Of a DNA stretch of 64,000 bases, positions 1-64,000 are shown piece by piece; positions within the stretch are counted from its first letter, which is position 1, and every line of letters begins with the position of its first letter. The notes below the pieces were generated by a model. It did no database searches. It saw nothing but the letters and a program-made list of their open reading frames with translations, and was not told the DNA's origin. Where the stretch lies: positions 1 through 64,000 of the forward strand of contig ONJY01000008.1 in the NCBI GenBank assembly GCA_900318275.1, given 5' to 3'. Origin of the DNA: an uncultured Bacteroidales bacterium. GTDB taxonomy: Bacteria > Bacteroidota > Bacteroidia > Bacteroidales > P3. A program made the translations under genes and the position numbers.

Positions 1-1813
1 GACCTCAGCACGCTGGAGGAGCATGCTATCACTACCGACGGCAAGGTGAACGAGGTGATCAACGGCACGACGGACTGGGTGTACGAGGAGGAGTTCGCCA
101 TCACCAAGGGCTTCGAGTGGAGCCCCGACTCGAAAAAGATTGCCTATATGCGCTTCGACGAGAGCAAGGTGAAAGAGTATAATATGCAGATGTGGGGATC
201 CTTGTATCCTGAGGATTACAAGTACAAATACCCCAAGGCCGGCGAGGATAACAGCAAGGTGTCGCTACATGTGTACAACATCGAGACCAAAGGCCAGTTC
301 ACTCCTGTACTTGACGGACGCAGCACCACCGTGGCCGACGGCAAGTCGCAATGGGAGTATATCCCCCGCTTCCAATGGACCAATACCCCCGACGTGTTGG
401 CCGTGATGGTCATGAACCGTCTGCAGAACACAATGGAAATACTGGCCGTAAATACCTCGAACAACGGCCTTAACAGCAACACAATAAGCAAGCTCTACGA
501 GGAACAGTGCGACACCTACGTCGATGTGCCCGACACATGGCAGTTCATCACCGTGGGCAAGGGGAAGAAGGCCAAGGAGCAGATGCTCATCACCAGTGAG
601 AAGGATGGCTACCGCCACATCTACCTCTACGGCATGGACGGCAAGCTGGTGAAGCAGGTGACCAGCGGCGAGTGGGAGGTGTGCGATGTCCCTGGCGTAG
701 ACGTGAAGAACCAACGCCTCTACTACACCAGCCGCGAGCATGGCGCAATCAACAAGAGCCTCTTCGTCATAGGCTTCGACGGCAAAAAGAAGAAATGCCT
801 GAATTATAGCCAATCGAATATAATCAGCATATACCCCAACTTCATCGGCACCGATTACTCCTTCACCAAAAAGCGGCGGCACCTATAACGCCACCTTCAG
901 CGATGGCTGCAAATACTACATCTGCACCTACAGCAATGCCAACATGGCACCGGCTTACACGCTGCATGACGCCAATGGCAAACTGATCAAAGTGCTGCAG
1001 GACAACGCTGACCTGCAAAAGAAGATGTCAGACTACGGCACCAGCCACAAGCAGTTCGGTACCTTCACCACCTCAACCGGCACCGAGCTGAACTGTTACA
1101 CTATCAAGCCTGCCGACTTCAACGCCAACAAGCGCTACCCGGTGCTTATCTACGTCTACGGCGGTCCCGGCAACCAGCAGGTGAGCAACAGCTACGGCTA
1201 CAGCGACTACTACTGGTACCACATGCTGGCCGAGATGGGCTATGTGGTCTTCTGCTTCGACGGTCGCGGTACGGGCGGCCGTGGTGCTCAGTTCAAGAAG
1301 CAGACCTACGGCGACCTGGGGCGCATGGAGTGCGAGGATGCAATAGAGGCTGCACGCTGGCTGGGCCAGCAGAGCTGGGTGGACAAAGACCGCATCGGCA
1401 TCTGGGGCTGGAGCTTCGGCGGCTACCTGAGCACGCTGAGCCTGCTGAAGGGCAACGATGTGTTCAAGATGGCCATCGCTGTGGCCCCGGTGATGAACTG
1501 GCGCTACTATGACAACATATACACGGAGCGCTTCCTGGGCCTGCCGAAGGACAACGCCAAGGGGTACGACGAGAACTCGCCGCTGAACTTTGCCGAGCGG
1601 CTGCAGGGCAACTACCTGCTCATCCACGGCACCGGCGACGACAACGTGCACTTCCAGAACTCGGCCGAGATGGTGGAGAAGCTGGAGAATGCCGGCAAGC
1701 AGTTCGAGTTCCGCATCTACCCCAACAAGAACCACAGCATATACGACGCCACCGGCAACACAAGGCTCAACCTCTACCAGCTGATGACGGACTTCATAAT
1801 GAGAAAACTATAA
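1..1813 (+). CDS. Dipeptidyl peptidase IV (S9 family), 5'-partial and frameshifted
   Basis: Serine exopeptidase that releases X-Pro dipeptides, normally periplasmic in Bacteroidota. The frame is open to the left window edge, so the N-terminus is missing. The beta-propeller part contains WVYEEEF. The hydrolase domain shows GWSFGG (Ser codon 1412-1414), GTGDDNVH and KNHSIY, a complete Ser-Asp-His set. The reading frame breaks near 858-863: the upstream frame stops at 888, and the downstream frame resumes as SPKSGGTYNATFSDG without loss of family sequence. Removing one C at about 860 restores continuity, so this is a one-base insertion, either a real mutation or a sequencing error. The beta-barrel gene follows 4 bp after the stop. 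Confidence 0.9.
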
Positions 1814-1817
1814 TGCA

Positions 1818-2666
1818 ATGAAAAAGATATTTCTATTGGGTTTAATGGGTTTGATGGGCATTATGGGCGCCCACGCGCAGCTCGACCTGGGAGCGCGCGC
1901 CAGCGTCGGCCTCGCCACCATCAGCGACGACCTCTCCACCAAGTCGCCCATCTTCGGCGCCGGAGTGGGCGGGTACCTGAACATAAACTTCACCAACACG
2001 GAAAGCGTGGCCGGACAGTTCCTGTATCTGCAGACGGGCCTTAACCTGAACCGCCGAGGGAGCAACTTCCACGAGGTGCTGGAGAACGAGAACACCATGA
2101 GCGTCCGTGACGGCTACTACCACGCCTACTACCTGCAGCTGCCGATACTGGTGGGCTTCCACATGGAGCTGCCCATACGCAGCTCGGGGCATGTGGTAGG
2201 CATCATAGCCGGACCTACTGTGAACCTTGGTCTGTTCGGGCGTTACAAGGACCGCATTGTGTCGCCCGGCAACCCGTCACCAGCGGCCAACTATGATAAC
2301 AGCATCACCAATACGCCATCCATCACAATCACCGACAATATGTCCGATGCAGAGGTGGCGGCAGTGCGCGCCGCAGAGGTGGCGGCAAAAGCGGAAGCAC
2401 GGCGACAACGCCAAGTATTCAACCACCTGCGTCGCCTTGACGTAGGCGTCATTGTGGGCCTCACCTACGAATACGGCCCGTGGAACGCCATGCTGTATGT
2501 GGACCACGGATTCATCGCCACGACAACAGAGCCCGACATACTGCGCATCATCACCCAGAGTGTGATGGGCGGCGACCAAGGCCTCAAGACAGACATACCA
2601 AGGGGCTTCAACACGGCCGTAATGATCGGCATAGGATACTCCTTTATTAATTCCAAGGACAGATAA
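1818..2666 (+). CDS. Outer-membrane beta-barrel protein (PorT-like)
   Basis: 282 residues with a signal peptide (about residues 1-20, ending AHA before Q). Alternating hydrophobic strands and a C-terminal GIGYSF strand fit the small Bacteroidota outer-membrane barrel families (PF13568 type). Residues about 170-205 form an Asp/Ala/Glu/Arg-rich stretch that could be a long loop or short coiled coil. The gene begins 4 bp after the peptidase and its TAA directly abuts the ATG of gltX, so it is probably cotranscribed. Function is not known; the assignment rests on signal peptide and strand pattern. Confidence 0.7.
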   Translation: MKKIFLLGLMGLMGIMGAHAQLDLGARASVGLATISDDLSTKSPIFGAGVGGYLNINFTNTESVAGQFLYLQTGLNLNRRGSNFHEVLENENTMSVRDGYYHAYYLQLPILVGFHMELPIRSSGHVVGIIAGPTVNLGLFGRYKDRIVSPGNPSPAANYDNSITNTPSITITDNMSDAEVAAVRAAEVAAKAEARRQRQVFNHLRRLDVGVIVGLTYEYGPWNAMLYVDHGFIATTTEPDILRIITQSVMGGDQGLKTDIPRGFNTAVMIGIGYSFINSKDR

Positions 2667-4190
2667 ATGGTAAGAGTAAGATTTGCCCCGTCACCCACGG
2701 GGCCACTGCACATCGGGGGCGTGCGCACAGCCCTCTACAACTACCTCTTCGCGCGCCAGAACGGCGGCAAGATGATACTGCGCATCGAGGACACCGACCA
2801 GACACGCTTTGTGCCGGGTGCAGAACAATACATCATCGAGGCCCTCGACTGGCTTGGCATAGAGTTTGACGAAGGCGTGCATATCGGCGGCCCCTACGGC
2901 CCCTACCGCCAAAGCGACCGCAAGCCCATGTACCGCCAGTATGCCGACCAGCTGATACGCGACGGCTGGGCCTACTACGCTTTCGACAAACCCGAAGCCC
3001 TCGACGCCAAGCGCAAGGAATACGAAGCACAGAAAAAGACCTTCCAGTACGACTGCACCACACGCGGCACTATGGACAACAGCCTCAGCCTGGGCATGGA
3101 GGAGGCGCAACGCCGCATAGACGCCGGCGAGCCATACGTGGTGCGCTTCATGTTCCCAGACGACATCAACATCACGGTACACGACCTGATACGTGGCGAC
3201 GTGACGATGAACAGCCGTCTGCTGGACGACAAGGTGCTCTTCAAGAGCGACGGCATGCCCACCTACCACCTGGCCAACATCGTAGACGACCACACGATGG
3301 AGATAACCCACGTCATACGTGGCGAGGAATGGCTACCGAGTGCACCGCTGCACGTGATGCTCTACAAGGCTTTCGGCTGGCAGGCGCCGCAGTTCGCCCA
3401 CCTGCCCCTGCTCCTCAAGCCCGAGGGCAACGGCAAGCTCAGCAAGCGCGATGGCGACCGTCTCGGATTCCCCGTCTTCCCACTTGAGTGGCACGATCCC
3501 AAGAGCGGTGAGGTGAGCAGCGGCTACCGCGAGCAGGGCTACCTGCCGCAGGCGGTGGTCAACATGCTGGCCCTCATGGGATGGAACCCAGGCACCGAGC
3601 AGGAGCTAATGAGCATGGACGAACTCATCAAACTCTTCAACATAGAGCATGTGAGCAAGAACGGTGCACGCTTCAACCTTGAGAAAGCCAAATGGTTCAA
3701 CCACGAGTACTTCCAGACCCTCAGCGATGAGCAGGTAGCCGCCTACCTTGAGAAGCAGCTCGGCGAACGCGGCATCAGCGCCGACCACGACTATGTGGTG
3801 AAGGTGGCTGGCTTGATGAAGGAGCGCATCACCTTCCCCAGCGAGCTGTGGGACACCTGCAGCTACTTCTTTGTGGCACCGACGGAATACGACCCCGCCG
3901 CCATCAAGAAGCGCTGGAAAGCCGGCATGACCACCCATATGGCCAAGGTGATAGAGATACTCAACACAGTGTCATTCGAGTACGACGCCCTGCACCAGGC
4001 CATCCTCGAGGACTACATCAAGGGCAACGGCCTCAACATGGGCTCGGTGATGAACTCCCTGCGTCTCGCCGTGGTAGGCAAGACTGTGGGACCCGACATG
4101 CTGACGCTCGTCATGATGCTCGGCAAAGAGGAGACCGCACGCCGCGTGCAGCGTGCCATAGACACCATAGGAGAAGTAAGCGAACAATAA
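2667..4190 (+). CDS. gltX: Glutamate--tRNA ligase
   Basis: Class I aminoacyl-tRNA synthetase charging tRNA-Glu in the cytoplasm. The HIGH-type motif is in [11 protein letters not shown] at residues 8-18 and the KMSKS-type motif is KLSKR near residue 258. The length of 507 residues is normal for the family. The start codon directly follows the stop of the preceding gene; no Shine-Dalgarno sequence is needed in this phylum. The C-terminal anticodon-binding half is complete, ending before the lipoprotein gene 12 bp downstream. Confidence 0.97.
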
Positions 4191-4202
4191 AAAAGACATA
4201 CA

Positions 4203-4796
4203 ATGAACATCAAGCACATTATCCTAACGACAGCGGCTTTGCTGACCCTCGGCATGACCGCCTGCAACAACAACGGAAAAGAAAACCCCGAAGCCACCCC
4301 CGTCGTCGCCCCTGAAGGCGGACTGAAGATAGCCTACGTAGACACCGACACGCTGATGGCCAAGTACCAGTATGCCATTGACCTAGAGGAAGAACTACGC
4401 GCCTACAAGGACCAGCAGGAGAAGTACTACCAGCAGCAGATGACGCAGTTCCAGACCGACTACAACAACTACCTGCAGACCGGTGCCAGCATGACTCTCA
4501 CACAGCAGCAGGCAAAGGAGGCCGAGCTGAAGCAGCGCATGGAGAAGATGAGCACACTTGAGCAGGAACTCATGGCCAAAGTCGCCGAGCGTCAGCTGAG
4601 CGAGAACACCAAGTTGCTCAACGCCATTTTCGCCTTCATCCGCGAGTACAACGCCGCCAACCAGCAGTTCGACGTCATCCTGCGCAGGAGCTTCAACGAC
4701 ACGCCGGTGCTCTACGCCAACCCGGCAATGGACATCACCGACGAGATACTCGCCGGCCTGAATGAAGAATACAAGAACGTCAAGGGCAAGAAGTGA
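4203..4796 (+). CDS. OmpH/Skp-family periplasmic lipoprotein
   Basis: 197 residues with a lipoprotein signal peptide (Cys21 after LGMTA). After a short linker the IAYVDTDTLMAKY segment matches the start of Skp/OmpH chaperones, followed by a long Gln/Lys/Glu-rich coiled coil (about residues 55-135) and the terminal segment expected for the fold. Skp-type proteins bind unfolded outer-membrane proteins in the periplasm; a lipidated version is common in Bacteroidota. The TGA at 4794-4796 directly abuts the stop codon of the convergent glycosyltransferase gene, leaving no intergenic space for a terminator. Confidence 0.8.
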   Translation: MNIKHIILTTAALLTLGMTACNNNGKENPEATPVVAPEGGLKIAYVDTDTLMAKYQYAIDLEEELRAYKDQQEKYYQQQMTQFQTDYNNYLQTGASMTLTQQQAKEAELKQRMEKMSTLEQELMAKVAERQLSENTKLLNAIFAFIREYNAANQQFDVILRRSFNDTPVLYANPAMDITDEILAGLNEEYKNVKGKK

Positions 4797-5843
4797 TCAA
4801 CGGCTGAAGCGCCCACGCAACTGTGTGAACGTCTGACGGCGCAAGAGGTAATACTCTATCAGCAAAGTACCCTGATACACTTGCGAGACAGCGTGTGGCT
4901 TAATGGCCGCACGCTTTTCTTTCAGCTCTTCACGCCACGCGCGGAACTCCTTGTGAGCCTTGCGTACGGCACGATACTCGCCCAAATGGCCTTCCATCAT
5001 GAACTTCACCGCCGCAACACGGTCGAGGAACATGCGCAGCCGCAACACCTTGTCGCGCCGCTCGTCGGGCAGGTTCTTGTAGAGCATGGAGAGGTTGTTG
5101 CGGAAGTTCAGCTGTGTCTTGAAGGGATTGCTCTTCGGCAACGTGCCGCCACCCACATGGTATAGCTTCGACTGCGGACAGTAAGCCACCCTGTAGCCGG
5201 CATTGTGCACACGCCAGCAGAAGTCTATCTCCTCCATGTGGGCGAAGAAGTCGGCATCGAGGCCACCCAGCTCGCGCCACACACTGGCACGCACAAACAT
5301 GGCGGCGCCTGTGGCCCAGAAGATATCGCAGTCGTCGTCATACTGCCCATGGTCAGTCTCAAGGGTGTTGAAAAGGCGCCCACGGCAGAAGGGATAGCCG
5401 TAGCTGTCGATGAAGCCACCGGCTCCACCGGCATACTCAAAGGAGTCCTTGCGGTCATACATCATCAGTTTTGGCTGCATCACAGCAATCTTGCTGTTGG
5501 CATCCATGATGCGTATAACGGGCTCTATCCATCGCGGTGTGCATTCCACGTCGCTGTTCAGCAGCACGTAATAGTCGGCCTCCACCTGAGCTAGGGCTTT
5601 GTTGTAGCCTCCGGCAAAGCCGTAGTTGCGGTCGAGGCGCACCAGAGGCACCTCTGGATAGTTCTGCTGCAGGAAAGCCAGCGAGTCGTCGGTGGAGCCG
5701 TTGTCGGCCACCACCACCTCGGTGTCGTAGTCGGTGTCCAACACCGAGAAATGCTGTCCGTGGGAGTATTTGACCACCGACGGCATGAAGCGTTCCAACA
5801 TGCCGCGGCCGTTCCAATTGAGTATGACTATTGCTACTTTCAT
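4797..5843 (-). CDS. Glycosyltransferase family 2
   Basis: 348 residues. The GT-A signature VAIVILNWNG at the N-terminus, DNGSTDDS, a LLNSDVEC metal-binding segment and HMEEIDFCWR are all present. Such enzymes transfer a sugar from a nucleotide donor, here probably for cell-surface polysaccharide or lipooligosaccharide. The gene overlaps the acyltransferase by 4 bp and is last in the GWxTD-acyltransferase-glycosyltransferase operon. Acceptor and donor cannot be told from sequence. Confidence 0.9.
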   Translation of the reverse strand: MKVAIVILNWNGRGMLERFMPSVVKYSHGQHFSVLDTDYDTEVVVADNGSTDDSLAFLQQNYPEVPLVRLDRNYGFAGGYNKALAQVEADYYVLLNSDVECTPRWIEPVIRIMDANSKIAVMQPKLMMYDRKDSFEYAGGAGGFIDSYGYPFCRGRLFNTLETDHGQYDDDCDIFWATGAAMFVRASVWRELGGLDADFFAHMEEIDFCWRVHNAGYRVAYCPQSKLYHVGGGTLPKSNPFKTQLNFRNNLSMLYKNLPDERRDKVLRLRMFLDRVAAVKFMMEGHLGEYRAVRKAHKEFRAWREELKEKRAAIKPHAVSQVYQGTLLIEYYLLRRQTFTQLRGRFSR

Positions 5844-6661
5844 TGTTCAGGATGTTTCAGTTTCCAGCGGCGGTGGCTCCACAGCCACAACTCCGGCCGC
5901 TGCCGTATCTGCTGCTCCAGGGTGCGTGCGTAGCGCTCCACGATGGCGTACTGAGGCTCCTCCTGCGGGTGTTCGCTGAAGTGGCTGAAGGTGACCTCGT
6001 AGTAGCCGCGGCGCACACGGTTCACGGTGTAGTAGACGACGGGGTAGTTATATTTGCGTGCAAAATGCTCGGCGCCATAGAGGAATGCCGTGTCCTGGTT
6101 GAGGAATGTGGTCCAGTAGCTCTTCACGGGGTTAGACGGCGACTGGTCGCCAAGCATCATCAGGGCGCAGGGCACACGGTGACGATGGTAGAACTCCACC
6201 ACCTGGCGCACGTCGCGCTGGTCCACCACTTCGGTGCCGTAGCGTATGCGTTTCTTAGCTATATAGGGACCTGTTATCTTGTCGTTCAGCGGCTTGCCGA
6301 CGCCGATACCATGGTGCAGCAGCTGCATGTTGAGCGAGCTGACCATATACTCCCAGTTGCCGTAGTGCGCCGACAGCAGCACGATGCTCTGTCCGCGCTC
6401 ATAGTAGCGGTCCACCAGCTGGCGGTTGGTGAAGCGGTAACGGCGCTTGATGGATGCTGGCGAGGCATACATGTTGTGCACAAACTCCACCGCGATGTCG
6501 GCCAGGTAGCGGTAGTAGCGGCGTTCAATTCCCCTACGCTCCGCCTCGTCCTTTTCTGGGAAGGCGTTGGCGAGGTTACGCCTCACCACCTCGCGGCGGT
6601 AGCCCACGAGGTAGTAGATAATCAGGTATACTATGTCAGCCAGCAAGCGCATCGGCCTCAA
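5840..6661 (-). CDS. Lipid A biosynthesis (LpxL/HtrB-type) acyltransferase
   Basis: 273 residues. SAHYGNWEY gives the HxxxxE catalytic motif of membrane lysophospholipid/lipid A acyltransferases, and the N-terminus has a hydrophobic segment (ADIVYLIIYYLVG). It would add a secondary acyl chain to lipid A precursors at the inner membrane. It overlaps its neighbours by 4 bp on both sides, which suggests translational coupling. The exact acyl position cannot be assigned. Confidence 0.88.
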   Translation of the reverse strand: MRPMRLLADIVYLIIYYLVGYRREVVRRNLANAFPEKDEAERRGIERRYYRYLADIAVEFVHNMYASPASIKRRYRFTNRQLVDRYYERGQSIVLLSAHYGNWEYMVSSLNMQLLHHGIGVGKPLNDKITGPYIAKKRIRYGTEVVDQRDVRQVVEFYHRHRVPCALMMLGDQSPSNPVKSYWTTFLNQDTAFLYGAEHFARKYNYPVVYYTVNRVRRGYYEVTFSHFSEHPQEEPQYAIVERYARTLEQQIRQRPELWLWSHRRWKLKHPEQ

Positions 6662-8232
6662 TATCCGCGGTTAAATTGTTCCCCCACTTCGCCTATGACA
6701 TCCTCGGGCAGCTGCTGACGGCAGAGGCGTCGTTCCCAGCCTATCTCCTGCACTTCGCCGCGGGCGTTGCTGTTGAGCAGCAGGTAGTAGCCCGAGCGGT
6801 GCTCGTCCCAGAAGAGGAACACTCGGTTGGGGTCGTCGGTTTCAAGCTTGTTGTAGCGCCACAGCTGGTAGGGCAGGTAGTAGACATGCCCCTGCGAGGA
6901 GCCGGCGATGCCGTCGGTGGGAGCCTGGCCCTCATTGGCCTGCATGGTGTTGAAGGGCTGTATCTGGTTGCTGCCGATCTTGTTGGCGCCCACGTAGTTC
7001 TTCTCGTCGCGCACATAGTCGGGCGGACCGTACTGCAGGTACACGCGGCCGAAGTCGGTGTGTATGCCCGGCGTGCGCGGGTAGCTGAAGTGCTCCTGCA
7101 CGTAGTCTATACGCTCCTTATACTTGAGCCATGCCGCCTCGGGGGCCATGGCGTCGCGTGCCGTCCAAAATCGGTAGAGGAACGCCTGCTTCTCCTCGAG
7201 GCCGGGGCGCTTGATGAGCTCGCGCGAGACCTCCTTCTCAAGGTCCGACGCAATGGGATAGAGGCCGTCGAGGTATATGTTCAGCTGGTTCTCGTCGGTG
7301 TACTTGCCGGCGAAGGTCATGGCGAAGTCGCTCATCTCCTTGGCTTTCACACCGGGGTTGGAGCGGTAGAACGACACCTTCTTGTACATCATCGTCTGGT
7401 TGTCGCGGTTGCGCAACTCGACGACGAGGTTGTAGTTGCCCGAGGCCAACTCTTTGATGTCGAGGCTGCCGTATACCGGCACCACCGAGGCGCTGTTCTT
7501 GCGGCTGGCCGTCTGCATGCCTTCGATGCGAGCACCCGTCTCGGCGCGCTCGATATAGGCAAGGGTGAGGAAAGGCTTGCGGCCCACCTCGCGCTCGATG
7601 TTGTATATCTCGTAGTAGAAGTTCAGCTGCTCCACCTGCTCGGGGTAAAAGTCGCTGACGTAGGGTTCCATGTCGTAGCCGCCGCGCGAGAGTATGTTGC
7701 CCTCCCCCACCGTGGGTGTGGCGTCGGCCATCAGCTGCAGGCTCGACATTGCGGGGTGATTGCCGTCGTAGTTCACCACAACCTTCTCCGTCACCCTTGC
7801 CGGGCGGGAGTCTTCGCTGCTCTTGTCGCGCAGGGTGAGCTCAATCTCGTAGATGCCGTTGGGCAGGGCGAAGCGCTGAACGTCGAGGAAGCTGAAGTCC
7901 AGCTCGTCGAGGCTGCCCACCGTAGGGCTGCCGAGGTCGTACTTCTTGACGTATACCACGGAGTCCTGCTGGCGTGCCACAAGGGTCACCTCAACGGTGG
8001 CCTTGTACACTCCCGAGGGTTGCTGCACGAAGCCCACCGTCCAGGCGTCGACCTGCAGGTAGGTCTCCATGTAGGGGCGGTCATCCTGCGGCAGGTAGAA
8101 GGTGCTGTAGCCGAACAGAGCCTGCATCTGGGCCTGCGCGCCTGAGAATGCCATTAGCAAACAAATCAAAAGACAATGCCTGCGGCATATTCCCCGTAGG
8201 GTATTTCTCTTAATCGAACCTATATTCTTCAT
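6658..8232 (-). CDS. GWxTD domain-containing protein
   Basis: 524 residues with a signal peptide (hydrophobic LLICLLMAFSGAQA near residues 21-34). The C-terminal third carries the region typical of the Bacteroidota GWxTD family, here PGIHTDFGRVYLQYGPPD, so the name-giving Trp is Ile in this copy. The family is secreted or periplasmic, of unknown function, and often near envelope genes. It leads an operon with the acyltransferase and glycosyltransferase. Start is the ATG at 8230-8232. Confidence 0.8.
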   Translation of the reverse strand: MKNIGSIKRNTLRGICRRHCLLICLLMAFSGAQAQMQALFGYSTFYLPQDDRPYMETYLQVDAWTVGFVQQPSGVYKATVEVTLVARQQDSVVYVKKYDLGSPTVGSLDELDFSFLDVQRFALPNGIYEIELTLRDKSSEDSRPARVTEKVVVNYDGNHPAMSSLQLMADATPTVGEGNILSRGGYDMEPYVSDFYPEQVEQLNFYYEIYNIEREVGRKPFLTLAYIERAETGARIEGMQTASRKNSASVVPVYGSLDIKELASGNYNLVVELRNRDNQTMMYKKVSFYRSNPGVKAKEMSDFAMTFAGKYTDENQLNIYLDGLYPIASDLEKEVSRELIKRPGLEEKQAFLYRFWTARDAMAPEAAWLKYKERIDYVQEHFSYPRTPGIHTDFGRVYLQYGPPDYVRDEKNYVGANKIGSNQIQPFNTMQANEGQAPTDGIAGSSQGHVYYLPYQLWRYNKLETDDPNRVFLFWDEHRSGYYLLLNSNARGEVQEIGWERRLCRQQLPEDVIGEVGEQFNRGY

Positions 8233-8260
8233 AACTCTTATCTGTGTTATCTGCTAACTG

Positions 8261-9817
8261 TCAGCTTATCGGCCAGCGGCGGTCGAGGCCGAAGCTGACG
8301 GGTGCCACCTTGAGTTGCGGGGCGAACTGGAGGCGTTTCCACTCGTTGCGCGCCACGCCGCGCAGCACGCGCTGCACAAGCTCGCGGTCGTAGCCTTCGT
8401 CGACGATCTCGTCCTCGCAGAGGTCTTCGTCGAGGAAGAGGCCGAGTATGGCGTCGAGCACCGCGTAGTCGGGCAGCGAGTCGCTGTCCTTCTGCCCCGG
8501 GCGCAGTTCGGCGCTGGGGGCTTTGGTGATGCTGTTCTGCGGTATGCGGATGCCGTCGCGGTTGATCCACTCGCTGAGCTGATACACTTCGGTCTTGTAG
8601 AGGTCGCCGATCACCGCCAGGGAGCCGCAGGAGTCGCCGTAGAGGGTGCCGTAGCCCATGGCGGCCTCGGAGCGGTTGGTGGTGTTGAGCGCCAAGGCGC
8701 CGAACTTGTTGGCATAGCTCATCACCAAGGTGCCGCGTATGCGTGCCTGCAGGTTCTCCTCGGTGACGTCCTCAGCGCGGTCGCCGAAGACGGGCTTGAG
8801 GCTCTCGCGGAACTGGTCGAACATGGGCTTGATGGGCACGATGTCGTAGCTCATGCCGAGGTTGTGGGCCAGGTCCTCGGCGTCGCGCACCGAGTGGTCG
8901 GTGGAGTATTGGCTCGGCATGAGGAGGCCGTGCACGTTTTCGGCCCCGAGGGCGTCGACGGCGAGCGTGGCCACGAGGGCCGAGTCGATGCCGCCGCTGA
9001 GACCCAGCACAGCACGGCGCAGGCCGTTCTTGGCAAAGTAGTCGTGCAGGCCGCAAACCAGGGCCTTGTAGACGAGCTCCACGGCCTCGGGCTTCTCGTC
9101 CTCGATGGTCTCTATCTGCTGCATGTCAACGGTGCAGCATCCCTGCTCGAAGTAGGGCATCTGGCACAGCACGCCGCCCGCGGCGTTCATGGCCATGGAG
9201 CCGCCGGCGAAGAGGTAGGGGCCTTCGCCGCCGGTGCGGTTGACATAGACGAGGCCCGCGTTGAGGGTCTCGACGATCTTGCTCATGCGGTAGCGAGTGC
9301 GGTAAGGACGCTGGTAGTCAAACACCTGGCCGCCACAGCACACCACTACGTCGGGCTGTTCCACATGGCCTTTGGAGAGCTCCTTGAGGTCCTCGTAGAA
9401 GCCTATGGCTATGCGCTGGTCGTGGAAGTCGATGACTTGCACGCCCTCGCCGCGCACGAAGCAGCGCTGCTCGTCGGTGGTGAGGTATTTCTTGGTGACC
9501 ACGCCGCGTATGGCGCAGTTCTGCACGAACACTATGGCGTTGCAGAGGCCCTTGTCCTGAATCTGCAGGGGCATGCCGACGAGGAAGGCGCGGTGCTCGG
9601 AGAGTTCTATCAGACGCTGCAGGGCGGCCTGTGCGCGCTTCTGCAGGTCGGTGTAGCCGGCGGCGGCGAACAGCGGAGTGCCGCAGATGGTGCATGCCGG
9701 GAAGACGGTGAGCAGAGCTTCGCGCGAAGCTTCGGCTTCAAGCTCGGCGGCAATCCATTCAAGGTTATCCTCAGGCTTGAGCGTAAGGATGTCATGCTGA
9801 ACGATATGTATCTTCAT
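8261..9817 (-). CDS. nadE: NAD synthetase with degenerate glutaminase domain
   Basis: 518 residues from the ATG at 9815-9817; an in-frame TTG 18 bp upstream is less likely. Last step of NAD synthesis: deamido-NAD to NAD. The C-terminal half has the ATP pyrophosphatase P-loop SGGIDS (residues 274-279) and normal family motifs. The N-terminal half is a nitrilase-fold domain, but its catalytic Glu (FPE) is Ala41 in FPACT and the catalytic Cys (usually ICED) is Tyr141 in FYED; only the Lys of TKKYL (109/110) remains. By family knowledge it should be unable to hydrolyse glutamine and would use free ammonia. Confidence 0.9.
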   Translation of the reverse strand: MKIHIVQHDILTLKPEDNLEWIAAELEAEASREALLTVFPACTICGTPLFAAAGYTDLQKRAQAALQRLIELSEHRAFLVGMPLQIQDKGLCNAIVFVQNCAIRGVVTKKYLTTDEQRCFVRGEGVQVIDFHDQRIAIGFYEDLKELSKGHVEQPDVVVCCGGQVFDYQRPYRTRYRMSKIVETLNAGLVYVNRTGGEGPYLFAGGSMAMNAAGGVLCQMPYFEQGCCTVDMQQIETIEDEKPEAVELVYKALVCGLHDYFAKNGLRRAVLGLSGGIDSALVATLAVDALGAENVHGLLMPSQYSTDHSVRDAEDLAHNLGMSYDIVPIKPMFDQFRESLKPVFGDRAEDVTEENLQARIRGTLVMSYANKFGALALNTTNRSEAAMGYGTLYGDSCGSLAVIGDLYKTEVYQLSEWINRDGIRIPQNSITKAPSAELRPGQKDSDSLPDYAVLDAILGLFLDEDLCEDEIVDEGYDRELVQRVLRGVARNEWKRLQFAPQLKVAPVSFGLDRRWPIS

Positions 9818-9928
9818 GGTTTTTATATTTTCCAAGTTACTATAACGCAGGCAAAGGGATTATATTGTGCGCCGAGATAATGTTTTTATCAAATTTCGTT
9901 TTCTTGCCAAAACAACCAAACCGATGCC

Positions 9929-10106
9929 TATCCGATACGACAGTTCTTCAGTACTTCAACGATACTTTTTCAGTAGTTCTTCAGTTAAACACTGAAATAC
10001 TACTGAAGAACTGCCGTACCGGCTCCGTAGGGGAGCCGGTGGAGTTTTGAGTTTTGAGTTATGATTTATTTTTTATGGGGTCTTGTAGCCGTTTAGTAGC
10101 CGTTTA
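9929..10106. repeat. 11-bp periodic repeat array upstream of topA
   Basis: Ten consecutive 11-bp units run from 9929 to 10038, and two identical units (GTAGCCGTTTA) follow at 10085-10095 and 10096-10106. Early units end in TTCTTCA or TTCAACG, later ones in CACTG, TACTG, CTCCG, so the array turns to the complementary motif in its second half. The 13-mers 9941-9953 and 10001-10013 are exact inverted repeats. This fills most of the 402-bp gap between the divergent nadE and topA genes. Confidence 0.8.
10042..10069. repeat. 7-bp periodic repeat (GAGTTTT type)
   Basis: Four heptads, GAGTTTT twice then GAGTTAT and GATTTAT, in the nadE-topA gap between two 11-bp repeat blocks. Same style as other heptad runs in the window. 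Confidence 0.7.
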
Positions 10107-10219
10107 GGTGGGGTTTTGAAAAAAAAAAAAAAAATTTATGCCGGCATACAATAAATTAAATATATATACGTTTTAGCATCAGAATAATCCTCATAATACG
10201 GACAAAAACAACCCGATAT
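10107..10219. other. AT-rich topA leader with A16 tract
   Basis: The rest of the nadE-topA gap. It holds a run of sixteen A at 10119-10134 and a TACGTTTT sequence at 10167-10174 that is one base from the Bacteroidota -7 consensus, but no convincing TTTG element sits 19-21 bp upstream. It is probably the topA promoter region; the exact promoter is not resolved. Confidence 0.35.
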
Positions 10220-12544
10220 ATGAAAAATCTTGTTATTGTTGAGTCGCCTGCCAAGGCGAAAACCATCGAGAAATTCCTGGGCAAGGACTACACGGTGAAG
10301 TCGAGTTACGGCCACATCCGCGACCTGGCCAAGAAGGAGATGAGCATTGACGTAGATGACAACTACGAGCCGCAGTACCAGATTAGCGACGACAAGAAGT
10401 CGCTGGTGAGCGAGCTGAAGAAAGCCGTGAAGGAGGCCGACAAGGTGTGGCTGGCGTCCGATGAGGACCGCGAGGGAGAGGCCATAGCCTGGCACCTTCA
10501 GGAGACGCTGAAGCTCGACCCGAAGACTACGCAGCGCATAGTGTTCAACGAGATTACCAAGACGGCAATCCTGCACGCCATCGAGAACCCGCGCCAGATA
10601 GACATGAACCTCGTCGATGCGCAGCAGGCCCGCCGAGTGCTGGACCGCCTGGTGGGCTACGAGATAAGCCCCATACTGTGGAGCAAGATCAAGCCTGCGC
10701 TGAGCGCCGGCCGCGTGCAGAGTGTGGCGGTGCGCCTGATAGTGGAGCGCGAGGAGGAGATCAAGAACTTCGTCAGCAAGCCTTACTTCCGCGTGACGGC
10801 GGTGTTCCACCCGCTGGAGAGCGGCAAGACCCTCAACGCGGAGCTGAGCCGCCACTACGATACCGCCGATGAGGCCGAGGCCTTCCTGCACAGCATCGTG
10901 GGTTCAAACTTCAAGATTAGCAAGATTGAGACCAAGCCTGCCCGCCGCACGCCGGCGCCGCCGTTCACCACCAGCACCCTGCAGCAGGAGGCCAGCCGCA
11001 AGCTGGGCTTCAGCGTGGCACGCACCATGCAGGTGGCGCAGCAGCTGTACGAGAGCGGATATATCACCTACATGCGTACCGATAGCGTGAACCTCAGCGA
11101 GCTGGCCCTTGGCATGGCCAAGAAGGAGATCGAGAGCCAGTACGGCCCCGAATATGTCAAGACCCGCCGCTACCAGACCAAGACCAAAGGTGCCCAGGAG
11201 GCCCACGAGGCCATACGCCCCACCAACCTGGAGGCACAGACCATCAACACCGAGAGCGCCCAGCGCCGCCTCTACGAGCTTATCTGGAAGCGTACCGTCG
11301 CCAGCCAGATGGCCGACGCCGAGATGGAGAAGACAGAGATTGAAATCACCATAAGCAACTCCAGCCTCACCTTCGGCTGCACCGGCGAGCAGGTGAAGTT
11401 CGACGGCTTCCTGAAGGTGTATATGGAGAGCACCGACGACGAGAACGACAGCCAGACACAGTCGCTGCTGCCCAAGCTGCCCGAAGGCACTCTGCTGACT
11501 ATGGAATGCTGCGAGGCCGCCGAGCACTACACGCAGCACCCGTCGCGCTACACCGAGGCAAGCCTCGTCAAGAAACTCGAGGACCTCGGCATCGGCCGCC
11601 CGTCGACCTACGCGCCGACCATCAGCACCATCCTCAAGCGCGAGTACATCATCAAGGAAGACCGCGAGCCCGAGGCTCACCAGTGCACGGTGCTGACGTT
11701 GAAGGACAACAATGTGAAGAAGGCCACACGCACCGAGAAGGGCTATGCCGACAAGGGCAAGCTCTTCCCCACCGACATCGGATGCGTGGTCAACAACTTC
11801 CTGATGGACCACTTCAACAACATCATGGACTACAACTTCACGGCAACCGTTGAGAAGGACTTCGACGACATTGCCGACGGCAAGAAGGAATGGCGCAAGG
11901 TGATTGACAAGTTCTACGTGCCCTTCCACAAGAACATACGCCAAACGCAGCAGAATAGCCAGCGCAACACCGGCAGCCGCCTGCTGGGCGTGGACCCCGC
12001 CAGCGGCAAGAACGTGTACGCCAAGATAGGCCGCTACGGCACCTTGGTGCAGATTGGCGAGACCAACAGCGACGAGAAGCCGCGCTTCGCCAGCATGAAG
12101 AAGGGGCAGAGCATAGAGACCATCACCCTCGAAGACGCCCTCGGGCTCTTCTCGCTGCCGCGCAGCCTCGGCCAGTTCGAGGACAAGGACGTGACGGTTA
12201 GCATAGGCAAATTCGGCCCCTACGTGCGCCACAACGGCAAGTTCTACTCGCTGGGCAAGAACGACGACCCGTATGAGGTGAGCTTGGAACGCTCGATAGA
12301 GATCATCAAGTCGAAGCGCAAAGCCGAGGAGGAGAAAGAGGAGCTGAAGAAGGTGTACCCGCACGAAATAGGCGTGAAAGACGGTGACGCTGTGGTGAGC
12401 AACATAGGCCGCTTCGGGCCGTACCTGACCTATCGTGGGGAGAACTTCCGTCTGACCAAGGGCGTCGACCCGCTGACGCTGACGCTCGACAAGGCCATGG
12501 AGATAATCGAAGGCTCACTCAAGAAGAAGAGCAAGAAGAAGTAA
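10220..12544 (+). CDS. topA: DNA topoisomerase I
   Basis: 774 residues. Type IA topoisomerase that relaxes negative supercoils. The Toprim domain starts at the N-terminus (VIVESPAKAKTI) and contains DEDREGEAIAWHL near residue 80. The active-site Tyr is residue 284 in YITYMRTDS. The C-terminus has topoisomerase repeat domains without obvious Cys4 zinc ribbons and ends in a Lys-rich tail, as usual in Bacteroidota. The glycosyltransferase GTG start directly follows the TAA. Confidence 0.97.
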   Translation: MKNLVIVESPAKAKTIEKFLGKDYTVKSSYGHIRDLAKKEMSIDVDDNYEPQYQISDDKKSLVSELKKAVKEADKVWLASDEDREGEAIAWHLQETLKLDPKTTQRIVFNEITKTAILHAIENPRQIDMNLVDAQQARRVLDRLVGYEISPILWSKIKPALSAGRVQSVAVRLIVEREEEIKNFVSKPYFRVTAVFHPLESGKTLNAELSRHYDTADEAEAFLHSIVGSNFKISKIETKPARRTPAPPFTTSTLQQEASRKLGFSVARTMQVAQQLYESGYITYMRTDSVNLSELALGMAKKEIESQYGPEYVKTRRYQTKTKGAQEAHEAIRPTNLEAQTINTESAQRRLYELIWKRTVASQMADAEMEKTEIEITISNSSLTFGCTGEQVKFDGFLKVYMESTDDENDSQTQSLLPKLPEGTLLTMECCEAAEHYTQHPSRYTEASLVKKLEDLGIGRPSTYAPTISTILKREYIIKEDREPEAHQCTVLTLKDNNVKKATRTEKGYADKGKLFPTDIGCVVNNFLMDHFNNIMDYNFTATVEKDFDDIADGKKEWRKVIDKFYVPFHKNIRQTQQNSQRNTGSRLLGVDPASGKNVYAKIGRYGTLVQIGETNSDEKPRFASMKKGQSIETITLEDALGLFSLPRSLGQFEDKDVTVSIGKFGPYVRHNGKFYSLGKNDDPYEVSLERSIEIIKSKRKAEEEKEELKKVYPHEIGVKDGDAVVSNIGRFGPYLTYRGENFRLTKGVDPLTLTLDKAMEIIEGSLKKKSKKK

Positions 12545-14440
12545 GTGCGGCTGTCGATAGTCATAGTAAACTACAACGTCAAGTACTTCCTCAAACAGTG
12601 CCTGGCGTCGGTCTTCGGGTCGGACAGAGGGCTCGCCGACGGCAGCGAACTGGAGCTTGAGGTGTGGGTTGTAGACAATGACTCGGTGGACGGCAGTGTG
12701 GAGATGGTGCGCACGGACTTCCCGCAGGTTCATCTAATAGAGAACCACGAGAATGTAGGCTTCGCCAAGGCCAACAACATGGCGCTGAGGCAGGCCACAG
12801 GTGATGTGCTGCTGTTGCTCAACCCCGACACCGTAGTGGAGCGCGACACCTTTGTGCGCTGCGCCGACTTTATGGCCAGGCACGCCGACTGCGGCGGCCT
12901 GACGGTGAAGATGGTGGACGGCAAGGGCAACTACCTGCGTGAGAGCAAGCGCGGTTTTCCGTCGCCGGCGGCGTCGTTCTACAAGATAAGCGGCCTGACA
13001 AGGCTCTTCCCCCACTCCAAACGCTTCGCAGCCTACTACATGGGGCACCTGGACGAGGACGAGGTGAACAAGATAGAGATACTGCCGGGGGCTTTCCTGA
13101 TGTTCCGCCGTGAGGTGTACGCCAAGACCGGCGGACTGGACGAGAGCTACTTCATGTACGGCGAGGACATAGACTTCTCGTGGAGCATCAAGCAGGCCGG
13201 ATGGGAGAACTACTACCTGCCCACGACGCGCATCATCCACTACAAGGGTGAGAGCACGCGCAAAGGGTCTATGAACTACGTCTACACGTTCTACAACGCC
13301 ATGTCCATATTCGTGCGCAAGTACTTCAGCGGCAAGGACGCACGGCTGTTCAACATGCTGCTGCAGACGGCCATCTGGATGCGCGCCACGCTGGCATGGA
13401 TGCAGCGCATAGCCAAGCACATTGCCGTGCCATTGCAGGACTTCCTGCTGGCCTACGGCGGCTTTGTGCTAATAAAACAGCTGTGGGAAAACGTCAAATG
13501 GGGCGGCGCGGAATACTATCCGCCACAATATACGCTGCTCGTGATACCGCTTTACATACTGATACTTATGGTAAGCAGCTGGCTCAACGGCGGCTATGAC
13601 AAGCCTGTGCGCATAGGGCGCATAGTGAGCGGCATGGGCACGGGAGTGCTGTTGCTGCTGGCGTTCTACTCGCTGCTCGACGAGAGCCAACGTTATTCGC
13701 GCTTGCTGCTGCTCATGGGCTCGGCATGGACGATGGCGGCGACGCTGCTGATACGTGTGGCTCTGAGCGCCAAGGGGGTAAAAGGATACACGTTGCGCAC
13801 GCACGCACGCGGAGCCACCCTCGCCGTGGGCACTTCAACAGAGACGGCACGCATACGCGAGCTGTACGCCTCGATGGGCATCTCGACAGACAAACTGACG
13901 GAGACCGACGATACCGACACAAGGCATCTGCAGGACCTGATACGCATAGAACACGCCGAAGAGGTGGTGTTCTGCGGCTGCGACATCAGACACGTGATAG
14001 AACTGATGGCACATCTGCGCACCACAGGGGTGGAGTACAGGATAGCACCGCGTGAGAGCGACTACGTGATAGGCAGCGAGACCGTGCTGACACCCGACGA
14101 CCTGTACATAGCCAGCCTCGATACCATCAGCACCGACACAGCACGCCGCACCAAGCGGATGTTCGACATAGGCACATCATTCATGCTGCTACTGCTGTCG
14201 CCAGTGCTCATCTGGTTACAGAAGAACAAAGGCAAATACTTCACACACTGCCTGTCGGTGATGGTGGGCAGTCTCACATGGGTAGGCTATACGGGCCACC
14301 GCGGAGTCTTCACGCCGGCCGACATCATGGACGGCAAACCCACAGAGCAGCTGCGAGAGCGCCTCACACTGCGCTATATGCGCCACTACAGCACCGCTAC
14401 AGACTTCTCCATACTCATACGCAACCTGAAAAATATATGA
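12545..14440 (+). CDS. Glycosyltransferase family 2 fused to a degenerate sugar-phosphate transferase-like domain
   Basis: 631 residues, GTG start directly after topA. Residues 1 to about 290 are a GT-A glycosyltransferase (IVIVNYNVKYFL, DNDSVDGS, LLLNPDTVV, YGEDIDFSW). Several membrane helices follow (about 300-410), then a Rossmann-like segment (about 420-520), then RTKRMFDIGTSFMLLLLSP, which resembles the membrane anchor of polyprenyl-phosphate sugar-1-phosphate transferases. The catalytic part of that family appears to be missing; the tail resumes with a VGSLTWVGY segment. It probably acts in surface glycan assembly. Its TGA overlaps the next ATG. Confidence 0.75.
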   Translation: MRLSIVIVNYNVKYFLKQCLASVFGSDRGLADGSELELEVWVVDNDSVDGSVEMVRTDFPQVHLIENHENVGFAKANNMALRQATGDVLLLLNPDTVVERDTFVRCADFMARHADCGGLTVKMVDGKGNYLRESKRGFPSPAASFYKISGLTRLFPHSKRFAAYYMGHLDEDEVNKIEILPGAFLMFRREVYAKTGGLDESYFMYGEDIDFSWSIKQAGWENYYLPTTRIIHYKGESTRKGSMNYVYTFYNAMSIFVRKYFSGKDARLFNMLLQTAIWMRATLAWMQRIAKHIAVPLQDFLLAYGGFVLIKQLWENVKWGGAEYYPPQYTLLVIPLYILILMVSSWLNGGYDKPVRIGRIVSGMGTGVLLLLAFYSLLDESQRYSRLLLLMGSAWTMAATLLIRVALSAKGVKGYTLRTHARGATLAVGTSTETARIRELYASMGISTDKLTETDDTDTRHLQDLIRIEHAEEVVFCGCDIRHVIELMAHLRTTGVEYRIAPRESDYVIGSETVLTPDDLYIASLDTISTDTARRTKRMFDIGTSFMLLLLSPVLIWLQKNKGKYFTHCLSVMVGSLTWVGYTGHRGVFTPADIMDGKPTEQLRERLTLRYMRHYSTATDFSILIRNLKNI

Positions 14441-15108
14441 AACGGCTTACAATCATAGCACTGCTGGCACTCCTGCCGCTGGGCATCAACGCACAGAGGA
14501 TACACGCCTTTGTGGCGTCGGGCATGACGGTGAGCCAGATAGAAGGTGACGAGATCAAGGGCTTCAAGCACTTCGGATTCACGGGGGGCGTGGGAGCGCT
14601 GGCATCCATCAGCAACAACAACCACTGGGGACTCAGCATCGAGGCACTTTTCAGCCAGCGCGGTGCACGTAGCACAGGCGATACGCGCTACTACCTTTAC
14701 AAGCTCGACATAACCTCCAACTACATAGAGATACCCGTTCTGCTGCATTGGCAGGACCCAAACGGCGGCATGCTCTTCGGTACAGGCCTGAGCTATGGGC
14801 GCCTGGTACGCCAGCCACAAGGCACAATAGGCTTCAACGATGCCTTCTTCGTTCCCGACACAACAGACAAGGACTTTCTCAGCAGCGACTTCTCGGCCGT
14901 TATCGACGCACGCTTCACCATCTGGCGCGGCCTTCAGCTCAACCTACGGTGGCAACACTCAATACTGCCCGTAAAGCGCGACTGGGTCTTCCGCAAGTAT
15001 GAGGGCTACGAGTCGGACAGCAACGGCAACCGCGTGGAACGCTGGTCCACCATCACTAACAACTGCTACAACCATAGCATCACCGTACGTCTCATCTGGC
15101 AGTTCTGA
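14437..15108 (+). CDS. Outer-membrane beta-barrel protein (PorT-like)
   Basis: 223 residues from the ATG at 14437, chosen because it opens a clear signal peptide (MKRLTIIALLALLPLGINAQ) and overlaps the upstream TGA as ATGA. Alternating strands and a terminal aromatic residue (LIWQF) fit a small Bacteroidota outer-membrane barrel (PF13568 type). Function is unknown. It is placed between surface-glycan and CoA genes, with no informative partner. Confidence 0.7.
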   Translation: MKRLTIIALLALLPLGINAQRIHAFVASGMTVSQIEGDEIKGFKHFGFTGGVGALASISNNNHWGLSIEALFSQRGARSTGDTRYYLYKLDITSNYIEIPVLLHWQDPNGGMLFGTGLSYGRLVRQPQGTIGFNDAFFVPDTTDKDFLSSDFSAVIDARFTIWRGLQLNLRWQHSILPVKRDWVFRKYEGYESDSNGNRVERWSTITNNCYNHSITVRLIWQF

Positions 15109-15136
15109 GGAGTCTACGCAAGTAAAACACATAAAG

Positions 15137-15559
15137 ATGGCCATTGCATTGTTTCCCGGGTCGTTTGACCCCTTCACCAAAGGGCATGAGGCAGTGCTCC
15201 GCCGCGTGCTGCCACTCTTCGACAAGGTGGTGGTGGCTGTGGGGCAGAATAGCGACAAGCACTGCATGTTCAGCCCCGAGGAGCGTGTGGAGCGCATACG
15301 GGAAGCCATGAAAGACTGCCCGACGGTGGAGGTCACCGCCTACAGCGGTATGACCATAGAGCTGTGCCATAGCGTAGGGGCCCAGTGCATCATACGCGGC
15401 ATACGCACCGCCGCCGACTTCGAGTACGAGCAGCTTATAGCCACCGTCAACCGCAAGCAGGACCCCGCCATAGAGACCCTGCTGGTGATGGCCGACGCCG
15501 AACACCGCGACATCTCATCCACCCTGGAGCGCGAAAAGATAACCCATGCTGCCGAGTGA
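15137..15559 (+). CDS. coaD: Phosphopantetheine adenylyltransferase, short C-terminus
   Basis: 140 residues from ATG 15137; fourth step of CoA synthesis, 4'-phosphopantetheine plus ATP to dephospho-CoA. FPGSFDPFTKGH carries the T/HxGH motif, and RGIRTAADFEYE and the ISST motif are present. Family members are usually 150-160 residues and end in a helix after ISST; here the protein stops about 11 residues after it (EREKITHAAE). The last 14 bp overlap the start of recG in another frame, which may explain the truncation. Probably still functional, but the C-terminal helix is shortened. Confidence 0.88.
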   Translation: MAIALFPGSFDPFTKGHEAVLRRVLPLFDKVVVAVGQNSDKHCMFSPEERVERIREAMKDCPTVEVTAYSGMTIELCHSVGAQCIIRGIRTAADFEYEQLIATVNRKQDPAIETLLVMADAEHRDISSTLEREKITHAAE

Positions 15560-17633
15560 CGACATAGTATACCTAAAAGGCGTAGGCCCCTCTAAAGCCA
15601 AAGTGCTGGCAGCGGAACTCGGCATACATACATGCGGCGACCTGCTGCAATACTTCCCTTTCCGACATATAGACCGCTCGCAGCAGAGCACAATAGCGTC
15701 GCTGACCGACGAGAACCAGTACGTGGTGCTGCGCGGCACGGTGAGCAACATGCAGACCGTGAGCACTGGCAAATACCGCGAGCGCCTCACCGTAGACTTC
15801 AGCGACGGCACAGGCACGCTGCAGCTTGTGTGGTTCCAGGGCACCAAATGGGTGCGTGGCAAGCTCAAGCCCGGTGTACGCTACAACATCATGGGCAAGC
15901 CATCAGTCTTCAACGGGCAATGGCAGATGACGCACCCCGAACTGGAAGCGGAGAGTGGAGAGCAGAGAGTGGAGAGTGGTAAGTTCCTACCAGTCTACCC
16001 CACCACCGAGAAGATGAAGCACAGCGGCCTCGGCACACGCGCCATGGCACGCCTCACCGAGACCCTCGTCAACTCCCTCGGCGGCATCGACGAGACTCTG
16101 CCGCAAGGCATCATAGAGCGCTACCGTCTCCCCGGCCGACGCGAAGCCCTCATAGCCATACATTACCCCGACAGCCAGCAGCAGCTCGAGGCGGCACGCA
16201 CACGCCTCAAGTTCGAGGAGCTCTTCTTCATGCAGCTCGACTACCAGTGGGCCCACAGCGAGCGCCAGCAGCACTCCGCCGGGCGTGTCTTCAGCGCCGT
16301 AGGCGACCATTTCAACCGCTTCTACAGCGAGAAGATACCCTTCCCCCTCACAGGTGCCCAGAAGCGCGTCATACGCGAGATACGCGAGGATATGCGCTCA
16401 GGCCACCAGATGAACCGCCTCCTCCAAGGCGATGTAGGCAGCGGAAAGACCCTCGTGGCATTGATGTGCATGCTGCTGGCCATCGACAACGGCTCGCAGG
16501 CATGCCTCATGGCACCCACCGAGATACTGGCCACCCAACACTACAACACCTTCCTGCGCATGCTCGAAGGAATAGGCATCGGCGTAGATCTGCTTATTGG
16601 CAGCGTGCGCCCGGCCGACAAGAAGAAGATAAAAGCCCGCATCGCCAGCGGCGAGACGCACATCGTCATAGGCACCCATGCCCTCATCGAAGACGACGTC
16701 ACCTTCCGCGACCTCGGCCTCGTGGTCATCGACGAGCAGCACCGCTTCGGCGTGGAGCAGCGCAGCAAGCTCTGGGCCAAAGCCACTCCCCCGCCCCACG
16801 TGCTGGTGATGACCGCCACCCCCATACCGCGCACCCTGGCCATGACCGTCTACGGCGACCTCGACTGCTCGGTCATCGACGAGCTGCCCCCGGGACGCCA
16901 CCCCGTGCGCACCTACCACCGCACCGAACCGCGCCGCCCCTTGGTATTCAGCTTCCTGAAGAAGCAGATAGACGCCGGACGACAGGTCTACGTCGTCTAC
17001 CCTCTCATACACGAGAGCGAGAAGCTCGACCTCAAAGACCTCATCGACGGACTGGAGATGGTGCAAAGCTACTTCCCGCGGCCACAATACCACGTCTCCA
17101 TGCTCCACGGCGGCCTCAGCGCCGAGGAGAAGGCCTTCGAGATGCAGCGCTTCAAGGAAGGCAAGACACATATCATGGTGGCCACCACGGTGATAGAGGT
17201 GGGCGTCGACGTGCCCAACGCCACGGTGATGGTCATCGAGAACGCCGAGCACTTCGGCCTCTCGCAGCTCCACCAGCTCCGCGGCCGCGTGGGGCGCGGG
17301 GCAGAGCAGAGCTACTGCATACTCATGACCAAGGACCAGCTCAGCTACTCGTCGCAGGAACGCATACGCACCATGTGCAGCACCACCGACGGCTTCCAGA
17401 TTGCCGAGGCCGACCTGCGGCTGCGCGGCCCTGGCGACATGCAGGGTCTGCAGCAGAGCGGCGTCCTCGACCTCAAGATTGCCTCCATCGTCGACGACGA
17501 GCCCCTCGTGGCCGCCGCACGCAACGAGGTGCGCGACATCCTCAGCGCCGACCCCACCCTCGCAGCATACCCCATGCTGCAGGACTACATACGCCACTCG
17601 AAGAACAAACAGCTATGGAGCAAGATCAGTTAA
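15546..17633 (+). CDS. recG: ATP-dependent DNA helicase RecG
   Basis: 695 residues. Branch-migration helicase for stalled forks and recombination intermediates. Wedge domain at the N-terminus (KGVGPSKAKVL), Walker A GDVGSGKT near residue 298, DEQH box near 394, and the helicase C domain with QLRGRVGRG. A run of 7-bp repeats inside the gene (15943-15979) encodes EAESGEQRVESG around residues 133-145, just before the conserved LPVYP segment; the frame is kept. It overlaps coaD at its start and the GNAT gene at its end. Confidence 0.96.
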   Translation: MLPSDDIVYLKGVGPSKAKVLAAELGIHTCGDLLQYFPFRHIDRSQQSTIASLTDENQYVVLRGTVSNMQTVSTGKYRERLTVDFSDGTGTLQLVWFQGTKWVRGKLKPGVRYNIMGKPSVFNGQWQMTHPELEAESGEQRVESGKFLPVYPTTEKMKHSGLGTRAMARLTETLVNSLGGIDETLPQGIIERYRLPGRREALIAIHYPDSQQQLEAARTRLKFEELFFMQLDYQWAHSERQQHSAGRVFSAVGDHFNRFYSEKIPFPLTGAQKRVIREIREDMRSGHQMNRLLQGDVGSGKTLVALMCMLLAIDNGSQACLMAPTEILATQHYNTFLRMLEGIGIGVDLLIGSVRPADKKKIKARIASGETHIVIGTHALIEDDVTFRDLGLVVIDEQHRFGVEQRSKLWAKATPPPHVLVMTATPIPRTLAMTVYGDLDCSVIDELPPGRHPVRTYHRTEPRRPLVFSFLKKQIDAGRQVYVVYPLIHESEKLDLKDLIDGLEMVQSYFPRPQYHVSMLHGGLSAEEKAFEMQRFKEGKTHIMVATTVIEVGVDVPNATVMVIENAEHFGLSQLHQLRGRVGRGAEQSYCILMTKDQLSYSSQERIRTMCSTTDGFQIAEADLRLRGPGDMQGLQQSGVLDLKIASIVDDEPLVAAARNEVRDILSADPTLAAYPMLQDYIRHSKNKQLWSKIS
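15943..15979 (+). repeat. 7-bp periodic repeat inside recG (GGAGAGT type)
   Basis: Five heptads: TGGAAGC, GGAGAGT, GGAGAGC, AGAGAGT, GGAGAGT. They encode a Glu/Ser/Gly-rich loop in the RecG wedge region. The complement of this word type is seen in dnaG. Confidence 0.8.
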
Positions 17634-18061
17634 GAGTTAAGAGTGATGATTTAAGAGTTAACCTGGTGGCAGAGGAGGGTGCGTCGCTGTCGAGCGGCAG
17701 CCTGCGGCTGTATGCAAAAGCTGTGGTCAGTGGCCAGTGCGTTGGGGAGGGAGAAATCACCATCGTCGGCGCCGTGGAACTCTATAGCTACGACCCTGTC
17801 AACCGCCGCGCGGCAGTGGGCATCATGGTGGCCAACGAATACCGCCGCCAGGGCTACGCTCTCGCCATGCTCCATGCCCTCAAGGAACTATCCGCTACCA
17901 ACAACCAACTGCACACCCTCTACGCCGACATCGCGGCCACCAACACCGCCTCCCTCGCCCTCTTCCGCAAGGCCGGCTACACACAGTGCGGCCATTTCAA
18001 GGAATGGCTCGAGTATGACAGCCACTTTGTCGACACCATACGCATGCAACTGATACTATGA
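17615..18061 (+). CDS. GNAT acetyltransferase, N-terminally truncated
   Basis: 148 residues from ATG 17615, which lies inside the end of recG. The C-terminal 95 residues match RimJ/RimL-type N-acetyltransferases (AVELYSYDPVNRRAAVGI, then the acetyl-CoA loop YRRQGYA, and LFRKAGY). About 60 residues normally found before this are absent; in their place lies sequence made largely of 7-bp repeats (17628-17662 and 17723-17743). Substrate unknown. It is either a decayed gene or a shortened domain. TGA overlaps the mltG ATG. Confidence 0.65.
   Translation: MEQDQLRVKSDDLRVNLVAEEGASLSSGSLRLYAKAVVSGQCVGEGEITIVGAVELYSYDPVNRRAAVGIMVANEYRRQGYALAMLHALKELSATNNQLHTLYADIAATNTASLALFRKAGYTQCGHFKEWLEYDSHFVDTIRMQLIL
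17628..17662 (+). repeat. 7-bp periodic repeat (AGTTAAG type) at recG/GNAT junction
   Basis: Five heptads: AGTTAAG twice, AGTGATG, ATTTAAG, AGTTAAC. The run includes the recG stop codon and the N-terminal codons of the truncated GNAT gene. Confidence 0.8.
17723..17743 (+). repeat. 7-bp periodic repeat (GTGGTCA type) inside the GNAT gene
   Basis: Three heptads, GTGGTCA, GTGGCCA, GTGCGTT, encoding VVSGQCVG at the point where conserved GNAT sequence begins. Confidence 0.6.
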
Positions 18062-18993
18062 AGAAAGCACTGATAATCACACTCTCGATGCTGCTCGTCG
18101 CCGTCGTAGGGGCAGCATTCTACACCCTCAACCAGCACACCGCCAACGACACTCCCCGTCGCATCAACCTCGACGAAGGCACCTCCTACCAAGCCCTCTG
18201 CGACACCCTCGACGCGTCGCCCACCTTCCGCCTCATGGCTCATACCCTCGGCCTCGACAAGCATGTGCGCGAAGGCAGCTACATCGTCGAAGCCCACATG
18301 AACGAGCTCGCACTCATCCGCAAGCTCCGCAACGGCCAGCAGGACCCCATACGCCTCACCATCGGCAAGTTCCGCCTGCCGCAGCAGCTCAACGAATACC
18401 TCAACAGCAAACTGATGCACAACGACTTCAACGTCACCCTCGACAGCTTCTACCTCATACGCCCCAACACCTATGAGTTCTACTGGACCGTGACGCCGGA
18501 GAGATTCATGGCGCGTATGACCGATGAGTTCAACGCCTTCTGGAAAGACAAAACCGGCAACTTTGACTATAATCTCAAGGACATCATCATCATAGCCTCC
18601 ATCGTGGAGGAGGAGACCAACAACAACGCCGAGAAACCACTGATAGCCAGCGTCTACCTCAACCGTCTGAGTCGCGGCATGCCCCTGCAGGCCGACCCGA
18701 CGGTTAAATATGCCGTCGGCGACTTCACGCTGCGGCGCATCCTCAACAAACACCTCGGCACGGAGAGCCCCTTCAACACCTACCTTCACGCCGGTCTGCC
18801 CCCGGCGCCCATCTGCCTACCCTCCGAGGCCAGCGTCAACGCCGTCATTGGCGCCCCGCAGACCAACTATATCTACTTCTGTGCCAGCGAGAAGATGGAC
18901 GGCACCCACCGCTTCGCCGCCACGCTGGCTGAGCACAACGCCAATGCCGCGCGCTACCACCGGGCCCTTGAGCGGATGGGGGTCAGGCGCTAA
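18058..18993 (+). CDS. mltG: Endolytic murein transglycosylase MltG
   Basis: 311 residues with one N-terminal membrane helix (IITLSMLLVAVVGAAFYTL). YceG/MltG domain; the catalytic Glu lies in IASIVEEET near residue 184, followed by SVYLNRL and LQADPTVKYA, all family hallmarks. It cleaves nascent glycan strands at the inner membrane and sets their length. ATGA overlap with the GNAT gene. The 267-bp region behind it contains an 11-bp repeat array and the promoter of the next gene. Confidence 0.93.
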   Translation: MKKALIITLSMLLVAVVGAAFYTLNQHTANDTPRRINLDEGTSYQALCDTLDASPTFRLMAHTLGLDKHVREGSYIVEAHMNELALIRKLRNGQQDPIRLTIGKFRLPQQLNEYLNSKLMHNDFNVTLDSFYLIRPNTYEFYWTVTPERFMARMTDEFNAFWKDKTGNFDYNLKDIIIIASIVEEETNNNAEKPLIASVYLNRLSRGMPLQADPTVKYAVGDFTLRRILNKHLGTESPFNTYLHAGLPPAPICLPSEASVNAVIGAPQTNYIYFCASEKMDGTHRFAATLAEHNANAARYHRALERMGVRR

Positions 18994-19005
18994 TTGTTAA
19001 AAATA

Positions 19006-19104
19006 CGGAACGTATTCCCTTCGGCCCACGTACGAACTCTCTACGGCCTCGACGGCCTTCCACTGAAGAACGGCCGAAGGGGGGCCGTAGGGGCTCCGTA
19101 GGGG
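19006..19104. repeat. 11-bp periodic repeat array downstream of mltG
   Basis: Nine 11-bp units. The last three real repeats are GGCCGAAGGGG, GGCCGTAGGGG and CTCCGTAGGGG (19072-19104). The unit at 19017-19027 (CCCTTCGGCCC) and that at 19039-19049 (CTCTACGGCCT) are near reverse complements of the first two, so the array is roughly symmetric and could form hairpins. Confidence 0.8.
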
Positions 19105-19230
19105 ATCCTGGCCAAAAACATGTTTTCAGCACCCTATCACGGACGACAGCCCGAGTGTTAATTTTAGTTAAATGAGCAGTTGTGCGGTAACAAAACGAAT
19201 ACGCGCGCGTCTTATATGCGAAAAAAAAAG

Positions 19231-19238
19231 TATCTTTG
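19231..19238 (+). promoter_or_regulatory. Promoter -7 element for the T9SS surface protein
   Basis: TATCTTTG fits the Bacteroidota -7 consensus TAnnTTTG exactly, 22 bp before the ATG at 19261. No clear TTTG is seen at the usual distance upstream. Confidence 0.6.
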
Positions 19239-19260
19239 CAGTTTGAAAATAGACATAAAA

Positions 19261-21729
19261 ATGAATAGCAGACTAATAACCAGGACGTTCACTGTAGCAT
19301 TGGTTGCGCTCATCACGGCAATGGGCGGGAAAATATCGGCACAGTCGGTAGCGGCGCCGCCGCCTTGTCCTGATGTCAAGATTAACGAGAAGTACGACCA
19401 CATCACGAACTACCGTAACCAGGGGTGGGATACTGTTGTGAACTGCGTGAACAACGGCGTTATAGAGCTATCTGTCGAGCCTTACATTCCGACGCAGTAC
19501 TTCAACGGTACGTACACTGTGGAGCAGATTCCTTACAATCCGCCAGACACGTCGTTTGCTCTGGGCACGCGCATGCCTATCGGCACGGACGACGTGTTCG
19601 CCAGCGATCATACCGTTATTCCTTACCCGTTCTATTTTTTCGGCATCCGGAAGACGCAGTTCCGCATCGGTGCCAATGGCTTGGTGACGTTCTGCAGCCC
19701 TGCTGACTTTGGCAGCGGAAATTATTGCCCTTACAGTTACCATACGAACAACAACCAGCTGCCGTGGAACGGTACTTCCGGTCATGCAAATCCAGGCTCT
19801 GGCGCTAATAACGCAAGGATGCTTGACGCGATATACGGTGTGTATGAGGACACTGACCCGGCGTACTTCGTGGGTTCTGAAACAAACAGGATAGACGGTA
19901 TATACTACGGCATCCAGGACCAGTTCCCGTGCCGCAAGATCATCTGCTCGTGGAAGGAGGCGCCGGACTATAGCTCGCACGCAAACAAGGCCACATACCA
20001 GATTGTATGCTATGAGGGTTCAAACATTGTGGAGGTGCATGTGAAAAGGCGCAGTTGCTGTCCCTCGACTTCCGACGCGCTGATAGGCATACAGAACGCC
20101 ACGGGACAACCGCAGGTGAAGGGTGCACCGGGCGAACCCAATATGTACGTCGTCAACAACTCGCCGGCGGCCTTCTGGCCCAATGGATACAATGGGTTCA
20201 CGAATGTTGTGGACACGGTGGCTTTCCGCTTCACGCCGCAAGGCACGACATCGCGCGCATTGGAGTGGTACCGCATCTTCGACGACGGCCGCGACAGCAT
20301 CATGCTCACGACCAATGTCAACGACCCCAACGGTTACTTCATACCGATGCACGATATACCGAGCCAAGCTGACTATGACCCGGTACACCCCACCCTGTCA
20401 ACAGCCGTCGTGAAGGTGAATGAGCCTGCACGCTATGTGGTGTGCCTGCGTTTCCAGAATGCCAATGAGGACTGGTATATACTGCGAGACACGATAAGCA
20501 TCGGCATTGACACTGTCAGGACGCTGGCTCTGAAGTCCATCACGCCGCAGCCCGACACCTCGCGCCGCATAGACATCTGCAACGGCCAGACAGCGGCTCT
20601 GCAGTTGCACTACTCAGGTGGCGTAGACACCATCCAGTGGCGCGTGGAGCGCGTGCTCAACGGCCGCCGCATCACCCTGCCAGCAAGCATGTACGAGCTG
20701 CAGGACAACGACCGTATCATTTCCATCAAGCCCGACCCGCGCTACGACACCCTGCCGCGCAACCATATAGACTCCATACGCGTCATGAGCGTGGTATACT
20801 TCTCCAACCACTGTAACAACTTCGACACCTTCATGGTGAGGGTCTACCCAATATTCGACACCATCAACGAGGCCGGCATCTGTAACGGACAGGTCTACAC
20901 ATGGCCTGCCGACGGCAACCAGTACACGACGAACACCGACCAGCCGGTGGCCCGCCTGAAGTCGGCGCCTGGATGCGACTCGACGGTGCACCTGCACCTG
21001 ACGGTCTACGACGTGAGTTACAACATTGACCACCAGGAGACCTGCCGCGACTTCACGTGGCGCAACGGGCGCACCTACACCGAAAGCAACTGGGCCACAG
21101 CGTCGGCCGACACCGTGCGGTTGTATAACCGCTATGGCTGCGACTCCATCGTGCAACTCGAGCTGGTAGTATACCCGCTGAAAGCGCGCATACAGAGCGA
21201 CGTGAATGAGTTCACCTACGACAACATGGAGGCCATGCTCGAGGATATCTCCACTGGCGGCAGCGGCCGTGTGTGGCTGTTGCCCATGGGCAAGGATGCC
21301 AACGGCGACACCGTCATGTGGGAAAGCAACGATGCCACAGTGTACTACTCGATACCCGACAGCATCTCGGAGGCCAACATCTGGCTCATAGCCGAGAGTC
21401 CCTACGGATGCCTCGATACGGCACACATTTTCCTGCCTATGTACAAGGAGACAATGTATGTGCCCTCGGCCTTCATGCCCGACAACCCCGAAGGCAACAA
21501 TATCTTCCGTTCGAGCAGTCTCAACACGGTGATGCAGGAGATGTGGATATACGACCGCCAGGGACGCGTAGTGGCGCACTGCACGGGGGTGGACTGCGGA
21601 TGGGACGGGCGCGACCTCAACGGCAACCCCTGCCAGCAAGGCGCATACGTGTACATCATCAACTACACCACCACCCACAACCCGCGCCAGACGCAGAGCA
21701 CGCACGGCACGGTGACGCTGATAAGGTAG
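19261..21729 (+). CDS. Secreted surface protein with gliding-motility-type C-terminal (T9SS) domain
   Basis: 822 residues from ATG 19261, which opens a signal peptide ending near GGKISAQ; the -7 promoter element excludes the upstream in-frame ATG. The body is beta-rich. Residues about 540-640 hold two related modules with the pattern C..G..Y.W..G..Y followed by GCDS-V-L-L-VY, typical of Bacteroidales adhesin-like proteins. The last 85 residues (VPSAFMPDNPEGNN, then WIYDRQGRVV, WDGRDLNGNPCQQGAYVY) match the CHU_C-type sorting domain used by the type IX secretion system. Probably exported to the cell surface; ligand unknown. Confidence 0.8.
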   Translation: MNSRLITRTFTVALVALITAMGGKISAQSVAAPPPCPDVKINEKYDHITNYRNQGWDTVVNCVNNGVIELSVEPYIPTQYFNGTYTVEQIPYNPPDTSFALGTRMPIGTDDVFASDHTVIPYPFYFFGIRKTQFRIGANGLVTFCSPADFGSGNYCPYSYHTNNNQLPWNGTSGHANPGSGANNARMLDAIYGVYEDTDPAYFVGSETNRIDGIYYGIQDQFPCRKIICSWKEAPDYSSHANKATYQIVCYEGSNIVEVHVKRRSCCPSTSDALIGIQNATGQPQVKGAPGEPNMYVVNNSPAAFWPNGYNGFTNVVDTVAFRFTPQGTTSRALEWYRIFDDGRDSIMLTTNVNDPNGYFIPMHDIPSQADYDPVHPTLSTAVVKVNEPARYVVCLRFQNANEDWYILRDTISIGIDTVRTLALKSITPQPDTSRRIDICNGQTAALQLHYSGGVDTIQWRVERVLNGRRITLPASMYELQDNDRIISIKPDPRYDTLPRNHIDSIRVMSVVYFSNHCNNFDTFMVRVYPIFDTINEAGICNGQVYTWPADGNQYTTNTDQPVARLKSAPGCDSTVHLHLTVYDVSYNIDHQETCRDFTWRNGRTYTESNWATASADTVRLYNRYGCDSIVQLELVVYPLKARIQSDVNEFTYDNMEAMLEDISTGGSGRVWLLPMGKDANGDTVMWESNDATVYYSIPDSISEANIWLIAESPYGCLDTAHIFLPMYKETMYVPSAFMPDNPEGNNIFRSSSLNTVMQEMWIYDRQGRVVAHCTGVDCGWDGRDLNGNPCQQGAYVYIINYTTTHNPRQTQSTHGTVTLIR

Positions 21730-21734
21730 GTGGG

Positions 21735-21762
21735 AGTTAAGAGTTAATAGTTAAGAGTTTTT
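21735..21762 (+). repeat. 7-bp periodic repeat (AGTTAAG type) before asd
   Basis: Four heptads: AGTTAAG, AGTTAAT, AGTTAAG, AGTTTTT. They fill the gap between the surface protein and asd and end 3 bp before its ATG. Confidence 0.75.
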
Positions 21763-21765
21763 GTG

Positions 21766-22773
21766 ATGAAGATTGCTGTAGTGGGAGCCACGGGGCTTGT
21801 GGGACGCGAGATGCTCACGGTGCTTGAAGAGCGTGGCTTCGCCAAGGAAGAGATAATAGCCGCCGCCTCGCCCAAGAGTGTCGGCAAGAAGATAGCCTTC
21901 GCCGGCAGGGAGCTGACGGTGGTCTCGGTAGACGACGCCATAGCCGCGCGTCCGCAGTATGCCATCTTCTCGGCAGGGGCCGCCGCCTCGCGGCAGTACG
22001 CGCCGCTGTTCGCCGCCGTGGGCACCACGGTGATAGACAATAGCTCGGCCTGGCGCAAGGACGCCGACAAGCCACTGGTAGTGCCGGAGGTGAACATCGA
22101 CGCCGTGAAAGTAGGCGACCGCATCATTGCCAACCCCAACTGTTCCACCATACAGATGGTGCTGGCCCTCTCGGCGCTGGAGCGCCGCTACGGCATACGC
22201 CGCCTTGTGATAGCCACCTACCAGAGCATCACAGGCACCGGCATCAAGGCTGTGCGCCAGCTGGAGGCCGAAGAGCGTGGAGAAAAGCATGTGGAGAACG
22301 CCTATCCCTACCAGATACACCGCAACCTGTTCCCCCACGGAGGTGACTTCCAGGAGGACGGCTACACCACCGAGGAGCAGAAGCTGGTGGACGAGACACG
22401 CAAGATATTCAGCGATCCCGACATACAGATTACCGCCACAGTGGTGCGTGTGCCCGTGGTGGGCGGACACAGCGAGGCGGTGAATGTGGAACTGCGCGAG
22501 GACTACGACCTCGACGAGGTACGCCGTCTGATAGCCAACACCCCGGGCGTTATACTCTACGACAACCCAGCCAAGAACGAGTACCCCATGCCCATACTCT
22601 CGCACCACCGCGACGAGGTTTGGGTGGGCCGCCTCAGACGCGACTTCTCGCAGCCCCGGACGCTGAACATGTGGGTTGTGGCCGACAACATACGCAAGGG
22701 CGCCGCCACCAACGCCGTGCAGATTATGGAGAGGTTGATAGGTTATAGGTTATCGATTATTGACTTAAGATGA
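21766..22773 (+). CDS. asd: Aspartate-semialdehyde dehydrogenase
   Basis: 335 residues from ATG 21766 (an in-frame GTG lies one codon upstream). NADPH-dependent reduction of aspartyl phosphate, the branch point to lysine, diaminopimelate, threonine and methionine. GATGLVG is the nucleotide-binding loop, NPNCSTIQM holds the catalytic Cys and GGHSEAV the catalytic His. The last 12 residues (LIGYRLSIIDLR) are encoded by a 7-bp repeat run, so the C-terminal tail appears to be repeat-derived. Confidence 0.96.
   Translation: MKIAVVGATGLVGREMLTVLEERGFAKEEIIAAASPKSVGKKIAFAGRELTVVSVDDAIAARPQYAIFSAGAAASRQYAPLFAAVGTTVIDNSSAWRKDADKPLVVPEVNIDAVKVGDRIIANPNCSTIQMVLALSALERRYGIRRLVIATYQSITGTGIKAVRQLEAEERGEKHVENAYPYQIHRNLFPHGGDFQEDGYTTEEQKLVDETRKIFSDPDIQITATVVRVPVVGGHSEAVNVELREDYDLDEVRRLIANTPGVILYDNPAKNEYPMPILSHHRDEVWVGRLRRDFSQPRTLNMWVVADNIRKGAATNAVQIMERLIGYRLSIIDLR
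22734..22768 (+). repeat. 7-bp periodic repeat at the 3' end of asd (GGTTATA type)
   Basis: Five heptads: GTTGATA, GGTTATA, GGTTATC, GATTATT, GACTTAA. They encode the C-terminal tail of Asd, stopping just short of its TGA. Confidence 0.65.
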
Positions 22774-22774
22774 C

Positions 22775-23263
22775 ATGATGAGGAAGACAACAAATATTCT
22801 TTTAACACTGGCGGTGCTGCTCTGCATGGGTTGCGGGAGCAAGAACATCATTGACGAAGAGCGCACCTTTGCCAACGACGTGTGGAACCGCTTCACGCCT
22901 GAGGTGTTCGAGGTGAGCGTCAACAACACCGACGACTACTACAACATCGACGTCACGGTGGCCGCAGACACCACGGTATTCCGCTACAGCCTGCTGCCCA
23001 TCACCGTCAACATTTACTCGCCCTCAGGCGAACGCCGCATGTTCTACGCCTCGGTGCCTCTCAAGGAGAATGGGCGCTGGAAGGGCGAGATAGTGGGCGA
23101 CAGACGGCAGGTGACATCACGCATACGCACGCTCTTCAGCTTCAACGCCAAAGGTGACCACCGCATCGAGATCGGCCAGGCCACGAGCCAGTATAACCTT
23201 GAGGGCATAGGCAGCCTGCGGCTCACCGTAGAGAACACCAAGATAGACTACAAAGACCTGTAG
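22775..23263 (+). CDS. GldH-like gliding motility lipoprotein
   Basis: 162 residues; lipoprotein signal peptide with Cys20 (LCMGC). The middle (W..F....F.V.....DYYN) and the end (HRIEIGQATSQYNLEGIGSLRLTVE) fit the GldH family, a lipoprotein linked to gliding and type IX secretion in Bacteroidota. It starts 1 bp after asd and is followed by uvrC after 6 bp. Its presence agrees with the two T9SS-sorted proteins in the window. Identity as true GldH is inferred from pattern only. Confidence 0.6.
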   Translation: MMRKTTNILLTLAVLLCMGCGSKNIIDEERTFANDVWNRFTPEVFEVSVNNTDDYYNIDVTVAADTTVFRYSLLPITVNIYSPSGERRMFYASVPLKENGRWKGEIVGDRRQVTSRIRTLFSFNAKGDHRIEIGQATSQYNLEGIGSLRLTVENTKIDYKDL

Positions 23264-23269
23264 CAGCCG

Positions 23270-25081
23270 GTGATTGACCACACCATAAACCCCAACATAG
23301 AGCGCATAGCGCTGCGGCTTAAGACAATACCGGAAACACCGGGAGTCTACCAGCACCTCGACGCCGACGGCAAGGTCATCTATGTGGGCAAGGCCCGCAA
23401 CCTGCAGCGCAGGGTGAGCAGCTACTTCTCTCACTATGACGACAAGAGCGCCAAGATTAAGATGCTGGTGCGGTCTATCTACGACATCAGGGTCACGGTG
23501 GTGGCCACCGAGGTTGACGCGCTGCTGCTGGAGAACAGTCTCATCAAGCGCTACCAGCCGCGCTACAATTCGATGCTCAAGGACGACAAGAGCTACCCTT
23601 ATCTGTGCATCACCGACGAAGATTACCCACGCCTGCTCTACACACGGCGCCACAACATCAAGGGGCAGTACTACGGCCCCTACCCCAACGGGCGCATACT
23701 GCGCGAGCTGCAGGACATCATACGCCAACTCTTCACCTATCGCACATGCAACATCATGGGCAACCGTCCGTGCATGAAGCACCAGATAGGTCTCTGCGGA
23801 GCCCCTTGCGTCGGCAAGCAGAGCCGCGAGGAATACAACGCCACGATAGAGAATATACGCCGCATACTGAAAGGCGACTTTGGAGACATTCTTGATGAAC
23901 TCAAGCGGCAGATGTACACCCTCGCCGCCGAGTTGCGCTTCGAGGAGGCTGAAAGCATAAAGCGCAAGGTACACCTGCTGGAGGAGTATCAGGGACGCAG
24001 CACTGTGGTGGACACCAACGTGAAGGATGTGGACGTGGTAAGTATCATAAGCGACGAACGTTATGCATACATCAACTTCATGCGCGTGAAGCACGGCGCC
24101 ATCATCTACAGCATCAGCAACGAGATAAAGAAACAGCTCGACGAGAGCGACGAGGAGATACTGGCCACGGTGGTACCTGCGCTGCACGAGCAGACGCAGA
24201 GCACAGCCAGCGAGGTGGTGCTGCCGATGACGGTGGCCGATCTGCCGGAGGACTACCTGAAGCAGACTGTGGAGCCTCGTGGCGACCGCCGGAAGCTGTT
24301 GGAGTTGTCGTTGCGTAACGTGGAGAGCTACCAGAAACAATGCCGCCATCAGCGGGCGCTGACACAGGGCGATGCCGCTCCACAGGCAGTCAAGCTGCTG
24401 GAGCGGCTGCAGAAAGCCCTTGGGCTGCCCTCCCTGCCCATGGACATTGAGTGTTTCGACAACTCTAACATACAGGGCGCCTACCCTGTTGCCGGCATGG
24501 TGCGCTTCACGGCAGGGAAACCCAACCGCAAGGAGTACCGCAAGTTCAACATAAAGGGCGTGGACGGACCCGACGACTATGCCTCGATGGCCGAGGTTAT
24601 CGAGCGGCGCTACCGCCGCCTGCATGAGGCAGGCGAGGCTCTGCCTGACCTGCTTATCGTCGACGGCGGCGAAGGACAGATGCATGTGGCCGAGAAGGCG
24701 TTGCAGCAGGTGGGGGTGACCATACCTATCGCAGGACTTGCCAAGGACGACAGCCACCGTACCAACGAACTGCTACGTTTCGACAGTCGCGGAGATATCG
24801 CTGTCGTGGGTCTAAAACCCACCGACCAGTTGTTCCACCTCCTGGAGCAGATACAGAACGAGGTGCACCGTTTCGCCATAACCTTCCACAAGGAGAAGCG
24901 TAGCAAAGGGACATTCCGCACGGCGCTGACCGACATACCGGGCATCGGCGAGAAGACAGCCCACGACCTGCTGTTGCGCTTCGGGAGCATCAAGCAGATA
25001 CAATTGCAGACCCTCGACGACCTTACGGCCGCCATAGGTCCGGCAAAGGCGGCGCTGGTGTACAAGCACCTCAACAGTTAA
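23270..25081 (+). CDS. uvrC: UvrABC system protein C
   Basis: 603 residues, GTG start at 23270. Nucleotide-excision repair endonuclease that cuts both sides of a lesion. The GIY-YIG domain (PGVYQHLDADGKVIYVGKA) is at residues about 22-45, the UVR segment (LRFEEAESIKRKV) near 225, the RNase H-like nuclease part in the centre (DIECFDNSN), and a helix-hairpin-helix end (IPGIGEKTAHDLLLRF). Length is normal. It ends 16 bp before the stop codon of the convergent hflX gene. Confidence 0.97.
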   Translation: MIDHTINPNIERIALRLKTIPETPGVYQHLDADGKVIYVGKARNLQRRVSSYFSHYDDKSAKIKMLVRSIYDIRVTVVATEVDALLLENSLIKRYQPRYNSMLKDDKSYPYLCITDEDYPRLLYTRRHNIKGQYYGPYPNGRILRELQDIIRQLFTYRTCNIMGNRPCMKHQIGLCGAPCVGKQSREEYNATIENIRRILKGDFGDILDELKRQMYTLAAELRFEEAESIKRKVHLLEEYQGRSTVVDTNVKDVDVVSIISDERYAYINFMRVKHGAIIYSISNEIKKQLDESDEEILATVVPALHEQTQSTASEVVLPMTVADLPEDYLKQTVEPRGDRRKLLELSLRNVESYQKQCRHQRALTQGDAAPQAVKLLERLQKALGLPSLPMDIECFDNSNIQGAYPVAGMVRFTAGKPNRKEYRKFNIKGVDGPDDYASMAEVIERRYRRLHEAGEALPDLLIVDGGEGQMHVAEKALQQVGVTIPIAGLAKDDSHRTNELLRFDSRGDIAVVGLKPTDQLFHLLEQIQNEVHRFAITFHKEKRSKGTFRTALTDIPGIGEKTAHDLLLRFGSIKQIQLQTLDDLTAAIGPAKAALVYKHLNS

Positions 25082-25097
25082 CGGTCGCCGATAACCT

Positions 25098-26381
25098 TCA
25101 GTAAAGGAAATTGTTGTAGGGGTAGCGCACAGCGTGGATGCGCTTCACCTCGTCGTAGAGCATGTCGCGCAGGGCGTCGATATTGTTCTTGTCGGCGGCG
25201 GAGATAAATACCGTCTTGCCTTGCTTTGACATCCAGCTTTCCTGCAGCATCTCGAGGCTCCAGTTGGCTTTGGTCATTGGACTCAGGTCGTCCTCCTCCT
25301 TCTCGACGTAGGTGTAGGCGTCAATCTTGTTGAAGATCATGATGACGGGTTTGTCATTGGCACCTATCTCCTCGAGGGTGCGGTTGACAGCGGCAATCTG
25401 TTCCTCGTGGTCAGGGTGCGAGATGTCTACGACATGCAGGAGCAGGTCGGCCTCAACCACCTCATCGAGAGTGCTCTTGAAGCTCTCCACCAGCTGGGTG
25501 GGGAGCTTGCGAATGAAGCCCACGGTGTCGGTGAGAAGGAACGGGAGGTTGCCGATAACGACCTTGCGGACGGTGGTGTCAAGGGTGGCGAAGAGCTTGT
25601 TTTCGGCGAAGACGTCGCTCTTGGAGAGGACGTTCATGAGGGTTGACTTGCCGACATTCGTATAGCCCACCAAGGCGACGCGGACGAGGGACTCGCGGTT
25701 TTTGCGCTGGAGGGTTTTCTGCTTGTCGATGGAGACAAGTTGCTGACGGAGTAGACTTATCTTCTCTTTGATGAGTCGGCGGTCGGTCTCTATCTGTGTC
25801 TCGCCGGGACCGCGCATACCGATGCCGCCGCGCTGGCGTTCAAGGTGTGTCCACAGACGGGTGAGGCGCGGGAGCATGTATTGGAGCTGCGCCAGCTCTA
25901 CTTGCGTCTTTGCTATGGAGGTGCGGGCGCGTTTGGCAAAGATGTCGAGTATGAGAGTGGTCCGGTCGAGTATGCGGCACTGAAGTTCACGCTCTAGGTT
26001 GCGTAGCTGTGCGGGCGAGAGTTCATCGTCAACGACGATGAAGTCCACCTCCAGCGCCTGGATGTATTCTTTTATTTCTTCCAGCTTGCCGCTGCCAACA
26101 TAGGTACGTGTGTCGGGCCGTTCGAGACGCTGTATGACCTGCTTGACGGAGACTCCACCGGCTGTCTCAAGGAGAAAAGCGAGCTCGGCGAGGTACTCTT
26201 CTGTGCGTTCGATTGTCTGCCCGTTCTGACATACGGCTACAAGAATGGCTTTTTCCGGTACGACCTCGGTGCTTATGGTGTTGCGTTCCTGTGGAGTGGG
26301 GCGACGGTTCTCCCCTTCCCATGTTCCGACGGCATTGCGGAATTTGCCTTTGTCGTTCTTCCAGGTAGTTTTGGGCATCAC
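25098..26381 (-). CDS. hflX: GTPase HflX
   Basis: 427 residues. Ribosome-associated GTPase that splits stalled ribosomes. The N-terminal HflX domain has YVGSGKLEEI and GGIGMRGPGETQIETDRR; G1 is GYTNVGKST (239-247), G3 DTVG (285-288), G4 NKID (351-354). Its start overlaps the stop of the upstream glycosyltransferase by 4 bp, so it is last in the parC-side operon. An N-terminal extension of about 40 residues before VPEKAILVAV is poorly conserved. Confidence 0.95.
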   Translation of the reverse strand: MMPKTTWKNDKGKFRNAVGTWEGENRRPTPQERNTISTEVVPEKAILVAVCQNGQTIERTEEYLAELAFLLETAGGVSVKQVIQRLERPDTRTYVGSGKLEEIKEYIQALEVDFIVVDDELSPAQLRNLERELQCRILDRTTLILDIFAKRARTSIAKTQVELAQLQYMLPRLTRLWTHLERQRGGIGMRGPGETQIETDRRLIKEKISLLRQQLVSIDKQKTLQRKNRESLVRVALVGYTNVGKSTLMNVLSKSDVFAENKLFATLDTTVRKVVIGNLPFLLTDTVGFIRKLPTQLVESFKSTLDEVVEADLLLHVVDISHPDHEEQIAAVNRTLEEIGANDKPVIMIFNKIDAYTYVEKEEDDLSPMTKANWSLEMLQESWMSKQGKTVFISAADKNNIDALRDMLYDEVKRIHAVRYPYNNFLY

Positions 26382-27580
26382 TTACTGACATTAGCTTTGT
26401 CGACAACTGACTGCAGGACTGCCTCGAGCTTGCTGACGGCTGCGTGCCAGCCGTAGTTTTCGTGCACGAAGCTGCATCCTGCCTTAGCCATTGTTTCGGC
26501 GCGCTGCGGGTCGTCAAGGAGGGAGACGATGGCGTCGGCGAGAGCCTCTGCTGTGTCGCCCACCAGGACCTGATTTTCATCCTGCGCGCCGAGGGCGGAG
26601 TTGCAGATGGAGGTGGTTACACATGGTAGCTGCATAGCCATTGCTTCGAGAAGTTTGTTCTGGAGGCCGGAGCCTATGCGGAGTGGTGCAACAAAAAGGC
26701 GCGAGGAGGCGTAGGCGGTGCGTATGTCGTCGACCCAGCCGGAAACGGTGATGCGTGGGTCGTCGGCGAGCCTACGGATGCTTGGCTTGGGGTTGACGCC
26801 GGCCAGGAGGAGTGTGGCGTCAGGCCTACGGTTCCAGACGAGTGGCATCACATCTTCGGCAAGGTAGCGTGCGGCGTTGACGTTGGGTGCGTAGGACATG
26901 TTGCCCGAAAAGCAAATGTCGTAGTGGTGTGAGGGTTGCTGGAAGGATGCGTCTGGGCGGAAGTAGTCGAAGTCGACACCATTGGGTATGATATGTATCT
27001 CGCCGTTTTTCTTGTGAGGTATGGCCTCGCTGTCAACCTCGCTGATGATGGTGAGGGCGTCGAAGAAGGAGAAGGCGTTGTACTCGGAGGAGCGGAGCAT
27101 CTTGAACTCATAGTGGAGGATGTAGTGCATGAAGCCACGCGAGCGTTCCATGCGGCGTTCCATATTCATGGAGAGGGCGTCCTGATAGTCCATGACCTTG
27201 GGGCGTGGGCTGCGGGCGACGAGGGGCATGGTGCGCACCATCTGGTTGTAGACGACATCGGGTTTCACTTCGCGCTCGAAGGCTTTGTAGGCGCGTTTGG
27301 AACGGGTGGTGTTCCAGTAGCCCATCTGCAGGGACTTGGAGGAGAACCAGTTGGCCACGATGTTTTTTGCGCAGACAATGCGGTTGAGCTTGACGACGCG
27401 TATGGCCTTGCAGAATGGCTGCAGGGCGGCTATGGCCTCGGGCGCCACTTTGATGTGGCTTACGCAGAAGAGGTATATCTCGTGGCGCTTGGCGAGCTCC
27501 ACGATCTGGTGATAGGCGCGGAGCTTGTCGCCTTTCTCGAGGGGATATGGGAACCTTGGTAATACTACAAGAATCTTCAT
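26378..27580 (-). CDS. Glycosyltransferase family 4 (Stp1/TIGR03087-like)
   Basis: 400 residues. GT-B enzyme: the N-terminus LPRFPYPLEKGDKLRAYH is typical of the sugar transferases named after exopolysaccharide systems (TIGR03087), and the C-terminal domain has IPNGVDFDYF, FSGNMSYAPN and PLRIGSGLQNKLLEAMA for the nucleotide-sugar site. Probably builds a surface glycan. It lies 3 bp after the topoisomerase gene and overlaps hflX. Confidence 0.88.
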   Translation of the reverse strand: MKILVVLPRFPYPLEKGDKLRAYHQIVELAKRHEIYLFCVSHIKVAPEAIAALQPFCKAIRVVKLNRIVCAKNIVANWFSSKSLQMGYWNTTRSKRAYKAFEREVKPDVVYNQMVRTMPLVARSPRPKVMDYQDALSMNMERRMERSRGFMHYILHYEFKMLRSSEYNAFSFFDALTIISEVDSEAIPHKKNGEIHIIPNGVDFDYFRPDASFQQPSHHYDICFSGNMSYAPNVNAARYLAEDVMPLVWNRRPDATLLLAGVNPKPSIRRLADDPRITVSGWVDDIRTAYASSRLFVAPLRIGSGLQNKLLEAMAMQLPCVTTSICNSALGAQDENQVLVGDTAEALADAIVSLLDDPQRAETMAKAGCSFVHENYGWHAAVSKLEAVLQSVVDKANVSK

Positions 27581-27583
27581 AAG

Positions 27584-30214
27584 CTAAAACAATTGTGTTT
27601 GTGTGCCTTCGGCAAACCCTTGGCGCTCGTTGGGTTCTGAGGCTTCGGGCTCGGCGACGGGCTGAGCGGGCGGTTCAGGGTCGGCCTTGAGGGGTGCCAA
27701 CCAGACGAACTTCTCAACCGCGAATGTGGTGACTCGCTTGCCGCGCGCCTTACTGCTCTTTACTCCGATAAAGTCTTCAACCTCTATAATCTCGCTGGAT
27801 ATTTTCTTGCCGCTGTCGGCGGTATAGACCACTTCGAGGCGCGGGAAGAAATCGAGGCAGAGGTCGATGAGCTGCGAGCCGTCATCGTCGAGGAAGCCCA
27901 TCTTGCGGTCGCTCACTTCGGGCACGAAACGCTTGAGATAGGGGTAGCCGTCTGGCGAGCGGTAGAGGGCTGTGACAATCTGGTCGTCGCGCAGCTTGCG
28001 CAGCTCGACGAGGTCGTCGTCATAGTGGTTGGCGAGGTCGAAGCCCGTTGTGCGGTAGCTGCCGCTCTGCATGATGGCCAGTATCTTGTCGGTACCGTGA
28101 AACTCGCCCAAGTAGCGGCCTGCCTCGTTCACATTGAGGCGCTTGACGCTCTCGTCGAACCATATCTTGCGGGCACTCAGGGTGCTGACGCCTTCGTCCT
28201 TGAGGTTGATGCTGCGCACGGCGTTACGGGTGAGGATGTTGCCCATGCTCTGACGGCCCTTGATGGCGAGGGTCTTGAAGTCAAAGTCGAAGCTCACCTT
28301 CTTGAGTTTGGGGTTGCTGACATGATGGATTGTCACCACTTCGGCCTCGCCGTTGGGGTTGGCGGTGAAGTAGAGCACCTTGCTGCCTTTGGTGCCTTTG
28401 GTGAGGAGGTAGTCGCGGTCGCGTGTTATGGCGGTGACGCTGAAACGCTTCACCATAGCATAGCCGCTGGGACCGTCGCGGTAAATCATGTTGTACACCG
28501 TACGCTCGTCGCGTTTACGGAAGACGGAGATGAAGAGTATCTCCTTGCAGTCCTGCGAGCCCACGAAGCCTTTCTCCTGCACCTTGGTGACCATCATCGT
28601 GCCGTCCTTGCGGAAGACGATGATGTCGTCCAGCCGCGAACATTCGCAAGCCACCTCTACGCCCTCCTCGCGTTTGAGGCCCCAGCCGGCGAAGCCCGTC
28701 GTGTAGTTCACGTAGAGTTTCTCGTTGGCGAGGGCTACGGTGGTCGACTCTATGTCCTCGAAGTTGCGTATCTCGGTCTTGCGCTCGCGGCCTTTGCCGT
28801 AACGCTTCAGAATGTCCTCGAAGTAGCGGATGGCGTAGTCGGTGAGGTGCGCCAGATGGTTCTTCACCTCGTCGATGGTCATCTCTATGGAGGCAATCTC
28901 TTCGATGGCTTTCTTGATGTCGAACTTGCTTATCTTCCTCACGGGCCGCTCGCAGAGCTTGAGCACATCGTCGCGGGTTATCTCTTTCTTGAACATCGGC
29001 CTGTACTCGTCGAAGGCCCGCTCTATCTGCGTCACCTGTGCATCCCAGTCTTTGGCGCGGTCGTTCTCCAACACTTTGTAGATGCGTTTCTCGAAGAATA
29101 TCTTCTCCAAGCTCACCCAATGCCAGCGGTCCTCCAGCTCGCCGAGCTGTATCTCAAGTTCCTGACGCAGCAGGTCGCGTGTGCGCATGGTGTTGTGGCG
29201 CAATATGTCGCTGGCGGTCATGAAGACAGGCTTGTCGTTGACGATGACGCATGTCTGCGGCGAGAAGCTTATCTGGCAGTTGGTGAAGGCATAGAGGGCG
29301 TCGATGGTCTGGTCGGGACTTACGCCGCCCGGCAGATACACAACAATTTCCACCTCGGCGGCGGTGTTGTCGTCCACCTTCTTGATCTTTATCTTGCCTT
29401 TCTCGTTGGCTTTCACGATGCTGTCTATCAGCACGTCGGTGGTGACGCTGTAGGGCAGCTCGGTGATGACGATGGCCTTGCGCTTCTCGTCGTAGTGCAT
29501 CTTGGCCCTAATCCTGAGGCGTCCGCCTTGTGCGCCGTCGTTGTAGCGGCTCACGTCTATCAAGCCTCCCGTGGGGAAGTCGGGGTATATCTCGAACTCT
29601 TCTTCGCGGAGTATCTTCACGCTGGCCTCCAGCAACTCGCAGAAGTTGTAGGGCAGTATGACGCTCGTCAGCGTGACGGCGATGCCCTTGGTGCCTTGTG
29701 CCAGCAGCAGGGGGAACTTTATCGGCAGGGTGACAGGTTCCTGCTTGCGGCCGTCATAGCTGGGCTTCCATTGCGTGGTCTTGGGGTTGAACACCACATC
29801 CTTGGCGAACTTCGACAGGCGCGCTTCGATGTAACGGCCGGCGGCGGCATCGTCGCCGGTGAGTATGTTGCCCCAGTTACCCTGACAGTCAATCAGCAGG
29901 TCTTTCTGCCCCATGTTGACCAGAGCGTCCTTGATGCTCATGTCGCCGTGAGGGTGATACTGCATGGTGTTGCCCACGATGTTGGCCACCTTGGTGAAGC
30001 GCCCGTCGTCGGTCTCCTTCATGGCATGCAGTATGCGGCGCTGCACAGGCTTGAGGCCGTCGTCTATGTCGGGCACCGAGCGGTCGAGTATAACATCCGA
30101 GGCGTAATCTATCCAGTAGTCCTTGAACATCCCATCGAGCGACATCGTGCCGCCTTCGGCCTGCTCAACCTTCTCTTCCTGTGGTGTAATGTCTTCTATA
30201 TATTCGTCACTCAT
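27584..30214 (-). CDS. parC: DNA topoisomerase IV / gyrase subunit A-type protein
   Basis: 876 residues. Type IIA topoisomerase cleavage subunit; the active-site Tyr is in AGRYIEARLSK, after the winged-helix region QYHPHGDMSI. The C-terminal beta-pinwheel part lacks an obvious GyrA box, which favours the ParC role in chromosome decatenation. A divergent acidic/proline tail ends the protein. The start codon lies inside a 7-bp repeat run shared with the lepB stop. ParE is not in the window. Confidence 0.9.
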   Translation of the reverse strand: MSDEYIEDITPQEEKVEQAEGGTMSLDGMFKDYWIDYASDVILDRSVPDIDDGLKPVQRRILHAMKETDDGRFTKVANIVGNTMQYHPHGDMSIKDALVNMGQKDLLIDCQGNWGNILTGDDAAAGRYIEARLSKFAKDVVFNPKTTQWKPSYDGRKQEPVTLPIKFPLLLAQGTKGIAVTLTSVILPYNFCELLEASVKILREEEFEIYPDFPTGGLIDVSRYNDGAQGGRLRIRAKMHYDEKRKAIVITELPYSVTTDVLIDSIVKANEKGKIKIKKVDDNTAAEVEIVVYLPGGVSPDQTIDALYAFTNCQISFSPQTCVIVNDKPVFMTASDILRHNTMRTRDLLRQELEIQLGELEDRWHWVSLEKIFFEKRIYKVLENDRAKDWDAQVTQIERAFDEYRPMFKKEITRDDVLKLCERPVRKISKFDIKKAIEEIASIEMTIDEVKNHLAHLTDYAIRYFEDILKRYGKGRERKTEIRNFEDIESTTVALANEKLYVNYTTGFAGWGLKREEGVEVACECSRLDDIIVFRKDGTMMVTKVQEKGFVGSQDCKEILFISVFRKRDERTVYNMIYRDGPSGYAMVKRFSVTAITRDRDYLLTKGTKGSKVLYFTANPNGEAEVVTIHHVSNPKLKKVSFDFDFKTLAIKGRQSMGNILTRNAVRSINLKDEGVSTLSARKIWFDESVKRLNVNEAGRYLGEFHGTDKILAIMQSGSYRTTGFDLANHYDDDLVELRKLRDDQIVTALYRSPDGYPYLKRFVPEVSDRKMGFLDDDGSQLIDLCLDFFPRLEVVYTADSGKKISSEIIEVEDFIGVKSSKARGKRVTTFAVEKFVWLAPLKADPEPPAQPVAEPEASEPNERQGFAEGTQTQLF

Positions 30215-30245
30215 AACTCTTAACTCTTAACTCATAACTCAATAA
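30211..30245 (-). repeat. 7-bp periodic repeat between lepB and parC (TCATAAC type)
   Basis: Five heptads on the plus strand: TCATAAC, TCTTAAC twice, TCATAAC, TCAATAA. The first supplies the complement of the parC ATG (30212-30214), the last the complement of the lepB TGA (30239-30241). Confidence 0.8.
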
Positions 30246-31777
30246 GCGCACGCATCCTTGAACCAGCGCCCCTTGCGGAACTTGCCGCGATCCTTGTCGC
30301 GACTGAAGAGTATCCACTTGGCCTTGCCCACGATGTGGTCCTCGGGCACAAAGCCCCAGTAGCGGCTGTCCTGACTGTGGTGGCGGTTGTCGCCCATCAT
30401 CCAGTAGTAGTCCTGCTGCACGGTGTAGGTCGTCGTCTCCTGGCCGTTGATGTAGTATTTGCCATCCTTCACCTCCAGCGTGTTGTGCTCGTAGGCGGTG
30501 ATGACACGCAGGTATGCCGGCAGCGTACTGTCGTTCAGCTCTATCACCTCACCCTTGGCGGGTATGTGCACGGGGCCGAAGTTGTCCACACTCTGCATCA
30601 GCCCCTCGCGGTGCGGGAAGAGGTCCCTGTTGTCCGTCGCCGGCGCGGTGTCCATCACCACCGATGTCTGGCGTCCCAGCTCCGAGTTCGCCAAGCCGTA
30701 GTACTGTCTCTGCGTCAGCGGCACGTTGTAAGCCGTCAGCACACTACCTTCGGCGACGGCATAGGGGCCGGCGTTCTCGATGTCCTGATAGCTCAGGCCC
30801 AGACGGTCGAGCTCCTGCATGACATACTGCGGCGGGATGCCGCGCGAGTTGGTGACAAACGAGTAGGTCGTCTGCGCATCCTTGGGGTTGGCTATGGGCT
30901 TGCCGTCGATAAGCACCTGGTGGTTCACTATCTGCAGCGTCTCGCCGGGCAGGCCTATGCAGCGCTTGATGTAGTTGCTCCTCTTGTCCAACGGACGCAC
31001 GAACCAGCCGTCGCGCAGCAGCGACTGGTCGTTGTGGCGCACGGCGTCGTAGTAGGTGTACAGGTTTCCGGGGCTCGCCTTCAGCGTCGTGTCGCCCTCG
31101 GGGAAGTTGAACACCACAGCGTCGTAGCGCTTCACCTTCGAGAGGCCCGGGTAGCGGTGATAGGGCAGCTGCGGCCAGCGCAGGTAGCTCTCCACCTTCT
31201 CGCCCGTGCCGGGAATGGTGTTGTGCACCAGCGGTATCGCCAACGGCGTCATCATCACCCTCGGCCCGTAGGCCAACTTGCTCACCAGCAGGTAGTCGCC
31301 GGTCATCAGGCTTCCCTCCATCGAGCTTGACGGTATGTTGTACAGCTCGCAGGTGAAGGTGCGTATGATGACGGCGGCCACGATGGCGAAGACGATGGCG
31401 TCGAGCCAGTCACGCACCTCGCCCACCTTCTGCGGCGGGTCGCTCTTCGGGTCGTGGTACGTTGCGCCCTTCGACAAGCCAAGTATCGGCAGATACACCC
31501 AGGGGAACAACACAGCGAAGAACTGCTCCCAGAAGCCGTAGCGGTGGAACACCTTGGCGGTCTCCTGCACCATCAGCAGGAAGGTGAAGATGTTGATTGC
31601 CGGCACAAGGAAGTAGATGTACCACTTCCACGACTTGCCGCAGATCTTTATCCACACCACGATGTTGTACACCGGCACCAGCGCCTTCCAAGGCTTCTCG
31701 CCGGCCTTCTTGAACACGAACCACAGCCCTGCTACGGTTCCCACGAAATACATAATCAACAGAATGTCGTAAAGCAT
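30239..31777 (-). CDS. lepB: Signal peptidase I
   Basis: 512 residues from the ATG at 31775-31777. Cleaves signal peptides at the periplasmic face. The N-terminal 100 residues form an additional membrane module with several helices (LLIMYFVGTVAGLWFVF and others) seen in Bacteroidota LepB. The catalytic Ser is in IPSSSMEGSL and the Lys in KRCIGLPGE; GDNRHHSQDSR is the signature near the C-terminus. Family inserts make it longer than the Proteobacterial enzyme. Its start overlaps the upstream glycosyltransferase by 22 bp. Confidence 0.93.
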   Translation of the reverse strand: MLYDILLIMYFVGTVAGLWFVFKKAGEKPWKALVPVYNIVVWIKICGKSWKWYIYFLVPAINIFTFLLMVQETAKVFHRYGFWEQFFAVLFPWVYLPILGLSKGATYHDPKSDPPQKVGEVRDWLDAIVFAIVAAVIIRTFTCELYNIPSSSMEGSLMTGDYLLVSKLAYGPRVMMTPLAIPLVHNTIPGTGEKVESYLRWPQLPYHRYPGLSKVKRYDAVVFNFPEGDTTLKASPGNLYTYYDAVRHNDQSLLRDGWFVRPLDKRSNYIKRCIGLPGETLQIVNHQVLIDGKPIANPKDAQTTYSFVTNSRGIPPQYVMQELDRLGLSYQDIENAGPYAVAEGSVLTAYNVPLTQRQYYGLANSELGRQTSVVMDTAPATDNRDLFPHREGLMQSVDNFGPVHIPAKGEVIELNDSTLPAYLRVITAYEHNTLEVKDGKYYINGQETTTYTVQQDYYWMMGDNRHHSQDSRYWGFVPEDHIVGKAKWILFSRDKDRGKFRKGRWFKDACAY

Positions 31778-32865
31778 AGTTCTATCAGTTTTTGTTTCTC
31801 TTTGTTCCAATCCATATCCTCGCGCGCAGCGGCGAAGTCCTCGTCCTTCCACTCCCTCGCAAGCACCCTCTCCACAGCCTCCGCCAACGCTTTCGCATTT
31901 GTCCTTTCACTCCCTTTCACTCCATTTTCACTCCCTTTCACTCCCTCAATAACAGCGCCAACGCCAAAGGTCCTCACCACCCTCGCCATCTCCGGCAGGT
32001 CGCTCACCACCATCGGCACCCCCGCCTGCACGAAGGCCCCCACCCTGTTGGGCAGCGCATAGTGGTAACTCAACCCCTTGTCCTCCAGCATCACAAGGCC
32101 CACGTCGGCCTTCGCCTCCAGCGCCGTCAGCTCCTCGGGCATCAGCCGTCCGGTGAAGGTCACGCGGTCGGCCCACGCCTTCTTGGCGGCGTAAGCCTTC
32201 ATGGCCTCCAGCAAGTCGCCGTCGCCGGCCACCACAAGGCGGCACCCGGGCAGCAACTCCAGCGCATCTATCGCCCAGTCGACTCCTCGCCCCACATTCA
32301 CCTTCCCGGCGTAGAGCAAAACCTTCTCCCCCGACTCATAACTCCTAACTTCTAACTCATAACTCATAACTCCTAACTCATAACTGCCCAGGTTCCTCAC
32401 CACCGTCATCTTCACCCCCAGCTGCTCCCTGTAGTAGTCGGCAATGCTCTGGCACACCGTAATCAGCGCGTCGCACTTGGACATCAGCCACCGCTCTATC
32501 GTCCGCCACACCCACTTCACCAGCGGCTTGTCCTGAATCTCCGGCACCTCGGGGAACAACTCGTGCGCGTCCATCACCAGACGGCACCTGCCGCGAGCTG
32601 CAAGCCAGCACCCCAACAGCGTGTCCGTATCGTTCGCCCAGATCACATCGCACTCCATCCCATGCAGACGCCTCCACAGCCGCCAGTTGAACGCCGCATA
32701 GAAGCGCCAGCCGCGCTGCCAGCGCACCGGAAGGTCCGTCCGGCACACCGTCGTCACCTCATACCCCGCCTCGCGCAGCGCCCCGATATGGCGCATAACA
32801 CGCTGGTCGGTAAGCAAATCGTTGCTCACCGCCATCACAATCCGCGTGCTGTTGCCCTTGTTCAC
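31756..32865 (-). CDS. Glycosyltransferase family 4 with repeat-derived insertions
   Basis: 369 residues if started at the GTG at 32863-32865; ATG at 32835 is the alternative. GT-B fold: NDTDTLLGCWLAA and DAHELFPE in the N-terminal domain, LLYAGKVNVGRGVDWAI and YALPNRVGAFVQAG in the C-terminal domain. Two stretches look foreign: SYELGVMSYELEVRSYES, encoded by seven 7-bp repeats, between the domains, and EGVKGSENGVKGSE, encoded by 10/11-bp repeats, near the end. Both fall at loops, so the enzyme may still work. Acceptor unknown. Confidence 0.82.
   Translation of the reverse strand: MNKGNSTRIVMAVSNDLLTDQRVMRHIGALREAGYEVTTVCRTDLPVRWQRGWRFYAAFNWRLWRRLHGMECDVIWANDTDTLLGCWLAARGRCRLVMDAHELFPEVPEIQDKPLVKWVWRTIERWLMSKCDALITVCQSIADYYREQLGVKMTVVRNLGSYELGVMSYELEVRSYESGEKVLLYAGKVNVGRGVDWAIDALELLPGCRLVVAGDGDLLEAMKAYAAKKAWADRVTFTGRLMPEELTALEAKADVGLVMLEDKGLSYHYALPNRVGAFVQAGVPMVVSDLPEMARVVRTFGVGAVIEGVKGSENGVKGSERTNAKALAEAVERVLAREWKDEDFAAAREDMDWNKEKQKLIELCFTTFC
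31905..31945 (-). repeat. 10/11-bp tandem repeat inside the glycosyltransferase
   Basis: Four units of TTTCACTCCC type (one unit of 11 bp) on the plus strand, encoding the GVKGSE repeats in the C-terminal part of the enzyme. Confidence 0.75.
32336..32384 (-). repeat. 7-bp periodic repeat inside the glycosyltransferase (TCATAAC type)
   Basis: Seven heptads without a break: TCATAAC, TCCTAAC, TTCTAAC, TCATAAC twice, TCCTAAC, TCATAAC. They encode the SYEL-rich linker of the protein on the minus strand. Confidence 0.85.
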
Positions 32866-33001
32866 CCTTCGGCCGTTATTATTATTTAAGTTACATAATA
32901 ACGCGCCCGAACAAAATATCGTATTATCCCCCCGCAAAAAAGTTATCAACCACAACTAACACCCTAGGGAGAGTCCTCAAAGAAGATTGGCTATTATGAG
33001 T

Positions 33002-34117
33002 TTATTTGATATTAAAAATAATCAAAACAACAGCCATAGCCAAAACACCTGCACCTATCACAAGACCACCCAAGACAGGATTCGTACTCTTATTACCACT
33101 TGGTTTACTTGAGAAGACTCCTTTTTTCACAAAGGCATCGTTCCGGTTATCATAATAATAATCCTTCGTCCATCCCTTATCGTATAGTTTCTTCGTGGTG
33201 GTTTTAGTATAAGTGTTATAAAACGAGGTACTTGTTTCGCAGATGTTGTCGCGTATGACTTTATCGTAAATGTCATATTGCGGAGCCGAATAATCCGGGT
33301 CTTGCATATTCTCACACGGTTCGCCCCGTTTTCTCATCTCCAATATCGCCGGTTCCGCATAGTTCGCAACAGACGACACATAAAACTCATTATTCACCGT
33401 AACTGGCTGAGAATTATCGCCCACCGAATATGTAATAATCTCCGAGAAACGGAACGGCGAATTATCGGCGGAGAACTCCATCCTTGAACTCTGCGACGGG
33501 TAGCGCTGCAGGTCACAATCAAGCATCGGGAAATAGACAATACTATGTGATTTTATGTACTTTTTGCTATGCGGGGGAATTGCCACTTCTTTCTTCTCTC
33601 TGATAGTGACAGCACTCGTTTCTGTTTGTGCTATAGCTTTCCCCGCAGAAAAACCGGCAGAACGGCTTGCCGCTTTCGATGCCGTTGCCGAAACTACACC
33701 TTCCGACCAAAGACTGGGATCTATGACTCCTGCTGAAAGCGTCCTCGATTGCGTCTCACCATAGCCATACGATGCCGACGATGCAACACCTACAGCCGAA
33801 CTCTTGTACCATTCCCGGTTCTGATAAAGGTCATGCGCAACATCATTCATCACATAGAACGACTTGGACAAGTCGACATATATTATTTCATCCGTCTTGT
33901 TATAAAAGGAGAAATCTGCCGAACCGCCGTTTGCCCAGAAACAATAATCGACAATGCATTGAGCATTTTCATATTTCAACGAGCCATTCTCATTCTTAAG
34001 ATGTACATCCTGCCTTACAGGCTCAGTCTCATACACTTGGCAATAGTAATACGTGTTTGCACACGATGAAAGCAAAGCTGCAATTGCAACAACAAAGACA
34101 AGATAGTTTTTCTTCAT
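33002..34117 (-). CDS. Lipoprotein of unknown function with C-terminal membrane helix
   Basis: 371 residues from the ATG at 34115-34117, chosen because it opens a lipoprotein signal peptide (Cys19 in ALLSSC). The first 60 residues are Tyr-rich; residues about 130-165 are Ser/Ala-rich; the C-terminus has a membrane helix (VLGGLVIGAGVLAMAVVLIIF). I recognise no family. Codons end in A/T far more often than in the neighbours, so the gene looks acquired. A consensus promoter sits about 315 bp upstream, with a structured leader between. Confidence 0.75.
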   Translation of the reverse strand: MKKNYLVFVVAIAALLSSCANTYYYCQVYETEPVRQDVHLKNENGSLKYENAQCIVDYCFWANGGSADFSFYNKTDEIIYVDLSKSFYVMNDVAHDLYQNREWYKSSAVGVASSASYGYGETQSRTLSAGVIDPSLWSEGVVSATASKAASRSAGFSAGKAIAQTETSAVTIREKKEVAIPPHSKKYIKSHSIVYFPMLDCDLQRYPSQSSRMEFSADNSPFRFSEIITYSVGDNSQPVTVNNEFYVSSVANYAEPAILEMRKRGEPCENMQDPDYSAPQYDIYDKVIRDNICETSTSFYNTYTKTTTKKLYDKGWTKDYYYDNRNDAFVKKGVFSSKPSGNKSTNPVLGGLVIGAGVLAMAVVLIIFNIK

Positions 34118-34241
34118 AATAGTTAACTCTTTTTTGCCTACTCTATTTATTGCAGTTTTCGGCATCTCCGCACGGTTTGACTTATGACAAACAGAAAGGC
34201 GCAATCCTTTCTTTTTATTACCACTTATCTTCAGCGCTGGT

Positions 34242-34430
34242 GTCTGGATAACCTCGAAGTAAACAAGTGGGGAAAGCAATCACGCCTAAAAGCGTGAACT
34301 TCCGCCTTCTTATTCCCACTTCTTGCATTGTTTTCCAGACGTTTGCGCCGAGAGAACAAGAGCGTCAGCTCTATATTGAAAATCTCACAATCAATGTTTT
34401 CTACATATTCCTGTCGGTTTATCGTTGTGG
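34242..34430 (-). ncRNA. Candidate structured leader or small RNA
   Basis: Minus-strand segment directly behind a consensus promoter. It can form nested stems: 34242-34248 with 34334-34340 (7 bp), 34265-34273 with 34313-34321 (8 of 9 bp), and a hairpin of 6 bp, 34280-34285 with 34292-34297. A second hairpin is 34359-34363 with 34368-34372. One long rod with internal loops recalls 6S RNA, but I cannot match it to a family. It may be the 5' leader of the lipoprotein gene or an independent RNA. Confidence 0.4.
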
Positions 34431-34433
34431 CTG

Positions 34434-34464
34434 CAAAATTACAAATAAAATCCCATTCAACAAA
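34434..34464 (-). promoter_or_regulatory. Bacteroidota-type promoter for the leader/lipoprotein
   Basis: On the minus strand TTTG (34461-34464) and TAATTTTG (34434-34441) are separated by 19 bp, an exact match to the phylum consensus. Transcription would start near 34428 and run leftwards. Confidence 0.7.
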
Positions 34465-34567
34465 ATATTTTCTCTAAAAGGCATTTCAAACCTTTCATCT
34501 TGTGAAAAATGACACGAAAACAGCCAAAAATAAATCGTTATCACACAGCCTTTTACCGCATCATCTC

Positions 34568-34622
34568 TTATATTGGTCTTTAGTTGCTCTTTAGTTTGTC
34601 ATTAGTTAAATTTACTATGGTA
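34568..34622. repeat. 11-bp periodic repeat upstream of the DUF6266 gene
   Basis: Five units: TTATATTGGTC, TTTAGTTGCTC, TTTAGTTTGTC, ATTAGTTAAAT, TTACTATGGTA. AT-rich and less regular than the other 11-bp arrays, but the same period. It lies in the divergent gap between the leader/lipoprotein promoter and the DUF6266 gene. The rest of 34465-34696 is AT-rich with no other feature that I can see. Confidence 0.55.
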
Positions 34623-34696
34623 AGTAATAATATAGCGAAATCAACGTTAGCAGTAATGGTAATATAATTCAGACAACCTTTTAAAGCATTGTAATC

Positions 34697-35347
34697 ATGG
34701 CAATTACAACGAATGGTCAGCTGTTGGGGCTGACGGGGAAAGTGGGGCCGGTGGTGACCTACCAATGGCGCGGAAAATGGATTACGCGGAGCTTCGCGGC
34801 AAAGCCGAAGAACCCGCAGACAGAGAAGCAGCAGAAGCACCGCATGCTCTTCAAGCAGGAGGTGCAGCTGGCGGGCCGCATGAACTGGGTGCTGCGCGAG
34901 ACGATGGACGCCATAGCGGCAGAACACGGCATGACGGCATGCAACTATTTCATAAAGAAGAACAAGGCGGCCTTCAGCGCAGAGGGCGACAAGCTGGTGG
35001 TCGACTGGAGCGCGCTGGTGCTCAGCGAGGGGACGGTGGCGCCTGTGGCCTTCGGCACGCCCGAGGTCGTTGGCGGCACGACGCTGAGCATAGCCTTCGA
35101 GGGCAACCCGCAGCACCTGCCCGCCGACAACTACGACCGCGTGCAGGTGTTCGCCTACTGCCCTGATATCGAGACGGCTTTCCTCGCCATACCCGTCTAC
35201 CGCCGCGAGGGACGCCTGTCGGTGGCGCTGCCCGAGCTGTTCGGCGGCCACGAGGTGCAGCTGTGGGGTATGGTGCAGGACGCCGCCGGCCGCTGGTCGG
35301 AGACGATCTACATCGGCTGCGGCCCCATAGAAATAACGGCGAATTAA
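34697..35347 (+). CDS. DUF6266 family protein
   Basis: 216 residues. The opening MAITTNGQLLGLTGKVGPVVTYQWRG and the following RSFAAKPKNPQTEKQ fit the Bacteroidota DUF6266 family, of unknown function. No signal peptide. The C-terminal half is beta-rich. It stands alone in the small accessory region, and its stop codon lies inside the left arm of a 35-bp inverted repeat. Confidence 0.7.
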   Translation: MAITTNGQLLGLTGKVGPVVTYQWRGKWITRSFAAKPKNPQTEKQQKHRMLFKQEVQLAGRMNWVLRETMDAIAAEHGMTACNYFIKKNKAAFSAEGDKLVVDWSALVLSEGTVAPVAFGTPEVVGGTTLSIAFEGNPQHLPADNYDRVQVFAYCPDIETAFLAIPVYRREGRLSVALPELFGGHEVQLWGMVQDAAGRWSETIYIGCGPIEITAN

Positions 35348-35460
35348 GCGAATCAGGCGAAGCTACGCAGCATTTATCACACAGATTATCTGCGAATTAC
35401 TCGAAAGCTGACGCAGCACGTCTGACTGCGTAGCTTCGTTTAATTCGCATAATTCGCCGT
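35336..35460. repeat. Inverted repeat of 9-bp units (35-bp arms)
   Basis: Arms 35336-35370 and 35426-35460 are reverse complements at 31 of 35 positions, separated by 55 bp. Each arm is itself built from units of about 9 bp beginning CGAA or ending in its complement. The left arm covers the last codons and stop of the DUF6266 gene. No T-run follows the right arm, so it is not a classical terminator. Confidence 0.8.
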
Positions 35461-35535
35461 TTCTAAAAAGAAAGACACGAAATCGCTCCCCATATACAAT
35501 ATAATTAACAAAACAGCGTTGTATAATTATTGTTT

Positions 35536-36012
35536 ATGGATATGAGGGCATCTGTCATAACACGTATCGCGCTGGTTGCGAGCCTGCTGCTTACCGCCTG
35601 CGGCGGCAGCCGGCAACCCTCTGCCGTCAACCGCCAGACACCTCCGCTGGAGCCGCAGAAGGGGCAGGTGTGGCAGCTTGTGGCCGTGCGCGGCAAAGCG
35701 GTGAACCGCCAAGCCGAGCCGGTAACCCTTGTGTTCAACCCAGAGGCCAAGACCGTCAGCGGCCGCACGACATGCAACAACTACTACGGCAACTACCGCC
35801 TGCGCCTCGAGGCACAGCTGCCCGAAGGCGACAGGTACACGCTGACGCTCAGCGGCGTAGGTCACGGCGACACACGCTGCCCGGAGGCCGAGATGAACGC
35901 CGAAGCCCGCTATATGGCCCTCTTCGAGAAGGCCGACGCCCTGATGCTTGACGCCTACACGATGACCCTCTACCAGAAAGGGAAAGAGACCCTTAAGTAC
36001 GAACTACAATGA
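35536..36012 (+). CDS. META-domain (HslJ-like) lipoprotein
   Basis: 158 residues from ATG 35536; lipoprotein signal peptide with Cys22 (SLLLTAC). The body (WQLVAVRGKAV, TLVFNPEAKTVSGRTTCNNYYGNY, MALFEKADA) is a META domain as in HslJ. Such proteins are envelope lipoproteins of uncertain role. It overlaps the NUDIX gene by 4 bp. Confidence 0.8.
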   Translation: MDMRASVITRIALVASLLLTACGGSRQPSAVNRQTPPLEPQKGQVWQLVAVRGKAVNRQAEPVTLVFNPEAKTVSGRTTCNNYYGNYRLRLEAQLPEGDRYTLTLSGVGHGDTRCPEAEMNAEARYMALFEKADALMLDAYTMTLYQKGKETLKYELQ

Positions 36013-36494
36013 AACTGAGCTACAAATACCATACCTGGGACGTGCCGCTTTGGCTGCTGCGACTGCTCAAGCGCCGCATGCGCTGGGTGAGGGCGGCCGG
36101 CGGCATCGTGACGCGCGACGACGGTATGATGCTCCTCATACTCCGCAACGGCCGCTGGGACCTGCCCAAAGGCAAGGTGGAGGCCGGCGAGACCCTCCTG
36201 CAAGGCGCCCTCCGCGAGGTGGAGGAGGAGACGGGGGTGAGAGCGACCACTGGGCACTGGCCATTGACCACTATAAAGACCTACCACATCTTTAACCTCT
36301 ACGGCGGATGGCACCTGAAGCAGACGTCGTGGTTCCCGATGAGTGTGGCCGACGGTTCAGCCGTCGGCAAGCCGCAAGAAGAAGAGGGCATCACCGGCGT
36401 GGAGTGGGTGACGCCCGACGAGTGGCACCGCCGCCTCGAAGGAAGCTACGGCACACTCCGCACACTCTCACATCAGACAAAAGCGAAAAGATGA
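36009..36494 (+). CDS. NUDIX hydrolase
   Basis: 161 residues. The Nudix box GKVEAGETLLQGALREVEEETGV is complete and binds the metal for pyrophosphate-bond hydrolysis of a nucleoside diphosphate derivative; the substrate is unknown. Right after the box, ATTGHWPLTT is encoded by four 7-bp repeats, before the conserved KTYHIF strand. The ATGA overlap with dprA suggests cotranslation. Confidence 0.9.
   Translation: MKLSYKYHTWDVPLWLLRLLKRRMRWVRAAGGIVTRDDGMMLLILRNGRWDLPKGKVEAGETLLQGALREVEEETGVRATTGHWPLTTIKTYHIFNLYGGWHLKQTSWFPMSVADGSAVGKPQEEEGITGVEWVTPDEWHRRLEGSYGTLRTLSHQTKAKR
36247..36274 (+). repeat. 7-bp periodic repeat inside the NUDIX gene
   Basis: Four heptads: CCACTGG, GCACTGG, CCATTGA, CCACTAT. 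They encode the loop after the Nudix box. Confidence 0.65.
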
Positions 36495-37612
36495 TGGACA
36501 AACTGTCACAAGTGGCTCTGGCGATGACCGATGGCCTCGGCCCTACGGCCATACGCAAACTGCTCGACGCATACCCGGGCGAGGACATCTTCGCCATGCC
36601 TGCCGCCGAGCTCAATCTGGCTTTCGGCAACCACCGTTCCATCGTCGAGAACCTGCTGAACAAGACGGCCTTCCCGCGCGCCGAGGAGGAGTTGCGCACA
36701 ACTGAGGCGAAGCACATCAAGGTGCTCTTCTACACCGACGACGCCTTCCCGCAACGCCTCAACCGCGAAGAATGCGCCGACTCGCCGGTGCTGCTCTATG
36801 CCCTCGGCGACGCCGACCTCAACGCCCGCCGCGCTCTGGCTGTGGTAGGCACCCGCAAGGCCACACCCTACGGTCGCGACACCACGGAGCGCTTCGTCAG
36901 AGAGATGGCCGACCTGCAGGAGGACGACAAGCCGCTGGTCGTCAGCGGACTGGCATACGGCATCGACACTATGGCCCACAAAGCATCACTCGACAACGGC
37001 CTGCCGACGGTGGCGGTACTGGGTCACGGCCTCGACCGCATCTATCCCGCCGAGAACCGCAGCCTTGCCGAACGCATAGTGCACAGCGGCGGCGCCCTGC
37101 TGACGGAGTACCCCATGGGCACCGCCATCAACCCCCGCTACTTCCCGGCACGCAACCGCATCATAGCCGCCATGAGCGACGCCACCCTCGTGGTCGAGGC
37201 CTCGGAGCACGGCGGAGCACTCATCACCGCTACAATGGCCACCGGCTACCAGCGCGACGTCTTTGCTGTGCCCGGTCGGCTGGGCGACACCTACAGTCGC
37301 AGCACCAACAACCTGATAGCCACCAACAAAGCCATACTGGCACGCGGTGCAGCCGACATCGCCTACCAGCTCGGTTGGCCCTCGCCGACGGCAGCAAAAG
37401 CCGACACACAGGCCTCGCTCTTCCCCACCCTGCCGCCAGCCGAGCAGCGGCTGCTGGAGCTGATACGCAAGAACGGCAACATGACGCTCGACGAGATAGT
37501 GACCATCAGCGGCTTGCCGATGCCCAAAGCAGCATCACTTATGTTCAACCTCGAGATGGCGAAGGCGGTGCACGTGCTGCCCGGCCACCTCTACCAAGCC
37601 TCCAACACATAA
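36491..37612 (+). CDS. dprA: DNA processing protein DprA
   Basis: 373 residues from the ATG at 36491 (a second ATG follows at once). RecA loader for incoming single-stranded DNA in transformation. An N-terminal helix-hairpin-helix-like region (GLGPTAIRKLL), the Rossmann core (VVGTRKATPYG, SGLAYGIDTMAH, PAENRSL, NPRYFPARNRIIAAMS), and a C-terminal winged helix. Other competence genes are not in the window. Confidence 0.95.
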   Translation: MMDKLSQVALAMTDGLGPTAIRKLLDAYPGEDIFAMPAAELNLAFGNHRSIVENLLNKTAFPRAEEELRTTEAKHIKVLFYTDDAFPQRLNREECADSPVLLYALGDADLNARRALAVVGTRKATPYGRDTTERFVREMADLQEDDKPLVVSGLAYGIDTMAHKASLDNGLPTVAVLGHGLDRIYPAENRSLAERIVHSGGALLTEYPMGTAINPRYFPARNRIIAAMSDATLVVEASEHGGALITATMATGYQRDVFAVPGRLGDTYSRSTNNLIATNKAILARGAADIAYQLGWPSPTAAKADTQASLFPTLPPAEQRLLELIRKNGNMTLDEIVTISGLPMPKAASLMFNLEMAKAVHVLPGHLYQASNT

Positions 37613-37648
37613 CGTACACGCCTAACAACATTATACGAATAAACAACC

Positions 37649-38182
37649 ATGAAGAACAGAACATCCCTGCCCTACAGCCTCACCGCCATCGCCGCCCTGA
37701 TACTACTTCTGGCAGCTTGCAACAGCAAGACCCAGACCTACGCCGCTGCCGACGGGAGCGTCACCGCCACCCTCAACGAGCGCACCGGCGAGTGGCACAT
37801 CCTCGGCCCCGACGGCCGCGAGGTTGTCCCCAACTACGACTCCATGCACGTCACCGAAGTGAGCCCCGACGGACACCCCATGACCATCGTCTATTATTGC
37901 GGCAGCGTAGAGCATTGGCGCCAGTACTACAGCACCATGCAGCTGCGCAGCGAGGGCGACATCGTCGCCGGCCGCCGCGAAGGTCATTGGGCATTCTACC
38001 ACCCCAACGGCAACGTGCAGGCCGAAGCCACCTACATCGGTGGCCTTGAAGAAGGCCCCTATCGAGTCTTCCGCGAAAGCGGTGTGCCTTACTACATAGG
38101 CAGCTACCACGAAGGCGTACGCACAGGCACCTGGGAGATATACGATGAACTGGGACAGCTCGTCACCACACAGGAATACTAA
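37649..38182 (+). CDS. MORN-like repeat lipoprotein
   Basis: 177 residues; lipoprotein signal peptide with Cys24. The second half has MORN_2-like repeats (EGHWAFYHPNGNVQAEATYIGG, EGPYRVFRESGVPYYIGSY, TGTWEIYDELGQLV). Such repeats are common in Bacteroidota envelope proteins of unknown role. It lies between dprA and cca, 36 and 12 bp away, and is probably cotranscribed. Confidence 0.75.
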   Translation: MKNRTSLPYSLTAIAALILLLAACNSKTQTYAAADGSVTATLNERTGEWHILGPDGREVVPNYDSMHVTEVSPDGHPMTIVYYCGSVEHWRQYYSTMQLRSEGDIVAGRREGHWAFYHPNGNVQAEATYIGGLEEGPYRVFRESGVPYYIGSYHEGVRTGTWEIYDELGQLVTTQEY

Positions 38183-38194
38183 ACCGACCACCGC

Positions 38195-39634
38195 ATGATA
38201 GACCTCGGGCTTGACCTCTACCGCGTCATCGGCTTGGAAGCCGACCGCCTCGGCATCGACGCCTACGCCGTCGGGGGTGTCGTGCGCGACCACCTGCTGC
38301 AACGCCCCTGCACCGACATCGACGTCGTCTGCGTAGGGCGACAGGAGGGCGGCGAAGTGCACATCGGCATCCAGCTCGCCCATGCCGCCTCCGAGGCCCT
38401 CGGCGGCAGCCATGTGTCGGTGTTCAAGAATTTCGGCACCGCAAGCTTCAGATATACCGCCGACGGACGCGAGTATGAGCTGGAGTTCGTGGGCGCCCGC
38501 CGCGAGAGCTACAGCCGCGACAGTCGCAAGCCCATCGTGGAGAACGGCACACTTGAAGACGACCAGCGGCGGCGCGACTTCACCGTCAACGCCCTCGCCG
38601 TATGCCTCAACCACGACCGCCTCGGCGAGCTCATCGACCCCTTCGGCGGCATCCGCGACCTCGACGCAGGCATCCTCCGCACACCCCTCGACCCCGACAT
38701 CACCTTCAGCGACGACCCGCTACGCATGATGCGCGCCGTCCGCTTCGCCTCACAGCTCGGCTTCCGCATAGCCGACGATACATTCGAGGCCATCGGCCGC
38801 AACGCCAAGCGCATAGAGATAGTCAGCGCCGAACGCATCACCTCCGAGCTCAACAAAATCATGGCCTCGGCCAACCCATCACTCGGCCTCAAGCTGATGC
38901 AGAAATGCGGCCTCATGCAGCTCGTCATGCCCGAGATCAGCGCCCTGCAAGGCGTTGAGACAGTAGACGGCAAAGGCCACAAGGACATATTCTTCCACAC
39001 CATGCAGGTGCTCGACAACGTGGCCGGGATGAGCGACAACCTATGGCTGCGCTGGGCCGCCCTGCTGCACGATGTGGGCAAGCCCGGCGTAAAACGCTAC
39101 GACGCCCGCCAGGGTTGGACATTCCACGGCCACGAAGCCCGCGGCGCACACATGGTGAAGCGCATCTTCAAGCGCCTGCGCCTGCCACTGGGCGAGGAGA
39201 TGCGCTACGTGGAGAAACTCGTCATGCTCCACATGCGCCCCATCATACTGGCCGAAGACATCGTCACCGACAGCGCCGTGCGCCGTCTGCTCTTCGAGGC
39301 CGGCGACGACATCGACGATCTCATGCTCCTCTGCCACGCCGACATCACCACGCGCAACCTCGACAAGCAGCGCCGCCACCGCGAGAACTTCGAGCTGGTG
39401 AAGCGCAAGCTCGTGGAGCTCGAAGAGCGCGACCGCATACGCAACTTCCAGCCTCCGGTGAGCGGCGAAGACATCATGACCACCTTCGGCATCGGCCCCT
39501 GCCGCGAGATTGGTACCATCAAGGATGCCATCAAGGACGCCATCCTCGACGGACGGATACCCAACGAGCGCGACGCCGCCTGGCAGATGATGCTACGCCT
39601 CGCTGCCGACCTCGGCTTAAAGCTACGAGAATAA
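38195..39634 (+). CDS. cca: CCA tRNA nucleotidyltransferase with HD domain
   Basis: 479 residues. Class II nucleotidyltransferase: YAVGGVVRD and TDIDVVCVG form the active site (DxD), FGTASFRY and EDDQRRRDFTVNALAV follow. The HD domain contains LLHDVGKPGVKRY and FHGHEARGAH. It adds or repairs the 3' CCA of tRNAs. Normal length for Bacteroidota. The gene ends 63 bp before the crotonase gene, which has its own promoter. Confidence 0.93.
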   Translation: MIDLGLDLYRVIGLEADRLGIDAYAVGGVVRDHLLQRPCTDIDVVCVGRQEGGEVHIGIQLAHAASEALGGSHVSVFKNFGTASFRYTADGREYELEFVGARRESYSRDSRKPIVENGTLEDDQRRRDFTVNALAVCLNHDRLGELIDPFGGIRDLDAGILRTPLDPDITFSDDPLRMMRAVRFASQLGFRIADDTFEAIGRNAKRIEIVSAERITSELNKIMASANPSLGLKLMQKCGLMQLVMPEISALQGVETVDGKGHKDIFFHTMQVLDNVAGMSDNLWLRWAALLHDVGKPGVKRYDARQGWTFHGHEARGAHMVKRIFKRLRLPLGEEMRYVEKLVMLHMRPIILAEDIVTDSAVRRLLFEAGDDIDDLMLLCHADITTRNLDKQRRHRENFELVKRKLVELEERDRIRNFQPPVSGEDIMTTFGIGPCREIGTIKDAIKDAILDGRIPNERDAAWQMMLRLAADLGLKLRE

Positions 39635-39642
39635 AAAAACAT

Positions 39643-39673
39643 TTGGCCATATCAGTATTATTTTGTAATTTTG
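39643..39673 (+). promoter_or_regulatory. Bacteroidota-type promoter for the crotonase-dehydrogenase pair
   Basis: TTTG at 39642-39645 and TAATTTTG at 39666-39673 with 20 bp between. It lies 25 bp before the ATG at 39698 and rules out the in-frame ATG at 39671 as start. Confidence 0.75.
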
Positions 39674-39697
39674 CAGCCTCAAATAAACAAGCAATAT

Positions 39698-40474
39698 ATG
39701 TACGAACACCTGAAGATAGAGGAGCGTGGCACCATAGCCGTCATGACCATCAGCGCCCCGAAGAGCCTCAATGCGCTCAACAGCAAAATACTTAACGAGA
39801 TAGGCGACTACCTGGACAGCTTCGACTGTGGGCGGTTCCGCTGCCTCATCGTCACCGGCGACGGCGAGAAGAGCTTCGTGGCCGGTGCCGACATCAGCGA
39901 GATGGCAGGCCTCAACGCCGCCGAGGGCGAAGCTTTCGGCAAGCGCGGCGCCCGCGTGTTCCGCATGCTGGAGACCCTGCCGGTGCCCGTCATCGCCGCC
40001 GTCAACGGCTTCGCCCTCGGCGGAGGCTGCGAGATAGCCATGGCTTGCGACATACGCATCTGCTCGGACAACGCCAAGTTCGGCCAGCCCGAGGTGGGCC
40101 TCGGCATCATACCCGGCTTCAGCGGCACGGTGCGCATGGCGCGTCTGGTGGGCATGGGCATGGCCAAGCAGCTGATATACACCGGCAAAGCCATCCGCGC
40201 CGACGAGGCGTTGCGCATAGGCCTGGTGAACGCCGTGGTGCCGCAGGCAGAACTGATGGACAAGGCCATGGAGATGGCCACCCAGATTGCCGCCCAAGCC
40301 CCGCTGGCAGTACGCGCTGCCAAGGAGTGCATCAACGCCGAATACGACATGACGGCCGACGAGGCCATAGCCTACGAGAACCGCGCCTTCGGCCAGTGCT
40401 TCGCCACAGCCGACCAGAAAGGCGGCATGCGCGCCTTCCTCGACAAGAGCAAGTACGAGTTTCAAGGCAAGTAG
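39698..40474 (+). CDS. Enoyl-CoA hydratase/crotonase
   Basis: 258 residues from ATG 39698. Hydrates crotonyl-CoA to 3-hydroxybutyryl-CoA or the reverse. AGADISEM forms the oxyanion hole; the two catalytic Glu are in GGGCEIAMACD and QPEVGLGIIPGFSGT. It is paired with 3-hydroxybutyryl-CoA dehydrogenase 37 bp downstream and shares its promoter, so short-chain fatty-acid metabolism such as butyrate formation is likely. Thiolase and butyryl-CoA dehydrogenase are not in the window. Confidence 0.92.
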   Translation: MYEHLKIEERGTIAVMTISAPKSLNALNSKILNEIGDYLDSFDCGRFRCLIVTGDGEKSFVAGADISEMAGLNAAEGEAFGKRGARVFRMLETLPVPVIAAVNGFALGGGCEIAMACDIRICSDNAKFGQPEVGLGIIPGFSGTVRMARLVGMGMAKQLIYTGKAIRADEALRIGLVNAVVPQAELMDKAMEMATQIAAQAPLAVRAAKECINAEYDMTADEAIAYENRAFGQCFATADQKGGMRAFLDKSKYEFQGK

Positions 40475-40511
40475 ATAAGAATAACGTTTAACAATTTAAT
40501 AATCATCAATC

Positions 40512-41348
40512 ATGAAAATCTGTGTTATTGGAACCGGCACGATGGCCAAAGGCATTGTCAAGGCTTTTGCCACCAAGATGCCCGTCGTCATGAAGAGCCG
40601 CACGCAGGCCAGCCTCGACAAGGCCATGGCCTCGATAGCCAAAGGCTATGGCAAACTGGTTGAGAAAGGCAAGATGACCCAGGAGGCCGTCGACGCCCTG
40701 CTCAAGAACATCGTCACAACCACCGACTACGCCACCTTCGCCGACGCCGACCTCGTCATCGAGGCCGCCGTGGAGGAGATGCAGCTCAAGAAAGACGTCT
40801 TCACCGAGCTTGACGGTATCTGCAAACCCGAGACTATCTTCGCCACCAATAGCTCGAGCCTGAGCATCACCGAGATTGCCGCCTGCACCAAGCGTCCGAC
40901 CCAGTTCATCGGCATGCACTTCTTCAACCCCGCCGACCGCATGGCTCTGGTTGAGGTTATCCGCGGCCAGCTCACCAGCGACGAGGTCTGCAAGTGCGTC
41001 ATCGACCTCGCCACCGAGATTGGCAAACAGCCCGTCGAGGTGAAGGAAGCCCCCGGCTTTGTTGTGAACCGAATCCTCATACCTATGATCAACGAAGCTG
41101 TCGGCATCCTGGCCGATGGTATCGCCAGCGCCGAGGACATCGACAAGTGCATGATGCTCGGTGCCAACCACCCCATGGGCCCGCTGGCCCTGGCTGACCT
41201 CATCGGCAACGATGTGAACCTGGCCATCATGGAGGTGCTATACAAGGAGTTCGGCGACCCGAAGTACCGTCCTCACCCCCTGCTCCGCAAAATGGTACGC
41301 GCCGGTCTCCTCGGCCGCAAGACCGGCGAGGGCTTCTACAAATATTGA
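40512..41348 (+). CDS. 3-Hydroxybutyryl-CoA dehydrogenase
   Basis: 278 residues. NAD(P)-dependent interconversion of acetoacetyl-CoA and 3-hydroxybutyryl-CoA. N-terminal Rossmann motif [11 protein letters not shown] (GxGxM), catalytic His in [21 protein letters not shown], and the C-terminal domain [14 protein letters not shown] ending [10 protein letters not shown]. Full length. It is second in the crotonase operon and is followed by a strong hairpin terminator. Confidence 0.94.
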
Positions 41349-41370
41349 TGCCCTGCCGCATAGAAAGAAG

Positions 41371-41405
41371 AAGGTCCCGTCCGATGGGCGGGACTTTCTT
41401 TTTTT
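41371..41405. terminator. Bidirectional intrinsic terminator
   Basis: Stem 41374-41382 with 41386-41394 (8 of 9 pairs, GTCCCGTCC), three-base loop, followed by a T-rich run on the plus strand and a pyrimidine-rich run on the minus strand. It serves the dehydrogenase and the convergent miaA. Confidence 0.85.
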
Positions 41406-42233
41406 CTACTGGTAACGCTTGAGCCAGGTGAGCTGCTTGCGGGCGTAGTGCCAGGTGTTGAGCTTGATCTGAGCCACAGCCTCGTCAAGTGAGCCGTGTC
41501 CGTCTATTACGGGGAAGAGTTCTCGGTAGCCAACGGTGTTGAGGGTATTGAGGTGGCGGTAAGGGAGCAGCGAGCGCACCTCGTCGACGAGGCCGTCGGC
41601 CATCATCTGGTCAACACGTCGGTCTATGCGTTCGCGCAAGGCAGCAGGCTCCATCGACAGCACCTGCATCTCTATGGCGAAGGGGCGCGGTGCCGCCTGC
41701 TGGCCAGCAATCACCTCGCTGTAAGGGCGGCCGGCGGTGAGGCAAACCTCGAGTGCACGCTGTAGCCTGACGGGGTTGCGGAGGTCAACACGGGCGTAGT
41801 AGTCGGGGTCGAGCAACCGCAGCTGTGCACGCTTCTCTTCAAGGGGCATCTGCTGCAGGCGGGCACGCAACTCGTCGGAGGGCGACGGCAGCACCGCCGG
41901 TGTAGCTCGGAGGGCGTCAATGTACAGGCCGCTGCCGCCGACTGCGACCACGGTGTCGTGCGTCTCCATCAGGCGTGCAATCACGACCATGGCGTCATGC
42001 TCATAGTCATAGATGTTGTACGGCTCTGTGACCGACCGACAGGCGATGAAGTGGTGTGGGACGGCGGCGAGATCCTCGTCCGAGGGACGTGCCACGCCGA
42101 TGCGCAGTTCACGGTAGAACTGGCGTGAGTCGCAGGAGACTATTTCCGTACCCAGACGTCGCGCCAACGCGACGGCATGGGCCGTCTTGCCGACAGCGGT
42201 CGGACCTGCCACCACGATGAGCTTCTTAGGCAT
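41406..42233 (-). CDS. miaA: tRNA dimethylallyltransferase
   Basis: 275 residues. Adds the dimethylallyl group to A37 of tRNAs reading UNN codons. Walker A GPTAVGKT at residues 9-16, SCDSRQFY and GGSGLYIDAL follow. The start overlaps the aroA stop by 8 bp, so it is the last gene of the dnaG operon. Confidence 0.94.
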   Translation of the reverse strand: MPKKLIVVAGPTAVGKTAHAVALARRLGTEIVSCDSRQFYRELRIGVARPSDEDLAAVPHHFIACRSVTEPYNIYDYEHDAMVVIARLMETHDTVVAVGGSGLYIDALRATPAVLPSPSDELRARLQQMPLEEKRAQLRLLDPDYYARVDLRNPVRLQRALEVCLTAGRPYSEVIAGQQAAPRPFAIEMQVLSMEPAALRERIDRRVDQMMADGLVDEVRSLLPYRHLNTLNTVGYRELFPVIDGHGSLDEAVAQIKLNTWHYARKQLTWLKRYQ

Positions 42234-43452
42234 TCAGGACTTTATCGAACTCGTCCCAGAACTCGGGGAAAGACTTGTCAACGACCTCGGGGCTCTCAAT
42301 CTTCAGGTCGGGGAAGGCGAGGCGGAGCGGTGCGAAAGCCATCGCTATGCGGTGGTCGCCATAGGTCTGAACCGGCTCCACAGGCTTCAGCTTGGATGGT
42401 ATGATGACCATTTCCTCGGCCGTGGTGTTCACCTTGCCGCCCATGCGACGGAGCTCCGTGGTGATGGCATACATACGGTCGCTCTCCTTGAGTGCTATGT
42501 TGCTCACTCCCTTGAGGGTGGCGCGTACACCGGCGGCAGCGGCGGCCACAGCGAAGGTAGGCACGAGGTCGGGACAGTCAAGACAGTTGAACTGTACCGT
42601 CTTGCCACGCTCGAAACCTCCCTGCAGCGTTATGCTGCGGCCTGCGGCACGGTAAGGGGAACGCACCTCGGTGCTACATACACCCAGCTGACGGAAGAAA
42701 GCGTCGGCGGCGCTGTCGCCCTGGCATGAGTCGAGCTGAAGGCCCAGCAGACGTATGCGCAGTTCCGGCCGCAGGAGTGCCATGGTATAGAAGTATGACG
42801 CCGACGACCAGTCGCGCTCGATGACGACGGCGGTGGGTTTGGTCTTAGCGGTCATAGGCTGCACATAGTAAGTGCGGCCATTGGAGGAGCGGCGCACATT
42901 GACGCCAGCCTGACGCAATATGTCTGCCGTCATCTCTATGTAAGGGCGCGACGTGGGTCGTGAAGTCATGGTCAGCGAGATACCCTCGGGCAGGACGGGG
43001 GCCACAAGCAGAAGGGCGCTGACAAACTGGCTGCTCAACAGCGGGTCAACCTGCACGGTGCGCTTGGTGGGTATGCCGCCCTGTATGTGTACCGGCAGGA
43101 AGCCTTCTTTCTCCGAACACTCTACACGCAGGCCCATCTGGCGCAACGACTCAATGATAGGGGCCATCGGGCGCTGGCAGAGGCGTGGGTCGCCGGTCAG
43201 GATATGGTGTCCGGGGGTGATGGCGAGCAACGGCATCAGGAAACGTGCCACAGAGCCCGCATTGTTGCAATAGAATATGTCGGACTTGCCCTCGTCGAGC
43301 TGGGCAAGCAACTGGCGCAGCAGACGTGTGTCGCCCGACGTGGAGGGCTTGCCTATACGGAAACGGCTGCCGGTGATATAGTTTATCACCATCCAGCGGT
43401 TGCTCATGCTCTTCGACGCTGGCAGGTTGATACGTATATCGTTGGTGTTCAT
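42226..43452 (-). CDS. aroA: 3-Phosphoshikimate 1-carboxyvinyltransferase (EPSP synthase)
   Basis: 408 residues. Sixth shikimate-pathway step. LPASKSMSNR near the N-terminus, NNAGSVARFL and LTGDPRLCQRPM for substrate binding, and ALKESDRM with the catalytic Glu. Slightly shorter than the usual 420-440 residues but with all motifs. Overlaps the sigma-54 activator by 4 bp and miaA by 8 bp. Confidence 0.93.
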   Translation of the reverse strand: MNTNDIRINLPASKSMSNRWMVINYITGSRFRIGKPSTSGDTRLLRQLLAQLDEGKSDIFYCNNAGSVARFLMPLLAITPGHHILTGDPRLCQRPMAPIIESLRQMGLRVECSEKEGFLPVHIQGGIPTKRTVQVDPLLSSQFVSALLLVAPVLPEGISLTMTSRPTSRPYIEMTADILRQAGVNVRRSSNGRTYYVQPMTAKTKPTAVVIERDWSSASYFYTMALLRPELRIRLLGLQLDSCQGDSAADAFFRQLGVCSTEVRSPYRAAGRSITLQGGFERGKTVQFNCLDCPDLVPTFAVAAAAAGVRATLKGVSNIALKESDRMYAITTELRRMGGKVNTTAEEMVIIPSKLKPVEPVQTYGDHRIAMAFAPLRLAFPDLKIESPEVVDKSFPEFWDEFDKVLNA

Positions 43453-44669
43453 TCGATGCTATACTCTTTCAGTTTGCGGTAAAGTGTGCGTTCAGATATA
43501 TGGAGGTCGGCAGCGGCAAGCTTGCGGTTGCCATGACGGCGCTCAAGTGCGCGTGCTATAGCCACACGCTCACGGTCTTCGAGAGCCACGCTCTCGTCTT
43601 CGATAATCTCTGGCGTGAGGAATTCCTCTTCTTCGTTGTGAATCGCATTATGTGTGGTGGCAGGGAAATACGACGGCGACACCACCGACGGCTGCTCTAC
43701 CTGCATCGGAGCCCCTTGTGCCATACGTCCCACCATCTGTCTCAGGTCGTTGATCTCCTGACGCATCTCGCTAATCATCTGCCCCATGGAGAGGGCCTTC
43801 AGCAACAGCTCACGGTCGCTGATGGTATTACCGCCAGCGGCTGTGTTGTCAACGATGGCCGGCATGCGCTCCGTAGGGATGTATGACAGGTAGTTCTGCA
43901 GTATCGCCGAGGTGATGGTGCGCTCTGTCTCCACCACCGATATCTGCTCGGTGATGTTCTTCAGCTCGCGCACATTGCCATACCAGGGGTAATCCATCAT
44001 CATGCGTTTGGCATCGTCGGTGAGGACGATGGGAGGCATGTGGTATTTCTCTGCCACATCGGACGCAAACTTGCGGAAGAGCAATGGGACGTCGTCCTTA
44101 CGCTCGCGCAATGGCGGCAGGAAGATGCTTATCTGGTTGAGGCGGTAGTATAGGTCTTCACGGAAACGCCCGTTGCGTACAGCCTCGACGATGTCGATAT
44201 TGGTGGCGGCAACCACGCGCACGTTTATTTTCTGCGCCGTGCTGCTACCCACAGGTATTATCTCGCCGTTCTCCAAGACACGCAGCAACTTCACCTGCAT
44301 AGCCAGCGGCAGCTCGCCTATCTCGTCGAGGAAGATGGTGCCGCCGTCAGCCTCCTCAAAGTAGCCCTTGCGGTTCTTGTCGGCACCGGTGTAGGCTCCC
44401 TTCACATGGCCGAAGAGCTCACTCTCTATCGTGCCTTCCGGTATGGCACCACAGTTGACGGAGATGAGCCCCCTGCCCTGCCGCACATGCTTGCGCAGGC
44501 TGTTCTCGTGTATGATGCGCGAGAACACATCCTTGCCCACACCGCTCTCGCCGGTGATGAGTATAGACAGGTCGGTGGGCGCCACCTGGATGGCCTTGTT
44601 GAGGGCCTGCAGCAGGCGCGGGTCGTTGCCTATTATGTCGTAACGTTGTTTTAGTGTCTGGATATCCAT
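43449..44669 (-). CDS. Sigma-54-dependent transcriptional activator without receiver domain
   Basis: 406 residues from the ATG at 44667-44669. AAA+ domain starting at about residue 15: Walker A TGESGVGKD, GAYTGAD loop (variant of GAFTGA) for contact with sigma-54, FLDEIGELPL Walker B. The C-terminus is a Fis-type HTH (RNRKLAAADLHISERTLYRKL). There is no N-terminal receiver or sensing domain, so its activity must be controlled otherwise. It sits between dnaG and aroA. Its target promoters are not evident here. Confidence 0.9.
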   Translation of the reverse strand: MDIQTLKQRYDIIGNDPRLLQALNKAIQVAPTDLSILITGESGVGKDVFSRIIHENSLRKHVRQGRGLISVNCGAIPEGTIESELFGHVKGAYTGADKNRKGYFEEADGGTIFLDEIGELPLAMQVKLLRVLENGEIIPVGSSTAQKINVRVVAATNIDIVEAVRNGRFREDLYYRLNQISIFLPPLRERKDDVPLLFRKFASDVAEKYHMPPIVLTDDAKRMMMDYPWYGNVRELKNITEQISVVETERTITSAILQNYLSYIPTERMPAIVDNTAAGGNTISDRELLLKALSMGQMISEMRQEINDLRQMVGRMAQGAPMQVEQPSVVSPSYFPATTHNAIHNEEEEFLTPEIIEDESVALEDRERVAIARALERRHGNRKLAAADLHISERTLYRKLKEYSIE

Positions 44670-44690
44670 CTCTTTGTCCGTGTTTAGCAA

Positions 44691-46700
44691 TCAGTCGAGC
44701 CGCCTGGCAATCACCATGCCGAGGGCCTGGCCCAACTGGCGTAATATCTCTGAGTAGTACTTAATCTCGTTCAAAAGTTCCCCTTGCTCCTCCTCCGAGG
44801 CACCTATGAGCCTCTCGCGTTTCTCGGCAATCATCTGCGCCAGACGCAAGCTCTTGAAGGTATTGAGGCTGTCGCCGACATCCTGCAGCAGGGCATCCTC
44901 TATCCTGGGGGGATAGATGCCTTTCTTGCGCCACGAGTCCTCGCAGAGCGAATAGGTGTCCATCATCACGGTGGCGCAGAAGGTGCGTAGCGCATCGTCG
45001 TTGGAGTCGATAAAGCGCGTCGTATCCACCTTGCCCACCATCTCCACCATCAACGTGCATTGCTCCAACACACGCTGGCACAACGGGTGCGAGAACGACA
45101 GCTGTTCGTTCTTTATCTCGTTGACGATAATCTGCGCTACGGTATACGTCGTCGTCTGTTCCGTACCGTCCTCGGCCTTCAGCGTCTGGCTGACGGTCTC
45201 GTTGCCGTAGTTCAGCAACAGCTGCACCAAGTGGCGCTCCACCTCGGATGGCGGGGCGTTGAGCTGCGTGTTGTGAGCTATGGGTTGAGGCTCATGTTGC
45301 TGCTGTTGCACTTCACCCTGTTCTCCACTCTCCACTCTCTGATCTCCACTCTCCGCTCTCCGCTCAGCACTCTCCTCTGCGGCTTTCTGTCTTGCCGACC
45401 CTATGGCGCGGGCGACAGCGGTACTCAGCACATCCTCGCTCACGCGCAGCAGGTGCGAGCATTGGCGTATGTATTCGCTGCGCTCCAGCATGTCGGTCAC
45501 AAGGGCTATGCTGCGTGCCGTCTCGCTGACGAGTTCGGCCTTGCGTATGGGGTCCTCCTTCACGTCGTCGAGCAGCACACGCGTCTTGTACATGATGAAG
45601 TTGTCCTCGTGCGAGGCCAGAAACTCCTGCAGCTGCGTGCTGCCGTACTTCTGCGCATAGCTGTCGGGGTCTTCGCCGTCGGGGAAGAGCACAAGCCTCA
45701 CATGCATGCCTTCGGCGAAGAGCAGGTCGATGGCCCTGAGGGCGGCCTTGATGCCCGCCTTGTCGCCGTCGTAGAGCACGGTAACATTTGACGTGTAGCG
45801 TTTTATGAGCCTTATCTGTTCGGTCGTCAGGCTGGTGCCGCAACTGGCAACGGTGTTCTCCACACCGCTCTGATGCATCGATATGACGTCCACATTGCCC
45901 TCCACCAGATAGCACTTGTCGGCCTTTGCTATGGCGGCGCGTGCCTGGAAGAGGCCGTAGAGGATGCGGCTCTTGTTGTAGATGTCCGAGTCGGGCGAAT
46001 TGACGTATTTCGCCGCCTGTTTCTCGGTGGTGAGCACGCGGCCGCTGAAGCCAAGCACACGTCCGCTGATGCTGTAGATGGGGAACATCACGCGGCCGCG
46101 GAAGCGGTCATACTGCTTGCCGGTATCCTCCTTGACGATGGTGAGGCCCGTCTTCTCCAGCACCTGAAGGCTGTAGCCGTTCTTCAGCGCATGGTCGGTG
46201 AAGTTGCTCCACTCGTCGAGGCAGAAGCCCAAGCCGAAGCGTTTTATCACTTCGTCGCTGAGGCCGCGCCCGTGGAAATAACTGAGGCCTACGGCGCGCC
46301 CCATCTCGTCGTTGTAGAGCAGGTCGGCGAAGTACTTCTGCGCAAACTCACTCACGTGGAACAGGCCGTCACGCTCCGTCTGCCGCTGCTTCTCCTCCTC
46401 GGTCTGCTCTTCCTCCTTAATCTCTATGTGGTACTTGTCGGCCAGCCACCGCAGCGCCTCGGGATAGGTATAGTGCTCGTGCTTCATGAGGAACTTCACC
46501 ACATCGCCCGCCTCGCCGCAGCCGAAGCACTTGAAGATGCCCTTCGACGGCGACACATAGAACGACGGCGTCTTCTCGTTGTGGAAAGGGCAGCAGCCTA
46601 TGTGGTTGGCGCCACGCTTCTTGAGAGACACGAAATCGCCTATCACCTCCTCGATGCGGGCGGCGTCCATGATGCGCTGTATGGTCTCCTGATCTATCAT
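44691..46700 (-). CDS. dnaG: DNA primase
   Basis: 669 residues. Makes RNA primers for replication. N-terminal CHC2 zinc finger (CPFHNEKTPSF and CFGCGEAGD), Toprim with VEGNVDVISMHQSG and LYDGDKAG, then the helicase-binding C-terminus. A stretch around residues 440-475 (ESAERRAESGDQRVESGEQ) is encoded by eight 7-bp repeats and lies in the linker to the C-terminal domain. First gene of the dnaG-activator-aroA-miaA operon, with a consensus promoter 9 bp upstream. Confidence 0.96.
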   Translation of the reverse strand: MIDQETIQRIMDAARIEEVIGDFVSLKKRGANHIGCCPFHNEKTPSFYVSPSKGIFKCFGCGEAGDVVKFLMKHEHYTYPEALRWLADKYHIEIKEEEQTEEEKQRQTERDGLFHVSEFAQKYFADLLYNDEMGRAVGLSYFHGRGLSDEVIKRFGLGFCLDEWSNFTDHALKNGYSLQVLEKTGLTIVKEDTGKQYDRFRGRVMFPIYSISGRVLGFSGRVLTTEKQAAKYVNSPDSDIYNKSRILYGLFQARAAIAKADKCYLVEGNVDVISMHQSGVENTVASCGTSLTTEQIRLIKRYTSNVTVLYDGDKAGIKAALRAIDLLFAEGMHVRLVLFPDGEDPDSYAQKYGSTQLQEFLASHEDNFIMYKTRVLLDDVKEDPIRKAELVSETARSIALVTDMLERSEYIRQCSHLLRVSEDVLSTAVARAIGSARQKAAEESAERRAESGDQRVESGEQGEVQQQQHEPQPIAHNTQLNAPPSEVERHLVQLLLNYGNETVSQTLKAEDGTEQTTTYTVAQIIVNEIKNEQLSFSHPLCQRVLEQCTLMVEMVGKVDTTRFIDSNDDALRTFCATVMMDTYSLCEDSWRKKGIYPPRIEDALLQDVGDSLNTFKSLRLAQMIAEKRERLIGASEEEQGELLNEIKYYSEILRQLGQALGMVIARRLD
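45324..45379 (-). repeat. 7-bp periodic repeat inside dnaG (CTCCACT type)
   Basis: Eight heptads on the plus strand: CTCCACT twice, CTCTGAT, CTCCACT, CTCCGCT twice, CAGCACT, CTCCTCT. The complementary word AGTGGAG is the one found in recG. Encodes a Glu/Ser/Arg-rich linker. Confidence 0.85.
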
Positions 46701-46708
46701 TCAGGCTG

Positions 46709-46739
46709 CAAAATTACACAATTTCCCCGATATGGCAAA
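46709..46739 (-). promoter_or_regulatory. Bacteroidota-type promoter for the dnaG operon
   Basis: On the minus strand TTTG (46736-46739), 19 bp, TAATTTTG (46709-46716). It lies between the GH20-like gene and dnaG and fires towards dnaG. Confidence 0.75.
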
Positions 46740-46750
46740 AAAAATATTGG

Positions 46751-48112
46751 TCACTTGATGACAAACTCATACACCGAGTCGCGGTCGACCCCCTTGTAGA
46801 CGGGCAGCAGCTTGATGTGCGTACCGCGCTGCAGGTTCACCGGACCTATATAGACGGCGCTCTCGCGTGTCGGCGCCGTACCGTCGGTGGTGTAGAAGAT
46901 ATAGGTGTTTGGCACCTCGGTGGCTATCTCGATGTTCATCGTCGTCTCGTCGACCCTCCTGGCGGCGAAGAGCGGGGTGAACGAGCCCTCGCAGTAGTTG
47001 TAGCCGCGAGCGGCCAGACGGTCTTTCTGCACCTCCACCTTGCGGCGGAAGTGGCCCCAGTCGCGCCCGTCGGCGGGCGACCACAGCACCTCGGCCAACG
47101 CCAGCATGCGCGGCAGCAGCATGTACTCGGCTCCGCGGGCGTCGCTCTCGGCCTTCGCCGTGTAGCAGCCGCAGGCACCTACAATCATCTCGGCCAGCCG
47201 GGCCGTAGTGCCCTCGGGCACAGGCTCGAAGCCATAGACACGCGACAGCGTCACCACCCCCGCGTCGGCCTTGGGCTGGTAGCGGGCGTCGGCCTGGTAG
47301 CGGTTGAAGGAGCAGTATTCGGCCGGCGACATCACCACGTCGCAGCCCTCGCGGGCACGCTCCAAGCCCTCGTAGAAACCATTGGTGCAGAACACCGTGT
47401 CTGTCTCCACGTCCCATCCGCACGAATCCATCACCTCGACGACAACGTTCTGCGACGCCGCATACTCCACCATCCCTGCCACATCCTCGGTGTCGGCGTC
47501 GGCAGGCAGGCGCAGGCGCAGACGGTTGAGCTTGTAGAGCGACATAGCGTCGACCATGCGGCGCATGAACTTCATGCCCAGCACGCCGCAGCTGTCGTCC
47601 ACAGCCACACCGCGCCAGCCGAAGCGCGGATAATCCAATATGGTGCACTCCGGCAGCGACACAGCGGCGTATGCCGTCCTCGTAACGTCGGCGGGCAGCA
47701 GCTGCAGCAGCGTCTGGCAGCCGTAGAGCAGGCCCGCCGCGCTGTTGGCCGAGAGGCGTATGCCGCCGCTGCGCACCTCCAGCAGGTAGCCCTCGTCGCC
47801 GAGCTCGGTGTTCAGCGTGTCGTTGAGCACCAGCTCCACATCGCTGTCCTGCGAGGCCGACACCAGCGACGGCCTGAAGTGCGCGCTGCGCAAAGCCTTC
47901 ATCACATACTTCAGCGTCGGCGAGTTCTGCCCGATGCCCGTAACACTCATCTTAAGGCTTGAGTGCAGCGTGTAGGACCCTTCCTTCTGCACCATGAACA
48001 CCGGCTCGGGCACCACGCTGAGCTCTGTCACCGTAGCGCTGCGTCCGCATGCCGCAGCAAGCAGCAGCACCAGCGCGGCGACCGCCATCAGGGATATTCT
48101 GTTTCTCTTCAT
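46751..48112 (-). CDS. GH20 beta-hexosaminidase-like lipoprotein lacking the catalytic site
   Basis: 453 residues; lipoprotein signal peptide with Cys22. It has the GH20 N-terminal domain, DYPRFGWRGVAVD, SLYKLNRLRLRL, then GCDVVMSPAEYCSFNRYQ, VYGFEPVP, YMLLPRMLALAEVLWSP, and a C-terminal chitobiase-type domain (FYTTDGTAPT). The barrel section between about residues 200 and 255 is far too short: the catalytic D-E pair (HxGGDE) is absent, and the NLWTE substrate segment is CYTAKA. Usual length is 550-770. Probably a pseudoenzyme that could still bind glycan. Confidence 0.8.
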   Translation of the reverse strand: MKRNRISLMAVAALVLLLAAACGRSATVTELSVVPEPVFMVQKEGSYTLHSSLKMSVTGIGQNSPTLKYVMKALRSAHFRPSLVSASQDSDVELVLNDTLNTELGDEGYLLEVRSGGIRLSANSAAGLLYGCQTLLQLLPADVTRTAYAAVSLPECTILDYPRFGWRGVAVDDSCGVLGMKFMRRMVDAMSLYKLNRLRLRLPADADTEDVAGMVEYAASQNVVVEVMDSCGWDVETDTVFCTNGFYEGLERAREGCDVVMSPAEYCSFNRYQADARYQPKADAGVVTLSRVYGFEPVPEGTTARLAEMIVGACGCYTAKAESDARGAEYMLLPRMLALAEVLWSPADGRDWGHFRRKVEVQKDRLAARGYNYCEGSFTPLFAARRVDETTMNIEIATEVPNTYIFYTTDGTAPTRESAVYIGPVNLQRGTHIKLLPVYKGVDRDSVYEFVIK

Positions 48113-48209
48113 TTCTAACCTCTTTTACCCTTATAACGCCACCTCGCCTATTTTATTGTACAATTATTACACCTCTATTACACCTTCCTCAGCAACAATC
48201 GCCGCCCTT

Positions 48210-48363
48210 CCATCGGAATTGGTCCAGTACTTCGACCATCGTTTAACCATCGTTCGACCATCCTTCGACCATATATTATGGTTAAACGATGGTCGAAGGA
48301 TGGTCGAAGGATGGTCGAACGGCCGATGGAAGGACGTGGTAAGGGCGGAGGATGGGCGGAGGA
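48210..48363. repeat. 11-bp periodic repeat array between GH20-like gene and flippase
   Basis: Fourteen successive 11-bp units without a phase slip. Units at 48232, 48243, 48254 and 48265 are variants of TCGACCATCGT; those at 48287, 48298 and 48309 are variants of GGATGGTCGAA, the complement. The turn is a small palindrome (ACCATA, 3 bp, TATGGT) near 48262-48280. It dominates the 312-bp divergent gap 48113-48424; outside it I see only AT-rich sequence and a weak TATGTTTC element at 48413-48420. Confidence 0.9.
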
Positions 48364-48424
48364 GGTAAAAAATGTGTGGCGGGGGACACAATTTTAGCGC
48401 GGAGGCGACGTTATATGTTTCGTT

Positions 48425-49912
48425 ATGGCATCGTTGAAAAGACTACTAACAGACTCGGTCGTCTACGGCCTGAGCAGCATCGTGGGCAGATTCCTTAACT
48501 ATCTGCTTGTCCCGGTATATACCTACCACATCAGCGCCGCTTCGGGCGGCTACGGCGTGGTGACCAACGTCTACGCCTACACGGCGCTGCTCGCGGTCAT
48601 CCTCACGTTCGGCATGGAGACGACGTTCTTCTACTACTCCAACCGCGAGGGTGTTGACCGCCGCAAGGTGTTCAGCACGGCGCTGGGCGCCGTGGGCACG
48701 GTGGCGGCGGTCTTCCTGTTGCTGGTGATGCTCTTTATAGGCCCTGTCAGCGCCTTCATGGGTTATAGCGACCATCCCGAATACATCAGGGCTATGGCTA
48801 TCGTTGTGGCCATCGACGCTTTCCAGGCCATACTCTTCGCCCGTCTGCGTCGCGACGGCCGTCCGTGGAAATTCTTCTCCCTGAAGATGGCGTTCATCGT
48901 CCTCAGCATGGGGCTCAACCTCTTCGTATTCCTCGTAGCGCCACATTGGAGCCACCTGCCGTGGATGGCATGGTACGACGAAGCCAGCAATGTGAAGTAC
49001 ATCTTCTATATCAACCTCTTCTGCACCGCCGTCGTCACGCTGGGCTTTTTCAAGGAGCTCAAGGATTTCAGGCTTTCGGATTTCAATGTGCCGCTCCTGA
49101 AGCAGATGCTCAAATACACATGGCCGTTGCTTCTGCTCGGCATCGTGGGCATCTTCAACCAGACAGCCGACAAGATACTGCTGCCGCGACTGCTGCCCGG
49201 CGAGGAAGGGCGCGTACAGCTGGGCATCTACGGCGCCTGCGTCAAGATAGCCATGCTTATGGCCCTCATCACCCAGGCGTTCCGCTATGCCTACGAGCCG
49301 TTTGTCTTCGGCGGACAGAAAGACAAGCATAGCAAGGAGACGCAGGCCCAGGCGACAAAGTACTTCGTGATGTTCACGCTGCTGGCGTTCCTGGCGGTGA
49401 TGTGCTATATCGACGTGCTGCAGTACTTCATCGGCGGCGACTACCGCGAGGCGCTGCCTGCGGTGCCGATAGTGATGATGGCCGAGATACTGATGGGCAT
49501 CTATTTCAACCTGAGCTTCTGGTACAAGCTTACTGGGCAGACCTGGTGGGGCGCCGTGATGAGCGCCATAGGCTGCGCGGCGCTGGTGGCGGTGAACGTC
49601 GTCTTCGTGCCCAAGGTGGGCTACATGGCCTGCGCCTGGGGCGGCCTGGTGGGCTACGGCGTCTGCGTGCTGCTGAGCTACTTCATAGGGCAACGGAAAT
49701 ACTATGTGCCCTACCCCGTGTGGACAATCCTCGGCTACATGGCGCTGGCGCATGTGCTCTACGCCCTCACGGTGGTTGTGCACCCCGAGGCGCTGTGGCT
49801 GCGACTTGTGTGGAACACCACGCTCCTGCTGGTATACGTGGCCGTGATGGCCTACGGCGAACGGCGCCTCGTGGCACAAGTCATTGGTAAACTAAAACAT
49901 CGCAGACAATGA
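48425..49912 (+). CDS. Polysaccharide flippase (MOP superfamily, Wzx-like)
   Basis: 495 residues with about 12-14 membrane helices from residue 10 on. N-terminal SVVYGLSSIVGRFLNYLLVPVYTYHIS is typical of oligosaccharide flippases and lipopolysaccharide biosynthesis proteins. It would move lipid-linked glycans across the inner membrane and could serve the glycosyltransferases in the window. Overlaps the next gene by 4 bp. Confidence 0.88.
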   Translation: MASLKRLLTDSVVYGLSSIVGRFLNYLLVPVYTYHISAASGGYGVVTNVYAYTALLAVILTFGMETTFFYYSNREGVDRRKVFSTALGAVGTVAAVFLLLVMLFIGPVSAFMGYSDHPEYIRAMAIVVAIDAFQAILFARLRRDGRPWKFFSLKMAFIVLSMGLNLFVFLVAPHWSHLPWMAWYDEASNVKYIFYINLFCTAVVTLGFFKELKDFRLSDFNVPLLKQMLKYTWPLLLLGIVGIFNQTADKILLPRLLPGEEGRVQLGIYGACVKIAMLMALITQAFRYAYEPFVFGGQKDKHSKETQAQATKYFVMFTLLAFLAVMCYIDVLQYFIGGDYREALPAVPIVMMAEILMGIYFNLSFWYKLTGQTWWGAVMSAIGCAALVAVNVVFVPKVGYMACAWGGLVGYGVCVLLSYFIGQRKYYVPYPVWTILGYMALAHVLYALTVVVHPEALWLRLVWNTTLLLVYVAVMAYGERRLVAQVIGKLKHRRQ

Positions 49913-50136
49913 AACGACGTACCGCAATACTGCTGCTTGCCGCGACGCTCATGACGCTGTGCCTGACGGGTTGCCGCAAGACGTGCACGTGCATCAAGAA
50001 CAACGGCACGAGCCACACCTTCACGGCAGAAGAGGTGAAGAAGCAGAACGGCAGCTGCCAGGCAATGAAATACATGTACAGCGACGGCACCTACGACCCA
50101 ATGGTGAGCTACTACTCGGTGTGCGAGTGGGATTGA
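49909..50136 (+). CDS. Small Cys-rich lipoprotein
   Basis: 75 residues; lipoprotein signal peptide with Cys22 (CLTGC). The mature part of 54 residues has CRKTCTC at its start, then two further Cys (NGSCQ, SVCEW). It overlaps the flippase by ATGA, so it is translated with it. No family recognised; the cysteines could form disulfides in the periplasm. Confidence 0.6.
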   Translation: MKRRTAILLLAATLMTLCLTGCRKTCTCIKNNGTSHTFTAEEVKKQNGSCQAMKYMYSDGTYDPMVSYYSVCEWD

Positions 50137-50142
50137 CGAGAA

Positions 50143-50177
50143 TGTTGAGTTATGAGTCTTGAGTTATGAGTTTTGAG
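50143..50177 (+). repeat. 7-bp periodic repeat over the start of the radical SAM gene
   Basis: Five heptads: TGTTGAG, TTATGAG, TCTTGAG, TTATGAG, TTTTGAG. The second TTATGAG supplies the ATG at 50166, and the last heptad encodes residues 2-4. Confidence 0.8.
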
Positions 50178-51080
50178 GACACGGAACATTGCAATTTGTG
50201 CCCACGCATGTGCGGAGTGCGGCGCGCCGATGCAGCAGGCTTCTGCGGCGCCGGCGATGCGGTGGAGGTGAGCAGCGTGTGCCTGCACCGAGGCGAGGAA
50301 CCACCGCTGAATCCCATAGTCAACGTCTTCTTCAGCCATTGCAACTTGCAATGCATCTACTGCCAGAACTGGCAGATAAGCGGTCGCGAAGGGAGCGGCG
50401 AGCGGTATTCGGCCGAGGCTCTCGCCGACCGGATAGCATCACTCTTCGCACAGTTCCCCGCCCAGAGGCAGCCCATGCTGGGGCTCGTCACGGCGGCGCA
50501 CTATGCCGACAGGCTGCCGGCCATCGTCGAGGCTGTGCGAGAAAGAGGCTTCGCGCCGACGGTGGTGTACAACAGCGGCGGCTACGAGAGCGTGGAGACC
50601 CTGCGGAGCCTCGAAGGGCTGGTGGACGTGTACCTGCCCGACCTCAAATACATGGACGGCGAGCTTGCGGCACGCTACAGCCATGCGCCCGACTACCCCG
50701 AGGCGGCGGCGGCGGCGCTGACGGAGATGAAGCGGCAGGTGGGCGGTGGACTCATCACCGACAACGACGGCACAGCCTGTCGCGGCATGATTGTGCGGCA
50801 CCTGGTGCTGCCCGGAGCCATCGACAACTCGCTGCAATGCCTCGAATGGCTTGCCGACCACTTCAACCCCTTCACGCTACACCTCTCGCTCATGGCCCAG
50901 TACTTCCCGCCGCACACAGGCTTGTCGGCGCCGCTTGACCGTACGCTGACTGCCGACGAGTACGGCGCCGTCACCACACGGGCCGAAGAACTCGGCTTCA
51001 CCGAAGGGTGGGTGCAGGAACTGGAGGCCCGCGACAACTACCGTCCGGACTTTGACCGTAAGGAAAACCCCTTTGAATAG
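50166..51080 (+). CDS. PflX-like radical SAM protein
   Basis: 304 residues. The N-terminal Cys motif CNLCPRMCGVRR plus GFCG and the radical SAM cluster motif CNLQCIYCQNW match the PflX group (COG1313), related to pyruvate formate-lyase activating enzymes. The substrate protein is unknown. The ATG lies inside a 7-bp repeat run 29 bp after the small lipoprotein gene. It is followed directly by the next start. Confidence 0.88.
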   Translation: MSFEDTEHCNLCPRMCGVRRADAAGFCGAGDAVEVSSVCLHRGEEPPLNPIVNVFFSHCNLQCIYCQNWQISGREGSGERYSAEALADRIASLFAQFPAQRQPMLGLVTAAHYADRLPAIVEAVRERGFAPTVVYNSGGYESVETLRSLEGLVDVYLPDLKYMDGELAARYSHAPDYPEAAAAALTEMKRQVGGGLITDNDGTACRGMIVRHLVLPGAIDNSLQCLEWLADHFNPFTLHLSLMAQYFPPHTGLSAPLDRTLTADEYGAVTTRAEELGFTEGWVQELEARDNYRPDFDRKENPFE

Positions 51081-51641
51081 ATGAAGAAACGAAACATATA
51101 CACCCTTGAACTCGACGACGAGGAGCCGATGTCGGACGTGGCGCAGCTGCTGTTCCGCACCTCTCAGCCCGGCTATCTCTTCGCCGACATCCTCAACCGC
51201 CTCTACGGCTACAGCCTGCGGCGCATCGACGACATGCCGCTCGACGGCGCAGAATGGCCTTTCTACACCTATGCCGACGGTGTGAACCACCTGCGCTACT
51301 ACCTCGTGGAGAAGCCCGCCGGCGACAAGTTGAACGACGCCTGGGGCGAGCACAACAAGATGCTCGTCATCAAAGGGGAATGCGCCGAAGAGGAGGCGGA
51401 ACGCCTGTACGAAGACCTCACCGACCCGATGCCGGCCGACGAGGGCGACCTGCTGGCCACAGAACATGCGGCCCTGCGCGACGACCTGATGGCCGACTTC
51501 CTGCTTGTGGACCGCTACGACCCCTCCGTTGAACTGCCTCCAAAGGCCTCGCGCCGCATGACACAGATACAGTCGACCCTGAAGCAGCACTCCACGGCCA
51601 TCATGACACACATCGACACAGAGCGCCTCGACCTTGAGTGA
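51081..51641 (+). CDS. Hypothetical protein (possibly IPExxxVDY family)
   Basis: 186 residues, acidic, no signal peptide or membrane helix. Its layout (strand-rich start, YYLVEKPAG, LVIKGE, then a terminal helix) recalls the small Bacteroidota IPExxxVDY family, but the motif is not clear. It abuts the radical SAM gene stop, so the two are cotranscribed. No function can be given. Confidence 0.5.
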   Translation: MKKRNIYTLELDDEEPMSDVAQLLFRTSQPGYLFADILNRLYGYSLRRIDDMPLDGAEWPFYTYADGVNHLRYYLVEKPAGDKLNDAWGEHNKMLVIKGECAEEEAERLYEDLTDPMPADEGDLLATEHAALRDDLMADFLLVDRYDPSVELPPKASRRMTQIQSTLKQHSTAIMTHIDTERLDLE

Positions 51642-51664
51642 CAGACAGGAAAATGACATATTAT

Positions 51665-51695
51665 TTTGCCAATTAGAAAATAATGTGTATATTTG
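51665..51695 (+). promoter_or_regulatory. Bacteroidota-type promoter for pepD
   Basis: TTTG (51665-51668), 19 bp, TATATTTG (51688-51695), 46 bp before the ATG at 51742. Confidence 0.75.
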
Positions 51696-51741
51696 CAGTC
51701 GCCTTTCAGCAAGAACAATAACAACTAAAAACAAATACATT

Positions 51742-53199
51742 ATGACAATCAAAGACCTTGAACCCAAAGAGTTGTGGAGTAACTTTTACTCCCTCACCCG
51801 CCAGCCGCGCCCCTCGAAACACGAGGAGAAAGTGCGTAAGTTCCTTGTGGACTGGGCCAAGAAGAACAAGATTGCCTGCCGCGTCGACGGTGTTGGCAAC
51901 GTCATCCTGAGCAAGCCCGCCACCAAGGGTATGGAGAAAGTGCACCCCGTGGTACTCCAGGCCCACATGGACATGGTGCCCCAGGCACGTGCCGGCAAGA
52001 AACATGACTTTGAGAAAGACCCCATAGAGACCAAGATTGTGGGTGACTGGGTGTATGCCTGCGACACCACGCTTGGTGCCGACGACGGTATGGGCGTGGC
52101 CGCCATCATGGCAGTCTTCGCCAGCAAGACCGTCAAGCACGGCCCGCTGGAGGCCCTCATCACCACCGACGAGGAGACCGGCATGACCGGTGCCTTCGGC
52201 CTAAAGAAAGGCGAGCTGCACGGCGACTACCTGCTGAACCTCGACAGCGAGACCGAGGGCGAGCTCTACGTGGGTTGCGCCGGCGGTATCGACGCTGCCA
52301 TAAACATTCCCTACAAGACAGAGAAGGCCCCGAAGGGCATGGTGGCCTACCGTCTCACCATCGGCGGCCTGAAGGGCGGCCATAGCGGCATGGAAATCAA
52401 CACCGGCCGCGCAAACGCCAACAAGCTGCTCTTCCGCCACCTGCGCTGGGTTGCCGAGTGCGGCATACGCCTCATCAGCATCGAAGGCGGCAACATGCGT
52501 AACGCTATCCCGCGCGACGCCGAAGCCGTCATTGCCATGCCCAAAGAGCACGAGGAGTGCATTCTCAAGGAGTTCGACAAGGTTGCTGGCTGGGTGAAGA
52601 AGGAACTCGCCAACGTTGAGCCCGACTTCTGCATGAAGTACGAGAAGGTACGCATGAACCCCACAGTCATTGACAACGAAGGCACACAGAAGATTATCAA
52701 CCTCATGATGGTGGCCCCGAACGGCGTTATCCGCATGAGCAAGGACATGGAAGGCTTGGTGGAGACCTCGCTGAACCTGGCTATCGCCAAAACCACAGCG
52801 GCCAAGAAGTTTGTCGTCTACGCCCTGTTGCGCTCCTCGGTCGACACCGCCAAGGAAGCCCTTGCCGAGCGCCTCGTCTGCCTGGCCGAACTGGCAGGTG
52901 GCAAATGCCAGCTCAGCGGCGCCTACCCCGGCTGGAAGCCCAACATGCAGAGCCAGTTGTTGAAGACTATGAAGGCCACCTATAAGAAGCTCTACAAGAA
53001 AGAGCCCGCCGTCATGGCCATCCACGCTGGCCTCGAGTGCGGCCTGCTCGGCGGCAAATATCCCGACATGGAGATGATCTCCTTCGGCCCGACATTGCAG
53101 AGCCCCCACAGCCCCGACGAGCGCTGCTACATACCGAGCGCCAAGAAGTTCTATGAATACCTGCTGGCAGTCCTGGCAGCAATCCCCGTGAAGAAATAA
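51742..53199 (+). CDS. pepD: Aminoacyl-histidine dipeptidase (M20C)
   Basis: 485 residues from ATG 51742; the promoter position excludes an earlier start. Cytoplasmic metallodipeptidase of broad specificity. Metal ligands are visible in HMDMVPQ, LGADDGMG, TDEETGMTGAFGL and NLDSETEG, with the C-terminal HAGLECGLLGG. Fits a peptide-using organism together with the dipeptidyl peptidase. Followed by a perfect hairpin terminator. Confidence 0.95.
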   Translation: MTIKDLEPKELWSNFYSLTRQPRPSKHEEKVRKFLVDWAKKNKIACRVDGVGNVILSKPATKGMEKVHPVVLQAHMDMVPQARAGKKHDFEKDPIETKIVGDWVYACDTTLGADDGMGVAAIMAVFASKTVKHGPLEALITTDEETGMTGAFGLKKGELHGDYLLNLDSETEGELYVGCAGGIDAAINIPYKTEKAPKGMVAYRLTIGGLKGGHSGMEINTGRANANKLLFRHLRWVAECGIRLISIEGGNMRNAIPRDAEAVIAMPKEHEECILKEFDKVAGWVKKELANVEPDFCMKYEKVRMNPTVIDNEGTQKIINLMMVAPNGVIRMSKDMEGLVETSLNLAIAKTTAAKKFVVYALLRSSVDTAKEALAERLVCLAELAGGKCQLSGAYPGWKPNMQSQLLKTMKATYKKLYKKEPAVMAIHAGLECGLLGGKYPDMEMISFGPTLQSPHSPDERCYIPSAKKFYEYLLAVLAAIPVKK

Positions 53200-53214
53200 G
53201 AGATTATGCCTATA

Positions 53215-53250
53215 AAAGAAGAGCCGGCCAAATGGCCGGCTCTTTTATTT
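53215..53250. terminator. Bidirectional intrinsic terminator
   Basis: Perfect 12-bp stem 53219-53230 with 53233-53244, AA loop, flanked by an A-rich left side and TTTATTT on the right. Serves pepD and the convergent ABC permease gene. Confidence 0.93.
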
Positions 53251-54329
53251 CAGCTGAGACGCACCCGCGGGTCGAGTACGGCGTAAAGGATATCGGTGAG
53301 GATATTGATAAGGACGAGCAAGATACAGATGAAGAGTATGGTGCCCATGACAACGGGAAAGTCATACTTCTCCAACCCATCGACGATAACAACGCCCATG
53401 CCCTTCCAGTCGAAGACATACTCAACGAAGACGGCTCCGGCAAGCAGGCCGGCGAACCAGCCGCTGGCCGAGGTCACCACGGGGTTGAGTGCGTTGCGCA
53501 AGGCATGACGCACCACGACGCGGCGGTGGCTCAATCCCTTTGCGCGGGCGGTGCGTATGTAGTCCTGCGACAGAGCTTCGAGCATGGAGTTCTTGGTGAG
53601 CTGCGTTAGCGTGGCCAACGGACGTATGCCGAGCGTCAGCGCAGGCAGTATGAGATTCTTCAGGTCAAGGTATTCGCCGCAGCCATAATCGTCCACGGAG
53701 TAGAGGTTGCCGAACATGTTGAGGTGCGTCCATCCGGCAAGGACGTAGGCGAAAAGCCACGCAATCAAGATTGCGGCAAAGAACGACGGCAGCGACATGC
53801 CGAGCGTTGAGAGCACGAGCGTAAGGCGGTCCACCCATGTGTCCTTATGCAGAGCCGCCACCACGCCCAAAGTGACGCCGACGACAAGGGCGAAAATCAT
53901 GGCCACAACGGCGAGCAGAGCCGTCTGCGGGAAGGCTGCACCGATAATCTCGCTCACACGGCGCTGGCTCTGGTAGCTGCGCCTAAGGTACGGCGCCTTG
54001 AGCACCACGGAGGTGGAACCCAGCCGCAGCAGCGAGGCGTAGGGGGCGTACTTCTCGTCGGAGAGGTAGAAATAGCTGGTGCTGTCGCTATTGTTGTGTA
54101 CCGATATAGGTACCAGATCGTTCAGATAGTTGAGATACTGCAGTCCCACGGGCTTGTCTCGCCCCAGGTCGCGGTTGATGATGTCGATGCTCTCCTGATC
54201 GGCACGCTGGCCAAGCATCATGCGGGCCGGGTCGCCTGGCAGGATGTTGAAGAGGAAGAACACCAACGTGACCACTCCCAGCAGCACCAGAAGGCCATAC
54301 AGAAGCCGTTTTATGATATACCTACCCAT
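53250..54329 (-). CDS. DppB-type ABC transporter permease
   Basis: 359 residues, six predicted helices. N-terminus YIIKRLLYGLLVLLGVVTLVFFLFNILPGDPA and the EAA loop SQDYIRTARAKGLSHRRVVVRHALRNA are typical of oligopeptide/nickel permeases. A long periplasmic segment (about residues 50-125) makes it larger than most. No partner permease, ATPase or binding protein is adjacent; the gene follows tsaB with a 1-bp overlap. Substrate uncertain, probably peptides. Confidence 0.88.
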   Translation of the reverse strand: MGRYIIKRLLYGLLVLLGVVTLVFFLFNILPGDPARMMLGQRADQESIDIINRDLGRDKPVGLQYLNYLNDLVPISVHNNSDSTSYFYLSDEKYAPYASLLRLGSTSVVLKAPYLRRSYQSQRRVSEIIGAAFPQTALLAVVAMIFALVVGVTLGVVAALHKDTWVDRLTLVLSTLGMSLPSFFAAILIAWLFAYVLAGWTHLNMFGNLYSVDDYGCGEYLDLKNLILPALTLGIRPLATLTQLTKNSMLEALSQDYIRTARAKGLSHRRVVVRHALRNALNPVVTSASGWFAGLLAGAVFVEYVFDWKGMGVVIVDGLEKYDFPVVMGTILFICILLVLINILTDILYAVLDPRVRLS

Positions 54330-55006
54330 CAGCGCAATCCATGAACAACGCTTTTCTTAGCCACGAAGTCCTTGAGATAGAAGGGCTCGAAATAGGCCAC
54401 TTCCTCCACTTTGCCAGCGGCGAGACGCTGTTTGGCAAGCCCTGCCATGCCTGTGGCAGAGACCGAGAATTCCTCGTCGTAGCGGGCGTTGGGGTGACCG
54501 CCCAGCAGCGGACGCGTCTTGGCGGCGCCATCGCCTATGAACATCATCTCTCTCCTATCCAGCCAATGGTCGTAGCAGTCCTCGGCGATAACCTCCGCCT
54601 GAGTGTCGCGAAGGATGTTGAGACCGCGGTCCACCACCATCGTATAGCACTCCATGCGGCGTGCATCAATCATCGTGCACACAAGACCATGGTATTCCGG
54701 GTGCTGCGCATAGTAGAGTGCAGCCATCGAGAGCAGCGTGGGCACCGAGAGCAGCGGTATGCCGTATCCATAGCAAAGTCCTTTGGCGCTGCTCACTCCT
54801 ATGCGCAGGCCGGTGTAGCTGCCGGGGCCAGCCGAGACACACACGGCGTCGGGCCGTTGGGCGTCGGTGATTTCCTTGAGGAAGAGGGGCAGACGGGTAG
54901 AGTGGGCGTCGGCATCGGCGCACTCGCGGAGCATAGTGACGGTGCCGTCGACGGCCATCGCCGCCGAACACACACGCGTGGCAGTTTCTATCAGCAGTAT
55001 CTTCAT
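54329..55006 (-). CDS. tsaB: tRNA threonylcarbamoyladenosine biosynthesis protein TsaB
   Basis: 225 residues. ILLIETATRVCSAA at the start and SAGPGSYTGLRIGVSSAKGL are the family hallmarks. TsaB is the non-catalytic partner of TsaD for t6A37 of tRNA. Overlaps the lolA-like gene by 4 bp. Confidence 0.93.
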   Translation of the reverse strand: MKILLIETATRVCSAAMAVDGTVTMLRECADADAHSTRLPLFLKEITDAQRPDAVCVSAGPGSYTGLRIGVSSAKGLCYGYGIPLLSVPTLLSMAALYYAQHPEYHGLVCTMIDARRMECYTMVVDRGLNILRDTQAEVIAEDCYDHWLDRREMMFIGDGAAKTRPLLGGHPNARYDEEFSVSATGMAGLAKQRLAAGKVEEVAYFEPFYLKDFVAKKSVVHGLR

Positions 55007-55662
55007 CGCATATCAATTACCTCGACATCAGGGTGCTTGGCAGTGTCGAAGGTAAACTGTGACGCTGCATTGGAGGCACGCTTGAAGTCGGTGATGTCGT
55101 AGTTTTCGCGTCCGGAGTCGTATTTGTGCACCTCCATGCGGCGCAGCAGGCCGTCGTCCTCCTTGATGAAAAGGCGGATTTTGTGGTAGCTGCGTGTGGA
55201 ACGCGGCTGCAGATCGATGATGGCTGTGCCGTCGTCGTCGGTGCGTATATACTTAGCCTTAAAGCTCTTGCCGTAGCCTGCCAGCAGGCGGCCGGGGTTG
55301 AGCAGGTCGATGTCGTCATCCACCATGCCGCTTACGGTCACTTCCTTGGCGCTCTTGTTCCAGTGCCAGACGGTGGTGCCGTCGCTGATGAGTTCCTGGT
55401 CGGGCAGCGTAAGGCGGTATTTACCTTTGTTGTAGCGCACCTGCGCGCTCTGGCGGGCCTTCTCCACCTTCTTGCCGTCGAGGACAGTCATTGTCACCGT
55501 GAAGCTCACGTTCTTGTCGAAGCGTGCCGCGGCCTTGCCGAGCACCTCGGTGGCGTTGTCGTCGAGACGGCCCTGCGAGGCGTGGGTGATCTGCGCCCCG
55601 GAGGAGAGGGGTATGAAGATGATGGCGACAAACGCCAGCAATATCACTAAGGACTTTCTCAT
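55003..55662 (-). CDS. LolA-like outer-membrane lipoprotein carrier
   Basis: 219 residues from the ATG at 55660-55662, which opens a signal peptide (LVILLAFVAIIFIPLSSGAQ). The LolA/LolB half-barrel pattern is visible (FTVTMTVLDG, VRYNKGKYRLTLPDQELISDGTTVWHWN). It would carry lipoproteins through the periplasm. Situated between folE (2 bp upstream) and tsaB. Confidence 0.82.
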   Translation of the reverse strand: MRKSLVILLAFVAIIFIPLSSGAQITHASQGRLDDNATEVLGKAAARFDKNVSFTVTMTVLDGKKVEKARQSAQVRYNKGKYRLTLPDQELISDGTTVWHWNKSAKEVTVSGMVDDDIDLLNPGRLLAGYGKSFKAKYIRTDDDGTAIIDLQPRSTRSYHKIRLFIKEDDGLLRRMEVHKYDSGRENYDITDFKRASNAASQFTFDTAKHPDVEVIDMR

Positions 55663-55664
55663 AA

Positions 55665-56273
55665 TCAATGCAGTTTCATGCCTATGATGTTCATGAACTC
55701 CTCGCGGGTCTTGGGGTCTTTCATGAAGGCGCCGGTGAAGTCGGAGGTGGTGGTGACGCTGTTCTGCTTCTGCACACCGCGCATCGACATACACATGTGC
55801 TGCGCCTCGATGACCACGGCCACGCCAAGGGGGTTGAGGGTCTCCTGGATGCAGTCCTTGATCTGCTTGGTGAGGCGCTCCTGCACCTGCAGACGGCGTG
55901 CATAGGCATCGACCACCCGCGGTATCTTGCTCAGACCCACGATGGTACCATTGGGGATATAGGCCACGTGGGCCTTGCCAACGAAGGGCACCATGTGGTG
56001 CTCGCAGAGCGAATAGAGCTCGATGTCCTTGACGACAACCATCTGCTTGTAGTCCTCGTGGAACATCGCCGAACGCAGTATCTCCTTGGGCTCCACGTCG
56101 TAGCCGTTGGTGAAGAAGAGCATGGCCTTGGCTATGCGCTCAGGACTCTTGAGGAGGCCTTCGCGGTCAGGGTCCTCGCCCAGCAGGCGGAGGATGGCCT
56201 TGTAGTGTTTGGCCATCTCGCCGACGCACTGCTCGTCGTACTTGTCTATTTTCTGGTATCCTAATTCTGCCAT
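55665..56273 (-). CDS. folE: GTP cyclohydrolase I
   Basis: 202 residues. First step of folate (or queuosine-type) pterin synthesis. Zinc and active-site residues are in [20 protein letters not shown] and [12 protein letters not shown], with [18 protein letters not shown]. Full length. It probably leads the folE-lolA-tsaB-permease operon. The 233-bp gap upstream is filled mostly by an 11-bp repeat array. Confidence 0.95.
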
Positions 56274-56334
56274 TGTTGTCTTTTAGTATGTCAAGTGGGG
56301 TTATTATTGCGCCAAAAGGCTGATTTTCTGAACT

Positions 56335-56455
56335 CGCTACGCCCTCCCGACGGTATCGGTACCGCCCCTCCACGGCCACTCTATCGCATCTGCGGTATGC
56401 ATGGCCGAAGAAAGGCCGAAGGAAAGCCGAAGGGGGACCGAAGAGGCTGCGACGA
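56335..56455. repeat. 11-bp periodic repeat array between SUMF1 gene and folE
   Basis: Eleven 11-bp units. The right half has ATGGCCGAAGA, AAGGCCGAAGG, AAAGCCGAAGG, GGGACCGAAGA (56401-56444); the left half has pyrimidine-rich forms such as CTCCACGGCCA. Same core (GGCCGAAGG) as in the array behind mltG. Confidence 0.82.
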
Positions 56456-56506
56456 AATGCAGAGCCAACAAGGGTTTCAAAAAATCACACATCAGTAAGA
56501 GACTCA

Positions 56507-57496
56507 TTACAAATCCATTACAACACGGAATCCGATGGTGCTGTCGCAGGTGAAATTGAAGGGTGAAATCTCATGCGGGAAGCGGTAGGTGAGACGGCTG
56601 TGACGTTCGTCGTCGTTCCATGAGCCACCACGGCGTATGTAGGCGTGGTATAATTCATGGTGGCCGTCGGGGTGCACGGTCACGGTGTCGAGGCCGACAG
56701 GGTCTGTCTGGTCGGCGGCGGTGTAGTAGTTGAAGTAGTCGCGGCACCACTCCCAGACGTTGCCGCAGAGGTCATAGACGCCGATGACGTTGGGCTTCTT
56801 GCCACGCACGGGCATGATATGCTTGTACCTCAATGTGTCATAGTATGTGGTGTCGTCGAATTCATCATAATTGGAAATAATCACGGAGTCGCGCGGGGTG
56901 TTGACCTGGTACCAGCCCACGGAGTCGAGACGGTCGTTGCCGGCGAAGATGGTCTGCACACGGCGCGCAGCATGTCCGCCGCGGGCCACATACTCCCACT
57001 GTGCCTCGGTGGGGAGCGAGAAGGTCTTGCCCGTCATGGAGCTGAGTCGGCGGCAGAACTCGATGGCATCCTCGTATGTGACCCACACGATGGGCTTGTC
57101 GGCGCCGAGGAAACCACGCAGCCATGGGTGCGATTCGGCCCAGGTCTGGACGGGGTTGGTATCCATGACAGCCGCATAGAGAGCCTGTGTGACAGGCACC
57201 TCGGCAAAGGCGAAGTCACGCGAGATGGTAACCTTGTGCTGGGGCTGCTCGTAGCTGTAGGCACCAGGGTCGAAATAGTCGGCGCCCATAGTGAACTCAC
57301 CTTTGAGGATGACGATGAGGTCCACCGTCTGGTCGGTGCCGGGGACAGGTATGTGCTGCTTCATGATTCGGACGGCCTCGGTGTCGCGGTTGACGTCAAG
57401 GACTTCGTCGATGAGGTAGGTGCTGTCCTTGGCGCAGGCGTTGAAGAGGACGGCGAGCGCGAAGGCGGCGATGAGCATAAGACTGTTTTTTTTCAT
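56507..57496 (-). CDS. SUMF1/formylglycine-enzyme-like lipoprotein
   Basis: 329 residues; lipoprotein signal peptide with Cys21. The SUMF1 fold is clear: FTMGADYFD, VTQALYAAVM, WVTYEDAIEFCRRL, SLPTEAQWEYVARGG, GVYDLCGNVWEWCRDY, RRGGSW and a GFRVV end. Many Bacteroidota SUMF1 lipoproteins are not sulfatase activators but envelope proteins, including the gliding/T9SS protein GldK; whether this is such a homologue is open. Confidence 0.85.
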   Translation of the reverse strand: MKKNSLMLIAAFALAVLFNACAKDSTYLIDEVLDVNRDTEAVRIMKQHIPVPGTDQTVDLIVILKGEFTMGADYFDPGAYSYEQPQHKVTISRDFAFAEVPVTQALYAAVMDTNPVQTWAESHPWLRGFLGADKPIVWVTYEDAIEFCRRLSSMTGKTFSLPTEAQWEYVARGGHAARRVQTIFAGNDRLDSVGWYQVNTPRDSVIISNYDEFDDTTYYDTLRYKHIMPVRGKKPNVIGVYDLCGNVWEWCRDYFNYYTAADQTDPVGLDTVTVHPDGHHELYHAYIRRGGSWNDDERHSRLTYRFPHEISPFNFTCDSTIGFRVVMDL

Positions 57497-57526
57497 TGTC
57501 GTTGCTGTTACATTCTGTTTATTGAA

Positions 57527-58714
57527 CTATTCCACCTGGAGCAGCAGTCCCTTGAGGTATTCGCCCTCGGGGTGATAGATGCTTACGGGGTGGTCGGCGG
57601 CATGGGGAAGCTCGCGCACCACGCGCACACGGCGGCGTGCGTTGGCGGCGGCGGTGAACACCATGGTGCGGAAGTCGTCCTTGGAGACGGCCTGCGAGCA
57701 GCTGAAGGTCATCAACATGCCGCCGGCCGGCAGTGCCTCCATGGCACGCTGGTTGATGGAGCGATAGCCTTTGAGGCCCTGCTGCAGGGCGCGATGGTTC
57801 TTGGCGAAAGCTGGAGGGTCGAGGATGATGAATGAGAATTGCGAGCTATGGTTCTTGTGTTCGGCAAGGAACTGCAGGACATCGGCCACGGTGCCTTGGT
57901 GGCAGGCCTCAGGACCGAAGTTGAGGGCCACGTTGCGGTTGCAGAGCTCGATGGCTTTCTTGGATATGTCGACGGTCTCCACGAAGGCGGCACCGCCGCG
58001 GAGGGCGGAGAGGGAGAAACCGCCGGTGTAGCCGAAGCAGTTTAGCACACGCTGGCCTTGGGCAAGCTGTTGCACAAGGGCGCGATTCTCGCGCTGGTCG
58101 ACGAAGAAGCCTGTCTTCTGGCCTTCGTAGAAGTTGATGAGCATGCGGTTGCCGTGCTCGCATATCTCCCACTCCTGCGGTTCGTCGCCCCAGAGGTAGC
58201 CGTCGGCTGCACCGCCGGGGACAGTGGCTGAGCTCTTGTCGAAGACGGAGCAGATGCCGTAGGACTTCAATGTCTCGCGGAAGGCGGCGGAAAGAACGGG
58301 GAAGAGGCGGTGCATACCCAGAGAATGGGCCTGGAGGACGAGGACACCGTTGTACCAGTCGGCCACCAGCCCCGGGAGGAAATCGCCCTCGGCGTGGACA
58401 AGACGGAAGACGTTGGTGTCGGCACTGCGGAAGAAGCCGAGACGCTCGCGGTAGGCGACAGCGGAGCGAATGCACTCGCGGAAGAAGTCGTCGTCGACCT
58501 GCGGCGTGTCGAAAGACAGGACCTTGCAGATGATGCTCTCGGGCTGATAGTGGCCTGTCGCCATCCAACTGCCATCGGCAGACACAACATCGACGAGGTC
58601 ACCCTCCTTGGGGTCACCTGCGATGCGCTTCACGGCCCCGGAGAATATCCAGGGATGACGGCGCAAAAGGGCTTTTTCTTTGCCTGGCGCTATTATCAGC
58701 TGCGGGCGTGTCAT
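57527..58714 (-). CDS. rlmI: 23S rRNA (cytosine-C5) methyltransferase RlmI-like
   Basis: 395 residues from the ATG at 58712-58714, which overlaps the rpe stop. N-terminal PUA domain (GKEKALLRRHPWIFSGAV), then a SAM-dependent methyltransferase domain with NCFGYTGGFSL and DPPAFAK, and FSCSQAV for the catalytic region. Predicted to make m5C in 23S rRNA. Length matches RlmI. Confidence 0.9.
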   Translation of the reverse strand: MTRPQLIIAPGKEKALLRRHPWIFSGAVKRIAGDPKEGDLVDVVSADGSWMATGHYQPESIICKVLSFDTPQVDDDFFRECIRSAVAYRERLGFFRSADTNVFRLVHAEGDFLPGLVADWYNGVLVLQAHSLGMHRLFPVLSAAFRETLKSYGICSVFDKSSATVPGGAADGYLWGDEPQEWEICEHGNRMLINFYEGQKTGFFVDQRENRALVQQLAQGQRVLNCFGYTGGFSLSALRGGAAFVETVDISKKAIELCNRNVALNFGPEACHQGTVADVLQFLAEHKNHSSQFSFIILDPPAFAKNHRALQQGLKGYRSINQRAMEALPAGGMLMTFSCSQAVSKDDFRTMVFTAAANARRRVRVVRELPHAADHPVSIYHPEGEYLKGLLLQVE

Positions 58715-59355
58715 TGTTTGAGGTCGTGTATCGTCTGCTTGGGGTCGGGGCTCTTGAAGACGGCGTTGCCGGCAACGAGCACGTCGGCGCCGGCCCCGTA
58801 GAGCAACGGTGCGTTCTGAAGGTTGACGCCGCCGTCGACCTCGATGAGGCACTGCGGGTTCTTGCGGTCGCAGAGGGCGCGAAGCTGGCGCACCTTGTTG
58901 TAGGTGTTTTCTATAAACTTCTGGCCACCGAAGCCGGGATTGACGCTCATCAGCAGCACTAGGTCGCACTCCTGCACGATGTCTTCGAGCAAACAGACGG
59001 CGGTGTGTGGATTGAGCACCACGCCGGCCTTCATGCCGTAGTCGTGGATGGCGTGGATGGTGCGGTCGAGGTGCATGCAAGCCTCATAGTGCACGGTCAG
59101 TATGTCGGCGCCGGCCTCCTTGAAGTCGGCAACATAGCGGCCCGGGTCCATAATCATCAGGTGCACGTCGAGGGGCTTTTGCGCGTGGCGCTTGATATGC
59201 TTGACGATGGGCTGTCCGAAGGATATATTGGGCACGAATATGCCGTCCATGACGTCGACATGGAGCCAGTCGCACTCTGACGCGTTAAGCATCTCGATGT
59301 CGCGCTGCAGGTTGCCGAAGTCGGCGCTTAATAACGATGGGGAAACAAGTTTCAT
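58711..59355 (-). CDS. rpe: Ribulose-phosphate 3-epimerase
   Basis: 214 residues from the ATG at 59353-59355. Pentose-phosphate enzyme. Metal and catalytic residues are in SPSLLSADF, HVDVMDGIFVPN, DVHLMI and IEVDGGVN; the phosphate loop is GADVLVAGNAVF. Overlaps rlmI by 4 bp. Confidence 0.95.
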   Translation of the reverse strand: MKLVSPSLLSADFGNLQRDIEMLNASECDWLHVDVMDGIFVPNISFGQPIVKHIKRHAQKPLDVHLMIMDPGRYVADFKEAGADILTVHYEACMHLDRTIHAIHDYGMKAGVVLNPHTAVCLLEDIVQECDLVLLMSVNPGFGGQKFIENTYNKVRQLRALCDRKNPQCLIEVDGGVNLQNAPLLYGAGADVLVAGNAVFKSPDPKQTIHDLKQ

Positions 59356-59365
59356 AACGTCAGGA

Positions 59366-60250
59366 TTAAAGCTTGAGTTTCTCGAAGTTCTTGCCATACA
59401 CGCCCTCGGCCTTGCTAACTGAGATGAAGGCGTTTTCGTCGATGCGGTGTATTATCTGCATGACGTGGGGCTTGTCGGTGCGGTGCACCATCATTAGGAG
59501 CACCTTCTGGTTATTCTTGGTGTAGCAGCCTTCGGCATCGAGGAGCGTGGCGCCGCGGCCCACTTCCTTGGTCACAGTCTCGCCGATTTCGTCGTTCTTG
59601 GACGAGAAGACCATCACCTGATAGGACTGCTTGTTGCCGTCGAGCACCATGTCGAGGACATAAGTCATAACGACCATGACCACATAGCCGCAGATAACGT
59701 TGTCGAGCTTGTGGCTGACAAAATAGGAGCAACCAATGATGACGACATCAATGAGCATTATGACACGGCCAGGCGAGACATTGTGGTGCTTGCACACTAT
59801 CAAGGCGATGATGTCTGTACCGCCGCTGTTGCCACCCATGATGAAGCTCATGCCTATGCCGGCACCACAGCAGGCACCGCCAAGGACGGCGCACATGAAG
59901 ACGCCGAAATGCTCCACGTCGAACCATGTATCTACATGCAAGACCTGCTGCCACAGGATGAAGCAGAGTGACGACATGATAATGCCGTAGATGGTGTTGG
60001 CGCCGAACCTGGAACCCAGGACCTTAAAGCCTATGGCCACAAGGATGGCGTTGAAGATAAAGTTGAGCACGCCAATGGGCACATGGATGCCGACGGCGTA
60101 ATAGAGGATAGCCGACATACCGCTCACGCCGCCGCCGACAATCTTCATGGGCAGCATGAAGGCCGACCAGCCGAAGGTATAGAGCATCAGACCAAGCGTG
60201 ATGACGATGTAGGACATTACTATCTGCCTGCTTTTCTTGAATATCTGCAT
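59366..60250 (-). CDS. YitT family membrane protein
   Basis: 294 residues. Five to six N-terminal helices of the DUF161 type (FMLPMKIVGGGVSGMSAILYY, SFIMGGNSGGTDIIA) and a soluble C-terminal DUF2179 domain (ATLLDAEGCYTKNNQKVLLMMVHR). Role unknown; possibly transport. 6 bp after YggS and 10 bp before rpe. Confidence 0.9.
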   Translation of the reverse strand: MQIFKKSRQIVMSYIVITLGLMLYTFGWSAFMLPMKIVGGGVSGMSAILYYAVGIHVPIGVLNFIFNAILVAIGFKVLGSRFGANTIYGIIMSSLCFILWQQVLHVDTWFDVEHFGVFMCAVLGGACCGAGIGMSFIMGGNSGGTDIIALIVCKHHNVSPGRVIMLIDVVIIGCSYFVSHKLDNVICGYVVMVVMTYVLDMVLDGNKQSYQVMVFSSKNDEIGETVTKEVGRGATLLDAEGCYTKNNQKVLLMMVHRTDKPHVMQIIHRIDENAFISVSKAEGVYGKNFEKLKL

Positions 60251-60256
60251 TGCTGT

Positions 60257-60931
60257 CTATCTTTTAAGTTTGCTGTAATCGCGTTCGCCGAATATTGAGG
60301 TACCGAGACGCACAAGGGTGCTTCCCTCGGCGATGGCAATGTGGTAGTCGTGGCTCATACCCATGGAGAGCTCACGAAACTCGGGGTGGCCGGCAAAGGG
60401 GCCGGACTGAAGGGAGTCAAAGATGTGTTTAAGCTCGCGAAACTCGCGGCGCACCTGTTCCTGGTCGGTGGTATTGGTCGCCATGCCCATTATGCCACAC
60501 ACGCGCACGTGAGGCAGCGAAGCGGCAGAAGACTGGATGCCGGCAAGCTCCTCTGGCGAGAAGCCGAATTTGGTTTCCTCGCGGGCTATATGGCACTGCA
60601 ACAGCACATCGACCACACGGCCAGCCTTGGCGGCGGCACGGTCAATGTCCTCAAGGTGATCTATGGTGTCGACACCATGGATCATGCTCACGAAGTCTAT
60701 GTAGTATTTGATTTGCTTGGCCTGCAGATGGCCTATGAAATGCCACTGGATGTCGGCCGGAAGGACGGCATGCTTGTCGCGCAACTCGGTGGCATAGTTT
60801 TCTCCAAAGAGGCGCTGACCTGCATTGTAGGCCTCCAGAATGTCCTCCACGGGCTTTATCTTGGACACGGCGACAAGCCTCACTCCTTGAGGCAGGGTGG
60901 CCTTGATACGCGCTATGTTTTCTGCTATCAT
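60257..60931 (-). CDS. YggS family pyridoxal-phosphate homeostasis protein
   Basis: 224 residues. The PLP Lys is in VAVSKIKP, followed by FGENYATEL, WHFIGHLQAKQIKY and SMGMSHDYHIAI with LVRLGTSIFGERDY. It binds PLP and keeps vitamin B6 balance. Probably first gene of the yggS-yitT-rpe-rlmI transcription unit. Confidence 0.94.
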   Translation of the reverse strand: MIAENIARIKATLPQGVRLVAVSKIKPVEDILEAYNAGQRLFGENYATELRDKHAVLPADIQWHFIGHLQAKQIKYYIDFVSMIHGVDTIDHLEDIDRAAAKAGRVVDVLLQCHIAREETKFGFSPEELAGIQSSAASLPHVRVCGIMGMATNTTDQEQVRREFRELKHIFDSLQSGPFAGHPEFRELSMGMSHDYHIAIAEGSTLVRLGTSIFGERDYSKLKR

Positions 60932-60974
60932 GCTATATTTAACGCCGCTTTTTGTAAAATATTATATATATGCA

Positions 60975-61012
60975 ATAAAAAAATGCCCCCATGTGGTACA
61001 TGAGGGCATTGT
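60975..61012 (-). terminator. Intrinsic terminator of the T9SS surface protein
   Basis: Stem 60982-60994 with 60998-61010 (12 of 13 pairs), three-base loop, followed on the minus strand by a T-run (A-run at 60977-60983 on plus). It separates the surface-protein gene from yggS. Confidence 0.88.
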
Positions 61013-61027
61013 CTTGGTGTGTAAGCC

Positions 61028-64000
61028 TTACTTTATCACCTCCACGGCGCCGTTGTGCTCAATGTTGCCGTTGTAGCCGCGGGCTGAGAAGCGATAGAAG
61101 TAGGTGCCTGCCGGTACATCGACTGGATCCCAGAAGTCTTCCTCTGCGGTGATGTTCTCACGATGGAAGATGCGGGTACCCCACTTGTTGTAGATGTCAA
61201 GGGTATTGACCGGATAGGCCATACCACCGATGAGGTTGGAGATAACGAACTTGTCGTTGATACCGTCACCGTTGGGTGTCACAACGTTGGGGAACTGCAG
61301 GAAGTCGTTGACCAACATGATGGTGCTCTCGGTTGTGTCGCGGCAATAGATGATATTACCCGAGGGGGCCATATTGTCGGTGCGGGCGATGAGGCGGGCC
61401 GTATAGGTACCTGCCAGCTCGTCGGGTGCGGCAAACTGCGAGAAGTCAAAGAGCGGACTTTCATCGGTAAGGGTCTGGACCGAGAGCAGGTTGTTGCGGT
61501 CATACTGCATCTCCCAGAAGAACTTGGTGTCAGCAGTACGGTTGGCCGTGGTGTTGGTGAGCAACGCCACAGGGTGCAGCACCGACGGATAGATGGGATC
61601 CCAGGCAAAAGATGCCTTCGGTGAAGCATAGACGGCGATGACACTGTCATAGATAAGCGAGTCTTTACAACCATCGCCCGACGTGACATAGTATTTCAGA
61701 TCATATACGCCTTCGGTGTAGGTATGCGTGGGGCTGGCTTGCTCCGACGTGACACCGTCGCCGAAATCCCAGAAGTGTTTCTCTGCATCTACGGTCTGGT
61801 TGTCAAAGGTCAGCGTCAGCGGGCTGCACCCCTCCAGAGTAAAGGGTGTCGGCACAAAGCTCGGGTAAGGCTGTGTGCGCAACTTGACGTTAATGGTATC
61901 ACGTGTGACGCACACTGTAGAGCGCTGAGTATTGGTCACCTGCGCAATATAGCGTATATCGCTGCCGGGCTCGTACTTGGTGGTAATCTTGCTGGAGTCC
62001 TGACCAAAGGGTTCCCAAAGGTAGGTATAGTTCTCTGTGGCGGCATGACGGTCGGTAGCGTCAAGCAGCGTCGTGGTGACACCGCAGAGGGTGGTGTCGT
62101 TGCCGAGCGTAGGCTTCGGAGTCCAGTAGGTGGTAATCTTGGTATTGGTATCCCACACGCATCCGAACTCGTCGTATATCTTCACGTTGATGGGGAAGGT
62201 ACCAGCAGTGTCTGGAGTCATCACATAAGACTCCAAGTCGTTGTGGCGGTGCACCTCAAGGCCGCGGTAGTGACCGAGTTCATAGTCATGGTACTGCGCC
62301 GAAGTATCTGGTTCCCAAATAAGGCTATCGATGTCGACCTGATACTTACAGTCGCTCTGACTCACACCACATATATCCACACTGAAACTGAACACCCAGC
62401 CATTATCTGTACCCAAGAAATCACATATCTGGATTTTCCATTCGCCATTAAGCGGACATCCCACAAGCTGGGAGAAATCATCGGCAGGGGTATAATAATT
62501 GGTCTTATTCAAATGATCTGACGAATCAAGAGTCGTAAGAGTAACTGGGCCTGCCCCCTGCCCTGCTCTCGCAAATCCCGGAGGAACTGCATGCTGCTGG
62601 TGTGTTGTGTTCACAGTAGGGGCGGAAGCCATGCCTGCTCCCGTAGGGTTAGGAGTGTCGGCAGGCTGACCATTGACAAGCATATAGTCTTTGTTGCGCG
62701 AGAAACAGTAGTTCCACCCAAACCCATACGGGTTCTGCAAGCTATCACATTTGTCACCATTTATAGCATCCCAGTTGTTGATTGCCGTCGAACGATCACC
62801 ACCATAAGGTATGCCTGCCAAACGCGAGACACCACCATACGTTCCGTTGGGGATAGTCCGGCCCTGCGGGGCATCTTTGTATTTAAGGACGGCCTTATTA
62901 CCGTTCGGGCAAATAATAGACAAATCGTAGTCTCCCATGTAAGTGTGCTCATAACTCACACAAACCGAACAGATGTCTCCCTGACTCTGAACCGTCCTTC
63001 CGTTAGGAAATTCACTAAATACAACAGAGGCTTCGTGACAGTTGGAACCACAAGTGCTGGTGCTGGAACCATCAGGGATAAATGCTCTTACATGGTTAGT
63101 TTTAGATGTTCCGTCTTCATACCTAATAGAGTCAAGGAGCAGCGTGGCATTGTCACCACTATAACCGATATTGACCAACAGACTGTCGCGATTGCAAATA
63201 TCCTGTAGCGTAAACACCGTCTTCAATGGGTTCTTGGCCACACGCACACGAACCTGTGGATGGATGGATGACGTACATCCCCGTTCATCTGTCACACTAA
63301 GAATCATCTCATTGCATGCTACCTTAAAATACTCGTCATAATACACGCTAGTCTGCCCAACGCCCTCAATGGTATCGCCATTGCCCATATCCCACAGGAA
63401 TGTAGTTGTAGCATCCGACGGAGTATACCAACCGGTAGACAGCGAGTATTCGCAGTGTGCGGTGAAGATAACGCCGTCGCCCATGCAGAGGTTAACGCCC
63501 TCGAAAGGTTGGGTGTCTATAACTGGCACCGAGTCATTAAATATAGAATCCCATGCCACAGCATGAATAGTATCGAAAAGATGCTTTATCGTACCATACT
63601 CATATACAACGCCGTTGCGTGTCTTGTAGAATATACTGTCGAGTATCGGCGTAAACTGCTCACACGGCTTTCTGCAGTCCGCCAAGATTCGGAATCCGAT
63701 ACCAGTCTCGTGGTTCCACGGGCCACAATCGCCGCACACTTTGAAACGCAACGTCAGCGCTTGCAGCGGATTGTTGGGGCCGGCAAATATTTCTTTCACG
63801 GCCGGTACACGCATATTACCTGTGGCATACCATTTCAATGGTGCTGATGTATCGATACCGTCATATATGAATACTGTGTCGGCACAAGGTGTTCCTGAGG
63901 AACTAAAGCGAAGATCCAAGTCCTCGATAACAAAAGCCATCGCATTTGAATCCATACAGTCGCCCAATACCGTGACCCAATAGTCATAGCCCCTACCAAC
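61028..64000 (-). CDS. Large secreted adhesin-like protein with P-domain, PKD and T9SS sorting domain (5'-partial)
   Basis: At least 990 residues; the frame is open to the right window edge, so the start lies outside. The N-terminal visible part (DLDLRFSSSGTPCADTVFIYDG) resembles a CUB-type jelly roll. A proprotein-convertase P-like domain follows (about 62390-63000: HTYMGDYDLSIICPNG, LNGEWKIQICDFLGTDNGWVFSFSVDI). A PKD domain lies near 61650-61840 (FWDFGDGVTSEQASPTHTYTEG). The end (FPNVVTPNGDGINDKFVI, LDIYNKWGTRIF, VPAGTYFYRFSARG) is a type B gliding/T9SS C-terminal domain. Exported to the surface; ligand unknown. Confidence 0.88.
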   Translation of the reverse strand, partial: VGRGYDYWVTVLGDCMDSNAMAFVIEDLDLRFSSSGTPCADTVFIYDGIDTSAPLKWYATGNMRVPAVKEIFAGPNNPLQALTLRFKVCGDCGPWNHETGIGFRILADCRKPCEQFTPILDSIFYKTRNGVVYEYGTIKHLFDTIHAVAWDSIFNDSVPVIDTQPFEGVNLCMGDGVIFTAHCEYSLSTGWYTPSDATTTFLWDMGNGDTIEGVGQTSVYYDEYFKVACNEMILSVTDERGCTSSIHPQVRVRVAKNPLKTVFTLQDICNRDSLLVNIGYSGDNATLLLDSIRYEDGTSKTNHVRAFIPDGSSTSTCGSNCHEASVVFSEFPNGRTVQSQGDICSVCVSYEHTYMGDYDLSIICPNGNKAVLKYKDAPQGRTIPNGTYGGVSRLAGIPYGGDRSTAINNWDAINGDKCDSLQNPYGFGWNYCFSRNKDYMLVNGQPADTPNPTGAGMASAPTVNTTHQQHAVPPGFARAGQGAGPVTLTTLDSSDHLNKTNYYTPADDFSQLVGCPLNGEWKIQICDFLGTDNGWVFSFSVDICGVSQSDCKYQVDIDSLIWEPDTSAQYHDYELGHYRGLEVHRHNDLESYVMTPDTAGTFPINVKIYDEFGCVWDTNTKITTYWTPKPTLGNDTTLCGVTTTLLDATDRHAATENYTYLWEPFGQDSSKITTKYEPGSDIRYIAQVTNTQRSTVCVTRDTINVKLRTQPYPSFVPTPFTLEGCSPLTLTFDNQTVDAEKHFWDFGDGVTSEQASPTHTYTEGVYDLKYYVTSGDGCKDSLIYDSVIAVYASPKASFAWDPIYPSVLHPVALLTNTTANRTADTKFFWEMQYDRNNLLSVQTLTDESPLFDFSQFAAPDELAGTYTARLIARTDNMAPSGNIIYCRDTTESTIMLVNDFLQFPNVVTPNGDGINDKFVISNLIGGMAYPVNTLDIYNKWGTRIFHRENITAEEDFWDPVDVPAGTYFYRFSARGYNGNIEHNGAVEVIK

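Follow-up and report, generated by a model that had tools for sequence, protein, structure and literature searches.

The window analysed here, by which we mean the whole stretch of 64,000 nt (positions 1-64,000 of the forward strand of contig ONJY01000008.1, GCA_900318275.1), comes from an uncultured Bacteroidales bacterium (P3), whose assembly (G000, the own genome below) is 88.6% complete. Five of its intergenic regions carry arrays of short repeated units (Table 1). The array at 19006 occupies a same-strand gap between a YceG-like gene and a gene for a CHU_C (type IX secretion signal) protein; that at 48210 lies in the divergent gap between a GH20 gene and a polysaccharide-synthesis gene, with the period of its core extending into the flanks (48210-48363); and that at 56335 is found between two minus-strand genes, an FGE-sulfatase-like gene and the gene for GTP cyclohydrolase I. 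The short array at 34556 is a separate sub-family. It is almost identical in the congener G022, and its leader was found at 4 places among the loci searched. For the composite array at 9929, the orthologous gap of G022 was also aligned.

Table 1. Arrays and promoter-like motifs in the window
Feature	Position	Strand	Description
Composite array	9929..10107	.	Divergent gap NAD synthase / topA
Inner part	~9943-10017		Inverted core, TTCTTCAGTA-type units
Outer part	reaching ~10038		CCGTAGGGG-type units
Further part	10042-10064		7-bp GAGTTTT repeat
End part	10085-10107		Two GTAGCCGTTTA units
Weakly inverted array	19006..19104	.	CCTTCGGCC / GGCCGTAGGGG-type 11-bp units
Short direct array	34556..34622	.	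~3 units TCTTTAGTTGN, preceded by leader CCGCATCATCTCTTATATTGG
Type array, core palindrome	48229..48322	.	Four 11-bp units per arm, GTTCGACCATC / GTTTAACCATC, 5-nt centre ATATT
Direct array	56335..56455	.	GCCGAAGGNNN units, clear at 56401-56433; inversion not significant
Promoter-like ACAATA-N15-CGTTA	9843..9868	-	Facing NAD synthase gene
Promoter-like ACAATA-N15-CGTTA	10148..10173	+	1 mismatch; facing topA
Promoter-like ACAATA-N15-CGTTA	48134..48159	-	Facing GH20 gene
Promoter-like ACAATA-N15-CGTTA	48388..48413	+	1 mismatch; facing polysaccharide-synthesis gene

A previous sequence-only reading had claimed an 11-bp period at all five sites. Compared with 1000 dinucleotide shuffles per site, the lag-11 score was significant at each of them (p≤0.001), with values of 22/33 (9929), 26/33 (19006), 18/22 (34568), 29/33 (48210), and 26/33 (56335). 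Within 9929-10106, the 7-bp repeat outscores lag 11 in the same stretch (25/33 at lag 7). A genome-wide lag-11 scan, set beforehand as the refuting test, showed that the signal survives and is not confined to the window. In a 463-kb sample of the own genome, lag 11 was the strongest gap period (27 of 157 gaps) and lag 7 was the second periodic class, with lags 10, 12, and 13 nearly empty (2, 2, and 0 gaps, respectively); the density of arrays in this sample was ~1 per 19 kb. The 48205-48345 array alone matched 19 other places in the own genome at E≤0.01. Arrays also recurred across the genus containing Candidatus Colimorpha, in 13 of the 16 congener genomes sampled by stretches, and none was seen in 60 loci outside the genus. 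G051 had no array in this 16-genome sampling, though other gaps gave array-like scores, and none was seen in the little sequence covered for G063 and G020.

As had been claimed, the repeated words differ between sites. Nevertheless, the sequence is not free, as had also been suggested: seven distinct words share the consensus nGTTCtnCnnT, and one 11-bp step is common to the different words found across congeners. Such a fixed step and frame would be expected if the arrays were binding sites under selection, with a predicted protein (a regulator, nucleoid or partition protein) contacting one 11-bp unit per helical turn and the sites following as its specificity shifts between species. We consider this possible, if on balance unlikely. 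The own genome holds several words, and different words can coexist even within one array, which argues against this reading; furthermore, no reader protein was found.

DNA uptake sequences are likewise short species-specific words (dialects), often present as inverted pairs between genes. Unlike these, the arrays are tandem rather than single, and word A, TTCGACCAT, is nearly restricted to them, with 75 occurrences in arrays, 6 in other spacers, and 2 in coding sequence (3.1 for shuffled words). Words E and F were not clean: word E is commoner in coding sequence than shuffled words (12 versus 2.3, sd 3.3), and so is the 8-mer CCTTCGGC (122 versus 26.3, sd 22.8). Word A speaks against an uptake sequence, words E and F less clearly so.

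The sequence-only reading had placed a midway switch to the complementary motif at four of the five sites. Using 200 shuffles per site, we found it at three: strongly at 9929 and 48210 (p≤0.005 for both) and weakly at 19006 (p≤0.02), but not at 34568 (p = 0.67) or 56335 (p = 0.92). Many arrays are ~97 bp long, with two arms, each made of three to four 11-bp units, around a short centre that is often 5 nt. Among 133 arrays, 62 were palindromic at a score of at least 28/45 and the remaining 71 were not; at 150 random places, the 95% level was 24 and the maximum 35. The axis was odd in 41 of the 62 palindromes with no spacer imposed, which is consistent with sites for a binding protein. The arrays of G009 and G013, which are direct (palindromic in 0/9 and 0/6, respectively), speak against that reading.

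Opposite units of the arms matched better than non-opposite units in G022 (9.36 versus 7.49 of 11), G011 (10.75 versus 9.42), and G044 (9.86 versus 9.35). This is what one would see if the arrays were a mutational by-product, grown by replication slippage in 11-bp steps with hairpin-templated copying of the arms and having neither function nor mobility. Direct, minisatellite-like 11-bp runs in G009 (L173:15077-15252, ~15 units) and G013 fit this idea, as do the 7-bp arrays with varied words, which point to fixed-step tandem growth in the order. However, opposite units in the own set match no better than others (8.54 versus 8.67), the neighbouring lags 10, 12, and 13 are nearly empty, and local slippage cannot account for one word recurring with its layout at unlinked places, making this reading quite unlikely. 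Covariation of a hairpin was rejected on the same own-set values. Swaps of arms between copies gave p values of 0.03 in the own genome, 0.14 in G022, 0.28 in G044, and 1.0 in G011.

Near-identical copies, counted by aligned piece, number 3/4 in G011 (97-100% identity), 5/6 in G022 (96-100%), 7 in G044 (89-100%), and 9 in G064 (88-100%), and in each of these genomes their outer flanks differ. For 78 of 125 arrays, the nearest neighbour lies in the same genome, compared with a shuffled mean of 17 and maximum of 30. At four focal gaps, mean similarity was 23.5/33 within genomes (n=16), 19.2 between orthologous gaps across genomes (n=100), and 19.0 between unrelated pairs (n=262); thus, orthologous gaps across genomes resemble one another, on average, no more than unrelated gaps do. 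Of the 16 within-genome pairs, 7 (29-32) account for the excess. The other 9 score 15-22 and include all six own pairs, so homogenisation at these four gaps does not extend to the own genome. Between close relatives, the word can switch in the same gap, with GTTCGACCATC in the own genome and GTTCTTCAGTA in G022 surrounded by the same promoter motifs. Because near-identical copies are present at unrelated loci of one genome and another word is present in the next species, a copying process, which the sequence-only reading had offered as one possibility, is indicated.

Taking these results together, we propose, with a probability of about 0.5, that each array is one copy of a short extragenic repeat, non-coding and dispersed, whose building blocks are 11-bp units and which is copied or converted within each genome in a REPIN-like manner. 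New versions of the word would arise through mutation and would spread in the genome by transposition- or gene-conversion-like copying, with units exchanged in register; the mosaic arrays seen at L004, L005, L238, and L240, whose parts meet at shared GAAC-type letters, would be the intermediates. The step of 11 bp, about one turn of DNA, might be kept by recognition or by in-register exchange and, together with nGTTCtnCnnT, would be explained most simply if a copying or binding protein reads one unit per turn. Arrays would be lost through deletion. At L008:6073-6292, comparison with G022 indicates a probable deletion of the array that left a remnant of an outer unit; the own species lacks the array, and promoter-like motifs on both sides remain (by eye). 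Such a loss argues against selected binding sites, and their concerted change at many loci would require a copying step anyway.

The five window gaps had been described as three divergent and two same-strand. The same-strand assignment held for 19006 and 56335 and the divergent one for 9929 and 48210; the third divergent gap, at 34568, is uncertain since it hinges on ORF 33002-34279, which has a TTG start and no Pfam match, was not called by the gene caller, and lies in a stretch missing from the closest relative. Arrays were present in 22/42 divergent versus 14/122 other gaps of the own genome, a contrast inflated by the choice of own-genome stretches for their arrays, and in 34/75 versus 43/203 gaps of congeners. 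A first own sample, whose contigs had appeared as matches in the search with the 48205-48345 array, gave 12/30 versus 13/127. Within divergent gaps, the arrays lie midway between the two starts, with the centre at least 122 bp from the start codon in 24/24 cases.

This position would suit a binding site, and a functional site under selection would likewise be found in one gap class across many species, a counterpoint to the copied repeat. In a bolder and rather unlikely reading, each genome of the genus would be dotted with arrays that sit between divergent promoters and act like centromeres or insulators; a putative reader, touching a single 11-bp unit at each turn, would co-evolve with the word while conversion rewrites the arrays. 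If the arrays are copied repeats, their build-up upstream of both promoters could mean either that a copy there is harmless or that an array there is useful.

The same position bears on whether the arrays act as transcribed RNA hairpins, that is, terminators, attenuators or processing sites. The hairpin predicted for 48229..48322 as single-strand DNA is strong (-33.2 kcal/mol, z -8.0, DNA parameters), and the 19006 array begins 13 bp past a stop codon. Nevertheless, the preference for divergent gaps, the location between promoter-like motifs where both were found (as for the 48210 array), the lack of any Rfam match above the gathering score in the window, and the lack of any terminator-like site (GC-rich hairpin plus U-tract) at the five window arrays make an RNA role very unlikely. 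Ordinary terminators had been ascribed to two convergent gaps. Of the convergent gaps, which include shorter junctions near 4796 and 25082, two longer ones were scanned: 53150-53300 contained a terminator-like hairpin (53219-53244) and 41300-41460 contained none. The promoter-like motif itself is specific in its spacing, with 23 matches at spacing 15 versus 1-5 at each spacing of 11-14 and 16-19. A special promoter class was rejected, as the motif is not commoner beside arrays (5/12 divergent gaps with arrays and 7/18 without).

Conservation of position gene by gene appeared at first to hold. Arrays were present in 32/59 congener gaps orthologous to own array gaps versus 2/52 for own non-array gaps (G022 excluded), or 21/42 versus 2/51 with one row per genome; further gaps picked to extend the ortholog test contributed little, with 0 syntenic congeners for the L013 gene, 2 for the L002 gene, and 2 for the L019 gene. 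Within gap type, this conservation was gone for divergent gaps, where having an array in one species makes an array in the ortholog no more likely than overall occupancy would (0.72 versus 0.71), so a tie to particular genes is not supported there. It was kept only for same-strand gaps, whose orthologs share arrays above chance (0.34 versus 0.08), as selected binding sites would. Of 1214 genes, 1 is flanked by arrays on both sides, giving no candidate mobilising gene.

Spacing had also been put forward as the selected trait. Across three families, represented by 27 full-length loci, we counted 0 indels against ~278 substitutions, a count that omits two more divergent loci with one deletion each, compared with 15 indel events per 505 substitutions in non-array gaps of the two closest genomes. 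Although the absence of indels in the 27 loci favours binding sites, the two omitted loci and the 6 indel events per 328 substitutions in whole array-bearing gaps make the result suggestive only; judged from these alignments, array spacing may be constrained.

We then consider what might move the repeat. A true REPIN/BIME population mobilised by a RAYT (Y1) transposase would account for intergenic, inverted, hairpin-forming, lineage-specific sequences in many copies, and a Y1 match (PF01797) was present in 18/24 congeners, including G022. Yet Y1_Tnp had no match in G000, G006, G008, G013, G015, G016, or G018, of which G008, G013, G015, and G018 bear arrays; moreover, the arrays consist of 11-bp units rather than two REPs, and no constant GTAG or CGTC end tag was noticed by eye in the aligned copies. 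With no match in the own assembly (88.6% complete), RAYT/Y1 origin was rejected for the own genome and is most improbable overall. Copying by reverse transcriptase was likewise rejected, with PF00078 not found in the own assembly or in array-bearing G001, G002, G014, and G015, and one match each in G009, G011, and G013. A MITE of a DDE transposon would show target-site duplications and defined terminal inverted repeats; inspection by eye of 14 aligned family-A rows and of five genome families revealed neither, nor any sharp ends. Carriage by plasmids or phages was rejected as well: the 48225-48325 array (own word) had no match there, nor did a second word. One IMG/VR contig has two neighbouring units (20/33 at lag 11, under the array threshold).

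In eukaryotes, the satellite library hypothesis holds that a set of words is common to related species and that each genome amplifies and homogenises a different one of them. The arrays resemble satellites in this shared stock and differ in having only about eight units and in being dispersed among many gaps along a bacterial chromosome. Plasmid centromeres (parC) are bound by ParR and, in plasmid R1, made of 11-bp repeats; the arrays have in common with them the tandem units of one helical turn and the group-specific sequences but are chromosomal, present at many loci, and often inverted.

Among bacterial dispersed repeats, REPINs or REP-BIMEs, as described in two reports (PMC3116915, PMC3733652), are also small intergenic inverted repeats with predicted hairpins, many copies, and lineage-specific populations within genomes, and CGTC-tagged repeats are reported from Bacteroidetes (PMC3733652). 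The arrays differ in that each arm is a run of three to four 11-bp units, in the lack of a RAYT/Y1 match in the own genome, and in their concentration between divergent promoters, whereas REP doublets are said to be spread at random through extragenic space (Bertels and Rainey 2011, PMC3116915). In the open-access literature as far as available, with subscription papers and preprints lying outside it, we found no report of comparable 11-bp arrays. Nearest in Bacteroidales is PINSR, a non-coding intergenic repeat of one clade with 177 and 184 copies in two strains, three-quarters of its positions common to both, and one 188-bp clade consensus; it is without terminal inverted repeats or known transposase and is absent from other clades (PMC4755523). 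It resembles the arrays in being a non-coding intergenic Bacteroidales repeat with many copies. Its description mentions neither an 11-bp unit nor a palindrome, and neither a preference for divergent gaps nor a word that is specific to each species; by this description PINSR would differ from the arrays, its letters being given in a figure only (PMC4755523).

The arrays offer a bacterial example of a dispersed repeat with species-specific turnover, in which the step is fixed while the letters change. How a repeat is copied in a genome where no transposase or reverse transcriptase is recognised, and why such repeats occupy the space between divergent promoters, are testable questions, and a co-evolving reader, if true, would make the arrays a bacterial counterpart of rapidly evolving satellites. 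Their turnover can be traced in the many species of this genus that have been sequenced. The genus comprises gut and rumen bacteria, and the spelling of the word varies from species to species.

The 11-bp period that the sequence-only reading had reported at five intergenic sites of the window was present at every one of them when compared with dinucleotide shuffles (p ≤ 0.001 each). In the same comparison, the inversion midway, which had been claimed for four sites, reached significance at 9929 and 48210 and was weak at 19006, with none at 34568 or 56335. A terminator scan returned no terminator-like sites at any of the five arrays. The short array at 34556-34622 falls in a sub-family, together with L014:15811, L163:5128 and L165:12168 at other sampled loci, in which a direct array lies behind the constant leader CCGYATCATCTCTTATATTG. 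Adjoining it is a stretch of ~1.6 kb (32951-34545) that the closest relative, G022, lacks at the syntenic position; it contains a 425-aa ORF (33002-34279, minus strand) with no Pfam match.

Periodic arrays in the window, with the genes flanking the 11-bp arrays
Step	Position	Flanking genes
11 bp	9929	NAD synthase / topA
11 bp	19006	YceG-like / CHU_C protein
11 bp	34568	ORF without family / DUF6266 gene
11 bp	48210	GH20 / polysaccharide-synthesis gene
11 bp	56335	FGE-sulfatase-like / GTP cyclohydrolase I
7 bp	10042-10064	
7 bp	17628-17661	
7 bp	21734-21759	
7 bp	30209-30241	
7 bp	32334-32385	
7 bp	45318-45375	
7 bp	50145-50177	

Against the window's own assembly (2.28 Mb, 56 contigs, 88.6% complete), the array at 48205-48345 matched 53 pieces at E ≤ 10 and, with strands merged, 20 places at E ≤ 0.01, itself included. 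The proposal of a genome-wide family held in a 463-kb sample made up of the window and 20 stretches, in which a simple gene caller left 157 gaps of 60 bp or more. Lag 11 was the strongest period there: 27 gaps reached 27 of 44 matches, compared with 14 at lag 7, 13 at lag 22, 8 at lag 14, 6 at lag 21, and at most 4 at each other lag from 5 to 60. At 24/33, 25 of the 157 gaps pass, or ~1 array per 19 kb, a density that may be overestimated because the stretches came from contigs already matched by the array query. One contig, C52, begins within an array of family A (L241:1-47), and assembly breaks may therefore hide further copies.

The arrays also occur across the genus, which includes Candidatus Colimorpha merdihippi; for the comparison of loci, the groups were set by TopA identity (≥71% within vs ≤62% outside). 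Genus loci held 14 lag-11 clusters at ≥29/44 in 406 kb (9 of 20 loci), compared with none across 60 outside loci totalling 1.10 Mb; L087 and L092, the loci of named Colimorpha species, had none among the clusters listed at ≥28/44. In stretches from 16 congeners scored at ≥24/33, 13 genomes have lag-11 clusters, with just one or two each in G001, G002, G017 and G024 and none in G051, G063 and G020; control lags 5, 13 and 17 gave zero clusters, and lag 10 gave four, three of them in G002 and the other in G024. The repeated word is GTTCTTCAGTA in G022, TTACGGTAGTA in G011, GTTCTTCGATT in G044, CATGTACGGTG in G064, and both GGTCCGGGGAT and TTATGCTTAGG in G009. The window's genome carries several, including GTTCGACCATC and GTTCTTCAGTA; GTTCGACCATC recurs in a single array of the sampled G022 stretches and in L099, from a species at 72% TopA identity.

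Several words on one 11-bp step had been anticipated, but the sequence is not free, as had been supposed: seven distinct loop-anchored words share the frame nGTTCtnCnnT. These came from 11 genome groups after four were dropped as lying within two mismatches of another, and three of the seven rest on a single array each. In a test that excludes families with other centres, the frame's column information of 11.8 bits exceeded 20,000 random rotations (mean 4.5, maximum 8.9) and letter shuffles (mean 5.8, maximum 9.4). The loci used contain 133 arrays at ≥23/33. Of these, 62 count as palindromic, with a score of at least 28 of 45 pairs (for 150 random places the 95% level is 24 and the maximum 35), and, with no spacer imposed, the best axis lies on a base, giving an odd spacer, in 41 of the 62. 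When a 5-nt centre with four closing pairs is imposed, 40 arrays share one 11-bp register, mostly with 3-4 recognisable units per arm and sometimes another word in the outer units. Mosaic arrays join different words in register, and arrays of the G021 type have a centre shorter than 5 nt. A candidate protein that would read single units is suggested by the step of one helical turn together with the shared frame.

Spacing had been proposed as the selected trait. Profile searches of three families counted 180, 34 and 64 substitutions and no indel in 14, 6 and 7 full-length loci (first-listed row per locus), but the count omits five loci of family A that are partial or divergent (L002, L004, L238, L240 and L241), two of which, L002 and L004, each carry one deletion. 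Between the window's genome and G022, ten non-array gaps differ by 15 indel events per 505 substitutions, and four array-bearing gaps, taken as wholes, by 6 per 328. A constraint on spacing is thus suggested rather than proved, because the loci were chosen for regular phase and some of the substitutions may be older than the copying.

In gaps of at least 100 bp, arrays prefer divergent genes, both in the window's genome (22/42 divergent gaps vs 14/122 others, p = 2e-7, inflated by additional stretches chosen for arrays) and in congeners (34/75 vs 43/203, p = 1e-4; palindromic arrays alone, 15/75 vs 19/203, p = 0.02). Fourteen arrays lie outside called gaps, three of these within a called gene. 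At ≥22/33, none of the window genome's 10 divergent gaps of up to 220 bp has an array, and 24 of 32 longer ones do. Palindromes with a 5-nt centre sit near the middle of 24 divergent gaps (mean smaller-side fraction 0.43 vs 0.31 expected from uniform placement, p = 2e-4), with no centre closer than 122 bp to a start codon; others lie in same-strand gaps (11) and convergent gaps (2). A promoter-like motif, ACAATA-N15-CGTTA, which resembles an ECF-type promoter, occurs at 9843-9868, 10148-10173, 48134-48159 and 48388-48413 of the window and in other gaps, with 23 matches at spacing 15 and 1-5 at neighbouring spacings.

G022 shares synteny with the window, in long blocks of mostly 85-92% identity, and has arrays in all five orthologous gaps. 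Both a word switch and a loss were seen among orthologous gaps, the latter only as a probable event. In the 48089-48424 gap, the word differs between the two genomes and the promoter motifs on both sides are unchanged. At L008:6073-6292, an array is present in 7 of the 15 congeners with synteny; the window's genome has none and probably deleted it, because an apparent outer-unit remnant is retained. This probable loss indicates that an individual copy can be dispensable. The topA gap has an array in 8 of 10 syntenic congeners and the 48089-48424 gap in 6 of 18, seven of the other twelve having gaps of at most 157 bp. Over 413 orthologous gap pairs, 50 have arrays on both sides, compared with 34.4 (sd 3.6, maximum 48) after shuffling within genome and gap type. 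Presence is correlated in same-strand pairs (both 12, one 46, none 276; 0.34 v 0.08). In divergent pairs, which are dominated by a few gaps chosen for following, an array in one species makes one in another no more likely than the high overall frequency predicts (both 38, one 29, none 6; 0.72 v 0.71).

Arrays of one genome resemble each other more than do those of orthologous gaps, whose similarity is at background; in the focal-gap comparison the within-genome excess comes from 7 of 16 pairs and is absent in the six pairs of the window's genome, and 5 of 100 orthologous pairs, from close relatives, score 30-31. Taken together, these results are consistent with a dispersed repeat of extragenic DNA that undergoes copying or conversion inside each genome and is either tolerated or of use between divergent promoters. 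The copying process suggested earlier agrees with the mostly near-identical copies, with different outer flanks, in G011, G022, G044 and G064. Neither a Y1 transposase nor a reverse transcriptase was found in the window's 88.6% complete assembly. No TSD was seen by eye in aligned array copies, and hardly any genes have arrays on both flanks. Of the repeats described from Bacteroidales, PINSR of Prevotella intermedia comes closest: it is likewise intergenic, with ~180 copies and without inverted ends or a known mover.

A second periodic class steps by 7 bp, with words that vary (ACTCATA, TCTCCAC, GAGTTAA and others). Lag 7 also occurs in other Bacteroidales: of the 60 loci from outside the genus, 31 hold such clusters, 69 in all. 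Upstream of the ortholog of the 48425 gene in G009 (L054), an inverted 7-bp-step array, GGTAGCC / GGCTACC, adjoins an 11-bp array in the same gap.
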